From the NCBI GenBank assembly GCA_944472135.2, contig OX235265.1:40707459-40771458 (forward strand): 64,000 nt of DNA, read 5' to 3'. Position 1 is the stretch's first letter. Each line of letters starts with the position of its first letter. Positions 1 through 64,000 of this stretch are shown here, in pieces. Source of the stretch: Trichobilharzia regenti (taxonomy: Eukaryota; Platyhelminthes; Trematoda; Strigeidida; Schistosomatidae). The notes beneath the pieces were generated by a model. That model saw nothing but the letters and a program-made list of their open reading frames with translations, had not been told where the DNA came from and searched no databases. Both the position numbers and the translations under genes were made by a program.

Positions 1-480
1 TATCGGTAAATGATTAATAAAGTGTTTCAAAGTCTATAAAACTTTAAATTCACCCGAAAGTGCACCATATTTGTGACATTTCCAGTTGTTTATGAGACCG
101 ACTTTGAACTTGTCAGCAGATTTGATAATATAGGTGGTCCCGTTATTTACCAGATGAGCTTGCAATATCACGAATAAGTGGAAAATAGCCGCGCCGTATC
201 AGTACCTTCGTTGAAAGCAGTATGTTTGAAAAGAGAAGAAGACACAAGAAAACCGGCAGACAGGTGCAGGAGTATATAAAAGGTGTTAATAATTCAAAAT
301 ATATAACAGGCATGGGGTTCATCATTTTTTTTCAAGAAATATTATTTCCCCGATATTCTACAGTCTTTTCTGCGAAAAATTAGTTTAAGTGAAAACAGGT
401 GACAATTTCACCTACTTATGTAGGTTTAAAAGGAGTTAAACGCAAAAGTCTGAGTGCATGAGCTATGTAAAAGAAAAGCG
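1..480. other. Unassigned left flank
   Basis: I see no gene, tRNA or recognisable element here. A 60-codon minus-strand frame (143-325) is hydrophobic but matches nothing I know and is probably chance. The sequence is AT-rich and precedes the 5' untranslated part of the LINE that follows. Confidence 0.4.
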
Positions 481-676
481 AGGGCCTAGTAATATACGTT
501 TTTCCGAAGAATACGGTTCGGTGTCCTCCTGAAGTAGCGGACTCATACCATTTACTTTCATTCGGGAGTTTGGATTTAAACTTCGGCTCTAGGCAATTTT
601 CGAATCAGGTGACGCTTTTGTACGTGTTTTCGTTTATATTCATTTATTGGTTACTAATAATTGATCTTTAATAACG

Positions 677-2352
677 ATGGTTAAAAATTCTAAAAAGCGT
701 GTTCGTGTGAACACCACTAATTCAGAAAATAGCACCAGCTCGTCTAATAACACATTACCATCCCATATTATTAGTAGTTCACCCAACATAAAAGCCTCGA
801 ACATAACTCTGACCCCTGTAATACAGGTGGAAGATGTTCTGTCTGAAAAAGTAGAGCTCTCTTACTTAACATGCGTAATTAAAGAGATGCAGCTACAGAT
901 AGATGAATTAAAAACGAAATTAAGTTCACTAGAATGTATACCCGAAACTTTCTCACGTATGAAAAAGGAACTGCAGGATCCTACAATCCTAAAGCTTTTT
1001 AATATGACCTCTAGAATGACTCATACTGACTCAAAAAGTGCGAAGGAGTTAGAAAACGCCATCGACTTTCTATCCAGCGAAGTTGTTAGAAGGCTGGCTT
1101 CAAAACAAAACGCAATAGTGTATAATGTACCGGATAGCGAGCCCATAAAGTCAGTCCAGCACTCATTGCTGAAGGCTGCAAATCTCTTGAATGCACCTTG
1201 TCAGTGCATTCGCCTAAGCAAAAAAGACCTAAAGCATCCTTGTCCTATACTCTTTAGGTTCGACAGCTACATAACAGCTGAACGATTTAAGATGGCCGAA
1301 GATCTTCTGGCTACTGCCACTAAATTCAAGACTATTAAAGTAGTCTCGGATAAAACACCAAACCAAAGGCAAGCAACCAAGAACTCCTTCGATACAAAGT
1401 TGACAACACTGAGAAATACATCTGGTATCAGTGCTAAAGTGTCGACGGACACTGAAGCACAGCAAGTCACGTGTATAGTGTTAGGAGAAAAAACGGCAAG
1501 TAAGAGCGACCCAAAACTCAGTAAGAGCAGTGCCACTGGGTGCAATCTTAGAGTGCACGAGAGCACATCTCGAAAACCTGCTGACCTACATAAGGTTGAC
1601 ATAGACGCACAAACTATGGCTGACCAGAAACTACTGGCAGACCACTCTCAATCTGGATCCAAGCCAGAGAGTCCCTCAGTAGAAACCGCAAAAAGACCAC
1701 AAAACCCAGAGTCCCACCCCAGACTTCGACATACCTCCCTCGTAATAAGTCTAATAAGCAGCGTGTCAGTCTAAAAAATGACAAAGCATGGGTAACGAAG
1801 CACATTCCCAAAGACGTCACGCAGCATGTGAGAAGGAATACCCCTTCCCGAACTAGAAGTAACATGCCTAACAACGCACATAACTTGGGAATGCAACGTA
1901 GAATGGATCCTCAGGATATATGGAGCACTAAACGGGACTCATATAGGCACCATATTAACGAAAATTCTCGTCCAAACTCTCGCACTATATATGTTAAACC
2001 TCATCAACATAATGAGAACAGGTCGACACTTGATCCCCTCAATAACTTCACTCACACACGTGACGTGAGCCAATATGCATACGGCTATGAAAGCCCCATG
2101 AGGTACAACTACCAGGGTAATCTTAACACAGGGTACCTAGGTCCAGCAAACTACAACCCAAATTGCAGGGCAGACCATATATCACCAGTAGATGAACGCA
2201 GATGCCGACCCATGGATGCTAATAGTCAAAATATGCAACAGGATTATTTTCGGCTGCAGCAAACAATAGCCCCACTCGCTGCACAGTTCATCCAGGAAAT
2301 AGTACACACACTGACTCTGTCTCACCTCAGAGCCCCTCCAAACATAACGTAG
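677..2352 (+). pseudogene. LINE A ORF1-like protein (frameshifted)
   Basis: The first frame (677-1774, 365 codons) is Ser/Asn-rich at the N terminus, has a coiled-coil-like Leu/Glu/Lys stretch around residues 60-100, and then a region reading NAIVYNVPDSEP, a basic RLSKK patch, PILFRFDS and TPNQRQ. That layout resembles the RRM-like and CTD core of ORF1 proteins from flatworm CR1-like LINEs. From about 1690 coding continues in another frame to 2352, a Gln/Asn/Pro-rich tail that I do not recognise, so one indel separates the two. ORF1 proteins bind element RNA as nucleic-acid chaperones. The assignment rests on position and motif pattern, not on a database search. Confidence 0.6.
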
Positions 2353-2357
2353 GGATA

Positions 2358-5026
2358 GTGACAAGTAACCATGTTAACCTCTCCTCCAATAACTCTGGTT
2401 TACTAACAATTATGCTCCTGAATGCTAGATCTCTCCTTAATAAAATAACAACGCTTCGCTGCCTGGCATACATAGAACGGCCAACACTAATAATGGTGAC
2501 TGAAACCTGGCTTACTACTGATATACCTGACACAAAGCTAGTAATAGACAACTACGACATCTATAGGAACGATAGAGTTGACAAAAGAGGAGGCGGTTGC
2601 TTAATATATGCCTATAAATCCACTAACTCCAATACTTTCAATAACCCAAATACTGACAAACTCCCAGAATCTAAGTGGATAAGCATCCACACAAACGAAA
2701 GTAAAATTCTCGTGGGATGTATATACAGACCCCCCAATAGCCCTGAAATGACTGATATAACTATTGCAGAAATACTAGAGCATGTAGCCACGCTGGACTT
2801 CGACTAAAAGTAGTATGTGGAGATTTCAACTTACCTGGAGTAAACTGGGATACCTGTACAGGACCAAGAATCCATGAAGAGCTACTACAAGCTATAGACA
2901 TAGGAGGATGGAAGCAGTGCGTGCGCCTCCCTACAAGGAACCAAAATACTCTTGACTTAATCCTCTGTCATAACATAGAGCCCATCTCGATAGAGGTGGG
3001 AAATAAACTCGATAACAGTGATCACAACATATTGTACTGCACGCTCCCCTCCGACTAACAACTAAATACACACCTAAAAATTCCCCGGTGCGCTATCAAT
3101 ATAGGGACTATAAGAATGCTGATTGGGAATTCCTATCAGATCTGTTGAGAAGTTCTGACTGGGAAGAATACTTCATCAACAATAACTTAGAAGTATCACT
3201 TGAGATTTTCTACAAAACAGTTGGCTCAGCAAGAGACACAATCGCGCCCCTAAAATCTGCCCTAAAGACACCAACTCCATTTATTGACCGGAAAACGCGA
3301 CTAAAACTAAAGAAATTGAAAAGGAAATACCATGTATTTAAGGAATTTAATGCGTTAAACCAAATACATGAAACTCTTAAACTGCTTGAAGAGAAACACA
3401 AAATGAAGTCACAACATGAGGAAAATAAAGCGCTAATGGGTAACACCAAAACTCAGGAACTTTGTAGGATATTGCAAAAACGTCTAAAAAGCAGTAAAGA
3501 CAATAATGTAAGCATCTTGGAACATAGGGGTGTAATATACAACGATCCCCAGGTTATAAGTGAACTCCTCAGTGAGTGGTTTTGCAATGACACCAGAGTG
3601 CACCCAACCCCAAATTTCCAAATGACCTGCAAAAGTAACCACAAATTAGGAGAAATAGATTTTAATATACAAAATATAGACTCAGCGATTAAGACATTGA
3701 AGTCAAATGGCAGTACTGGAACAGACGACATACCATCTGTCATATACAAAAATGGTAGCACGGAAATGGTAGTCTTGTTACTTAGAATATTTACTCTCCT
3801 ACTGGAAAGAGGTCATGTGTGACCTGTCACAGACTTTTTCAACGAAGTTACACGAAGCAGGGACAACAGAGAACTAGTAATTGTTCTATATTTCGATATG
3901 ACAAAAGCCTTTGATAGAGTCCCCCATAATCCGCTAGTCAGCAGGTTATGCTCACTAGGGATATGTGACCCTCTCCTGAGCTGGATAAAATCATTTCTCT
4001 GTGACAGGAATCAGATAACAAAAGTTGGCTCGATAATCTCAGGGCCTGAACCAGTAAGTAGTGGTGTAATCCAGGGAAGTGTATTAGGGCCTCTCCTATT
4101 CATAATATATAAACAGTATCTGTGAATGCTTTAGTGTTGGTAAACCAATACTATATGCAGATGACTTAAAAGTGACCTATAAATGCAAGAACACAGGTCT
4201 CGGAATAACAGTAAACGCCATACAGCAAGAATTAGAAAAAATGGATAGATGGTGTGACACCTGGCAACTCCAGTTTAATGTCGACAAATGTGGCTGGCTC
4301 TGCATAGGTTGCAACAATTTAGAACTTGACCTGACAATTCAAGGCCATGCACTTTTACGACTGGAATCTGTATTGAACCTAGGACTGAAATACTCACATG
4401 ACTTATCATTTTCTGAACATATCTCCAAACAAGTGTGAAAGTCGCGCAGACTTATCGGCTTTCTACTCAGGAACTTCCACAGAAATGAGTCCAGAATTCT
4501 GTTGTACAAGGTTTGTGTGCGTCCTTTATTTGATTACTGTTCATTCATGTATGGTAGCATACGCATAGAGGACAAATTGAAAGTCGAGGGAGTGCAGAGG
4601 TACTTCACGTCAAAATTACTCGGAACCGAAAATGGTGCGAACTACTCCACTAGATGTGACACCCTAGGATTAGAAACACTATGGCTAAGACGCCTGAGAC
4701 TAAACTTAACACTTTACTATAAGCCTCTAAACCACTTTGTTTTTACCTCTACTAATGGCATTCGACTTTCAGATGACAGTGGCTACAAACTAAGACACAC
4801 TAAGGGTACAGTAGCTATCGAACAATGTACAACAGCTACCAGGCAAAGGTTTTATTTGATTAGGTATGCACAGATATGGAATAAACTACCAATTGAAATG
4901 CGTCAAGCAGGTACATTGGCCTCATTCAAAAGAGTGCTTAACGACAAACTACAGGAGTTCGCAAACGACAGTAGTCCTAGTTGCTATCTGAGAGCCTCCG
5001 AAATTATAGGTCCATTTAATGTATAA
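2358..5026 (+). pseudogene. LINE A ORF2: endonuclease-reverse transcriptase, broken
   Basis: The endonuclease begins near 2410 (LLNARSLLNK), with VTETWL, RGGGCLIY, GCIYRPP, then after a frameshift near 2805 CGDFNLPGVNW, and SDHN near 3020. A second frameshift near 3057 leads into 3088-3822, the finger region ending in SNGSTGTDDIPSVIYKNG. The next stretch is missing: LLERG runs straight to a stop and then to DFFNEVT, so about 270 bp of the reverse transcriptase fingers is deleted compared with LINE B. Palm motifs follow: YFDMTKAFDRVP (about 3890), SGVIQGSVLGPLLF, a frameshift, then YADD at 4154-4165. The C-terminal region (4502-5026) aligns well with LINE B. The element cannot make a working enzyme. 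Confidence 0.8.
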
Positions 5027-5731
5027 GCTCAAATACTACACCTGTTGTTTTTTGCCTATATTTATAATTTTAGATAAAACATTAACGATCAAGATACTTA
5101 CCCCCAAAAAGACAAGAAGTTTCGTTTGTAAAACTTCTACCCAACACAATAAGTGGAATAAAATGGACATAAACCGACAACGTGAAAAAGATATAACTCA
5201 CCACAACATCACATGGACAGATGTACGCTCGTCGGGCATCATATATACCTCACCAATTACAACCCAACTTTCCTAAGATAATGTGATGAACTTATATCCG
5301 TAATGTTACTGAGCAGTCAATATCCACAACTCCTGTCGGAAGAACTAAAATTCATAAACCCTCCTCATGAGAAGTATATACCCACAAGCAGTAGAAATCC
5401 ATTAATTAATGCGTCCAAAGCTTATGTATTTTGCTCCCAACAATGACATTGCAGATCAAATGAGATAAACAAATCACTGATTCCAAAATAACGCAACAAT
5501 GAACTATAATTCAAGAATTCTGAACAAAACAAAATTATGAATGAAAACTGACTTCAAGCTTTATTTTTTTCCCAGGCACTTATAACCCATCCACCAAAGA
5601 CCTGGTTTTTTTGTTAATGCGAAGACAATACTTCTGTATTTCCTGATGTGTTGCACTCACTGACAATCTAGCGGATTTTTCCAACTATGCACAGAAACGA
5701 TTGTACATAAGTGAGAAGGATGTTTTATACT

Positions 5732-6088
5732 TGTCAGTCTCGTCTCATAAACCGTTAATGCCCAGCTCTCGCTACGCTCGGGCCCACGCTGTTCCTTTGA
5801 GTTTCAGAAACGCTTAGTAATAACGGACGCAAAAACCAAAACACCGATCTGCTGCTTGTTATTTCTTTATTGTTACACCAACATATAAAAGGAATAAACG
5901 AACTAAGGTCTGTAAACAAATATTACAATAATAAATCGTTATATTACTTCTGACGATGTTTCACTCTTCTTTCTGAACAGCGAACGATGAGACGATGACT
6001 GTCGTATTGATGCCTCCGCGAAAATCGGGGAAGTTGATTTTGAGCAAACAACCGAGAATTGATCGTTCAATCTTCAACTCCATTGAGA
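5732..6088 (-). mobile_element. Solo LTR of the BEL/Pao-like element, copy 1
   Basis: This matches, in reverse orientation, the two LTRs of the element at 13441-17213. It starts TGTCAGTC and ends CATTGAGA, and is flanked by the 5-bp direct repeat ATACT (5727-5731 and 6089-6093). No internal sequence is present, so it is a solo LTR left by LTR-LTR recombination. It lies inside the 3' region of LINE A. Confidence 0.85.
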
Positions 6089-6254
6089 ATACTATTGGGA
6101 TTAACATTTATCAAGTGTATGTACAATCTCCAGTGTACATGTTAAACATATTTTGCTATCGACTGTAAATTGTGACTGAATAATATGGTCCTATTTCTGT
6201 AACAATTTGATGATTCCTGTAAACTGGCGTCCTTCATGTACTGTACCATGAGAA

Positions 6255-6320
6255 TAAATTTATTTATTTATTTCAACTTCTATTTATTTTTTTATTATTA
6301 TTTTTACTTTTTTATTTATT
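6255..6320. repeat. ATTT-type AT-rich simple repeat at LINE A 3' end
   Basis: Runs of TTTA/ATTT follow the motif AATGAGAATAAA-like at 6248-6262. The same motif followed by an ATT run ends LINE B at 20165-20195. This is consistent with the microsatellite tail of a CR1-like LINE. Confidence 0.55.
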
Positions 6321-7095
6321 CTCATTTTGCAGAAGCCATTCGAACTCAGGAGCCTTAGCAATAGAGTCCTGCCCCACAGATAAGTGTGGTTCTTATGTGT
6401 CCCCACGATCATATCTGCTGACTAGCAATCACCACTCTCCCACCTTTTTTGTGCAGGGCCCTGGGGGAATGCTTCATTTTTTTAAATTATTTATTTTTAT
6501 TTTTTAAAAACTCTGTTGCAATATGCCAAACTTTTTTGCCAAATATTCATTCGTCGACTCACTCAAAGTCATGGTGTGAATGACTACTTTCGGAAGAACA
6601 TCATGTATGTTTTATCTGTTACAGCATTCTGGAGAAGAAAAATGTAAGGAAAATAGACTATCAGAGTCTACATTTTAGATATAAACAAATGTAGTTTAGA
6701 AAATCAGGGAATAATCGTGCAGCATTTAGCAAATAAGTAGTGGTAAGTCATAATATGTTGTTCTAGAAAATTTGAATACACGGGATTATAGTAATAGAAT
6801 AGTAGATTGCTAATGAATACTCCCTGCTTAAATCTTGGGCTACCAAAATTTCCATCCTACATATAGCAGCTATTTCCTCGGATTTATTTTATTTTGACCA
6901 TTCAATTATTTGTTCTAATCGTATTCATACTCTCACGGTTATTTAATACGTTTCCAACAGGTTGATTTACTAGTTTCTGATAAACTTTAAAAAAATCTTC
7001 TTGGTGGATGGCAACGAGCTTAAAAGCGTACCTCAGTGTACTTGATGACTGTTCCTGTGATTATGAGTATAAATTGCAGATTTTTACCGAGCAAG
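6320..7095. other. Unassigned AT-rich stretch, possible SINE relic
   Basis: No coding is visible. Around 6335-6400 the minus strand has a GAGTTCGAATGG segment that resembles a pol III B box, so a decayed tRNA-derived SINE is possible, but I cannot find its ends. Confidence 0.3.
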
Positions 7096-8148
7096 ATTGA
7101 TTGCTTGCATTCTCATTATACTTAAATTTATATTGTAAGACTGGTGTAACTACTCTTCAAGTAACCTGGCTCCACAATTCATATGACGATAATTCAGTGG
7201 TTTCACAATGTACAGACAACACCGATGCATCTCAAAGAAGAAGAGAGGTGGTGGTGTTGCCACTTGTATTAATTCTCAGTGGTCTACTGCCAACAACGTC
7301 TGCTTGAAATACTCAAATGATAATATTAATTGTATAACTGTTAAATATCGACCTAAACACTTTTCTAAGTATAGCTTCATTTTGCCACAAATATCTGTGT
7401 CACGCCTTGTTGAAGTCCCTCAGAACCATCGATCTTCACTATGAACTCACTACTTTTGCTGCCGCTTCATTTGGTAACTCCCAGTCTGTAGTCGCTGGAG
7501 ACTTCAATTCTTGTGACTACAGTTTTATTACATAGCTTTGCCACGAAGATGGTGTTAACTTACCAACTAGACAAGATACTTCACTTGATTTAGTATTTAT
7601 AAATGATTCTGCAATATACGAAACTCGTAAAAGAGCCCCACTGTTCAATTCTGATCATTGTATTGAGCGAGTTTTAACCAAAATTTACGGAAAGTTCCAC
7701 AGTAAAGACACCTCAAACTTGTCCAAGAAAGTTGTTCACAGATTTTACTCAAATTAGAAGGTGCATCATCTTAGGAACATGCTCAGTGACATAAGATGGG
7801 ATCTGACTAATGATGTTTCGCTTGATGACAATATCTTTAATATTACATCCTATCTGAAATTCTGTTTTGAAATCTGCTGTCCAAAAAGCACTATTCGTCA
7901 GATCTGACCGTTTTTCCTCTCCTCAACTTAAAAAGCTTCGCAGAGAGAAGGAAAACTATATAAAATGGAAGATAAAAGTGGCGTAAAAAGAACTAGCTTT
8001 CTAATCAAGTCTGAAATGCAGACGTTGAATGTAATATATGACTAGGAATTGATATCCTGCAAAAATGCTTCCAATATGCGGAAGTATTTCTGGAACTCAC
8101 TGGTGGTAAGCAGATCAACAATATTCCATATTATTCTGATGTATGTAC

Positions 8149-8509
8149 TGTCAGCCACGTCTCGTAAACCGTCAATGCCCAGCTCTTGCTACGCCGGACT
8201 CACGCTGTTCCTTGAAGTTTCTCAGAAACGCTTAGTAATAACGGACGAAAAAACCAAAACACCGATTGACCGCTTGAGATTTCTTTATTGTTACACCAAC
8301 ATATAAAAATAGTAATTGAACTAAGGTCTGTGAACAAATATTACAATAATAAATCACAATATTACTTCTGACAGTTTTCTTCTGACTTCTTTCTGAACAG
8401 CGACCGATGAGACGATGACTGGTGTATCGATGTCTCCGCAAAAATATGGGGAAGTTTGTTTTGAGCAAACAACCATGAATTGATCGATCAATCTTCAACT
8501 ACATGGACG
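8149..8509 (-). mobile_element. Solo LTR of the BEL/Pao-like element, copy 2
   Basis: This is a reverse-orientation copy of the 357-358 bp LTR described at 13441. It begins TGTCAGCC and ends CATGGACG, flanked by the 5-bp target-site duplication TGTAC (8144-8148 and 8510-8514). It interrupts LINE C between the endonuclease and the reverse transcriptase, so it arrived after LINE C. Confidence 0.85.
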
Positions 8510-8751
8510 TGTACTCTTAACAAATCTTTTATTTACTCTCACACAAATGCCCTGCTTCCCAGCATCACTTGTGTTAGTAATAGCACTTTCCAGGTTTTGT
8601 TACAAATGATGTTGAAAAGTGCCTCAAGTCTCTAAACCCCTACCAGAGCTTAGGTCCAGATTATGTACCTAGTACTATTTTTTAAAAATGTTTCGCTATT
8701 CTGTGTTACCCTCTCACTGATCTATTTAACAAATCTTCTTCCAATAATATT

Positions 8752-9330
8752 GTGCTTCCCGTATGGAAGGACATCAAAGTTGTACCTATGCCCAAATTAT
8801 CTACTGAAGCATGTGTCAAATTCAGGCCCATTGCTATTACCTCTCCTTTTTTGAAAAATGTGGGGAAATTAATTTTACTTAGTCTTCTACCTTCGCTAAA
8901 ATCCTTTAATGACCCTAAACAATTTGCCTATAAGCACAGTGGGAGAAATTTAGATGCAGCTGCCGTCTTATATCATAACATTGCTTTCAGTATAGACAAG
9001 GGGGCTAAATTTGTTCGTTGCGCCTTACTAGACTATGCATCTGCTTTTGATTCGGTCCCTAGGAACATCTTATTAAATAGGTTTGCTTTAGGTCAAACAG
9101 AGTGTCGGGCTGTTAACTGGTTACAGTCCTATTTCTCAGAAAGTAAGCAGTACATTGTGTATAGAGGGACGTCTTCCACTTTATTGCCTACTGAAGCTGG
9201 TGTCCCTCAAGGCACTGTCCTTTCTCCTTATCTTTTTTCTTTCTTCTTGCATAACTTACCTCACTCTGATGAAATAAACTTTGTGAAGTACGCTGATGAT
9301 TTAACAGTTTCAATGGCTGTTAACTCCTAG
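8752..9330 (+). pseudogene. LINE C reverse transcriptase core
   Basis: This is the best preserved coding part of LINE C, 192 codons in one frame. It covers reverse transcriptase fingers (KLSTEACVKFRPIAITS), motif A (LLDYASAFDSVPRN), motif B (EAGVPQGTVLSP) and motif C (FVKYADDLTV). It ends at a TAG, after which homologous thumb-region coding continues (SNGLKLNPSKCQ, YLGLILSSDLSW). The catalytic Asp residues of motifs A and C are all present, but the protein is truncated on both sides. Confidence 0.75.
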
Positions 9331-10059
9331 CTAGATTGTACCAAAATAAATAGCTTTCTGTCGGGAGTCATTAAATGGTCTGAGTCTAACGGTCTTAAGC
9401 TGAATCCTTCTAAATGTCAAACTGTTAATTTCAGCTTAAGATGTAAAAGACAGTTAAAAGAAGTCATCGGTTTTCATGACACTTGTAAAATTGACGACAA
9501 TGATATAGGAATCAAATCAGAAATTAAGTATCTTGGACTTATTCTTTCTTCTGATCTCTCCTGGTCTTCCCATGTCTAAGCGATCTCCAGTAAATTATTC
9601 CGCCTGACGTTTTAAATTAAGCAGTTAAGATGCTCGGGTGTAACTCAACCCCTCCTCTTACAGTTCATAAACTCTTGCATCCTACCTATTCTTCTTTATT
9701 GTTCACCCTTATTCTTTCCTGGTTTGCTTCAGAAGGACAATGTCACAATCCGTAGAATGCTGAAGACGGTTATTAGGGTGAGTGGTGTCCCCGTCGACCA
9801 CATAGTTAACATCGTTCTCGACACGCACTTGACTTCGTGCCATGTATTTGCTTAACGGATTTTGTCTGGCTTGGATCATCCACTTTACCCTCAGCTTTCA
9901 CCTTGCATCTCCTCAGGTAGAACAAGAAGCAGCTTCAGCGAACTGTATGCTCGCACGTCTAAGTTTAAAAATTCTATGATACCATACTTGGCGTGTATTT
10001 TATGTGGTGCAAATAGTGTCAGGCAAGAAGCAACTAACCTTTTTTCATCTAGTAAGTAA

Positions 10060-10870
10060 AATATTTCCTCAATCCATCCTTATATGCCTTTAAGTTTTAC
10101 TTTTATTATTTCTATTATACCTATGGCCTTGTTGATTCTTTGTTTTACTTGAATGATTGCAAACACAAACTTATGTCTATGACTGATGTAATCTTGTTTT
10201 TCCCCTCACCATATCATGTAAAGAGAACATTATATTCAATATTTTTAAACATGCTAGGATTTCTATACCACGTCGACAATACGGTGTGAAAGAGGCCAAC
10301 GGCAATTTTCACCAGTATTATTATTATCACCTTAGCTGTTATCATCGTTATTATTTCCATTTTTTATGCTTCATGTTTTTGGCATCATCCCTATTGTAAG
10401 TGTGGAAATTTTTCTATGATCAATTTTACTTATAATTTGAGGAAATCAGATGCAATATTGTGGTTAATGTTGAAAATTCCATTCTGTATCGCAATTACTG
10501 TTTTTGGAATGAAGGAAGTTATTATTAATATTAATAATAGAGCTAACTAGATTCAGTTCTCATAATCACCAAAATCCATGTGTATAACAATACCATATAC
10601 TAAATTAATGTGTTAAGTGAAATAGTATGGAAAATTGACCGAGTAATTGTCTTCTCCACTGCACAACACTTGCAGCTATCATGAGATTCACCTACAACTG
10701 TTAGCCCAGAAGTCAACTAAGCAGAGGATGGCGCGCTATTAATAAGGTAGAGAAATTTTTAATCATTGAACCCACATAACCCGTATAACACCGCACCAAT
10801 CAGTGCAAATATATATTAAATCCACTTTGAGATAACTTTTCAACTTACGATAATTCCTGCCCAAACACAT
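10060..10870. other. AT-rich stretch after LINE C
   Basis: Probably the LINE C 3' untranslated region followed by unassigned sequence. A short TTATTA run near 10315-10345 may mark the LINE tail. No coding seen. Confidence 0.3.
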
Positions 10871-11525
10871 ATGATAACTTCATGCGTTTATTCCCCTTGA
10901 TGAACTTGAATAAAGCAAGAACAACAGTTCTTTGTGCAGAATAATATGGTACCATCATTTATTTCATTGGATTTCATTATCTGCTAACAGCCCAAATAAG
11001 TTATGAGATTTACGTACAAAAAAGTTTTAACATACTTGCAAACTATACATATTGTCAGTTGAGAGAAAATTGGCCTTATATAGTTTTTACACGGGTGGTT
11101 CAAGTTTAAACAATATAAATGTATGCATGCAATGGTAAAGAAGTTACGTGAAAAGATGAGAGATGCGTAAGATGCTGGGTGACTAATAAATTAGGTAACG
11201 ATGTACTGAGTTCAACTGCTGTCATAGAAACGAGACAGATTATAAAAGCGAGGGTGAGGTTAAAGACAAAGATTACGTAATCAGATGAGAGAATAAACAC
11301 ACCCAGTTTCCAGGGCAAGGAAAGACTAATAACTGCTTCCTTCTGGACACATAAATCTGCTTTCGAGCGTTTTATAGAAATTGTTTCGTAAAACTTGAGG
11401 AGAATGGAGCTTCTTTGTCTACTGATTATTTTAAAAGGTTTCTCGATTTCTACCTCATGATCCGTCTCGACGGGATATTTAGTGACGGAGTTTGTTCCCT
11501 TGAGATGTAGGCTTTTTGGCACATG
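10870..11525 (-). mobile_element. Penelope-like element 3' fragment (minus)
   Basis: A 138-codon minus frame (11106-11522) ends, in its first half, with a stretch reading LLKFYETISIKRSKADLC and then SLSLPW. I associate this pattern with the C terminus of schistosome Penelope-like proteins, after the GIY-YIG domain. A segment around 10882-10925 (AACTTCATGCGTTTATTC, then CCTTGATGAA) is nearly repeated at 22418-22460, at the end of another Penelope-like copy. No reverse transcriptase is present. The family assignment is from motif memory only. Confidence 0.45.
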
Positions 11526-11541
11526 TTCAGAAAGTCGGGGG

Positions 11542-11728
11542 TGTCAATGTAGTTGAAGATTGAACGATCAATTCATGGTTCTTTGCTTAAACTCAACTCC
11601 TCCATATTTTTCGCGGGTGTCATCAATTCGGCAGTCATTGTCTCATCGTTTGCTGCTCAGAGGAAGATAAAAAAACTATCAGAAGTAATATTGCAATTTA
11701 TTGTTATAACATTTGTTCTTAGACCTTG
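11542..11728 (+). mobile_element. Truncated LTR of the BEL/Pao-like element
   Basis: It starts TGTCAATGTAG and follows the first half of the LTR at 13441-13797 with more divergence than the other copies. It stops at about 11728, where Penelope-like coding begins at once. About 170 bp of the LTR's 3' half is missing. Confidence 0.7.
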
Positions 11729-11739
11729 TGTATAATAAC

Positions 11740-12600
11740 CTTATTGTTGATTACATGTCCATGGACGTCTTACAAAAGAATGGATATCCACGGAACTTCA
11801 TCAAAAGACATATACCCCCAAGCCAACTTATTGAACTAAAAGCCTCCGAGGAAAGCACAAAGAAAATAGCCTTACCATACATAAAGGATGTCTCAGAAAT
11901 CACTACAAGACTCTTCAAACCTTTAGGAATTGACGTCGTACACAAACCAAAAAATAACTTCACTCAATTCTATGTCAACCAGAATACTCAACAGCGAAAG
12001 AAGATAAAACCAACATCATCTACAAAAACAATTGTAACAACTGAGAAAAACACTACATTGGTCAAAGTGGACTTCCCCTTCGTCTTCGTATCCACGAACG
12101 TAAGCTAGCCGTCAAAAGACATGATATCCACTCCCTCATATTGCTACATACAGACAACCAGGGACATCAATTCGACTGGGGCAACTGACGTTCAAATATT
12201 AGACAGAGGAAACAACAAGAATGTCAGAGAATTTTTAGAAGCTTGGCTGGCATTCCAGTGAATCATCAATCAATAGACACATAGAGATAGACAAACAAAC
12301 GGCGAAAGTTCAAGTCAAAGAAACTATCCGTTCCAATACAAGTAACCTAGAAGGCGTGAAAACTCACAAAAAAACCAATCACGTCCAAGTTCACCAGGAG
12401 AGATGATTAATAAACTCATGGAGAAATCTAAAAGCTCAGTTCAAATTGAAGTATGAGCAGAAGATGTCACCCAGTAGGGTGATGAAAGCTTCGTAAATCA
12501 ACCATCCAGCTCAGACAGCACAACTACATCTAAATCATCCACCTGAGCTACAACCCCGATGTACAGACACCCAGTCCGACCTCCCTTTCATTCATAAACT
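11740..12600 (+). mobile_element. Penelope-like element C-terminal fragment (plus)
   Basis: The frame from 11755 reads VLQKNGYPRNFIKRH, then IALPYIKDVSEITTRLFKP. This is the conserved linker between reverse transcriptase and GIY-YIG endonuclease in Penelope-like proteins. After a stop near 12107 other frames read AVKRHD, TDNQGHQFDW and REFLEAWL, the C-terminal end of the same protein. The GIY-YIG core expected between these blocks is absent or unrecognisable. It appears directly fused to the truncated LTR on its left and meets LINE B on its right. Confidence 0.65.
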
Positions 12601-12604
12601 CTTG

Positions 12605-13440
12605 CGGTGCTGACGCACAAATAGATTTAGGTTATGGTGATATTTTAAGCCAGTTTGTAGTATCCCGTGACTTATTCACGATATTGCTAATTAGTGCAGG
12701 TTCCTTAATCAATAAGATATCTGAACTAAGGACATTATTATTAATCGCCAAGCCTACTGTAGCTCTGATTACTGAGTCATGGTGCTCATCCTCTGTACTT
12801 GATGCGTATATAGGTTTCGGTGACTACACTGTACACCGTGCAAACAGAGATTGCAAGCGTGGTAGAGGATGTCTCATATATACATAGCTCATTTGTAGTC
12901 AGTAAGGTGGAAGATGAAATAATGAGTAATGTACCTGACTCACTCTGGGTTGTCTTACATGGAGATAAGTACAAGCTTCTCATAGGCTGTGTTTATCGAG
13001 CACCAAGCGCAACAAAAGAAACTGATGCGTTATTACCTAAATCGTTTGCACACGCCTCCTTGTTTAGTGCTAATTACAAAATAATTGCAGGGGACTTCAA
13101 TCTCCCAGAAGTCAATTGGTTAAGTAGTTCCGGCCCCCAAAGCTTCGGCGAATTACTTGCCACTATCGACTGTTATGGATGGCAACAACACGTCCAGGCA
13201 CCTACTCGTGGTGACAACATGTCGGACCTTGTTTTTTGTCGTGAAACAATCCCAGTATCCACGTATGTTGGTAATCGATTTTCCAGTAGTGACCATAGAA
13301 TGGTACTCTGCTCTCTGCTTTTCTCACCACTAAATACAGGAAACAAACAAGATTCAGGAAGCACAGTATGTCGTAGTTACAAATATACAGACTGGGGATT
13401 AGTCCAAGAACTTATACGACTCTGTCAATGGGATGACAAT
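12605..13440 (+). mobile_element. LINE B, 5' part: CR1-like endonuclease region
   Basis: The frames carry an apurinic-type endonuclease closely related to LINE A: LLISAGSLINKISEL, LITESW, then in a second frame GCVYRAPSA, AGDFNLPEVNW and SSDHRMVL. The region ends at QWDDN, where the LTR element is inserted. The reading resumes at 17214 after the duplicated ACAAT, giving WDDN then FTTDSLEAVV, so this is one LINE cut in two. It lacks ORF1 and is 5'-truncated against the Penelope-like fragment. Confidence 0.8.
12684..13440 (+). pseudogene. LINE B endonuclease domain (frameshifted, interrupted)
   Basis: A first frame (12684-12887) gives the N-terminal endonuclease strand with LITESW. A frameshift near 12880 moves coding to a second frame running to the LTR boundary. 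Endonuclease residues visible are the Glu of TESW, the Asp and Asn of AGDFNLP, and the Asp-His of SSDHR. The apparent last codons of this frame beyond 13440 belong to the LTR, not to the LINE. Confidence 0.7.
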
Positions 13441-13797
13441 CGTCAATGCAGCTGAAGATTGAACGATCAATTCATGGTTGTTCGCTCAAAACCAACTTCC
13501 CCAATTTTCGCGGAGGCGTCAATACGACAGTCATCGTCTCATCGGTCGCTGTTCAGAAAGAAGTCAGCAGTAAACCGTCAGAAGTAATATTGTGATTTAT
13601 TATTGTAATATTTGTTCACAGACCTTAATGGTAACATTTTTTATATGTTGGTGTTACAATAAAGAATTATCGAGTAGCCAATCGGTGTTTTGGTTTTGCG
13701 TCCGTTATAACTAAGCGTTTCTGAAAACTCAAAGAAACAGCGTGGGCCCGAGCGTAGCGAGAGCTGGGCATTAACGGTTTACGAGACGTGACTGACA
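13441..13797 (+). repeat. 5' LTR
   Basis: 357 bp, nearly identical to 16856-17213. It begins CGTCAATGCAG (consensus TGTCAATG) and ends CTGACA. A polyadenylation signal AATAAA lies near 13660. The two LTRs differ at a few positions, mainly near the 3' end (GAAAACTCAAAG against GAGGAACTTCAAG), so the insertion is not brand new, or a conversion has occurred. Confidence 0.9.
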
Positions 13798-13971
13798 GTT
13801 TCTGACGATGGAAACAGATCTGGCGGATTCAAACAGTTGGTGAAAGTTTGGATAGTCGTCGTTCATTTTTCCTGGTGCCGGTCAAGTCCTCTTTGAACAA
13901 GCAATATCTGGAACTTTTTTGGAATTGGGTCAAGTTCAACAATACCTGGGTCAAAGGAGGGTCAGAGTGTC

Positions 13972-15948
13972 TTGGATGCAAACAGGAAAGTAAGTCATGG
14001 TGACTTGTCTGTTAATTGTAACGATGTGTCTGATGTTGAGTATGACATGGTTGATGTTACTGTTTCGCCGTTCAGGGATAATAGGAACATCAAACTCCCT
14101 AAATTTGAACCACGGTGTTTCGATGGAAACCCGGCTGATTATTTACAATTTGTAAAGGAGTTTGAGATCATGCTGAGTAGTTTTTTATTAAATGATGAAT
14201 TGAAATTGATGTATTTGATGAGATATTGCACTGGAGATGCTTCAAGAGCTATACAGTGCTGTAAGCTCATGCCCCCTAATGAGGGATACGCTGAGGCTAT
14301 GAGCATATTACGTCAAAGGTTTGGAAGACCTTCAGTGATTGTAAGGAACGTATACGAAGCTGTCAAAGGTAACGGCAGTCAACTTCAAGATGACTCCAAG
14401 GCATTTACTGAGTTTTTAGATAATCTTATGACTTATAAGAATACCTTGATTTCGATGAATCGCATGAGTGACCTCAACTCGAGTTTTATACTAGAAGTAA
14501 TAGCAAGACGCCTACCTACTCGACTGCAAAGGAAGTGGGTGAAGATAAGCTGCCGTATGGAGGATGAGGGTATCGAGCAAAGGTTTGATGATATCCTGAA
14601 ACTAGTAAAAGATAGTGTCAATCAATCTATGAGCAAGTTTGCCAGTATGTTGAATCTCACCCCTAGAATAGAGCAGTCTGAGGGAAAGACGCAATCATTG
14701 ATGACGAAAGGGCTTCAGAGAGATGGATATCGAGAAGGCTCCATGATATATAGTAATGCATATAGACCTAGTGAGTGTAACAGGTTTCGTAGTACATCCT
14801 CAACAGATAAGTTGCAAGCTGCAAGACAAGCACGGTTGTGTTTTACACGTTTGCAAGAGATGCATACATAGGTGAACTGTGAATCAATGAGCAAGTTCAG
14901 GGATAAGCTAAATGTGAAATCAAGGTCTGACTCCGAATTGTGTGACGATAACTGTGTGGTCAAGAAGTCTGCAGTTGCAACTGGTAAGCCATTGTTGAAT
15001 AGAGTGTCACAGAGGAGAGTTACAGTCTCAGAGGACAGTTCTGACTCCACAAGTTTACAAGGTATTACTAGTCAGAGTGAAGATATAAAACCTTTAATGA
15101 TTTGTGAGGAGGAACCAAAATTGTCTACTTCTGTTATTAAAGAGTTTGAAAATGATGAAGTCGACCAGATAGATGATGGCAAATTGAATATTCGTGATAA
15201 TGATCATGATACTTCACATTTGTCTTTGGTTGTTCATGATGAGATGAGGGATATGCCTACTACTGCTAAGTTCAACAAAGTTTCTGTACAACTTGAACGT
15301 GAAGTAGAAATAAATGCAGATGCAGTTGCAGAAGGCATGCATACTTGTGAGACCGTCAGTGTGAGTGACCAGCATGTAGCCCACCTATCATCAGATGCTA
15401 GTGTTCAACCTGAGCTGATAGTAAAAGACAGCAGTGGTGGTGGTCTTGCAGGTAGACAACTTTCTGAAAGTCGAGCAACAACAGCTTCTGATCCACCGCT
15501 AACTTCATCAACTTGTGTCACTCAGTCGTCGTTGGTGTTGTCATCCACAATGAAACAGTCGCCCATGAACTCAAGTATCTTGTGCAATGATTTTGATAGT
15601 ATCAGTTCGTTTGAAAGGACGAATATCAATGGTCAGTTTAGTGAGGATAAACCAAGCGTAAACGAGAGAGTAATTGTTAAATTGACTTGCATGAATAAAG
15701 GCATTTCTAGTTTCAAGTTACTATTTGAATGCTATTATCTTTGGTGTAAATTACTCTGTTTCTACGCTTGGTTGACCAGATACTTCGTGTGTTTGTTGGT
15801 CATCTATATTCTACGATACAATGACATGAGCGTGTTGCCGTTCAGATTTGAGGATATAGCTGATAGAAGGAAGTCAGCAAATGAACTCTGCGACGATTTT
15901 CCAACCTATGGCGTCAACCTGAGAAGGGTTGTAGGCGTACTGCTGTAA
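13972..15948 (+). pseudogene. Gag-like polyprotein with an internal UAG
   Basis: One frame runs 13972-15948 with a single TAG at 14869-14871, giving 299 codons and then 358 codons. Residues 40-150 (LPKFEPRCFDGNPADYLQF, later GDASRAI and SILRQRFGRP) match the pattern of the DUF1759 region found in BEL/Pao gag proteins. The second part is acidic, Ser/Thr-rich and of unknown type, and ends with a hydrophobic stretch of about 35 residues (CYYLWCKLLCFYAWL then FVCLLVIYIL). No CCHC zinc knuckle is seen. The TAG may be a decayed codon or a gag-pol style readthrough site; nothing in its 3' context convinces me of readthrough. The start ATG is the first in frame. Confidence 0.6.
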
Positions 15949-16160
15949 GTCCTACAATTCTTCAAGGGTAGTTCGTCAAGGTAGAATCAACCACTTTGAT
16001 GTACTCATTGTACATATGTTTGTGTTAAATACTTGTGTGGGTTCCAATTATTGTAATTGTTGGTTAATTTTGTTTGTGTCCGGATATTCCACAACTTACA
16101 GTCGTCAACGTGAGAAGGGTTGTAGGCGTACTGCTGTAAGTCCTGCGATTCTTCAAAGGA
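15911..16160 (+). repeat. 60-bp direct duplication, 190 bp apart
   Basis: 15911-15969 (CGTCAACCTGAGAAGGGTTG and on) is repeated with few changes at 16102-16160. The first copy spans the stop codon of the gag-like frame; the second is in the untranslated interior. A local duplication inside the element is the simplest reading. Confidence 0.75.
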
Positions 16161-16855
16161 ATTCCATCAAGACATGATCCGCGAGTTTTTGTGTACAGTT
16201 TGTATATATGTGTGATGTGTGTCATATCAATTGTTGTTTTTTGGATTCATTGTGTTTACTTGTTGTTTTCGTACCTTGTTTTTATTGCATAATTTTGTTA
16301 AAATTTTCGTCGTGATTACTTCTGAATTTGTTTCTAGTCTTCTACATCCGTGAATGAATTGATTGATGTTAGAGACAGCAAATGGGCCGTATACGCCGGG
16401 GAGGCTATTGCTGAGAGTGAAATGCATACGGAGACAATTGTTAGCTGTGGTCCCAAACGCCGGGAAGCGAGAGTGTAGACGACTGAGGCTTGCATACGTC
16501 ACCGTTACTAGGACTGAGGCAGAATGAGTGACAAGCGATTTCAGTGGTAATTGGTAGTGAGTAGATAAGAGGATGTGCGTAGAGTATCCTGAGGTGTTGC
16601 TATGGTCACGTTGCATTCTGCAAGAGTCATTCTAGCAAGTGGCGATTGTGTTGCAAGAGGATGCCTTTAACTGGAAGGCGGAGGTCGTAATTGATGTGTG
16701 AGATTGTGCTGTGGGTATGCTTGTGGTGTGTTGGCTTTCCTGTTTGTTTTCCATTTCAGCGCTGTCCATGTGACCCAGGTTCTCGCAATGGCATCCAAGT
16801 CAACGTGTGTTGGTCGTGAAGAATAAAAGGGATGGATCCGTTTTTTGCCGGGGAT
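16160..16855. other. LTR element 3' interior, non-coding
   Basis: No retroviral-type coding is found on the plus strand. The segment just before the 3' LTR contains AATAAAAGGGATGG (16822-16835) and GCCGGGGAT (16848-16855). Either could be the remnant of the polypurine tract, with the second adjacent to the LTR. Confidence 0.45.
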
Positions 16856-17213
16856 TGTCAATGCAGTTGAAGATTGAACGATCAATTCATGGTTGTTCGC
16901 TCAAAACCAACTTCCCCAATTTTCGCGGAGGCGTCAGTACGACAGTCATCGTCTCATCGGTCGCTGTTCAGAAAGAAGTCAGCAGTAAACCGTCAGAAGT
17001 AATATTGTGATTTATTATTGTAATATTTGTTCACAGACCTTAATGGTAACATTTTTTATATGTTGGTGTTACAATAAAGAATTATCGAGTAGCCAATCGG
17101 TGTTTTGGTTTTGCGTCCGTTATTACTAAGCGTTTCTGAGGAACTTCAAGGAACAGCGTGAGTCCCGGCGTAGCAAGAGCTGGGCATTGACGGTTTACGA
17201 GACGTGACTGACA
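16856..17213 (+). repeat. 3' LTR
   Basis: 358 bp, begins TGTCAATGCAG and ends GTGACTGACA, followed by the target-site duplication ACAAT. It has the same AATAAA signal as the 5' LTR. Confidence 0.9.
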
Positions 17214-20195
17214 ACAATTTTACCACTGACTCCCTGGAGGCCGTAGTAACCCTAGTTTACAGGAATGTTACCCTTTGTCTATAGACAGTTGCTCCAAAGA
17301 AAATAGTGAAATTTAGTAGACACCGAGCTGAATATATTCCAAGAGCACACCGTAATAAGTCAAGGAAGCTGAAGAAACAGTACTATTCCACTAAGGACAT
17401 ATCACTATTGCTCTCAATCCACGAGTCTCATGAATATGTCAAGCGCCTACGCTCTCAAAAGGACCTCGACGAAGAATTAACGGCACTTGAAAGTGCCTCC
17501 AAAGTTTATAACTTAACGGCACTTCTTAAAAAACGAATGCAGTCGGCGAGGGAAATCCCATACTTACTTCACGACAAAGTAATCTACAATGAACCTGCCA
17601 CTATCTGTGAACTTTTCAGTGATTGGTTTGCAAACTTTATTTTAGAAACACATATGCCTGGTGAAACCGCCCCCTTACTAGCTCTTCCCTTGAAACCATT
17701 GTGTTCACTAATCAATTAATATTACAAGCAATTAAAAGTCTTAAACCTTCCACTAGTACGGGACCGGATGGCCTCGCTTCGATAATTTTCAAAAACAGTG
17801 GGTGTGATATACCCCTGTTACTGCTTAAATTCTTCTCAATATCTATGGACACTGGCACTTACCCTAGTGAGTGGAAAACTAGCTTCATAATTCCACATTA
17901 CAAATCTGGTGATAAGGCAAACGTCCGCAATTACAGACCCATAAATATAACCCCAGTTGTCTCACGAATCATGGAGAAAGTTGTAATAGATCAATTGTCA
18001 GACTACCTACTTAGGGAAGATTTTGTTACAAGGTCTCAACACGGATTTCTCAAAAATAGATCCTGCGTTACTTGCCACTTCGACTTTTTCAACTGCATCA
18101 CTAGTAGTCGCGAAGCGCTTAGGCTAGTCTTTGTTCTCTACTTCGATATATCTAGGGCATTTGACATGGTATCTCACAGTATTCTCTTTGAGAAGCTGTA
18201 CTCTTGTGGAATTCGCAACCCATTACTGAACTGGTTAAAATCATTTCCAAGCAACAGAGTACAAATAACCAAAGTTGGATCTGTATTATCTCATCCTAGG
18301 CAGATCTCAAGTGGGGTTGTGTAAGGTAGTGTCCTAGGTCCGCTTATATTCACAGTCTGCTTTAACAGCATTTGCAAGTGCTTCACCTCAGGTAAACCAT
18401 TCCTATATGCTGACGACCTCAAAGTCGTCTACTCTTGCTACACTCATGAGTTAAGCGATATGGTAGATAAAATACGTCTTGAACTAAGTAGTCTCGCAAC
18501 ATGGTGTGCTGAATCCTGTCTAAATTTTAACATTGACAAATGCGGCTGGATTTGTGTCGGAAACGGTAACCTTGATCTAACTCTGGAAATAAATGGGCGA
18601 AAACTAGCTAAGCTCAACTCAGTCGTAGATCTCGGTATTAGATACTCTAGTAACCTAACGTTCTCTGAACAGACTGATTATGCCAGACGTAAAACGCGAA
18701 GGCTGATAGGATGCATAACACGCAATTTCTTTTGTTGTGAAACTAGGGTTTTATTATACAAAGTATGTGTCCGACCCATCTTAGAATACTGCCCGTTTAT
18801 TCTTAGCGGACTCAGACAAAATGACAAGCTTAAATTAGAGGGAGTGCAACGGCAGTTTACCTCAAGAACTCTTGGTTTAGAAAGTGGTCTGGAATACCAT
18901 GAGTGATGCGAAAGATTAAGATTAGAACCACTCTGGAAAAGACGTCTTAAGCTAGGCCTTATCTTTTACTACAAGCTAACTAATCTTCTCTTGCATTCCT
19001 CCGAGCCAATAACTAAACCTACCACTGTCATCAGTTACAATCTTAGAAATCATCACAACCTAGCTGCTATAGAGCACTGTCAGACTTACGTGCGGTACAA
19101 CTTCTTCTTAAATAAGTTTTCAGTCATTTGGAATAGACTACCAGCTAATGTGCGCGATGCAAACACACTTCCAGTGTTCATCTCCTCAGTCACCAGACTG
19201 CTCAAAGATGACAATGCACTTTTGCGCCTGACTCTTACACCTTGTTTTTCACCCTACATAGATATTTTAAGTTCTTTAAACGTGCAGTTACAACAAACTA
19301 CAATTATAAATTTTAATATTATTGGAACTAGATGATAAACATTTCTACACAGGACAGTAATATTAGTTCACATATAATATAAAAGTCAGCATAACGGGAC
19401 TAGTTAGTTAGTGAACAAAAATAAGCATAGTTACTAGACAGAATATATATGTGTATATTTATTAATCACTCCTTCAGGACTCCTCTTGCTTTCTTTTCCT
19501 TTGCTGTTGTCTGTCTTTTTTTCTCTCATCATTTTAGCTTCCATTGGACTTTATGAATGAGAATGAATAATGTGGATGTTTGACCATTTACAATGACAAA
19601 TAATCTGCAAACATTATTGGTCCCGTATCTTTCATTTGCCTAGTTAGTAACGAATTAACTTTCCCCACGACGCAACCTGGATTACATTTGTGGAATATAC
19701 TCTTATACCAATGGAAAAGTATCAATTTTTAATACAACGTCACGATTGTAACTTATAACATAACTGATCGTATCTGTATGAGATTCGGATTTGTACACAC
19801 CCAAGTTATATTGTGCAATAACTTCAAGCTTTATTTTTTCCCAAGTATTTTTAATCCATCCAAAACATACTTGGGTTTTTTTGTTAATGCGAAGACAATA
19901 TTCCTATATTTCATGATGTGCTCCATCGAATGACTGGTTATCATATTGTTCCCACAAACCAAAGACAAAAACGTCAGCAACCATGTAATTTAACCATAAA
20001 CCGAATTTATGAAATTTAAATAATAATTATCCATGCCTGTACATTTGGTGTGTCCTACACAGGTAGGAAAAAATGTGTATTTTATTAAAACATTATTATT
20101 AATTATGATTGCTAATCGTATATGTAATTTATAATATTGATGATGCCTGTAAACTGGCGTCCTTCATGTACAAAATGAGAATATATTATTATTAT
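17214..20195 (+). mobile_element. LINE B, 3' part: CR1-like reverse transcriptase and 3' region
   Basis: Coding resumes directly after the LTR element and runs through reverse transcriptase to 19335, then a 3' region of about 850 bp. Within it, 19830-19925 (TTCAAGCTTTATTTTTTCCC) and 20135-20190 (CCTGTAAACTGGCGTCCTTC) recur behind LINE A, which supports the same family and fixes the 3' end. Confidence 0.8.
17306..19335 (+). pseudogene. LINE B reverse transcriptase, few lesions
   Basis: Fingers: STSTGPDGLASIIFKN, FIIPHYKSGDKANVRNYRPI. Motif A: YFDISRAFDMVS. Motif B: SSGVV then a TAA at 18322-18324, then GSVLGPLIF. Motif C: YADD at about 18407. The thumb and C terminus (LDLGIRYS-like, KVCVRPILEYCPF, LEGVQRQFT, IWNRLPANVRD) are intact apart from a TGA near 18904. 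A frameshift near 17700 joins two overlapping frames. Three lesions over about 2 kb make this the better preserved of the two CR1-like copies. It still carries the 270 bp that LINE A has lost. Confidence 0.8.
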
Positions 20196-20634
20196 CTTCT
20201 GTATCATAAAGTGTTTCTGAAAGTCTTCGAGGGACAGCGTGAGGACTAGCGTGGTAATAGCTGGACACTGACAGTTTAGGAGAGTTAGCTGACAGCAGGT
20301 GTGCCCTTCTTTCTGTTCTCCCAATGTACCTCCTCGCGCGGATACACGTACATTTGCATACACAGTTGGAGTTAACATGAGAAGGGTATCTATCGACTTT
20401 TGTCTGCACCAAAGAGCATGTTGTTCGGTGGACGGAAACCAACTTAGGTGCAGGATAGGCCCTGGCTAGTGACGTTCTCAGTCTTCTGTTGACCATTTCT
20501 GCAATGTTTTCGCCTTTGAAATCTAGTTGAATGAAGACAGACATTTTTTCAATTGTGATTTGCTTGGTATTTGAGCCTTCACAACTTCCATATTTTTGAA
20601 TGAATCTTTGAGGATAACCGTTGTTTTTCAGCAC
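20164..20634 (-). pseudogene. Penelope-like linker and GIY-YIG endonuclease remnant
   Basis: 156 codons starting LKNNGYPQRFIQKYG, the conserved linker. It then has a domain with CVCKCTCIRARRYIGRTERR, where YIG of a GIY-YIG nuclease is recognisable and the first GIY strand is degenerate. In Penelope-like elements this endonuclease makes the nick that primes integration. The C-terminal residues run into non-homologous sequence. Confidence 0.6.
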
Positions 20635-20781
20635 TTTTTCGAGAATCGTAAATTCTTCCTATAGTTTCTCTGCAGAGCATATTCTCTTCGCTCTATAGTA
20701 CACAGTCTTGACTAATGCTCGTTGATAGCTATTTGGACGAAAGCTATTCAAATGTAAGTATTGTCCATTCCAGTTGGGCTT

Positions 20782-21354
20782 TCAATAAATTGACATCTGG
20801 AGACTACCATCTTCTAGGCTTTGCATGGCGATGTCAAGGAAACGGAACACTCCATCATTTTCATGTTCCATAGTAAATACAATATTTGTATCTGCGTTGT
20901 TGAATAGTCTAAGTAGGTAGGAGGCATGACTTTCATTGTTGAACACTACAAATGTGTCATCCACATATCGACAATAGGAAGTTGTTTGATCAATTGCATG
21001 CTTCAACTTTGTTTTCTCAAGGTTTGACATGGAGATATCTGCCAAAACAGGGCTAAAGGGACTGCCCATAGCTACACCATCTATTTGTCGATAAAGAATG
21101 TTGTCAAACTGGAATTGTACACCCATGGTACACATTAGCAGTAGGCGTTTGAATTCTGACTCCGGTAGTGGAAGAAAATAAGGCTGTTGAAAAATGATCT
21201 CAGTGGTCTCATTGATTGGGATCATTGTGAACAAGGAGGTTGCATCAAATGAAGCCATGAACTTATTTGAAACGTTCATGTGATTCATGCTTTCGACAAA
21301 ATGAAATGAGTCTTTCATGGTATGCACGGCTAGGCGTTGGCGAATGGGTTCCAA
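20782..21354 (-). pseudogene. Penelope-like reverse transcriptase fragment
   Basis: 190 codons containing MASFDATSLFTMIPINET (motif A region), QFDNILYRQIDGVAMGSPFS then PVLADI (motif B), and YCRYVDDTFVVF (motif C with YVDD). These are the hallmarks of Penelope-like reverse transcriptases, which are related to telomerase. It stops at 20782, and the thumb and linker continue in a different frame. Confidence 0.8.
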
Positions 21355-22509
21355 CTTCTATGCAAGCCAACGGTTCACCTTATGTTGGGGCGAGTTGATC
21401 ATCGAAAGCATAGGTCTCATAGGGATTTCTATCTTATGCGTCTTTGTAAAGCCATACATTTATGGCAAGCAGGACCCTCTGGATTTCATTTCATTGTACG
21501 TGTTGCTGTCAATCAGTTTCTTCTCCTATAAGATATATCAGTACGTTTGTGATGCGTTTTTCAGTTGCATCTGTCTTGTCTTTCGAGCGGTCGTCGACTT
21601 TAAACCTCAACAGGTCATTCAGCACAGTTTTCATCCTTGCGATTTAGTCATCTTTATCCATCAGCACCACTCCTGAGCCGCTGGCACGTCACAGTATGAC
21701 GATTTTGTCATTATTTTTGTGGGCTTTCAGTGCTTTTTGATGTTCTTTAGAGAGGATTTTGGAATATGACGTTAGTGAAATGAGGTACTGATAAGCAACA
21801 TCAGCCAGCTTAGATTTGAACAAGCTCTTCTTTTCCTCACAAACTGAGGTAAGGTCATTCAGCTGACAAAACATTTTTCGAAATGAGCCGCGGCATTGAT
21901 TCTTTTGACAAGGTTATTGAGGATATGGAATTTCAATCCGAGGGAAGGCGCTTCCCTTTCAATGCGGCTTAAATTCAGACTCGGTAGATTATACACAAAC
22001 TCCTAAGGATTTTCTGGGAGGACATCATGTATTTTCTCCTTTGTCAGGGATTTTGCCAGAGTTTTTTAAGAGTTTGCACATGTTTTCTGCTGAAGCTCTT
22101 GGATATAGTTGATGAATTTGATCCGGCATACTATATTTAAACTGTTGACGACACCATCAAAGGTTCAAGCTTCAGTTCTCAATTTTGAAATCAGAGATTC
22201 TGTTGATTCAATATGTGATTTCGTAATGCGTCAAAGGTTTATGAGAGAGGGCGGTAATTTGCAAGTACATAGTGACTTGATGTGATGGCGAGGAAAGCAG
22301 TGGGACTGCATCCATCGTACAATTTTATTCGAGTGACTTCTTTGGATATTCTGCAACGAATTATCACCGAACGATTCAGTGATTTGAAAGAATTCTGTGG
22401 GAAGGCGATTTTTCGAGAAACTTCATGCATTTATTCTCCTTGATGAATTTGAATAAAATTTGAACATGATTACTCAATTAGTTTTCCAAAGAAGGTTATG
22501 TTAGCATTT

Positions 22510-24690
22510 ACAGGTGACTTTCATGTACTGATAGCATTGTCTTGTCAAATAGTACCATTCTCCACACGAAAATATGCTGCTTTGGCATCCTGATGATGCT
22601 ATGCCGAAAAATGCAGCTTCTTCACAAATAAGAATATTTGTATAGACGAGACTACCCTCCAACTATCCTATCTTCCTCATTATAACGATATTTTGACACA
22701 GTCCGATTGAAACACTAATCACTGCAAGCAATATGATGAGAATGTGTCGCAGCCAGATCACATGACGCGGACACCAAAATGTCTTGTCAAAAAGTGATTG
22801 TATCTGTCAATCCAGAAAATGTATAACGCAATTTCATTAAAATTTGTTCACACAAAAATTTGCCAAGCAAAATTCCAACCAGCATGCCGGATTCGTCCGG
22901 ATGACTTCTACACGAGTTACTATACGCTTATGGAATTAAAAAATTATAGATTAAAGTATATAACGAAACTATTTAGTGGCCACTAAACCCCTTCCCGATA
23001 ATGAGTGTGTGAGCAGTTTTTTCTACGACAGAATAATCCCTTCAGTAGAGTATCCTCATTTGTTGCCTGTTGTATGATTCTGCCTTCTACTGACTTCACC
23101 TCAAATGTCACGTTAATTATAAAAAAACATATTCGGCTTCATCGATTGGCCTTTTAAAAAGTAAATTCAAACTTTGCAGAAGTATATGTTTCGGGGATAT
23201 ACAATATCTGAGTCTGAAAATGAAAGAAACCTGTTTTACCTTTCAAAAATAAGATATATGTACACTAATCAGACAGTTAAAGACGGTCATGAGGTTTGGC
23301 TTTGAAGAGTGAATGATATTCGGAGAATTACAGAAAGCAAGTGAGACTATAATATCAGCAGCGGAGACAGGAGTCAATATGACACAGCATCTTTTTCTGT
23401 TCATCGCGTAGTTGGTATTTGAGTGTTCACAACCAGCTGAGGCAGAAAAATCGAAATTAAAAACGTTGAGAATTCTCAGAAATCAGCATGTCACTTGATT
23501 TAGACTTGTGAAGACGTAATAGTGGACATTGAATATTGTGCCATGTTTTGTTTCTCAGTACTTCCGAAGTAGATTAATATGAAGCGCCTACATTGATTAT
23601 TTTAATAATTCCTCTATTTTGTTGTAAATTCACTGCAATGCTCCAAGTTTTGATAACTGTTCTCTGGAATTTAGTAAGCATGACTCGTTGTTAATTGTTG
23701 TTGCTGTATTGTGGATGAGAATAGCATGTTCTTTACACTCAGGTTGTAAATGTCAGCATCAGTTGAGGAAATTGTTGTGCTGACTGGATGTATTTATTTC
23801 CTTTTCTGACTTCATAATGGAATTGATAAAATGAAAGTGAAAGAAACTTCGTGGATTTTGTAACTCCTTCCATACAATGAATACTCGTATCAGAACACAA
23901 TATACTAGTGGTTAAGGCATCATTGCATAATATACAGATTGTAGTTAAAACTTAGGTATCCAAACAGGGTTCACCACAATAACAATGCCTAACGTTAGTA
24001 ATGTTTTCATTAAATTGCCTATGTTATGCCAGGAATATGTTCACCAATGCAATCGCAGAAAACATATCCTGTAATAATTTCGGTTTGCTGTAAAGTTTTC
24101 GAATTCACTTTACACAAATAAAGAGGGAGTGCTAAAAGCCTACGTGTTTTGTTTGAGAGCTTTACTCACGGTTTATTTCAAAGACACATACTGACGTGTC
24201 TGTTTTGACTGTAGTCTTCGAAATTTACTTGATGTGCCAAGGAATTATGTATTTTACAAATAAGGGGTACGACAATACCTCAGCCCTGACATAGCCGGAT
24301 AATTTTACGAATACACAACTTGGTAGAACCGTTTTTTTCAGTATACTGATCATAACTGCTTGTTAGCATGATATTACTTTCTATTCGTAAAGTGGACTTA
24401 GAATTTTGTCTTCTCAAAATACCAGTTTAACACATTATTCAATAAGTATTAGTGGTATGAAGCAAGTTTTGTATAGTTTCGAGACTTCAGTAAGTTTGAA
24501 TTTTTTATTCTAAATGCAGGCTTCAGGAGCTTTGGAAGGAAAGTGAGTCAAATGGTCTTAAAAGAGTAATATTGGGATGCATGTGTTCAATCACAGTTTG
24601 TCGTCTCTGGAAGCTTCAGACAGCTTTTGCATAGGATTGGTGTCATCCATTGCCTTTAAATCACGTCAAAATACAAGTAAAAAAGTTGTC
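22510..24690. other. Unassigned AT-rich region
   Basis: No convincing coding or element. A short GGCAT...ATGCC hairpin lies near 22583-22605. A candidate 3' splice site followed closely by a GTGAGT donor occurs at 24519-24543, but the 23-bp segment between them has no other support. Confidence 0.3.
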
Positions 24691-24871
24691 TGTCTGTCTG
24701 TTTTCGACATAGAACTTTGCACAAATGTGCGGAAGTTCAAGTCGCCACATTCCGTGTAGCACGCGAAGCAAGAGAAGAAAGTACAAGAAAAGCATAATAG
24801 AAACAGTGAGCAGAGGTGTGAGACAAAGGAGTAATAAAGAAATACAAAACAGTTTCATTGAAGATCATAAG

Positions 24872-25705
24872 TCACAGGGAGTGGATGCATCTGCGCCACT
24901 GAGAACGATTTTGAGCCATGTCACCAATTGTTTCCAACCATAGATTTTTACCGTCCCGAGGACCCCAGCCTGGAAGTCTACACCTTCCTACGTGGCTTAG
25001 ACCAACTGTTGTGGATTTCATTGACTGATGCCAAGTTTTTGTTTGACCGCCGCTAGCTTTTTTCCAGCCTGACCCTATATCCGCTAACATTGCTCGTCGA
25101 GGGAGGCGATGGCTTGGCATACGTAACACATGTCCTAACCATCTCAGTCTTTGTAGCTTCACGACTTCGTCGATTGATTTCCCCTGTTTACCTAGAACTC
25201 TACGCCTAACCTCCATGTTGCTCACCTTATTATGCCACTTTACACGGGAAATAGAACGCAGGCACCTATGATCAAAGACAGCTAGTCTTTTCATGTCTTC
25301 CACTCTCAGTGGCCAGGTCTCACAACCATAAAGGAGGACGGAGCGGACTGATGAGCAGTACACCCGCCCTTTGGTCGATAGTCGAACATCTCGTCTACGC
25401 CAGAGTCGGCGTAAACTAACAAATGCGAAACGAGCCCCTTGTATTCGTGCTGAGATTTCGTCAGAGATCAGCCCGTTGGGGCTGATGGTACTTCCCAAAT
25501 AAGTGAAGCGGTCAACGTGCTCTACCACTTCACTTCCTATTTTTAAACTAGGCGTCGATGTAGTCCAGTCCTGTAACATCATCTTGCATTTGGCGGGAGC
25601 GAATCGCATGCCAAACATTCGTAGATTGCGGCTCAAGGTGTTTAGAAGACTCTGCATTTCGTCAGCGTCTTCGCCTAGAAGGACTATATCGTCTGCATAT
25701 TCCAA
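24872..25705 (-). pseudogene. RTE-like reverse transcriptase motif C and C-terminal region, copy 1
   Basis: 277 codons opening with [16 protein letters not shown] (motif C), then [20 protein letters not shown] and VLLYGCETWPL, and a C-terminal part with [19 protein letters not shown] ending at WRRCIHSL. The layout is typical of RTE-clade LINEs. It overlaps the previous frame by about 20 bases because of the frameshift. Confidence 0.8.
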
Positions 25706-27348
25706 GTCAACGAGATTATTCCCGGTAGCAAGTCAATCCCTGAGTCGCTGAAGTCACCTAGGGTTAAGTCCATTAACACATCTATGATGAAGTTGAATAG
25801 AAAAGGAGATAATGGGCATCCTTGACGGACACCACTGGTCGTCATCAGTTCAGATGACAGCTCGCCGTAAGCCCTCACCTGGCTGTATGAGTACGAGTAG
25901 AGTGCCTTAATCAGTGCAATATATTTTCTTGGAATTCCCTTTACAGCCAAGCATCTCCAGAGAACTTCCCGATCGACAGAGTCGAATGCTGCCTTTAGGT
26001 CAAGAAATATAATGACTGTTGGACGCCGGTAGGAATGCCTATGTTCTAGAATCTGTCGGAGGGTGAAGATATGATCAATACACCCTCTTCCTGGTCTAAA
26101 GCCTGCCTGGCTCTCTCGTGTTTGTGCTTCCCGAGCACCACTCAGTCTACGCATGATTATTGAGCCTAAGACTTTAGATACTATATTAGTCAAGCTAATC
26201 CCTCTGTGATTATCACAGGAAGACTTGTCTCCCTTCTTGTATATGGGGATAATCAGTGACTTACACCAACCCGATGGGACTTCTTCTGATTCCCAGACGC
26301 TGCCTAGTACCTCAGTTAATCCGGACAGTAAGCTGTCTCCACCGTACTTAAATACCTCTGGAGTCATTCCATCAGGTCCCGCTGCTTTGCCTAGTTTCAG
26401 ATTGGTGACAGCTTTAGTAACCTCAGTTAGTGACGGAGGACCTGTGTCTATATCCCATTCAGGGAGGTGTTGGATGCTCGGAAGGTTGAGCGTGGCTGTG
26501 GGCAAATTAAACTGCTCCTCATAATGCTCTTTCCAACGATCCAGTCGTCTATCCTGGGAGCTAATTATAGTGCCATTTTTTTCCGAGATTGTCTCACTGA
26601 TGATTTGTCTTCTCCCACCCGTTTCCCTGATGAGTCCAAAGAGTTGCCTGGTGTTGCCTATCCTCGAAGCTTTCTCCATCTCTTTGGCTTTTGTCGCCCA
26701 CCACTGTTCACGGTCCTTGCGGAGACTTTTCGTAAGTTTCCTCTTGTGCAGCTTTCGCTCCTCATTGAATTCGGAGCTCGCCGGAATAAGTCTTCTAGCA
26801 TCTATCAGTTCGGATGAGGCGGTGGAGATCCAGTGGTTTTTACTCACCTTTGGGTTTACCTTATTCACAGCTTTTACAGCTGTATCTATGGCTGCCTGGA
26901 TATTTTTCCAAGCTTCTTCAGGGTGAGCACAGCTGTCGAACACAGATATGTGTTTAGCTAGTTCTTCCTGAAATACGGATTTAGTTTCCTGATCGAGCTG
27001 GGGACGTGATGGTTTTACCGCCAGCTGTTTCCTACGTCCGTTCAGTCGTAAGCACACCCGAGCGCGGACCAGTGCATGGTCGGTATCTACGCACGTGTTC
27101 CAGAAGGAGCGACAATCTCCTACCGACCCACGCCAACGATAGCTTATTGCTATGTGGTCTATTTGTGTCCAGCGTTGGTTTGATGAAGGGGGTCTCCAAG
27201 TCAAACAGTGTCTCTCCTTGTGTTTGAAGTTAGTGCTTACAAGAAACAAATGATTATCAGAGCAGAACTGTAGGAGACGGTCACCGTTGTCGGTTCGCTG
27301 GCACGGAACTCCATAGGTGCCACCGACATCCTTCTCAGATTGACACAA
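25684..27348 (-). pseudogene. RTE-like endonuclease C terminus and reverse transcriptase, copy 1
   Basis: 554 codons. The endonuclease end has WTQIDHIAIS and DTDHALV. The fingers have KLGKAAGPDGMTPEVF and [20 protein letters not shown]. Motif A is IFLDLKAAFDSVDREVLW and motif B is TTSGVRQGCPLSPFLFN. The frame then shifts near 25715 (one base missing after CTACCGGG), so motif C falls in the next segment. All catalytic residues up to motif B are present. Confidence 0.8.
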
Positions 27349-27386
27349 TTTCCCTACTTGAGCGTTAAAGTCACCAGCTAGAACGA

Positions 27387-28010
27387 CTATGTCTGAGCGT
27401 TTAGCCTTTCCACCAAACTAGACAGCTTTTGGTAGAACTCATCCTTCGTTTCATCTGAACTGCAGTCAGTGGGGGCGTAGGCGGAGATTACGAAAAGGCA
27501 TCGGCGAGTAGTGCAGTCCTTCCTCCTTCTTACTGATCCGTTCAGGCGGACAGCACACATTCGGCTATCTACCGGGATCCAGTCAAGCAATGTCTTTTCT
27601 GCCCTAGTACTCAAAGCTATCCCTACGCCAGCTAATCCTCGTGAACTAGCTGTGGCATCTCCTGACACCCTCAAGGTGAATTTTGCAGATTCAACCTGTT
27701 GGCCAGGTGGGGTTAGGTGAATAACCACACTTGGGTCTTGTATGCGTGTTTCTGAAACACAGCATACATCAATGGCTCGTGATGCCAGGGTCTTGGCTAG
27801 TGATGCTTGTTGTCCTATTTGGCAAAGTGTCCTAACATTAAGAGCTCCTATATGAAATTGGTGGCGCGGCTTTAAGAGGCTGTCGGTGGTGGTTTTTTGG
27901 CTTCCATCGTTTTTAGTGGACGCAGAGTGGAGAGGAAGTGGAGAGCTATCAAGTCGAGGAGTTGCATCAGTGGAAGGAAGGCAAGATGATAGAGATGAAG
28001 ATGAAGACAA
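27387..28010 (-). pseudogene. RTE-like endonuclease domain, copy 1
   Basis: 207 codons. A Ser-rich N terminus leads into FHIGALNVRTLCQIGQQ, SETRIQD, GIALS, VDSRMCAVRL and VISAYAPTD, the strand order of an apurinic-type endonuclease. A one-base frameshift near 27412 diverts the end to LVERLNAQT and a stop. The true continuation ([20 protein letters not shown]) lies in the next frame. The start ATG at 28010 is the first in this frame but may not be the native start. Confidence 0.75.
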
Positions 28011-28628
28011 AGATGAGTGAGTAATAGAGAGGTTTCGTGTGCATTTCGGATTGTGAGGGCGATTGTTACTTCCCGGCTGCCCACACCGTGGAAGTTGGTT
28101 GCGTGACCGCAGAGCCCAGGGGACAACTGCTTGAGGCCGGTCACACGCGGCCTGTTTTTGTTCGTTCTTTTTGTTTGGTGTGTCTCAGTAGCAGATTTAT
28201 CACTCCTGCCCTGTGACACGGCAGCAGGAAGCGCGGTCGTTGTTAATCCGGGCCACGGCCGATCCGGCATGAAATTTTGTAATTTTGTATTGGACATGAT
28301 GTTGGATTGGGTAGCTGCTTTTTGTTTAACCGCTATCCAAACAACCTGCCTGGCATGGTAGACCTCAAGAGACATAAGTCTCAGCCAGTATAGCTTGAAT
28401 AGATCATTGCGGTGTTCAAGCCCGACCACCACGTAAAGGCAGCAGCTTTCGGTCAGGTTGACCCTATCATGTCTTTCGAAACGCTGCAAGCAAGCTTCTG
28501 AAGGATACCTAATGTCTAATTTCTCCGTAGCGATTGCCATTTTGTTTGACAGTCGTCTATCTGGTATCTATTCTTTATATACCTTTTAATAGCACATTAT
28601 TACATTTACTCATCTCTCTTCCCTTACA

Positions 28629-28768
28629 GATATCTTATTCCGTAATGGAAACTCCAGTCAGGTCTTTCAAGCTAGCTCATCTCCGTTGTCTTCATTACGT
28701 CAAGCGACTTAGTTTTCTGTTTAGTATATTGCATTGAATATCTGCAAAGATCCAAATAAGCAACACAG
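28629..28768 (+). promoter_or_regulatory. Candidate 5' untranslated exon with a 30-codon upstream ORF
   Basis: A pyrimidine-rich CTCTCTTCCCTTACAG ends at 28629 and could be a cis- or trans-splice acceptor; schistosomes trans-splice a leader onto some mRNAs. An upstream ATG at 28645 opens 30 codons closing at 28737, 31 bp before the Suv4-20 ATG at 28769. If transcribed, this upstream ORF would be expected to lower translation of the main frame. No transcript evidence is available here. Confidence 0.35.
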
Positions 28769-28914
28769 ATGAGTCTTGCTAAGAGGAAAAATGCTATTCC
28801 GAATGTAACGGGAAACCACCAGATGAGTTGGAGGGAACTGGCTGAAGCTGATGATCTCGCTTCTGCCCTCACTGTTGATCCTTATCTTGGCTTTACTACC
28901 CATAAAATGACAGA
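28769..28914 (+). CDS. Suv4-20: Suv4-20 exon 1
   Basis: Encodes residues 1-48 and two bases of codon 49. It contains [16 protein letters not shown] and [12 protein letters not shown], matching the conserved N-terminal block of Suv4-20 that helps form the substrate pocket region. The donor is AGA|GTATGC. The ATG at 28769 is chosen because the frame is open upstream only briefly and this ATG precedes the conserved block. Further untranslated exons upstream cannot be excluded. Confidence 0.85.
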
Positions 28915-31900
28915 GTATGCCTTAAATATTACTATATGTTTACTTACAGTATGAGGTTAAAAATTCCAGAAAGAATCAAAAGGAAGTTTTGTGATATCAT
29001 ATCTGCCTTTCGGAAAAATAAGTGTTACGATACAGCTTTCAACCAGCTGACTGCCGATCCAAACATAGTGAAACGGTCTTGGAGTATTGACCCTCGTTTC
29101 AAGGAACATGTATGTTGTGTCAAACCATCACTTATTTACAGATCAATCGATACTTGTTATTATTTGATGATCGTTCTGGCATTGAAATTCGACCTTGTTG
29201 GCGCTACGCATCAGAAAATCATATGGGAGCCGCAATATATGCCACAAAAGATTGGTAAGCTAATGAAATTTAATTGAATTACTTTTCAGGGCGAAAGGGT
29301 CTCGTATTAGTACTTTGGTGGGATGCATCGCTGAACTCAAGCATCATGAAGAGGCTACATTCCTTAAGCAACACAAAAATGACTTTTCAGTCATGTATTC
29401 TTCTAGAAAAAACTGTTCCCAATTATGGTTAGGTCCTGCAGCTTATGTTAATCATGACTGTCGACCTAACTGTGAGGTAAGTGCATTCGCTTTGTAAACT
29501 CACTACCTAGGGTTATGCTTTCATATTTTCCTACTTTGCATGTCTTTTGTGGCTAAGCAGTTCTAATTATAGTGTTCCTATATGATTTTACCAACTCTTA
29601 GAACATATTCTTCGGACTGGATTTCGCTGTATTTATTTTTTTTTCAATTTTCGATGTTGTTTGAGAAGATAAAGAGCAAAAGCTCAAGTATCAACCTATG
29701 ATTGAAATACTCTTAGAGATTTTATACAGTTCGAAAATACTTATAGTTCACTCGTTGGTTTGAAATTGAATCTGCTTAAAGTGAAGAAAAGAGCAAGGTG
29801 GCATTAATGAACGTTCTCTGTTCAACTTCTCATTTCATTCATATATACTTTATGAAGTTTTTCTTACATGGTAGGCTGGATGTATTGCATAGGATACTGG
29901 TAAGTGGTGTTTGGAAAAAACAACAGATTGAGCGGAGAAATATATTCCTTTTCCAATTATTTCCTCATCATCGGCTCCACACTACATATAGTTTTTACAT
30001 CAACATTTTACCAATCAAATGGTTATTTCAGTTAATCAGATTTAGGTATAGGGGGTGGGTGAAATTGAGAGGTTAACAAGAAGTTATTACACAATCAAGA
30101 CATTCGTAAAATGGTGACTAAGAAGGATAGGATGACTCAGAAGAATTACGTAAAATACATACAAGTTAATAGAATTAGCTAAATTTGTAAAAAAAAATAA
30201 CAAAGTCAAAAGATAGTTTCAAGGGGATGGGAGAAAAAATCGTTTTTAAAGACTTTATGCATATTATGTAGTTGGCCATGTTATAGAAAGGAGTTGTACA
30301 AATATATCTTGCACACATAGATTTAGTTTGTTCAGATGAGTTCCGACTACCTCTGTTGTACGTAAAAGTCGATGAGAGGTTGGGTCATATACGATAAATA
30401 ACTTTAAAAGCTTTGTTAGAGTTGGCTTGATGTTCAGTATCGACGAGATGAACTCATATTGAGCTGCGTATACAGCTTTATTCGGACCTTTGCAAAACCA
30501 AGACGGGAAGTGTTTAGAAATTTGACTGTGAACTTGCCTGGTTGGATGTCTGATGTAACTAGCTCCGCACGGATAGTTAAACTGGTAAATACACATGAAA
30601 GAGGCAAGACAGAGCAGTTTGTATTTATTTCGTGAGCTAACTATTGGTTGGTTAGTGAATATGCAGCATAGCTTAGCTACAATGAAAGACATTTTGAAAA
30701 CCCTCCCCAAAAGTTGTGATAAGATCTCACTATTGACATCACCCGTGAATTGTAATCTTAGGAAGACTGATTTTTTGGGAATAGTGGGAACCTTCTGCTT
30801 TTTACTTTCTGAGTTCATGTGTTTGTTCAAAAGTTTAGTCAGACATCTGTTTCTACTTGGTAGCTGACGAATATTACTGAGTTTTTCGTTCACTGTCTCC
30901 TTTGAACAGATAACTGGCCCGGTAAACAAGACATACAACCAGATTACATTTGTATTGTAGAGGTACGAAGCTCAGGAAGTGAGTATATTGTCCAGTGGAA
31001 GTAGGTTTTCTGTGCAATCGTCTACATATTGTTCCGTCTGTTCGTCTAGTCAGTAGAACGACCAAAAAGGAGATAAAGTCATTTTCTTGTTTAGTTAAGC
31101 TTATGTCAGGAAGTGCTCTTTTGAATTTATCCAATACGTCCTTAGTTTTACCTCTTCAATAACTATAAATGTATCATCGACATATTGGCAACACAAATCA
31201 AGATTATGTATTACCATTCTCTAGTTTTGCCAGGAAAAAATCTGCTTGGATTGGGCCTAGCGGTGATACCATGACAACACCATCTGACTGTTTATACATT
31301 TCTTTATTGAACAAGAAGTTTACGTTCATTGTATACCTTAGAAGAAGTTCCTTCAGGAAAAACAGGAATTCCGTTCTATATATGTTACTTTATCAATTCA
31401 GTACCTGTGTAATCAACTGTTTCCATCAGAGGCACTTTGGTGAATAAGGAAGATATATCCAGTGATATCATGCATTTTCCCCTCACACTTAAATCCTTGA
31501 TTCCTTCTACAAACTCAAAACTATATTTTACGCTATTTTTCACAAGTTTCTTATGCAGTGGCTCTAAGAGTTCTACCGGTCATTTCTCGGTTGAATGGTA
31601 TGGTGAAGTAGATATATCGAGAACCGGTCTAAGTGGCAAGCCGTCTTAGCGGAGCTTTGGTAAATCTTATAACCTAGAGTTTATCGTGCCGACAGGTTTT
31701 AGTGTTTCATAGAAAGCAGGTGAAATATGGCCTTGGTGTTTCAACTCCTCTAATGACTCTGTTAACTGTCTCTCAGTCCTCTCTATTGTATCTTTGTTAG
31801 TTGATAGTTTCTGAAATTTATGTACACCACTTAATAAGGTCTCCATTTTGCCGAAGTAATTAGACCTATCTATTTCAACGACTACTGAGCCTTTGTCAAG

Positions 31901-34900
31901 TCTGGAGATCACTATATTCCCATTTAATTCCGTTTTGTAAAGCCTCCTTATGCCTTTTGGTTGAAATACCGTTTGTATTATCTCTACTATTCATGTATTT
32001 GTAACAATCTACTAAAGTTGCCTTAAATCTGTAAACCGTTTTATCTGATGAAGGCCTTAAGTCTGCAGTCTAAGCATAAAGGTTTCCAAACTGAATTCCG
32101 TAATTAATTTTCACCCTTCTTTCAGAACTTAGATGTCTCGTTGCTAATTGTTTTGACGACTTTTAACCTCTTTAATTCACCCATCCCCTATACCTAAATC
32201 TGATTAACTGAAATAACCATTTGATTGGTAAAATGTTGATGTAAAAACTATATGTAGTGTGGAGCCGATGATGAGGAAATAATTGGAAAAGGAATATATT
32301 TCTTCGCTCAGTCTGTTTTTCCTAATTGCGTAAGTGGTATTAAATGAAGGCAAACGAAGGACATTAAGTGATTGCTGGGTTTTATGACTTTCGGAAGTCA
32401 TTTGTTCTACATACGTTGCATGTTTGTCTAATTGTTTGTGCCTGCATGTTGCCGAAACAAATAGTTTTGTGATCTAGAGAATTAAACGAAATAGTATTTC
32501 ATATGAACTGTGATCAAGATTAGACCGAATAGTTCCAAAATGATTGGGTGCCGAGTGAGAAGTGTTTGTTCATACGAACCAAGTGAAAACTTTCATTGTC
32601 GAATTTCATCCAATTTTAGTGGCAGTAGAAAAAATTTCAACAATACAAAACTAAGTTTTAGATTTTTAATTTCATTTTTTAACCAAATGAGTTAGTTATT
32701 TTCATAGCGTTAACATCAAAGCACGTATTCACCAACTTTACTAATTAGATTTAAAAAGGACTCGCATACATACCAAGCTCAGTTATATTGTACTTACTAC
32801 ACAAGAAAACTGTCCTGAAAATTTTTCATTATCGTGGCATCCTCCCTCTGTCACACAAGGCTGGACTCAAATACATCACCTATCAGTTACTTACGACGTG
32901 AGTACAAACAGAGCTGTCGCTCCTTTTACAACGCTAAACAGAGCACCTTGAGAATTAGTTCGACTGGCCGAAAGCGTCAGCGTCCAACACCAACTATAGT
33001 TGTCCATGGTCGGTTAGTGATGACCCTCCAAACGAGGCGAAGATCCAAGTACTAAAACACTACAAAACACCTGATTCTTTCTAAAAATGTTGGTGAGACT
33101 GTAATTGGGGGACTAACTGAACCATTCGGGAAAGTTTGGTAAAGTGAGAATGCTCCATAAATGTGGAATAAGGCCATTATCGTACACACCTTTGAAATGG
33201 GCTAATGTAACGCATATGACAATCATAGGGTGCTAGTTTTTCACCGTTCGCGTTTAAAATATTGACCGCTGTTTTGTTTCACAGGCCATATAAAATGTGT
33301 GATAAGTTAATTTCACCAGGAGCAGACTGGGTTTCGTTGAGGTCGTGTTCCCACATGAGGTATTAAAACGCTGCCATTCCTATTTCAGTCTAGAAACCGT
33401 TGCATTTCTTGATTTCAGGGCTGCCTTCGGCTCATTTTACGGAAATGCTTTCCGGAACTGTCTGTTAGAGAGTGGCGTTCCGAAAAAGTTTGTTAACACC
33501 CTAGAAGGTCTGTAAAGAAACATCTGGTAGAGTTATCACACACGGCAAGCTATCACCGCTGTTCTCAACCAACAGTGAGTTTAGCTAGGATTGCCCAACT
33601 TCACTATTTCTCTTCGGCTTCGTCATCGTTAACATTCTGGATACAGCTCTGAAAAACGTACGTGGTGGTGCAGATCTGCTTCCGGAAGACCTTTCGACGC
33701 CAAGTATGCAGACGATATCGTCTTACTGTACGATAACGTACAAACTGTAGAAATCGTACTCAGTCAGTCAGCGTTCAGTGTCCGTAAGTGTGCGCTTTGT
33801 GCTTTCTAAGTGCAAGATTGGCCGGAGCCTTTCCCTGCACTCACCCCTCGCAGGTGGAACATCTAAACTTGTCGATAAGTTCGTGAATCTCGTAGTTGTG
33901 TGAGTGTTGTAGGAGATTCAGCCGATCTCTAACCGTATGGCGAAAGCCAGGGTACTACATACCACCTCTGGCTCCATCTGACGTTAGTTTAGCTGTCAAA
34001 ACTCGGACTTATCATACTTCGGTACGTACAGTCGTGCTGTATTTCTGTGAAACCTAGCTTTCCGGAGAATGGCTACCATCATGTGGCGTCATCATATTAG
34101 CAAAACTGTCTGATGTCGTCTGTTTATACATTGCAATTCGTCTTTCACTAAATGTAGTTATCTTAGATTAGTGGCTTTGGTGACGTAGAAATGTGCTGAG
34201 GATATCATCCCAGTGGATTGGGTAGGAGAAGCAGAGGGGTGGTCAGTCTGTGACATCTCTTGGTATCCATATTGTATATGTTGACATACTATGTATAATC
34301 GTAGCAGAGCAAACTCTTCAGAAGAAAAGAAAGAGGAATGAACATAAGGACACTAGTGGAGGTAAGAAAAACTGTAATGTGTAAAGTCATCTTTGAAGTA
34401 ATTATTTTACTTCTTCAGCAATCATTTTCTTTCACGACCTACGTTATAAAACCACTACAAGAAACTTACTGCTCAAGTTAATATCATCTGTTAACTTGGT
34501 AATTGTTAAGCTTTCATTCGACTCATACTTTGTCTAGATAAATGTGTGGGCGTTCGTAAGATGTATCTCAAACTGTAATCCATAAAGATTTGTGATCTCT
34601 TTACGTTGGTCGAGATTGTGTAGTGCTATGATCCATCAAAGCTTTGTCGGCTAGAACATTCGAAGCACTAATACTCTGCTAGGATTGATTGCAGGACAAT
34701 AAATTTAGAACTGGCTGACCGCAGACCTCAGAACAAAATTGAACTTTCGAGTGTAACATAGGTAGAATGCTTCCTAAATATGACCAGCATATCCTGCAGT
34801 GCTTTTATTCTATTGTAAAATGCAAAGAAAGCCGAACATAAAGTATCATACCACTTTTCTGTTTCTAGAATTTCTGATATGGAGTGTAGGTTTCTATAAT

Positions 34901-37900
34901 GGAGAGAAAACTCTCTCAGCGTAGAACTCTATATGATTTGCAGCAATTATCATACTTCATAAAAGCATACAGGCACTGGTACAAAAGGAGACGCAAATAA
35001 ACTATAATAAATGGGAATGTATAAGAAGAAGAATATTTATATGGAGAAGCATTAGGATTTAGTGGGTCTAAGATCACAAAGAGGAAGTGCATCTGTTCCA
35101 TGTACAACCATTTTTTATTAGCGTCTCAAAGATCTCAACTAGGCAGTCTACACCTCCACATGTAACTCAAACCAACAGTCAATGACTTCATCAGTCGGTT
35201 CCATGCTTTGATTTGACCAATCCAAACTCTTCCAACTTAATCCTATGTCGACTTACACTGCTTGATGAGGAAGCCGATGGCTTGGCGCGCATAACATGTA
35301 TCCTAGCCATCTCAGTTGATGAAGCCTCACAACCTAATCGCTTCGTTTGTTTACCTTACCTAACGCTACACCTAACCTCGGTTAACCCAGACAATACTTC
35401 ATCACTGTCGTCCTTAAGCGCCTTGAGAGTCCTGTCATCAAGTTTTGCTGCTTCGCCAAGTTGGAGGATCGATGTGTACACCCCCTTGCTGATAGATGTT
35501 AGATGCTAGGCAAACTTAGTGTGGCTGTAGGGTAGTTGAAACACCATCCTTCACTTACCACTAATTTTTTACAGCCCTAGTTAGTCAGCTTACGCTTATA
35601 AGTTTTTGTCCTTGTCATAATTTATGCTCACATTTCTATAAGTGGTTTTAACCACAAAATCTCTCAATTATATCATGAGTATTATCAAGTCAAAACATTA
35701 AGTTACTCCCATTGGATGTCTCACTTTTTTCGTCTCTTCAATTTTTTTTAGTTCACAACTAACTGTGATGCTGACGCTCGTATGAGCTTAGAGGCTATAA
35801 CCGATATAAAGTCGGGTGATGAGATTTTCATCTACTATGGGACAAACTTTTTCGATACAAATAATGCAGCTTGCGAGTGTTTTACATGTGAATTATTAGG
35901 TCGTGGATATTTCAGCAAATTTAACCAAAGTGTGGATATGACAAATCCTACTAATGAATTATCATCTCCAACTACTATCTCTGACCAGAGAACTCATCCA
36001 AAAAATATTGTACCAGCATTTCATAATACTCTTAACATTTCTACTGATCATAATCAAATTCTGCGTGATAGAATAAATTCAGTACCAAGTAAGTGAATCA
36101 TTTCTTAATGCAGATTTATTGAAAAGTCTTTTTTATATGCCTATTGAATTTTTATTAAAGTCTACACAATGCAGGGAACAGGTGTGCTGAAATAAATCTC
36201 AATAAATAACCTTAATTTTGTCATTTTTGGACATTCATTTATTAATCTGTTCACACCTTTATTAATCCTTATGTTTATTACCATTCTTAGCATACGAATA
36301 GTGATGCATCTCTTTGCATGGAATCCATAAAGTGAGTGCTAATGTGTCGGTGGTATAGTGGTTAGGACGCTCGCCGAACATGCACATGGTCCGGGGTTCG
36401 GTCCCCGGCCACAGACGCACTCCTTCACCCCGCTGAGCCAAAAATAATGCTGGTAAAGAGGAAAGGTTGGGCATGAGGCTAGCAACCCCATCCTGTAAAA
36501 TTAAACACTGCTGCAGAAAGTCCAAGCCACTAGCTTGAAGCCCTGTGTTCCACTGGGAACGTGAAGAAAAAATGTTACTCCCAAACATTCTGTGTCTTAA
36601 GATAGCACTTCGCACTTTCTCAGTTTTAAGCGATTGATGCGGTGCACTAAACAAACTGACTATTTATAAGACTTTTTCTATCTTCCTTACCACGAGATGT
36701 CTGTTTGAAAATTTTTAGATCGGTCAATTCTTGTGATTCTTTTGACTGGATTATTCAGTTACATCAAAATGTAGTAGACAGTTGAATTGCTTTGATGTTT
36801 GTAGAGAGAATCCTGTTTTTGGTGTTTATGAGTGATAAAATAAATCTACTAAGACATGTTGAAACATTTCACTGTCGTGAAGCTGTTCATATTTACTATG
36901 AATGAGCTCATCCCGGTATAACTTTTCCCCTAAATGGTTTCAGAGTTATTTTGGTGCAGGGTGGAGGGTATATATTTTAGATACCTATAATAAAGTTAAT
37001 AGAAATTGTTCGAGTCCCTACTGTTCTGCAACTTCAAAATATACGGCAAATGTAAACAAGTGATGTCTTAAAATTACAAAGTGAATAAATAAACTTACAA
37101 AATCCATGTGCAATGTGACTTTTGGTTAATGAAGCTGTTAATGATGTTATTTATGTACTGTTTGAGAATGTTCCTCTTTATACTTTACTGGTTTCTGTCA
37201 GTATCATCATCCCCAACCACCCCTTGCACACCACAGTCTGGTACATGAAAAATCTCTCCTGTTTATCAGAGTTAACTAAGGTAATATACAAGCTACAGGT
37301 AGCGAAGTTTATGTTGTCTAGTAAGATTGGATTTGGACAGACTGCATCAACCAATGAAATAACTAGTGGCGTAACAATGGATGAAAAATGAAGAAATTAT
37401 GCCAAAACGTTTTAGTTACTCATGAGTAGTATAACTAGTAACAGTGACTAATTCATAAGGGAATTATTCTACCGATTTTGTGTTCTCTGAGCTGGTTGAT
37501 GAAATTACGAAGCTTTCGATGTCCTCATATTTATTTTTCTCTATCAAAATCTGTTCATTTAGCTCTATGCTGAACCTTTAGTCTCTGCCTTGTCTAACTT
37601 TTCTTTGTTATCTACTTTATTTATACGTACATCGAAGCTGCAGAAACTTCCGTATCACAATGGTTTTTTTTAAGGTTATAACCCTATCGTGTCGCATGAG
37701 GAGTTTAGTTATCAGATTTATTGCGTTTCCCTTCACCTAGTTGTGTTCTTTTACCTGATGCATTATTCAATTAGAATTAAAGAGTAAACGAGTTAGAAGT
37801 AAAGCAATATATCAAGGTCATATGGACTCTCATCACGATTTGAACCAATAGTTCCAAAATAATCGGAAACCGAGTGAAAAGTACACATATCTAAAAATAG

Positions 37901-40900
37901 TTGTAAAATCTCAACGGAATTGAAATGAGTAATTCCAACATTTCGGCCGGCAAACTTGTCCAAACTTCTTCAAGGAAATTAATCGAAATTAAAATAACAG
38001 GTTTATATTTCACAACGACATATCTTTTTTGAAAAAAATTTGTCCAATCATATGAGTTATGAAACAGACATCAAAATATGAAATTGCATGAACTTTTGTA
38101 AAACACTGTAGACGGTGAGTAATTTTTCATCAGATTTCTAGTGATTACGTTCGACTAAAGTCCATGGTCGTAGATAACTGAATATGAAAATATGTGTGCA
38201 TATGAGGTATACGATGGTGTGTGTGCATGTGTGTATAGAGAAACAATTGTCAATCATTTATAAGACTATATATATATCTAGACCAAGTTCACTTTTAACG
38301 GTTTGAAAAAAATTTGGCCTTTGGGTTTATGATATTCATTATAATAACGGTTTTCTTGTATTTCCCAATGAACGAAAAACAAAACGATATTGTTTTTACT
38401 GACGGTTCGCTATTTAATGCTAATAGCTTTATCAAAGTATTATTAAACCGGAATTTACAAAATCTCTGAATATATATAACAAAGAGTTAGGGAGTGAGAA
38501 AATAGACTTAGGTCAAGTTAAAAGCACATATTGAAAGTCAAAATAGCAATGAAGATCACTAAACCAAATAACAAGGGTAATGGTACGTCTGTTATGATAT
38601 CAAAATAAAGTTTACTAACTTGATCATCGTTCGTCGGTCTGAGGTCGTTTTTCGTTGTCAAGTTGGTCAATTGGTAAAGACAACAAAATCAAGTGTAGAT
38701 TGTTGAATTTGATCAGTGTGTAAAGTTATAAAAGCAGTGTGTTTACATAGTGAATTTGCTTATCACATTTGTGTTGATTTTGTCACTTCATAGGGGAGGG
38801 AGGTGTTGTAACCAGGTCAGATTCGGTTTTAGTCCATCATTCCTATTCAGGCAATTTGGATTCCATTTGATATGAAGTGCTTCTGATATTAGACGTTCTT
38901 TGTGATTTCTGAAGTTTTTCTGGATTATTTCAATATTGTTAAAATCAATTTTGTGGCCTGATTCTATAGCATGTAGACCTATGCCTGATGATTTTTCAAG
39001 TTTTCCTAGTTCAACCGGATTTCTCGGTGGTCGAAGAGATGTTCTACGGTGTTCATTTCTTCCGATTTTGATTTCTCCATATGTTTGTCGGATGTATGTC
39101 GTATCACATTCCAAGCATTTTATTTTATAAATACAATTAGATAGAGAGATAGAAATATCAAACATTACTCAAACTCTCAAGCAAAACAACTACCCAAGGA
39201 ACTTCATCAACAAAACCAACACAGACATTAAGTATGGTCGAAAACGCATTACGAAAACATGGACATCAACAGTCGTCATTCCATACAGAGCAGAGACGTC
39301 AAACGATATCAGAAGAGTACTCAATCAGCTCGATATGAGTGTTTTCTTCAAAACATCAGACACACTTCAAAGCAACCTTGTCCACATAAAAGACCAAATC
39401 CCTAAAGATTCTCTATCTAATTGTATTTATAAAATAAAATGCTTGGAATGTGATACGACATACATCCGACAAACATATGGAGAAATCAAAATCAGAAGAA
39501 ATGAACACCGTAGAACATCTCTTCGACCACCGAGAAATCCGGTTGAACTAGGAAAACTTGAAAAATCATCAGGCATAGGTCTACATGCTATAGAATCAGG
39601 CCACAAAATTGATTTTAACAATATTGAAATAATCCAGAAAAACTTCAGAAATCACAAAGAACGTCTAATATCAGAAGCACTTCATATCAAATGGAATCCA
39701 AATTGCCTGAATAGGAATGATGGACTAAAACCGAATCTGACCTGGTTACAACACCTCCCTCCCCTATGAAGTGACAAAATCAACACAAATGTGATAAGCA
39801 AATTCACTATGTAAACACACTGCTTTTATAACTTTACACACTGATCAAATTCAACAATCTACACTTGATTTTGTTGTCTTTACCAATTGACCAACTTGAC
39901 AACGAAAAACGACCTCAGACCGACGAACGATGATCAAGTTAGTAAACTTTATTTTGATATCATAACAGACGTACCATTACCCTTGTTATTTGGTTTAGTG
40001 ATCTTCATTGCTATTTTGACTTTCAATATGTGCTTTTAACTTGACCTAAGTCTATTTTCTCACTCCCTAACTCTTTGTTATATATATTCAGAGATTTTGT
40101 AAATTCCGGTTTAATAATACTTTGATAAAGCTATTAGCATTAAATAGCGAACCGTCAGTAAAAACAATATCGTTTTGTTTTTCGTTCATTGGGAAATACA
40201 AGAAAACCGTTATTATAATGAACATTTATTAGACTCTCCATAAGATTATGTAGACAATCGGGAATTTAGATCGAGTATGATTGATTACTGGTACATATGC
40301 ATTTTTAATAATTAATCGGGACTTGTCACGCATCAGCTATCATCACACCTTCACTTCTATTCAAACTTTTGGGACTCACCCATATATGTAGGGCTACTGC
40401 AGTCAGTCTTTCTTTATTCGAACCAAAACCTTTCTGTAGAACTTTAATCCCATCAAAGTCGATCTTGTGTCTCGTTTCTATCGAGTGCAGTGCAATCGCC
40501 GATCTATTTCCTAGCTTTTTCAAGTCTGCATAGGTCTTTAGAACCACATTTAGACATTGTTTATGTTCCTTCCCTCTTATATTTACCTGTTTGGAAGTTT
40601 CTCCTACATATACAGCGTTACATTCCCCACAATTGATCTAGTGCACATATTTCTGTTGGTTGTCCTGATTTTCATCCCCAATCTTCACCAGTGATGAGCG
40701 TAAGATGTTAGTTGCGCGAAAATACACTCCTCTGTCATGATTGTTAAGGATTGGTTAATTCTCATCCGATGTTTTTTTGCGGTAAGGTATTATCACTGCG
40801 CTAACCCCGATTCTCAGCAACAGGCTTCAATTCATCCATATCTTCACATTTTAAATATCTTCTTATAAAGGTCTTGGCATTATTATTTGATTGAAGAGTG

Positions 40901-43900
40901 TATTGAACCAATTTAAATTGCCTACTGACCTCTTCCTCTCCAGTAACTAGATGTTTGGCCACAGTTACTTTGGTGGTAAACGGATGTGCTGAAAAGTAGT
41001 CTAGGTATCTGTGTGAATTTGTCGGCTTTCTGAAAATGTGTAAGTTGATTATCTGGTTGTCCTTTTATTAATTAGTCCAGGAAAGCCAAATCATTTTTTT
41101 AGGATTCAACCTCTTTGGAAAACTCGATGGTTTCTAAAATATTGTTTATTAAATGAAAAAGTTCATTCAAAGTACTGTGTCTGACTATAACGAAAGTATC
41201 CTCCAAGTATCTTAACCACATTTTTGGAGCACTAGCGCATCGCATAATTGTATTTGTTTCTAATGAGTGCACAAACAGATTGGCGACTGGCGGAGACACT
41301 GGTGATACTATACCAATGCCTTCTGTTTGACGGTAGAGAACCCCTCTAAATGTTAGTAACATGGGGCGTAGACGCAGTTCCAATGCCTTTGTAATTTCAT
41401 CTAGATTTAAAGAACAACGACTACTGAATTCGTTGTCAGAACGAAGCTAACTATAAATAATACTTAAAGAACCTTCAATGGGAACATTTGTGAATAATAA
41501 ATAAACATCGAAACTTGCCATTACTTCGTCTTCTTCAATATAAGTCGTGTTGATTTTTCTCTTAAATTAATATGAATTCTCTACTCCATGTTCCACTTTC
41601 ATTTCATTTGGAGTCAGTATTCGTTAAATGTATTCGGAGAGTTTGTAGGTAGGGAAATCAGTAAAATCCACAACTACCCGTAATGGAACTTCTGGTTTGT
41701 GCATTTTTGGTAATCCATAAAATCTGCAGGGGGCTGGAACATTTTGGAACCAGAGTAAACCCAAGTGATACACCGAGTTTCTCTTTTATGGACTGTAACA
41801 TTTTGCTTGTTTCAGCCTTCAATTTATTCAGTGTCACCCTAGACTTTGTCATATTCACTTTTTCATAGGGTCCGATATTAAGTTGACCAATAGCTTTCTT
41901 TTCATAATATACAGAGTTCATAACAGCCGTGGTATTGCCCTTATCTGCTGTTGTAACGAAAATCGATTTATCTTTCTGCAGTTGTAATACCGCTTGTTCG
42001 TTTTTGTTTATATTCGCGTATTTGACTTCTGATTTAGTAGTATAGCTGTAATTTTGTGTCTTATGACATTCGCCTCTTCAGCTGTCACACACTTTAGTGA
42101 CGGTTCGATCGCTGGAACTATTTCGACGGCCGATAAACGTCTTTTGTTTAAATTAAAATTAAGTCCTTTTTTAAAAAGGGATAGCTCACAACCAGATAAA
42201 TTTCTATCAGAGAGATTAGCCACCACTTTTTTCGTATTTAGAATGTTACGATTAGATTTATTTTCAAATTTTTTTCTGGTGTTTAGGACTACAGTTTAGT
42301 TGAAATATCCTGTCGAACCTTTTGATTTGTCTTCTTTTTGAGTTTTGAAGATAAAAGTTCGGACTAGTTTGCCGAACGAATCTTTGGGATTACTCACTTC
42401 AATTCCGTTGAGATTTTACAAATATAATTTTTACATATGGATTTATGAAAAGCTTTTTTATTTGATTGTGATGAAGGATTTGTCATCTTTTTAACAAGTA
42501 TTTAAAATTTATTGAGATAAAATATTTTCAACCAGTTGTCACAGTATTTGACTTTATTTTGATTGATGTAGTTTAGGTAATGATATATAGTAGTGTTCAT
42601 AAAGTGTGAGACCGGACATACATTTCAATTCAACTTCACTTGAAACCTTTTATGTGATTGTGGAAATCTTAAGGTAGTTGTAAAACGAAGTCGTCAGTAT
42701 TTCATCCTCTTTGTATTATTTTCTGTCTTTGTCTAAAATTTGAATAGATAATTCTCACTTTGTCAAGTGGATTGGTTCTCAAGTCACTAAGTCTATATCA
42801 TTGGATTTCTTCCTGAAGAAGGGATCTTCAACTGGTTTGGCTTGTAAAGCATTGCCTAATGCATATTCCTTACGGCATACCGGCTATCGTTTAAATCGTG
42901 TTAAAGCTCGACTTATTGCTGCAACCATAGCTTCCGTAAACAAATCACGTTATTCGATTAGTCATGAGAACAGGACTCCGAGGATTATTTCCCCTTATAA
43001 AAAGTGCATGTTAAGAAAAACTATTAAGAAAAGCGTTTCATCTTGCCTACAGAATGAATCAAATTTGCATTCATGTGACAGTGAGCGAAGAAAGCTAAGC
43101 AATGCATTATCATCTGTCGTAAAAAGACGAAGACAATTATTACGGAATAGTCATATATCTGAACAACGAAGTTTTACTCCCAAGAGTACTGTTAAAGTCC
43201 CTGTTTCCAATGACACAACAGTTTGTGACAGAATAGCATGGCAAGAATCAGATGGAACTAGCAGTGGATTAGGATACAGTGTTCATAATGATTGCAGTAG
43301 TGCTTCAAATAGCCCATTACCACCTTTATTGGATCGTATGCCATCAACTTCACCAAATAATTCCTTCAGTGATTCAACTGTTACACCTGCTCTTGGATCA
43401 CCCTATTATTGTGATTCAGTAACTCAAATGTCCAGTAATGATAATGATGACAATATGGATAATGATAGTAATGCAAATAATGATGATAACGACGCAGGTA
43501 CTACTGTTACACCTGATCTTGGATCACCGTATTATACCGATTCAGTAAGCCAAATGTACAGTGATGATGACGATATGGATAGCAATAGTAATGATATTAA
43601 TGATGATGATAATAATATTTATAATAATGCCAATGACGATAATATTAACAAAAGATGTACAACTGTTACACCTCATCTTGTATCACCCTATTGTATTGAT
43701 CCAATAATCCAAATGTGCAGCAACGATAATGATGATGATGATGATGCTGATATGGATAATAACAATAATAATAACAGCAATGATAGTAGCGGAAATAATG
43801 ACGATAGTCGCAGTGATACTGATGATGAAAGTGATACTACTGTTACTCCTGCTCTTGGATCACCCTATTATTGTGATTCAGTAACTCAAATGTGCAGTAT

Positions 43901-46900
43901 CGATAATGATGACGATATTGATGATAGCAATAATAATAACAATAATACTAACAATGATCCTAATAAGATGAAAAGAGATACGACCATTACACCTGATCTT
44001 GGATTACCCTATTATATTGATCCAGTAATCCAAATGTATAGTAATTATAATGATGGAGATATGGATAATTATAGTAATGCTAACAATTCTAATGACAATA
44101 ATGAAAATAATAACGAAAGAAATACAACCGTTACACTGGATCTTGTATCACCCTATTATATTGATCCAGTAATCCAAATATACAGTAATCGTAATGACGA
44201 TGACATGGATAATTATAGCAATGATAATAATAATTATAATGATAGTGACCATAGTAATAATAATAATAACAAAATAGATACGGCTATTCCACCTGTTCGT
44301 GTATCACCCCGTTATATTAATCCAGTAACCCAAATGCACACTCATGAGGAGGATGATGATGACGGTGATGGTGACGGTGACGAGGATAACAGCGATAACA
44401 GTACTAGTAGTGATAGTGATTATAATGACAGTGATAATAACAAAACTGAAACGTCTGTTACACCTGATCTTGGATCACCCTATTATATTGATTCAGTAAC
44501 ACAAATGTGTGGTATTGATAATGATGATGATGATGATGACGATATTGATGATAATAATAATAATATTAATAATAATAAAGACTGTAACGATGAACATAGC
44601 AAGAGGGACATGTCAGTTACACCTTATCTCGGATCAGTCTATTGTACTAATTCAGTAATCCAAATGAACAGTAATCATAACGATGACAACAACGGTAATA
44701 ATAATAACAGTAATGAAACTGTTACGACTGTTACACATGATCTTCGATCGCCCTATTGCATTCACTCAGTAACCCAAATGTGCAATTCTGGTAACAACGA
44801 TATGGATAATAATAGGAAAGACAATGGTAATTGTAATGATAACAGAAGAGATCCAACTGTTACAGTGGTGCATAGATCACCATATTATATTGATTCAGTA
44901 ACTCAAATGTGCAGTATTGATACTAGTGACGATAGTGAAAATAGTAATAATAATAATAGTGGTAATGGTAATAATGGCAGCAAGGGAACTGTTACCCCCA
45001 ATCTCGAAGCAGCTTACTATATTCATCCAATAACTCAAATGTACACAAATGATAACGATGATGATATTGATAATAAGAATCATAATAATATTGATAATGA
45101 CGACAATAATGTTAATGAGCATAATAAGAAAACTGTTACGCCTGATCTTGGATCGTCCGATTGTATTCATCTACTGACTCAAATGTGTAGTATTGACATT
45201 AATGACGATAATAATGATAATGATGCCGATATTGACAATAACAGCAATGAGAACAGTAAGAAAAGTGTTACGCCTGATCGTGGATCGGCTCACTCTATTC
45301 ATCCAGTAACGCGAATGTACACAAGTGATGATAATGACAGCGATATTGCTATCAATAATAATACTAGTCCAATTAGTAGTCACAATGATGACAGTAATGT
45401 TATTAAAAACAGTAAGGAAACTGTTACATCTGATCTCGGATCACCCAATTATATTCATCCAGTAACACAAATGTTCTGTAATGATAATGATAGCAATATT
45501 GGCAATGACAACAGTAAGAAAACTGTTACATTAGATCATGGATCTCCGGGTTTTACTTCTCCGTTAACTGAAATGTACAGTAATAATAATAGCAACAATA
45601 ATGTTGATGAGCATAATAAGAAAACTGTTACGCCTGATCTTGGATCGTCCGATTGTATTCATCTATTAACCCAAATGTGCAGTATTGATATTAATGACGT
45701 TAATGATGCCAATATTGACAATAACAGCAATAGGAACAGTAAGAAAAGTGTTACGCCTGATCGTGGATCGACTCACTCTGTTCACCCAGTAACCCAAACG
45801 TACAAAAACGATAATGATGACGATAGTGACAATAATGGCAATGACAACAGTAAGAAAACTGTGACACCCCGCCATGGATCACCGGATCGTATTCCTCCAC
45901 TAACTGAAATGTTCAGTATTGATGATAGTGGTGACGAAATCGACAATAATTACAATGACAGCAGTAAGGAAAATGTGACACCCCACCACGGATCACCGGA
46001 TCGTATTCCTCCACTAACTGAAATGTTCAGTATTGATGACGATGCTGATAACAGTGTTAATGATAACAGTAAGAAGACTGTTACGCCTGATCCTGGATCA
46101 TCTTATTATATTCATCCAGTAACCCAAATGTGCAATTCCGATCATGATGATATGAATAATTATAATAATGATAATAACAGCTGTAATGACAACAATCGTA
46201 GTGATAAGGATAACAAAAGCGAAGTTACCGTTACACTGGGACATAGATCACCATTTTGTATTGATCCAGTAACCCGGATATTCAGTAATGATATTGGTGA
46301 CAATAATAGCTATGATAACAGTAAGAAAACTGTTACACCCGATCTTGGATCACCTTATCGCATGAATCGAACAGCCCAAATGTCCTGCATTTATAATGAC
46401 GACAACAACAACAATAATAATGATATTATTAACAACAGAGGCACGACTGTTACACCTGAGCATAAATCCCCCTGTAACATTAATTCAGTTACTCAAAAGT
46501 GTATTGATAATATTGACGATGATATGGATAACAATACTAATGATAAGAAAATTTGTATTTATAAAGATCTTAATGCTGATAATGACAAAAATGCTAACAA
46601 TAATTCTAATGATATTAGTATTAAGAAAGATGATAATGATATTTATAATGATAATAACTTTATTCATGAAAACAATGGCAATTGTAATAATGACAAAAAT
46701 GATAATATATGCGACAATGATAGTGAAATCAGTATGAACAACAACGCTGTATTATTGTCAAGATCATCTGAAATGTGTAACCAACTTTCTACTGACAAGT
46801 TAATGAGTTCAATTGTTACTCTATCGCAAGCCAAAGGTACGTTCAATATACTTTTTAGTTTTTATAATGTTCTTTTTCGGCCTTCCGTTTAAATGTGTCG

Positions 46901-49900
46901 CAATGTAATGTTAATGCAAAACTGGACTTAATGCTTTGTCCACCGGTCATGTTATCTGTTTAACCTATTCATGAAAATCATGTTTCCTTTTCGCATGAAA
47001 GGATTTTTTTTTCATTTATCAACATATTTCTCACAGTATAATTTATAAGAGAAACTATGGAATAGGTATTGTTTACTGAATAGCTATCGACAATTATTGA
47101 GTAGTAAACATTCCTAAAGTGCGTCGGTGGTATAGCGGTTAGGACGCTCGCCGACCACGTACATGGTGCGGGGTTCGATCCCTGTCCGACGAAATCCTTC
47201 ACCTCGCTGAACCAGAAATAATGCTGGTAAAGAGGAAAGGTTGGGCATGAGGCTAGCAACCCCATTCTGTAAAATAAACACTGCTACAGAAACTTCAAGC
47301 CACTAGCTTGAAGCCCTATGTTCCACTGGGGAACGTGAAGGAAAAAAACATTCCTAATACCTTCATATATCTGACTTGGTGTTATAAATCTCATTTGTTA
47401 TATTACAGCTTCAGTTATTAGTATGGTTTAGAAGCGATAGCATAATCAAACAACTTAATATATACATCAGTGATTGGTTGTTTTAAAGATGAATTTTTAT
47501 ACCTTTCAGCTTCATTCAAGTCGATTATGAGGTTTCTAAATCCCTGATAGTGTTAATGAGTCTTCCACTTGTGGAGATTTGATTGATTTCAGGGTAGATT
47601 TCTTTACAGATTGACATTAGTCTGAGAATTATTGTAAACTAAAGCGTACTGAACAGTTATTTCGTTCGTGTTTGCGATTTTTTAGCAGTACGCATACACG
47701 ATCGCATCAAATATCAAACTAAGAGCAATCAGTCTACAAGGTGAGCAAGTTACTATTCACTCGGAATTCAACCAATAATGATTCCTAACCATTTGTCTAT
47801 CTGTCTGTTTTCAACATAGAACTTTCCACTGATGTGCAGCAGTTCAAGTCGCCACACTCCATAGAGCACACAAAGCAAGAGAAAAAAAGTAGAAGAAATG
47901 CAAAATAGAGACAGTAGACAAGGATATGAGACAAAAGGAATAGTAATAACGAAAACAATATAGTTTCATTGGAAATTATAAGTCACAAGGAGTGGATGTA
48001 TCTGCGCCAGCCATTGAGAACGATTTTGAGCCATATCACCAATAGTCTCCAGCCATTCGTTTTTACCATTCTGATGACCCCAACCAGGAAGTCTACACCT
48101 TCCTGCGTGGCTTAAACTAACTGTTGTGTATTTCATCGACTGTTGAAGCCATGTTTTCAGTTTGACCACCACTAGCTTTTTTCCAGCCTGACCCTGTGTC
48201 AGCTGACATTTCCTGTTGTCGAGGAAGGCGATGACTAGGCATACATAACACATGTCCTAACCATCTCATTCTGTGTAGCGTCACAGAATCGACTATTGAT
48301 TTCCCCTCCTTACCCAGCACCCTGCCGATGCCTAACCTCAGTATTACTCACCCTGTTATACCAGCTAGCACAGGAGATAGAACGCAGGCACCTATGATCA
48401 AAGACAGCTAGCCTGGCTTTTCATATCTTCCACTTCCAATGGCTATGTCTCACTCACAGCCATAAAGGCAAACGGAGAGGACCGCTGAGCAGTACACACG
48501 TCCTTTGCTCGATATCCGGATATCACGTCTACGCCAGAGACTGCGTAAACTGGCATATGCGAAACGAGTCCTCTGTATCCCTGTTGAGATTTCGTTAACG
48601 ATCAGCCCATTGGCACTGACTGATGTAACTTCCTAAATAAGTGATGTGGTCAACACGCTCTATGACTTCACTCCCTATTTCTAAGCTAGGGGTGAGTCGA
48701 TGTAGTCCAGTCCTGTAACATCATCTTACATTTGGCGGGAGCGAATTGCATGCCGAACATTCCCAGATTGCAGCTCAAGGCGTCCAGAAGACTCTGCCTC
48801 AGTTTGTCAGCGTTTTCACCTGGATGGGAGGACTATATCATCTGCATATTCTAAGTCAGAGAATATTCCTTGGTGGCGACAAGTCAGTCCCTGAGTTGCT
48901 GAAGTCAGTTAGTGCTAAGTTCATTAGTAAATCTATGATGAAATTGAATAGAAATGGGAATAGTGGGCATCCGTGACGGACACCACTAGTTGTCACCACT
49001 TCAGACGACAACACCCCGTAAGCTGTCACCTGGCTACATGAGTTCAAGTAGAGTGAGTGCCTTGATCAATGCAACGGATTTTCTCGGGATTCCCTCCACA
49101 GCCAAACATCGCCAGAGAACATCGCGGTCGACGGGATCGAATGGCGTCTTTAGGTCAAGAAATATAACGCCTGTTTGATGCCGGTAAGTATGCCTATGTT
49201 CCACAATCTGTCTAAGGGTGAAGATATAATCAGTACACCCTTTCCCTAGTCTAAAGCCCACCTGGTGTCTCTGTCTGTCTGTTTTCGACATAGAACTTTG
49301 CACAAATGTGCGGAAGTTCAAGTCGCCACACTCCGTGTAGCACGCGAAGCAAGAGAAGAAAGTACAAGAAAAGCATAATAGAAACAGTGAGCAGAGATGT
49401 GAGACAAAGGAGTAATAAAGAAAAACAAAACAGTTTCATTGGAGATCATAAGTCACAAGGAGTGGATGCATCTGCGCCACTGAGAACGATTTTGAGCCAT
49501 GTCACCTGGTGTACTCTTATTTGTTCCTGTTGAACAAGACTTCGTCTATACATCATTATTGAGTCTAGAACTTAAGACGCCATGTTGGTCAAGCTAATCT
49601 CCCCGTGATTATCACAGGAAGACTTGTCTCCCTTCTTGTATAATCGGGATAATCAATGACTTACTCCGGCGCGACGGGACTCCTTCTGCTTCCCAGACAC
49701 TGCCTAATACCTTAGTTAACGCAGACAGTAAACTGTTTCCAGCGTACTTAAATACCTCTGGAGTCAATTCATCAGGTCCGTTGCTTCATCTTGTTTCAGA
49801 CTAGTGACAGCCTTAGTAACCTCAGTTAGTGACGGAGGACCTATGTCTGTATCCCATTCAGGGAGGTGTTGGATGTCCGGTAAGTTGAGTGTGGCTGTAG

Positions 49901-52900
49901 GGAAATTAAACTGCTCCTTAAGGTGTTCTTTCCAGTGTTCCAGTTGTTTATCCTGGGAGCTAATTATGGTGCCATTTCTCTCAGAGATTGTTTCGCTTAT
50001 CGTTTGCCTTTTACCACCTGTTTCCCTGATAAGGCTAAATAGTTGTCTGGTGTTACAAGTCGCCGATGCCTTTTCCATCTCTTTCGCTTTTGTCACCCAC
50101 CACTGTTCACGGTCGTTGCGAAGAATTCTTGTTAGTTTACTTTTGAGTAGCTTTCGTTCCTCATCATAATCGGAGCTCGCCGAAATCAGTCTTCTTGCGT
50201 CAATCAGTTCGGATGAGGTGGTAGAGATCCAATGGCTCTTACTAATTATTGGTTTTAGGTCATTGACAGCTTTCACAGCTGTGTCTACAGTTAAATGTAT
50301 GTTGTGCCAGGCTACCTCAGGGGAAGTCCTGTTGTCGACCTGATACACGTTTCGTTATTTCCTCCTTAAATAGGGACTCAGTGTCTCGATCTAGTTGGGG
50401 ACGTAACTGTTTCGCTGCCAACAATTTGTCATGTCTGTTTAGTCGTAAGCATAAACGTGCACGGACCAGAGCGTGATCGGAGTCTACTCAGGTGTTCCAA
50501 AAGGAGCGACAGTCTTCTACTGACCCTCGTCAATGATACCCTATGGCTATGCGGTCTATCTGAGTCCAGCGTTGTGTGGTGATGGAGGTCGCCAGGTTAC
50601 ACAATGTTTCTGTTTGTGCCTAAAGTTAGTGGTGACTAAGAACAAATGATTATCTGAACAGAACTGTAGAAGAAGATCACCGTTGTCGGTTCGTCGGCAG
50701 GGAACTCCTTACGTGCCACCTACATACTTCTCAGTCTGGCACAACCTCCCTACTTGGGCATTGAAGTCGCCTGCTAAAACAACTATATCTGAACGTTTTG
50801 CTTTTTGCAGCAAATTAAACAGTTTCAGGGAGAAGTCATCCTTTAGTTCATCCGAACTGTAGTCTGTCGGGGCGTAAGCGGAGACTATGAAAAGGTGGCG
50901 ACGGGTAGCACCGTCTTTTCTTTTTCTAACGGACTCATTCAGACGGACCGTACACATACGACTATCTACTGGGATCCAGCCAAGAAGCGATTTTTCTCCC
51001 CTAACACTCAGTGCTATCCCTACACCTGCGAGTCCTTGCGAACTATCTGAGGGGTCTCCTGATATTCTTAAATTCAATTGTGCAGGTTCACCTTGTTGGC
51101 CTGGTAAGGTTAAGTGAATGACCACACTCGGGTCTCGTATGCATGTATCCGAAACACAACATACATCTATGGCTCGAGATGCCAGAGTTCTTGCTAGTGA
51201 TGCCTGTTGTTTGATCTAGCAGAGGGTCCTGAGTTTAAATGCCCCTATATAAAAACGGCGACGTGGCTTTAATGGGCTGTCTGGGGGGGGGGGTGTTTCT
51301 ATGGCTCTCACCGTTGTTTGTGGTCACAGAGTGAAGTGAAAATGACTGAAGAATAGTACCGAGTGTAGTGGGAAAGTTAGATGACGGTGATATGGGTAAA
51401 GGAAACTGATGTTCGGGGAGTCTTCGTGTGCTTTCGGAAGTGTTTGCACAATACCGGTAACTGCTTTTAGTCTAATCGCTATCCTAACAACCTTCCTGGT
51501 ATGGTAGGACCTGCAGGAACAATAGTTCCAGCCAGTGTAGCTTGTTGGGTCATTGCGATGTGCAAACCCGACCATCACGTCAAGGTAGGTGCTATCAGTC
51601 GGGTTCCTAGCCGTCGTAAATTCGTGATACAGCACCACCAGGAACTGAAGTCGTCGACTAGTATCTTTCCTCGTACCTGACATAGTAAACTCCATATATT
51701 TCCCGACTACTCATTAGTACTGCGGAAAATCTGTCTCACTGTCTGTGCGTACTGCTTTGAAGTCTCATGCTAGCATGAAATGACTGTTGATTACTTCTTG
51801 GTGTTTAGTGGGTCTCCAGATGATGCCATTTCGTGAAAGAATGTTTCATTATTTGTTTAACTGTATTTTCAGTATGGTTGCCTGCTTATATTTAATAGTT
51901 ACATTACATTTGCTGAATTAAGATCGCTTCAGGAGACACACAAAGTATCAACCTATGAATCGTTTAGAGGCAATATCATTGATAACTCTCTTCTTATGTT
52001 TCTGCCTTCTTGTGTGTATGCATCACACTTTTCTTTACTCAACATGATAGTTTTTACAGTTTTCTCATCATTCTAACTTGGGAAGTTTGCCAACATTTTG
52101 ACCTAGCCGAACATCTTTCCAAGTCTTGTAACAATTAAATTTACGTGGAGTACTTAGACTCTAAGGGAACTAAAATCCTCGCTAATCGAAACTCGATGGA
52201 TATACCTTGTACTTCAGAAATCTATGTTGTGTAGTGTCGTAGAAGCACCATATTGATTCCCGTATTGGGATACTAACAGTAGTTGCTAAACCTTTTCCAA
52301 CCTGTAGCTAGTATACGTTTTCACAGTAGAATGTATGTTGGTAAAAACCTGAGTCTCTACAAGTCGACTAATGAATGTACTGGTAAGATTTTAGAAAAAA
52401 TGTAGTAGACGTCTGTAACTCAATGTGCCGACCGATACCTGTTGCTTGAAGTAGTGTTTGGGCTTATATATCCCAATGACAGGACGATTGGTGAGTGTTA
52501 TTATTATCATTATTATAACACTGACTGGAACAGATGCTCCTACAGGTCTTGATATACGAGAAACGTCGTTTGGATAACGTTCAGACTTAAAGCAGCCATC
52601 ATCACGGAGAAAGTTGCTTAGACTATGTTGGGGTGAGTGGATCTGAGGGTGATATACTGCTGACAAATCTCACAGCGGTACACAACCTCCTGTAAGGTCT
52701 GCAACACCAAAAGCCACCTCAAACAGGCCAAGTATGACGGGCCTCAAGCACTTGTCCTCTGGCCCCTGAGGTGAGTGATGGGACACCAATGCTCCTTCTG
52801 TTTCAGGTATTTCAAGAAGAAAGAAACCAACTTCCACGGTATAGGCTGTAGGATTAGTTTTGCCTCCAGATTTAGTCCTTCCTCAGTACTGACGATACAG

Positions 52901-55900
52901 AGTCCTGGCCTAACTATAGTTAAAAACAGATTGACTTGACTTACACTTCATCTGTTTCTAAAACATAAAATAAAGCATACAGTTACACCAAGAAAAGCAC
53001 AAAATACATTGTCACTCAAGAAAAGACAAAAACGTACCGAACAGTATTGAAGGAACGGACAAAATGAACAGTTAATTAATTACATATACACACTTTAGAG
53101 TAACAGGAAATAAAGAACACTCAAGGTCACATCACGTGGTGAGAGTTACATTAAATTAACCAATAATAGCGACAAGAGGGTTACATAATATCGATTAGCT
53201 GTCTGTCAAACAATCTACCTATCTGTCGCGATTAGCATAGGCACCTGAGAAGTCATAACCACCCACGCACTTCCATAAGCGCACAAATCTTTCCTGGTCA
53301 TTACCATCCAACTTCAACTCAGTCACCATCGTTCGGTTTCCTGTCACTGTTAATGCTTTTCTATTGATAGATGCTTCACCTCCTGTCAACTTTGCAACCA
53401 TTGATAGAGACGAGAAGTGAAAATACACTACTCATAACCTCTTAAAAGTACTCTACCAAGTTTATATATTAGAAGCCAAGACTGTTTGTCGAATCGGAAA
53501 AGAGACCTCATCAGTCGGACTTCTGACACCTATATTCGTGAATGCATGTTGTCTCTTGAAAACATTTTCAAAAGACCCTAGTGAAGTTATTAGCTGAACA
53601 GCTGGTGAACAGGATGAATCTGAAAATATCACCTTACGGGTGTCAGGGGATTTTTTGCCCAGCTCATGTGGATTCATTGGAGGGGGGGTGGGTGAATGAT
53701 TATTTGATATGATGCCATTAGATGGTTGTATGTGTGCTTCCCAGCCGAAGAGATCCGTTAGCACGAAAGAAAGGTTATCATACCCTCCGACGTCATCTCA
53801 TATTCTCCTCACCCGCTCCAATCGATCGCACTTTGACCGAAGTAAAGGAGGATGATTTCTATCAAAAGCTGTATATTCTGCTGCTGGAAGGGAAATTTCG
53901 ATGTATATTTATTTTAGCAGGTGATATCAATGCTCAAGTAGTGAAGATGTGCTAGTCAGAAACTTATGTTATTTGCATGTGTGGTGTGCCATCCCGATGA
54001 ACCGATAACAGTGATCGTCTTTTACACTTGTGTTCAGGCAATTATCTGTTCCTTATTAGCGCGAACTTCAGTCGAAAAAATAAACACTGTTTAACCTGAT
54101 GACCTCTACACATCGAATCAACGATGGACTGAGACAGATCACAGCTATAAGCAGTAGATAAAAGGGGATCTGTGGAAGACTGTCGCTCATTCTGTAACAC
54201 TTTTGTAGACTCCGTCCACGGTATATTTCATACACGTACATTTCTGCGATTGAATATTCATAGTAAAAAAGCAACTGTGAAGCTGATACATCTCCATATT
54301 GATAATAACACAAGGACTCAATCTAGGCAAGAATTAGTTGAACGCGTATCGGAGATTAACAAAAAGATGCAACCCTCGGAAATCTAGCATTATATCCACT
54401 CATCTGCGGAAGCAATGGTAAAGACTGATAGTAAGCTGAAACCAAAAGTTATCAGGTGCTGCTGAATTTCTTCTGCTTTATCGGAAGTGGTCGACACAAG
54501 AAGACTGATTTTGACTGGTACTGAACATGAAGAAATACGAACTCTGCTCAAATGCAAGCGGACTAAAAGTCTCCTCAACAATCGTAAACAATGCTTGGTG
54601 ATCTGGAAGAGACATCGGCAGTAAGCAACACCAGACTACTAGTTAGATTCAGAAGGGAAACAGGTTGCAAAAGACATTAGGAGTGAGACCATTCACGTGA
54701 ACGGCACTACCCGTTAGGATAGACGACTAAAACGTTTGGGGAGACATTCAGAGGGGTAATTCAATTGGCCTACAACCACGTTAAACTCGCCTAGTACCCC
54801 AACACCTACCTTTATAGGATGTGCACATCGGTCTCCCGACTGTAGCTGGGGTTACAAACGCTGTGCATAATCTGAAACTTGGCTAAGCAGCTGGACGTGA
54901 TGGAATGACACCAGGGGTACTGAAACATGGTGGTGATAAAGTAGGCTACTAGGTTGTGTGAGAATCTGAGATAATTCCCACTGAACTGGAATAAATCAAG
55001 GTTTACCCAGTTTGTAAGAAGGCAGACAGGTCTTCCTGTGACTAACAGATTCTGTAAAGACTCTCAATTAAAAGATAGGGTGTGAAGTGGTTGGGTGTAT
55101 TGTGCTGCACTGATTGAGACGTGTGGCATGCACACCAAGCCATTCGCCTTAATTAGTGATGCCTATTGTCTCCATTTTTATTTGTTTCATTTCAAATATA
55201 CTGGTGAATGTGAGCTTATTCGACTTCTTACCAGAGAAGAATCCTGTCGACTATGACTAAGATATAGTATTTTTTTTAGCTAAAGACGCCGGCAAACTGC
55301 AATCTTCCAAACACCTTAAGCAGAAGGTTTAGCATGTTTGTCATGCGGTGTACTCGTGTCAGATGTAAGATGACGCTTGAGGACTGATCTGTAGCGATTC
55401 CTTGATTAAAGATTGGGAGTTAAGCGGTTGAGAATGTTGACCACTTACTTTATTTGCGAATTTGCATCAGACCTAGTGAATTGATTGCTGGCCAGGTCTC
55501 AGTAGAGATACAAGAGGATCGTGTGGCATTTGCCAACTTACTGCACAACTGTAAGATGTAGTCAACGGAATTGAAATATATAAAAAAAAACAGATGTTTT
55601 TGACCACTGGTGTTTGTAATCTGCCTCATGTGTTGTGTGGTATAATATGATGAGTAATACTGATATTAGGTTCAGTGTTAGGTAAGTTGAACAAGCGAAC
55701 TGATACGGCTGTGAGGTTGCATCAATTGAGATGGCTGGGACACATACGTGCCAAGCCTTCGCCTTCCCCGTCAAGCAATGTTAGTCGACATATGATTAAG
55801 TTACAAGAGTTTGGATTGGTCAGATCAAAGCATGGCATCTACCGACGAAGTCTTTGACTGCTTTCTTCAGTCATGTAAGGAACTATAAACCCCCTGGTCC

Positions 55901-58900
55901 TAGAAGTGTTAAGGAGCAGATTCTGCTGAGTGTGAAATATATGGCTCGAAATCGTTCTCAGTCGGGACAGGTTCATTCATTCTCTGTTAACTCACAGGTC
56001 CATCATATTCTCCCCCCCCATACGTTCTTGTTTATTTTAGTCCTGAATTTTTTTCTCCGTCTGTCTGCTTTATTTTGTGAGGCGAATTTAACAGCTGAAC
56101 GTGTGTTTAATGTTCTACGTTTAAAACTTATATCTATGGTCTACAGACTAAACGATATGAAGGTTGATTTTCTCTTCTAAAAATGTTAACCTCTCAGTGA
56201 ATAATAAAACTTTGTCATGCAGTGTTATAAGTAGGTAGTCTCAGTTTCCAAGTATTGACATTGAAATAGTCCAAGAGTGTTTTGGAGTTATCGAAATACT
56301 AATTACGAACTCAGTTATCAGGAAGAGATCCGGTGCAGTAGGCTTAACCGCAATTATTGTCTAAGAGGCTATGATACTACTCAGTTGCTCAGGGAGACTC
56401 AAAACTGTGACCTGTTGTCTGAAAAATGAGTGCTTAAGCCAGTAAATCACACCTACACAAGGCGTGATCTAGTAGGCTACTAGGCAAATTGTGAGCTACG
56501 AATATTATTATTATTATTTATCTATTATTCCTTCACGTTCCCAGCGGAACATAGGGTTTCAAGCTAGAGGCTTGAAGTTTCTGTAGCAGTGTTTATTTTT
56601 ACAGGATGAGATTGCTAGCTTCATGCCCAACCTTTCCTCTTTACCAGTCTAATTACTGGCTTAGTGAGGTAACGGAATGCGTCGCTAATCAAACCCCGGA
56701 CCATGTGCATGGTCGGCGAGCGCCCCAACCGCTGCGCCACCGACGATATATAATAGCAATCGCTTAATCTTAACAAACCCTAACAGTGGTACACATTACT
56801 GTTTGAGATTATACAAATATCTATTCACCTATCTTTTGGATACATGGATGCACTTCATACACGCGTTACTGTTAGATAGGTGAAATGTGCAATTGTTTGT
56901 AAACTTTTCTGTTATCCAAGTTAGAAAGGAAAATATGAAATCGATATTCATAAGGGAAACAATTGAATATTTGTAAAATTGTATCAATGTTTAAGACAAC
57001 TAATAATTTTCAACTGAATATTATTAGAAGAGAATGGATCATTTTGAACTCTTTCATACTGTTCAGCGCAAAATGTTTAATTCAAATTGACTTTAGTCCA
57101 CAGCATAAATCGAGAGTAGCTAAGGAAATAGTTGTCCAAAAGCCTACATAATAACGGTTATTATCAGTAAGTGGTAAGGATAAAAGAGATATAGACTCTA
57201 GACATTATCCTAGTTGGCTAAAGTGACTGCTTTTTAGAAAATCACTTTCTAAATTAGACAGTTGTAGTACTAAGAGAAAAACTCCTAGTAGTCGTTCATC
57301 CAACGTACAGCTAAGCTCACCCTACCCTAGATTCATTATCGGCGTTCACAAGGTATGATTAGTGAGACCCCATTAGTATTTTTCTGTCCACCCTACTAAA
57401 AGATGCTAGTAAGTAAAACCTCATGGTGTGTACCACCAGGAGCTTTGACATCCAAGATTAATCTTTCAATATCGCGTATGTTTCGGCTAGGGTAGTAGGC
57501 ATTGGAACAAACAGCTTTTATCTAAAATGCCACCGGTATTTGTTTTATAGCACAATAATTTAACCTGAGAAAGACACACAATGATACAGTATTATTTACT
57601 GATAACGTTTCAAGCACAATTTATTGCTCATAATCGTTCCAAAGTGCTCACACAATTTTCAAACTTTTTTCTGTGTATTTCTACTCTATTATTTCCTATC
57701 CTTTGATTTTATTGGTAGTAATATTTTCCGTATCTATGGTATCGGTGTTGCATCATTCCTATAGCATGTATTAGGTGTAGTTTCGACGAAAAAGCGTTCA
57801 GTGATCAAACTCCATATCCATTTGTATTACTTTTGAAAACTGCAGTTTTATCCGATCCTGTTGTATGTCAGCGCATGCATTGCAGTTGCTGAGTTTTTTT
57901 TCTTCTAAATTACTCATCTTCGTTGGATTAGTCACTGTCTACACTTATGTTGTGATAATCTGACTACCCCCGATCTACTGGATTGACCTCACATTCATTG
58001 CAAGGTATTTTGTAAATTCCATTATTTTGTCTAATTGGGTCGATAGGACTCGTTTAACCTACAGAGCTTGTTCCTGAGTGAGTTTGTCGCCTAATCCCTA
58101 CTTAATTTAGAATTCTTAGTAGGGTTTCACATATCCCTACCTCATATTGGTAGTAATATCTTAATTTCCTTATTCATGTTATAGTTGTCTAGATGGACGA
58201 CGACAGCTTCTCAATTAAATCAACCGGCTCAGAGAACACAACTAATTTAATATCATCATCCTAAGCTAAAAATCTCCATTATTTCAAGTAGCTTCAATGC
58301 TACTTTTCCTTTTGTTGAAATATTCTCTGAAATTCCTAATGACATAGTTATTTATCACCAGTATTTGTCCATTGAATCTACACTTAACACATGCTATAGG
58401 AATGATGCAACACCGATACCATAGATACGGAAAATATTACTACCGATAAAATCAAAGGATAGGAAATAATAGAGTAGAAATACACAAAGAAAAGTTTGAA
58501 AATTGTGTGAGCACTTTGGAACGATTATGAGCAATAAATTGTGCTTGAAACGTTATCAGTAAATAATACTGTATCATTGTGTGTCTTTATCAAGTTAAAT
58601 CATTCCATTTGGGAAATATACCATAGTGCTCAGGATTTGTTTTCAAATTATTTCGAAATTTTACTTAAACTATATGTATTTATTTTTTTTCGGGCGTAAC
58701 ATATGCCTGTTATAAGAGGACGAAATTCAGCTTATGGAATCTACTGCCATATATGAAATTAATTCCCTTGACAAATAACTGGATTAGATGGTTGGAGGCA
58801 ATCTGTCTGTGTGGATTCAACGTAGAACTTGGCGACGAAGTGCAGCAGTTCGAGTTGCCACGTTCCCAATTTGGATCCAAATTTGGAGGCAGTCGGCCAC

Positions 58901-61900
58901 AGGGAAGCCTTCCACCTAGGTTTCGTGCCAGGCCAGTTGGCGCTCTTCAGCAAATCCTATCTGCAACCTTGAAAGAACTCATGTTCCTTCTGAGATTCGA
59001 ACTCGCGTCACCCAGTGCTGCAGTCAGAGACGTTACCACTGAGCTATTCGGGCTCTTGATTGCCTTGCTGTAGGACTGTAGTGGATACTTTGATTGGACA
59101 CTAGTAACTAGTGTGGTGTGTCTAGTCCTTTCTTTGGTGTAGACTGAATTCTATCAGTCAGGTTTGCATTGTGGCCAACATTCTAGGTAGCTCCCCATCA
59201 CGGTGCACATTTATTTTATTCTGGATTGCTGGAATAGTCTTTTTAATAAAACGACTTTGAAAAAATCTAAACATCAATTAAGTTTTTTTTTTTTAATAAG
59301 TCGTGCGTCGGTTGCACAGCGGTTAGGACTCTCGTCGACCATCCACATGGTCCGGGGTTCAATCCCCTGCCGACGCACACCCGATATCAATGGTCGGCCT
59401 GCAAAATTTTGGCTACCGATATCACATGTTGAAAATTCCATACTTGTACAAAATTATACTGTGTGGAATCAAGTTATAATAAAAAAAATCTTCAGGTGTT
59501 CTATTTATTACTTTCTGCGGTTATCAATTTTCTTCGATAACTTAACTGTATTTGATGAAATAATTTCAGATGTGTAAATTCATTATACTTATGTATGATG
59601 TATCTTTAGATATAGCTTATTGGTTCGATGCACTCAGAATCCGTTGTTTTACATACTTTCTCATATTAGATTACACTGGTGTACATTATTATTAGCCATT
59701 CGTCAAGATACCATGAAATTGCTCCCTTTATGATTAGGATTGTGATCTATATGTGTACTTAAAAGGCTTTTTGTTTTTTCTACTTCATGATCTTCTCATT
59801 TGAGTCTAGTTATTTTTTTAAGAGAAAATTAGTCATATATTGCGAAGTGGTCGCGTTATGTCATGAATGGGCAGAAGTTAGAATTCATGAGTCATTGGGT
59901 CAGGTCGCAGTGGCCTTAAGGGTCTACGAGCTTGCCTTGTAACCAGAAGGTCATGCGTTCAAACCTCGGTGGGTGCGTACTGTTTGTAACATGTCACGTT
60001 ATTCATTGATTAGTAAGTTACACCTCTGTTTGACTACTCATAATATTCATAAGTATGGCCTTATTTCGTGTCAGTATGGTCTAATAGCTATGCCCTTAGA
60101 ATGTCACCCAAAATCTCCTGATGTGAAAAATCTTTGTACTCAATTTGTTGGGGGTGTTGGTTTCTTAGCTGTTCAAAAATATCATTGCTACAAATTTTTG
60201 GTCTCTCTAATTCTAGTTGGTTTTTATTTCTTTATTTTCAGGGGAGATTAAGTCACGAAAAGGTGTTGAACCAATATTGGGACGACTTATGCATGAATCT
60301 CAGTGTGATATTAAGAAGTCATTGGTGAACAATCACCTACTACCAAGTCAATCCTCTACTCTACGTGGTAAACGGCGTATCACGAACTATGATGCTCGTT
60401 TAATAGCTGAAGCTAAACTGCTTGCTCCAATGTCGAGGCGACGCGAACGTAAACCTTTGTATAATCCAGATTATCTTGAGTTTATTTCACTAAAGGATGT
60501 AGTCATACCTCCGAAGTTAACTTCACCCAAATCAAATTGTAAAAGAAAGAATGTAAATAAGCCATCCCAATTCAGTATTGATCATAAGGACGATTGTACA
60601 AGTTTAGATCTTAAGGATGCTAATAATATTTGCTGTCCAAAGTCAACACTCTCTAGTTCTACTGAAAACCATTGTACGGAGGTGGAATCTACTTCTAATG
60701 ATCTAGCGCCACCATTGCTACTTAGTGAACATCCTTCTGAGCTCACTGTACCTGATACAGTCGCTGAACCAGTACTCAAATGCGATCCTGATAGTGTTGT
60801 GGCTCCAGAACCTGTCGCTGATGCCAAAACAGCTCCTGAGAAGTGCCAGCCAAGACCGCATTATTATTTCCGTAAAACAAAATGTAATTATCTCCTTCGA
60901 AGAGTTGTGCACATAGCTTCACCCCCACTATTACAAGCAGTTCCTTCTCCCACTGTACCTGATACAGTTGCTGAACCAGTACTCAAATGCGATCCTGATA
61001 GTGTTGTGGCTCCAGATCCTGTCGCTGATGCCAAAACAGCTCCTGAGAAGTGCCAGCCGAGACCGCATTATTATTTCCGTAAAACAAAATGTAACTATCG
61101 CCTCCGAAGAGTTGTGCACATAGCTTCACCCCCACTATTACAAGCAGTTCCTTCTCCCACTGTACCTGATACAGTTGCTGAACCAGTACTCAAATGCGAT
61201 CGTGATAGTGTTGTGGCTCCAGAACCTGTCGCTGATGCCAAAACAGCTCCTGAGAAGTGCCAGCCGAGACCGCATTATTATTTCCGTAAAACAAAATGTA
61301 ACTATCGCCTCCGAAGAGTTGTGCACATAGCTTCACCCCCACTATTACAAGCAGTTCCTTCTCCCACTGTACCTGATACAGTTGCTGAACCAGTACTCAA
61401 ATGCGATCCTGATAGTGTTGTGGCTCCAGATCCTGTCGCTGATGCCAAAACAGCTCCTGAGAAGTGCCAGCCGAGACCGCATTATTATTTCCGTAAAACA
61501 AAATGTAACTATCGCCTCCGAAGAGTTGTGCACATAGCTTCACCCCCACTATTACAAGCAGTTCCTTCTCCCACTGTACCTGATACAGTTGCTGAACCAG
61601 TACTCAAATGCGATCCTGATAGTGTTGTGGCTCCAGATCCTGTCGCTGATGCCAAAACAGCTCCTGAGAAGTGCCAGCCGAGACCGCATTATTATTTCCG
61701 TAAAACAAAATGTAACTATCGCCTCCGAAGAGTTGTGCACATAGCTTCACCCCCACTATTACAAGCAGTTCCTTCTCCCACTGTACCTGATACAGTTGCT
61801 GAACCAGTACTCAAATGCGATCCTGATAGTGTTGTGGCTCCAGATCCTGTCGCTGATGCCAAAACAGCTCCTGAGAAGTGCCAGCCGAGACCGCATTATT

Positions 61901-62436
61901 ATTTCCGTAAAACAAAATGTAACTATCGCCTCCGAAGAGTTGTGCACATAGCTTCACCCCCACTATTACAAGCAGTTCCTTCTCCCACTGTACCTGATAC
62001 AGTTGCTGAACCAGTACTCAAATGCGATCCTGATAGTGTTGTGGCTCCAGAACCTGTCGCTGATGCCAAAACAGCTCCTGAGAAGTGCCAGCCGAGACCG
62101 CATTATTTTTTTCGTAAAACAAAATGTAATTATCTCCTTCGAAGAGTTGTGCATATACCCACACCTCCACTATTACAATCAGTAACTCCTTTTGACTTGT
62201 ATACACGATATTCCCCAGGTAAAAGTAAAAACGATTACTTATCAAATACAGCTCGTAAGGCATCGATAATTTCTTGTGCCCATAATCCCAGACGGTCGCG
62301 AAACTCAGATGTCAATGGTGTAATCTCGCATGCTACTGTTTCAAATGCAGGTACACATCGTCTTACCGTCACACTCAAAAGGATTGGACCTAAACTTTAT
62401 CAGATATCTCAACCGAAAAGAATATTTATTACTTAA
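28769..62436 (+). CDS. Suv4-20: Suv4-20-type histone H4 lysine-20 methyltransferase, seven exons
   Basis: Joined exons: 28769-28914, 28950-29109, 29142-29254, 29290-29476, 35752-36088, 42748-46836, 60242-62436. They sum to 7,227 bases, or 2,408 residues and a stop. All six introns are GT-AG and all junction phases match. The SET region spans roughly residues 100-250, with GCIAEL, NHDC (194-197), YYG (230-232) and post-SET CxCxxC (243-248). The family converts monomethylated H4K20 to di- and trimethyl forms in chromatin, using S-adenosylmethionine. Residues 354-368 ([15 protein letters not shown]), 1722-1731 ([10 protein letters not shown]) and 2383-2398 resemble motifs downstream of SET in animal Suv4-20, as I remember them. 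Between them lie two large repeat arrays (about 525-1580 and 1847-2329). The human paralogues are under 900 residues, so this protein is unusually long. Confidence 0.88.
28915..28949 (+). other. 35-bp intron 1
   Basis: GT at 28915 and AG at 28948-28949 (TTTACTTACAG). Removing it joins GA to T and keeps the conserved reading THKM-TD-MRLKIP. Its tiny size is typical of 5' introns in schistosome genes. Confidence 0.85.
28950..29109 (+). CDS. Suv4-20: Suv4-20 exon 2
   Basis: Residues 49-102. It reads [19 protein letters not shown], then FNQLTADP and FKEH at the end. This is the helical N-terminal domain preceding SET in Suv4-20. The donor is CAT|GTATGT, phase 0. Confidence 0.88.
29110..29141 (+). 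other. 32-bp intron 2
   Basis: GTATGT...TATTTACAG, phase 0. Removing it joins FKEH to INRYLLLF, in line with the family. Confidence 0.85.
29142..29254 (+). CDS. Suv4-20: Suv4-20 exon 3
   Basis: Residues 103-139 and two bases of codon 140. It reads [35 protein letters not shown]. This is the start of the SET fold in Suv4-20 (family pattern: ...GFEI..C.RYS.E..GA.I.ATK.W). The correct frame is not the longest open one in this segment, and splice phase decides it. The donor is TG|GTAAGC. Confidence 0.88.
29255..29289 (+). other. 35-bp intron 3
   Basis: GTAAGC...ACTTTTCAG. It joins TG to G to complete the Trp codon at residue 140. Confidence 0.85.
29290..29476 (+). CDS. Suv4-20: Suv4-20 exon 4 (SET core)
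   Basis: Residues 140-202. It reads [37 protein letters not shown], then NHDCRPNCE. The NHDC motif (194-197) is the SET NHxC signature that contributes to S-adenosylmethionine binding, and [20 protein letters not shown] is highly characteristic of Suv4-20. The donor is GAG|GTAAGT, phase 0. Confidence 0.93.
30264..30938 (-). pseudogene. Penelope-like linker and GIY-YIG endonuclease remnant
   Basis: 224 codons. The linker has [12 protein letters not shown] and the nuclease region has [20 protein letters not shown], where the expected YIG has become YIR. The reading frame is long but contains no catalytic reverse transcriptase part. It is likely inactive. Confidence 0.65.
30874..31912 (-). pseudogene. 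Penelope-like reverse transcriptase remnants
   Basis: A minus frame at 31912-31667 gives [18 protein letters not shown], then [12 protein letters not shown] and [12 protein letters not shown], the N-terminal part of a Penelope reverse transcriptase. Frame 31134-30874 ([20 protein letters not shown], then [16 protein letters not shown]) is the thumb. The catalytic part between them is spread over several broken frames. Confidence 0.6.
32395..32575. repeat. Dispersed 130-bp block also present at 37740-37890
   Basis: AATAGTTCCAAAATGATTGG and then GCCGAGTGAGAAGTG recur with changes at 37848-37885. Both copies sit at the edge of a Penelope-like element, so this may be part of their terminal repeats or an older shared target. 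Confidence 0.5.
32990..34310 (+). mobile_element. Old RTE-like LINE relic (plus)
   Basis: Pieces in several frames read QTGFR then [33 protein letters not shown] and [12 protein letters not shown] (near 33705). These line up with the reverse transcriptase of the RTE copy at 25684-27348 ([36 protein letters not shown]). Stops and indels are frequent, so it is an old copy. Ends are approximate. Confidence 0.6.
34310..35150. other. Unassigned intron sequence
   Basis: Nothing recognisable; AT-rich with scattered short frames. Confidence 0.3.
35150..35510 (-). mobile_element. RTE-like 3' fragment (minus)
   Basis: The plus-strand text GAAGCCGATGGCTTGGCGCG and CATCTCAGTTGATGAAGCCTC is a diverged match to 25105-25170 of RTE copy 1. 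It represents the C-terminal coding (the WLGHVLRMPS region) of a minus-strand RTE. It is short and decayed. Confidence 0.55.
35752..36088 (+). CDS. Suv4-20: Suv4-20 exon 5 (end of SET, post-SET)
   Basis: Residues 203-314 and one base of codon 315. It starts [16 protein letters not shown], then [16 protein letters not shown] and [17 protein letters not shown] and the CxCxxC zinc-binding cysteines (243-248) match the family's SET C-flank. The remainder is a Ser/Thr/Asn-rich linker. The donor is CCAA|GTAAGT. Continuing past it would give a stop after three codons, which supports the splice. Confidence 0.92.
36344..36575 (+). mobile_element. tRNA-derived SINE, copy 1
   Basis: The head resembles a tRNA: GGTATAGTGGTTAGGACGC (A box) and GGGGTTCGGTCCCC (B box and T arm). 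A body follows with AATGCTGGTAAAGAGGAAAG and TTGAAGCCCTGTGTTCCACT, ending in an A-rich tail. It has the same structure as the copy at 47118-47345. It is not a functional tRNA: there is no normal anticodon arm. Confidence 0.8.
36576..37740. other. Unassigned intron sequence
   Basis: No coding or recognisable repeat. An 89-codon frame at 37122-37391 matches nothing I recognise. Confidence 0.3.
38788..39147 (-). pseudogene. Penelope-like GIY-YIG C-terminal coding, left palindrome arm
   Basis: Reads [20 protein letters not shown], then [29 protein letters not shown] and [15 protein letters not shown], ending at 38788. IYKIKC and TYIRQT correspond to the two strands of a GIY-YIG nuclease, with Arg where Gly is expected in YIG. 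It is 5'-truncated by the spacer, so it is a fragment. Confidence 0.75.
39180..39769 (+). pseudogene. Penelope-like linker and GIY-YIG coding, right palindrome arm
   Basis: From about 39180 the frames read [11 protein letters not shown], the conserved linker, then from 39335 [20 protein letters not shown] followed by [15 protein letters not shown] and [19 protein letters not shown] to a stop at 39769. The last 120 codons match the left arm. It has the same YIR in place of YIG. No reverse transcriptase precedes it, so it is 5'-truncated. Confidence 0.75.
40326..42226 (-). pseudogene. Penelope-like polyprotein remnants
   Basis: Minus-strand blocks in order: 42226-42008 (N-terminal domain), 41921-41658 ([15 protein letters not shown] and [15 protein letters not shown]), 41383-41099 (reverse transcriptase motif B as [20 protein letters not shown], motif C as [12 protein letters not shown]), and 40547-40326 ([11 protein letters not shown] terminus). 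Motif C reads YLEDT instead of YVDDT, so a catalytic Asp has been replaced by Glu and the copy is dead. It belongs to the same broad family as the palindrome arms but is clearly diverged. Confidence 0.7.
42748..46836 (+). CDS. Suv4-20: Suv4-20 exon 6 with the Asn/Asp-rich repeat array
   Basis: Residues 315-1677 and one base of codon 1678. AT completes the Asn codon begun in exon 5. Early residues (354-368) read [15 protein letters not shown], resembling the RLNR block after SET in other Suv4-20 proteins. Next comes a Lys/Arg/Ser-rich segment, then about 24 repeats (residues 525-1580) of a core like [18 protein letters not shown] followed by 15-40 residues of almost pure Asn/Asp. The donor AAAG|GTACGT at 46837 is preferred over reading on to the stop at 46892, because its phase matches exon 7 and the extra residues are unrelated. 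The exon has no stop in 4 kb, which argues for selection on the frame. Confidence 0.82.
43377..46550 (+). repeat. About 24 degenerate Asn/Asp-rich coding repeats
   Basis: Unit length varies from about 34 to 59 codons. The conserved core is [TS]VTPxxGSPxYIxPVTQM and the linker is Asn/Asp-rich, built mostly of AAT, AAC, GAT and GAC codons. Units 12-14 and 16-18 form a higher-order duplication sharing [20 protein letters not shown], and units 19 and 20 are a near-identical tandem pair. Most units are diverged, so the array is old with some later local duplications. Confidence 0.88.
47118..47345 (+). mobile_element. tRNA-derived SINE, copy 2, with target-site duplication
   Basis: The same family as the copy at 36344. 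It is bounded by the 12-bp direct repeat AAACATTCCTAA (47106-47117 and 47346-47357). The head has GGTATAGCGGTTAGGACGC and GGGGTTCGATCCC, and the tail ends in an A run. The duplication shows it was inserted by LINE machinery. Confidence 0.88.
47358..47790. other. Unassigned intron sequence
   Basis: AT-rich; no feature seen. Confidence 0.3.
47966..48320 (-). pseudogene. RTE-like C-terminal fragment, copy 2
   Basis: Two overlapping minus frames (48320-48117 and 48253-47966) give [20 protein letters not shown] and then [13 protein letters not shown] and [11 protein letters not shown]. It matches the C terminus of copy 1, with a frameshift between the pieces. Confidence 0.7.
48856..49258 (-). pseudogene. 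RTE-like reverse transcriptase motif A and B fragment, copy 2
   Basis: Minus-strand frames give [35 protein letters not shown] (motif A, with the Ala of AFDS changed to Pro) and then [17 protein letters not shown] (motif B). It breaks off at 49258, where the nested RTE tail is inserted. Confidence 0.7.
49269..49502 (-). mobile_element. 5'-truncated RTE insertion nested in RTE copy 2
   Basis: 234 bp almost identical to the 3' end of RTE copy 1 (24692-24925). It starts at the TCTGTCTGTC tail and ends in coding for the last residues of the LINE. It is flanked by a 10-bp target-site duplication, CACCTGGTGT (49259-49268 and 49503-49512). Its similarity to copy 1 suggests a recent insertion from that family. 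Confidence 0.92.
49764..50348 (-). pseudogene. RTE-like reverse transcriptase N-terminal fragment, copy 2
   Basis: 194 codons reading [54 protein letters not shown] and [18 protein letters not shown]. This is the region between endonuclease and reverse transcriptase fingers. The GPDG finger motif that should follow is lost. Confidence 0.75.
50709..51125 (-). pseudogene. RTE-like endonuclease fragment, copy 2
   Basis: 138 codons running from [20 protein letters not shown] to [19 protein letters not shown]. It keeps in one frame the junction that is frameshifted in copy 1 ([18 protein letters not shown]), and so confirms where copy 1 is broken. The N-terminal endonuclease strands upstream are in other frames. 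Confidence 0.75.
51283..51293 (+). repeat. Run of 11 G
   Basis: An uninterrupted G tract inside the RTE copy 2 leader. It is notable only as an assembly or sequencing risk point. Confidence 0.8.
51700..53590. other. Unassigned intron sequence with a less AT-rich block
   Basis: 51700-52470 shows nothing recognisable. 52530-52930 is less AT-rich (GCCACCTCAAACAGGCCAAG, CTCTGGCCCCTGAGGTGAGT) and could be a repeat I do not know. 52930-53590 shows no feature, apart from the possible start of the RTE relic that follows. Confidence 0.35.
53800..53955 (+). pseudogene. RTE relic endonuclease fragment
   Basis: Frame 53722-53955 includes [18 protein letters not shown] and [13 protein letters not shown], corresponding to APTD...EFYQKL and [13 protein letters not shown] in RTE copy 1. 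The AGDFN motif has become AGDIN. Confidence 0.65.
55675..55990 (+). pseudogene. RTE relic C-terminal fragment
   Basis: Frames 55675-55857 and 55854-56180 give [20 protein letters not shown], then [20 protein letters not shown] and [14 protein letters not shown]. They match VLGKQGKSID...LQRLRWLGHV and [17 protein letters not shown] of RTE copy 1. Confidence 0.65.
56530..56745 (-). mobile_element. tRNA-derived SINE, copy 3
   Basis: A reverse-orientation copy of the SINE at 36344 and 47118. The head is at the right (GGTGGCGCAGCGGTTGGGGC on the minus strand) and the body and tail are at the left (CACGTTCCCAGCGGAACATA on the plus strand), next to an ATT run at 56501-56518. Confidence 0.82.
56746..57556. 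other. Unassigned intron sequence
   Basis: AT-rich; nothing recognised. Confidence 0.3.
57557..58602 (-). mobile_element. Short Penelope-like remnant between 229-bp inverted repeats
   Basis: 57557-57785 and 58373-58602 are reverse complements, nearly identical (for example TTTCAAGCACAATTTATTGC against its complement). The 590-bp interior contains, on the minus strand near 58025-57965, [18 protein letters not shown], the start of a GIY-YIG domain as in the other copies. So this is a heavily 5'-truncated Penelope-like element bounded by inverted pseudo-LTRs. Confidence 0.75.
58790..59060 (-). mobile_element. SINE with tRNA-like head and RTE-like tail
   Basis: On the minus strand the head (59060-58990) has AATAGCTCAGTGGTAACGTC (A box) and GAGTTCGAATCTC (B box). 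At the far end, plus-strand 58805-58865 (ACGTAGAACTTGGCGACG, GTGCAGCAGTTCGAGTTGCC) aligns with the RTE tails at 24700-24755 and 47810-47855. A SINE borrowing an RTE 3' end could use the RTE reverse transcriptase. Confidence 0.75.
59305..59378 (+). mobile_element. tRNA-like SINE head
   Basis: GCGTCGG and CCGACGC form a perfect 7-bp acceptor-like pair around GCGGTTAGGACTC (A box) and CCGGGGTTCAATCCCC (B box and T arm). The middle is GACCATCCACATGGTC, a hairpin rather than a normal anticodon arm, so I call it a SINE head related to 36344 and 47118, not a tRNA gene. The tail after it differs from those copies. Confidence 0.7.
59380..59845. other. Unassigned intron sequence
   Basis: AT-rich; no feature seen. 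Confidence 0.3.
59850..59985 (+). mobile_element. Relic of the hammerhead-type SINE, head only
   Basis: GCAGAAGTTAGAATTCATGA and then CCTTGTAACCAGAAGGTCAT and GCGTTCAAACCTCGGTGGG correspond in order to the SINE copy at 62695-62930. The B-box-like GTTCAAACC is good, but the hammerhead core that should follow is missing. Confidence 0.6.
60242..62436 (+). CDS. Suv4-20: Suv4-20 exon 7 with seven 69-residue repeats, C terminus
   Basis: Residues 1678-2408. GG completes the Gly codon from exon 6, giving [15 protein letters not shown]. Residues 1722-1731 ([10 protein letters not shown]) and SRRRERK resemble a motif in the C-terminal part of animal Suv4-20, and [16 protein letters not shown] near the end resembles the family's LKIQLKR-type segment. 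Between them, residues 1847-2329 are seven repeats of 69 residues, each with [29 protein letters not shown] and RRVVHI. The stop is TAA at 62434. The antisense frames that recur every 207 bp are by-products of the repeat. Confidence 0.85.
60748..62196 (+). repeat. Seven tandem 207-bp coding repeats
   Basis: Units start at 60748, 60955, 61162, 61369, 61576, 61783 and 61990. Inner units are almost identical at the DNA level, differing mainly in GAT/GAA (APDP or APEP) and one CCT/CGT. The first and last units share TATCTCCTTCG where inner units have TATCGCCTCCG, and the last unit diverges further at its end. The 207-bp length keeps the frame. Confidence 0.96.
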
Positions 62437-62690
62437 ATGACATAATATATCTTTTTCTTTTCATATGTATTTATAGGGATATTCATATTAATTTTATTGA
62501 TGACCAGCATTTTAGATTTATTACTTCTTCGCTTTAGCTTACTCTACCTCAGATTTGCTTAATGCGCTAATATAATATATGATGTATATATAAATATATG
62601 TATTTACTTCAGCATGTAAATAATACGTTATTATTGTCATTTTTTTAATTTTGTCCGTTACAAATACTTCAGAGAATTCCTCTTTTCAAC
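62437..62690 (+). other. Suv4-20 3' untranslated region, probable
   Basis: AT-rich sequence after the stop. I find no clear AATAAA within it; AT-rich hexamers near 62575-62630 might serve. The 3' end of the transcript is therefore not placed. Confidence 0.4.
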
Positions 62691-62694
62691 ATAT

Positions 62695-62930
62695 AGCGCA
62701 ACTGCCAGCCAATGTAATCGCAAATTGGCGGAAGTTAAAATTCGTGGAGCACTAGGCTCCTTTCCTGTGGCTGAATAGTTCACAGGCTGGCCTAGTAATC
62801 TGATGATCCTGTATTCGATCTCTGGTGGAGTCGCAGGTCCATACTGATGAAGAGTCCCGAACTAGGATGAAACAGCTGTCCAGTACTCCCGCTCTTCCCA
62901 AACTGAAATCCAATCAAATTTATCGAAACC
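62695..62930 (+). mobile_element. Sm-alpha-like SINE carrying a hammerhead-like core
   Basis: The order is a tRNA-like region with B-box-like GTATTCGATCTCTGG (about 62811-62825), the hammerhead-like core at 62844-62880, then a short tail (TCTTCCCAAACTGAAATCCA). Schistosome Sm-alpha repeats are known to combine a pol III promoter and a hammerhead ribozyme; the link is from that knowledge and the visible motifs. Confidence 0.7.
62844..62880 (+). ncRNA. Degenerate hammerhead ribozyme motif
   Basis: CTGATGA (62844-62850) and GAAAC (62869-62873) flank a stem II formed by GTCC (62854-62857) and GGAT (62865-62868), with a seven-base loop. Stem III would be the self-complementary CAGCTG (62873-62878), followed by the cleavage triplet GTC (62878-62880). 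Three extra bases (AGA) lie between CTGATGA and stem II, and I cannot pair stem I well, so this copy is probably inactive. Confidence 0.6.
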
Positions 62931-63835
62931 AGAGCTTGAAAATTTATGCTTACTTTTTATTGAGAAGGTTATTCGTAAAAGTGCAACTTAACGAAGACGT
63001 TTAGATTTGTGCATCTGGTTGCATTTACGGAATGTGCCTTATTCATACCACCTGTTACTTGACACTGATAGATGAAGCAATAATATAGATCTGTGTTTTC
63101 GTTACCTGCATACTTATCGAAGAAAATAATAGACTATACATTCACAAAGTTGTATTACAGGGGGAAAGTACAGTTAATCATACAAAAGTTTACTATTAAA
63201 TGTGAAAAAAGGGTCCTTGAGCATTTGGGATAACTAGGCAGATAACCGTCAAGTGGCGATGAATCTCAGTGACAATATAAAATTAGTCAGCGCATCAGTG
63301 TGCTGTCGTACTCCACAGTTCTTATAAAACACTCATGAAAAACTAAATTACGGTGAGTGCCTTGATTCCTTCTAAGGCGTAACTTCATGAACTGCGTGTT
63401 CATAATCAGTCATTTTTTAAGAACACCTTCAGACTTGTTGAAAGGCTCTAACCCCTTATTTTGAGTCGTTGAACGCGACCGTGACCTGTAAGAAAGACTT
63501 AGAAAATCGAAATAAGTGATTCAGGGAAGAGACCCTTCTCAACGAATTTATTATCATGCTGTACAATCGTATATACATGGTTTTTCAGAAATTATATCCG
63601 GTGAGGGAAATTGAATCATATAGGTGTGAATACATAAAATAATAATAATAGTAGTATCAACTGCAATTAAAATATTTGTGACTATAATTATATTTAAATA
63701 TCAATTATCAAAACAATTATTGTCATTTATGAAATAATTCATAGGATGTATGGAACTTGTATGGGATGTGCAATTATAGGATTATTAGGTGAATTGAAAA
63801 AAAAATATATGCAAACATTACGTAGCACTGTGAAA
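62930..63835. other. Unassigned flank
   Basis: AT-rich with short runs of AAT near 63640. No coding or repeat recognised. Confidence 0.3.
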
Positions 63836-63837
63836 TT

Positions 63838-64000
63838 CGAAAACAGAATTTAACGTTGGATGTAGAATCCCTATTTATGAACGTTCCACGGACAGAACCA
63901 TATGATTTATACGCAGATATATTGAAGGCAACAAGTTGAATATACGGATACTCACTACAGATTTGAGCGAACTACTTTTGATATGTACACTGAATGTACA
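63838..64000 (+). mobile_element. Penelope-like reverse transcriptase, cut by the window edge
   Basis: Reads LTLDVESLFMNVPRTEPYDL, then after a frameshift TTDLSELLLICTLNV. This is motif A and the following helix of a Penelope-like reverse transcriptase (compare ASFDATSLFTMIP and LLLMCTMGVQF at 20782-21354). The rest lies beyond 64000. Confidence 0.65.

What the first reader, a model, noticed from the sequence alone, without database searches (positions are those of the whole stretch)
28769..62436. A Suv4-20 methyltransferase enlarged to about 2,400 residues by two unrelated repeat arrays
The SET core and three short downstream motifs of Suv4-20 are kept, but a Asn/Asp-rich array of about 1,050 residues and a 483-residue array of 69-mers are inserted between them. 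Family members I know are far shorter. If the arrays are translated, this enzyme would be a large multivalent chromatin scaffold as well as a catalyst. Seen directly: matching phases, open frames through 4.1 and 2.2 kb, and motif order. The role of the arrays is inference.
Basis: partly seen in the sequence, partly recalled or inferred. Interest (0 to 1): 0.88.

Follow-up and report, generated by a model that had tools for sequence, protein, structure and literature searches.

The report
Repeat-swollen Suv4-20 enzyme of bird flukes
Two bird blood flukes of the genus Trichobilharzia carry a Suv4-20 gene that is predicted to make a histone methyltransferase of about 2,400 residues, more than twice the length of its fluke relatives, because two stretches of its tail, apparently native ones, stand in head-to-tail rows of 24 and of 7 or 8 copies; the rows likely work as a long multi-contact tether to chromatin, which is untested.

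Summary
Seven exons with GT-AG borders (28769-62436) join in frame to 2,408 codons: a Suv4-20/KMT5 SET core, 24 Asn/Asp-rich units (residues 525-1565), then seven 69-residue units (1849-2331). The window matches a Trichobilharzia regenti protein at 100%; T. szidati has the same layout at 2,484 residues. Orthologues found in other flukes have 928-1,034 residues (one partial record aside).

Two corrections. First, the arrays do not look foreign: six schistosomatid orthologues hold the array-1 motif once and a diverged array-2 segment once (array-2 seed weak). Array 1 is stable: 24 units in both species, 20 of 24 matching by position. Array 2 homogenises within species. Second, great length is not unique: 18 of the other 51 hits, in flies, mosquitoes and fishes, have at least 2,000 residues; those tested lack comparable arrays.

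Function is inferred. Array pieces model with very low confidence, as disorder would; 24 of 24 array-1 units keep a TP or SP site, though only 3 keep the strict seed core. I favour a multivalent chromatin tether; neutral growth is an equal rival. No Trichobilharzia transcript was found.

The parts
28769..28914 (+). exon 1 (ATG; start of the Suv4-20 N-terminal region)
   Evidence: splice model; matching residues in T. szidati P0001 and T. regenti P0054
28950..29109 (+). exon 2
   Evidence: 35-nt intron before it
29142..29254 (+). exon 3 (start of SET domain)
   Evidence: Pfam SET residues 131-232
29290..29476 (+). exon 4 (SET domain, [25 protein letters not shown])
35752..36088 (+). exon 5 (end of SET, post-SET CECFTC)
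42748..46836 (+). exon 6 (tail with array 1)
   Evidence: 1,362 open codons, maximum 125 in 300 Markov sequences
42864..42905 (+). motif [14 protein letters not shown], conserved after the SET domain of Suv4-20
   Evidence: 15 of 15 fluke proteins (both Trichobilharzia included), recognisable at 1.1-4.2 bits in the arthropods and fishes listed
43377..46499 (+). array 1: 24 units, 18-residue motif (consensus [18 protein letters not shown]) plus Asn/Asp-rich linker, residues 525-1565
60242..62436 (+). exon 7 (array 2 and C-terminus; stop 62434-62436)
   Evidence: orthologues run through the homologous junction
60370..60405 (+). motif [12 protein letters not shown]
   Evidence: 15 of 15 fluke proteins
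60754..62202 (+). array 2: seven 69-residue units (207 nt each), residues 1849-2331
   Evidence: TRF 60744-62183, period 207
62359..62409 (+). C-terminal [17 protein letters not shown], predicted beta hairpin
   Evidence: 15 of 15 fluke proteins; AlphaFold pLDDT means 77 and 82 in the two blocks here

Best explanation
This is the Suv4-20 (KMT5) gene of the bird fluke Trichobilharzia regenti, predicted to make an H4K20 methyltransferase whose tail likely grew by head-to-tail copying of two of its own segments and likely serves as a long, multi-contact tether to chromatin. Shown by sequence: one gene model with both arrays in frame; array 1 of 24 copies of a motif that most other flukes found here have once; array 2 of 7 (T. 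regenti) or 8 (T. szidati) copies of a segment that schistosomatid orthologues have once in diverged form; both arrays in two Trichobilharzia species and in none of the orthologues found in other fluke genera. Inferred: copying by slippage or unequal exchange on the Trichobilharzia stem. Inferred and untested: array 1 acts as a repeated, proline-directed phosphorylation and docking site on an acidic chain, array 2 adds basic patches that touch nucleosomes, DNA or RNA, and together they raise the enzyme's local retention, as separated short motifs in the disordered tail of vertebrate KMT5C do.
For: Gene and core. Species and sister species. Orthologues of 928-1,034 aa in Heterobilharzia, Schistosoma, Paragonimus, Calicophoron and Opisthorchis. 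The unit profile (built from the T. regenti units) finds 24 units in T. szidati and exactly one in each of six schistosomatid orthologues (one of them, P0058, unnamed), 10.2-19.5 bits. TPD[L/V]xxSYY stands once in 12 of the 14 fluke orthologues outside Trichobilharzia. The array-2 profile finds one copy in H. americana (14.9 bits), S. mekongi (13.8) and weaker single matches in four more (1.3-9.0). Positional orthology: 20 of 24 units best match the same-numbered unit of T. szidati, mean 16.0 of 18 identical against 9.6 for other numbers. Constraint: motif residues 384 of 431 identical between species against 486 of 582 in linkers, Fisher p 0.014; pN/pS among units 0.76, bootstrap 0.65-0.90. 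S/T-P sites: 35 in array 1 against a shuffle mean of 10.4, 0 of 1,000 shuffles as high; 24 of 24 units have TP or SP at the two motif places, 23 of 24 in T. szidati. Net charge of array 1 is -136 in both species. Low model confidence, as disorder would give. The tree puts H. americana next to Trichobilharzia at 90/92, moderate support. Vertebrate precedent: PMC11723951 (abstract, passages and section 12).
Against: No Trichobilharzia transcript or peptide was found; a 223-residue query around the exon 6-7 join gave no hit. The Trichobilharzia proteins appear to be gene predictions. The units have drifted: TPD[L/V]xx[S/P]YY is intact in only 3 of 24 T. regenti units and 4 of 24 T. szidati units, and pN/pS shows only weak constraint. 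Two of 14 fluke orthologues (P0065, P0068) have lost the SYY part of the seed. An older T. regenti model (P0056) puts extra residues at the exon 6-7 join, part of which reads from the end of intron 6, and a shorter record (P0054) has 3 units. The window protein has no PxVxL HP1 motif, and a degenerate version is not enriched (array 1: 6 against 3.8, 212 of 1,000 shuffles as high; array 2: 0 against 6.0), so the tested mechanism for a vertebrate KMT5C tail does not transfer directly. The single-sequence model of array 1 draws strands over motifs, at low confidence. The partner of either repeat is unknown. The array-2 seed in S. bovis (1.3 bits) is below a chance match in a mosquito (2.8), and no non-schistosome fluke scores above 0.
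Confidence: 0.65

Rival explanations
1. The arrays are translated but have no job: a disordered tail under weak constraint grew by slippage and unequal exchange and the enzyme tolerates it.
For: Linkers are Asn/Asp-rich (55% N+D of 609 residues) and vary in length; pN/pS of 0.76 among units is weak constraint; the strict seed core survives in only 3 of 24 and 4 of 24 units; array 2 turns over fast, identity 94.3% and 92.6% within species against 83.5% between; the family has long tails elsewhere.
Against: Same unit number (24) and same net charge (-136) of array 1 in both species; motifs better kept than linkers (p 0.014); TP or SP kept in 24 of 24 and 23 of 24 units.
Confidence: 0.5
2. The mature enzyme lacks most of the arrays: exon 6 ends early or is skipped, and the long model is only one isoform.
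For: T. regenti records P0054 (612 aa, 3 units) and P0056 (different exon 6-7 join) differ from the long model; no transcript support.
Against: T. szidati is predicted with the same long layout; orthologues encode residues homologous to the end of exon 6 and start of exon 7 contiguously; P0058 has 999 aa on a 3,247-nt contig, which leaves no room for long introns and looks like a transcript (my reading); the frame stays open over 24 units of varying length. P0054 joins unit 1 to the linker of unit 15, as a collapsed assembly would (read).
Confidence: 0.12
3. The repeats are arrays of HP1 chromoshadow-domain binding motifs, a direct multiplication of the vertebrate KMT5C mechanism.
For: Human SUV420H2 residues 347-435 bind HP1 and hold a PYVRV pentamer (PMC2701926, passages); longer reptile and frog KMT5C may have extra motifs (PMC11723951, section 12).
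Against: No PxVxL in the window protein; a degenerate motif in only 4 of 24 array-1 motifs and none in array 2.
Confidence: 0.07
4. Assembly artefact that chained repeats.
For: T. regenti records disagree on unit number.
Against: A second species has 24 units in matching order and 8 units of array 2 with its own fixed differences.
Confidence: 0.02

Closest known systems
Suv4-20 / KMT5B-KMT5C histone H4K20 methyltransferases
   Same: SET core, N-terminal MSxxELxExDDLAxxLxxDPYLGFxTHKM stretch, NHDCRPNC, post-SET CxCxxC (alignment), and the YxLRxTxxRLNR motif
   Different: Tail holds two large tandem arrays; no PxVxL
Suv4-20 of Schistosoma and Heterobilharzia (S. mansoni Smp_062530 is listed as 613 aa in PMC4159997, passages)
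   Same: Orthologous along the length; one copy of the array-1 motif and, diverged, of the array-2 segment
   Different: 928-1,030 aa in the schistosomatid records found here, no arrays
Very long KMT5C of fishes and Suv4-20 of mosquitoes (up to 2,574 and 2,286 aa)
   Same: Similar total length
   Different: Repeat-covered residues 0-361 in 20 non-fluke proteins tested (19 of them of 1,964 aa or more) against 1,628 here; array-free fluke orthologues gave 0-140 as background
KMT5C heterochromatin retention domain (PMC11723951)
   Same: Disordered tail carrying short motifs that act together
   Different: There few, HP1-binding motifs; here many copies of other motifs with unknown partner

Membership tests
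Suv4-20 / KMT5B-C | SET domain closest to KMT5B/C among solved structures | tested here: met
   top ten hits KMT5B/C (E 1.5e-68 to 9.5e-58), next KMT2D at 6.2e-08
Suv4-20 / KMT5B-C | N-terminal DDLAxxLxxDPYLGFxTHKM region before SET | tested here: met
   alignment, query 18-47
Suv4-20 / KMT5B-C | post-SET cysteines CECxTCExxGxG and NHDCRPNC | tested here: met
   alignment
Suv4-20 / KMT5B-C | YxLRxTxxRLNRxK motif after the core | tested here: met
Suv4-20 / KMT5B-C | di/tri-methylation of H4K20 | not testable with these tools
   needs an enzyme assay
KMT5C-type HP1-retained tail | hydrophobic HP1 chromoshadow-binding motif (PxVxL-like) | tested here: not met
   0 PxVxL; degenerate form not above shuffles
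KMT5C-type HP1-retained tail | disordered tail after SET | tested here: inconclusive
   226-aa array-1 piece mean pLDDT 41.4 (single sequence), 216-aa end piece 45.5 (six-row alignment); low confidence suits disorder but does not prove it

The most novel reading that the evidence does not exclude
In the Trichobilharzia lineage a histone methyltransferase was turned into a chromatin scaffold by serial copying of two of its own docking segments: 24 acidic, proline-directed phospho-motifs act as a graded cell-cycle or kinase switch, and a separately homogenising basic array tracks fast-changing species-specific repeats, making the enzyme's hold on heterochromatin tunable by copy number.
Probability: 0.18. 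Interest if true: 0.75.

Novelty: new variant of a known kind. Interest (0 to 1): 0.5.

Why it matters
It is a natural experiment: orthologous enzymes with 1 or 24 copies of a tail motif that 12 of 14 other fluke orthologues keep once. It points to two tail segments (around TPDLxxSYY and around PPxLxP) as candidates for function in fluke Suv4-20, and lets one ask whether motif number sets chromatin retention. The two arrays also evolve in contrasting ways inside one protein: one stable by position, one homogenised within species.

Tried and rejected
Own-genome search: the genome search was asked six times with the same request and never answered, so gene copy number and other array genes in the genome are untested.

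Junction transcripts: a 223-residue query around the exon 6-7 join gave 206 candidates and no hit at E <= 0.001.

Pfam on exons 6 and 7: weak matches only (WW, E 0.011; DUF2782, E 0.04; Lnb_N, E 3.2e-05, just above its cut-off for the whole protein but with no separate stretch). I take all three as composition or repeat effects; not tested further.

Self-BLAST for repeats (second half) gave 0 for every protein, the window included, so it failed its own control and was dropped; a script with one locally shuffled control per protein replaced it (25 of the 70 proteins then held).

HP1-motif reading: not supported.

Literature: searches listed no paper whose title or abstract concerns these arrays or Trichobilharzia KMT5; only this open library was searched. 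Passages of PMC4159997, PMC2701926 and PMC5983875 were seen (the last not used), and abstract, passages and section 12 of PMC11723951. A vertebrate KMT5B counterpart of [12 protein letters not shown] is recalled and comes from no call.

Full report
What is there. The 28769-62436 stretch holds one gene model on the + strand. Seven exons with GT-AG borders join in phase to 2,408 codons and one stop. Rfam hits in the window (mir-3492 and a type I hammerhead) suit a schistosome-like fluke (recalled), and the protein search names it: P0002, UniRef, Trichobilharzia regenti, 100% identical over 91% of the query region; P0001, T. szidati, 94% over all of it. P0002 lacks exon 1 and starts inside intron 1 of my model; P0001 and P0054 have exon 1.

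The enzyme part. Residues 18-257 align with human KMT5B (7yrd_K, E 1.5e-68), including the N-terminal DDLAxxLxxDPYLGFxTHKM stretch, NHDCRPNC and the post-SET cysteines; the next family, KMT2D, is at 6.2e-08. Pfam SET scores 49.1 bits. So membership in Suv4-20/KMT5B-C is secure by sequence; activity is not testable here.

The arrays look like real coding sequence. Exon 6 is open for 1,362 codons against at most 125 in 300 first-order Markov sequences. In array 1 the coding frame has no stop while the other five frames have 30 to 323, although unit spacing varies from 34 to 59 residues. T. szidati shows the same arrangement.

Where the arrays come from. The first search, which admitted candidates of about 1,324-4,214 residues, returned 53 proteins; the only named flukes among them are the two Trichobilharzia. 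A profile of the 24 T. regenti motifs, run on 70 proteins, finds 24 in T. szidati and exactly one in each of six schistosomatid orthologues (H. americana 19.5 bits; P0057-P0061 10.2-11.7 bits; P0058 is unnamed but falls within Schistosoma in the tree); five fish proteins give single matches of 1.4-2.2 bits that I take as chance. Non-schistosome flukes score below 0 with that profile, but all 14 orthologues have TPD at this kind of place and 12 of 14 have the strict TPD[L/V]xxSYY once; the two that do not are P0065 and P0068. The second array's profile finds single diverged copies in schistosomatids (14.9 down to 1.3 bits; the lowest, S. bovis, is below a chance match of 2.8 bits in a mosquito) and none above 0 bits in other flukes. 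So native origin is well supported for array 1 and moderately for array 2. In the tree of 12 array-free proteins H. americana joins Trichobilharzia at 90/92, which is moderate, with long outgroup branches; on that tree the growth maps to the Trichobilharzia stem.

Two modes of evolution in one tail. Array 1 has 24 units in both species and 20 of 24 best match the same-numbered unit. The four that do not (1, 13, 14, 20) are closer to another T. szidati unit, and a stretch covering units 13-14 of T. regenti is 87% identical over 245 nt to one covering units 17-18, which suggests local exchange. Array 2 has 7 and 8 units, 94.3% and 92.6% identical within species and 83.5% between, with five columns fixed differently in the two species: concerted evolution.

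Signs of constraint, for and against. Motif residues are kept better than linkers between the species (89.1% against 83.5%, p 0.014). pN/pS among units is 0.76 (0.65-0.90), a weak signal on paralogous copies. S/T-P dipeptides number 35 in array 1 against 10.4 in shuffles; 24 of 24 units have TP or SP at the two motif places, 23 of 24 in T. szidati, and the net charge of array 1 is -136 in both. Because the units are copies of one seed, enrichment over shuffles is partly expected. Against a strict docking motif, the full core TPD[L/V]xx[S/P]YY survives in only 3 of 24 and 4 of 24 units.

How it may work. Both modelled array pieces have very low confidence (mean pLDDT 41.4 and 45.5), in keeping with disorder; the single-sequence model of array 1 draws strands over motifs, too weak to trust. 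The C-terminal [12 protein letters not shown], kept in 15 of 15 fluke proteins, is predicted as a hairpin. In vertebrates the KMT5C tail is disordered and holds sparse HP1-binding motifs that act by avidity and effective concentration (PMC11723951, abstract, passages, section 12). The Trichobilharzia tail looks like an extreme of that design with other motifs: an acidic chain of repeated proline-directed sites, then units with an acidic part (-3 to -4) and a basic part (+5 to +7). HP1 binding is not supported by motif. I commit to a multivalent tether, perhaps tuned by phosphorylation, at about 0.3; that the arrays exist, are in frame and are native amplifications I hold at about 0.9.

Size in context. 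Of the 51 hits outside Trichobilharzia, 18 have 2,000 residues or more (recounted). In the 20 non-fluke proteins tested for internal repeats, 0-361 residues are repeat-covered, against 1,628 here and 1,617 in T. szidati; array-free fluke orthologues gave 0, 120 and 140. The mode of growth is unusual; the length is not.

Doubts. There is no transcript evidence from Trichobilharzia, the genome search did not complete, and other T. regenti records disagree on unit number and on the exon 6-7 join.

Noticed in passing
window 38332-40225: A perfect 816-nt inverted repeat (arms 38332-39147 and 39410-40225, 100% complementary, 262 nt apart) in intron 5; its ORFs look to me like a Penelope-like element (recalled likeness; Pfam gave no hit for 39131-39769).
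   Followed up: partly
window 25433-25510: The Rfam mir-3492 match (53.4 bits, + strand) lies opposite a reverse-transcriptase ORF (24872-25732, minus strand, Pfam RVT_1), so this microRNA family may be a retrotransposon fragment.
   Followed up: partly
window 62841-62886: Type I hammerhead ribozyme match (37.2 bits) about 400 nt past the stop codon of the gene, probably from a short interspersed element.
   Followed up: no
window 1-28567 and 49764-51215: Many retrotransposon-like ORFs: RVT_1 at 17665-18324, 20782-21357, 24872-25732 and 25684-27417 and DUF1759 at 13897-14871; those at 49764-51215 resemble the 25684-28184 ones by eye only.
   Followed up: partly
window 60075-60153: Another T. 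regenti model (P0056) reads this end of intron 6 as coding (matched by eye); possible alternative exon, not in the T. szidati model.
   Followed up: no
P0060 (S. mekongi): A stretch of about 53 residues (NKFITVAEAQYSTT...) stands twice in its tail: a small independent case of tail copying, or an annotation error.
   Followed up: no
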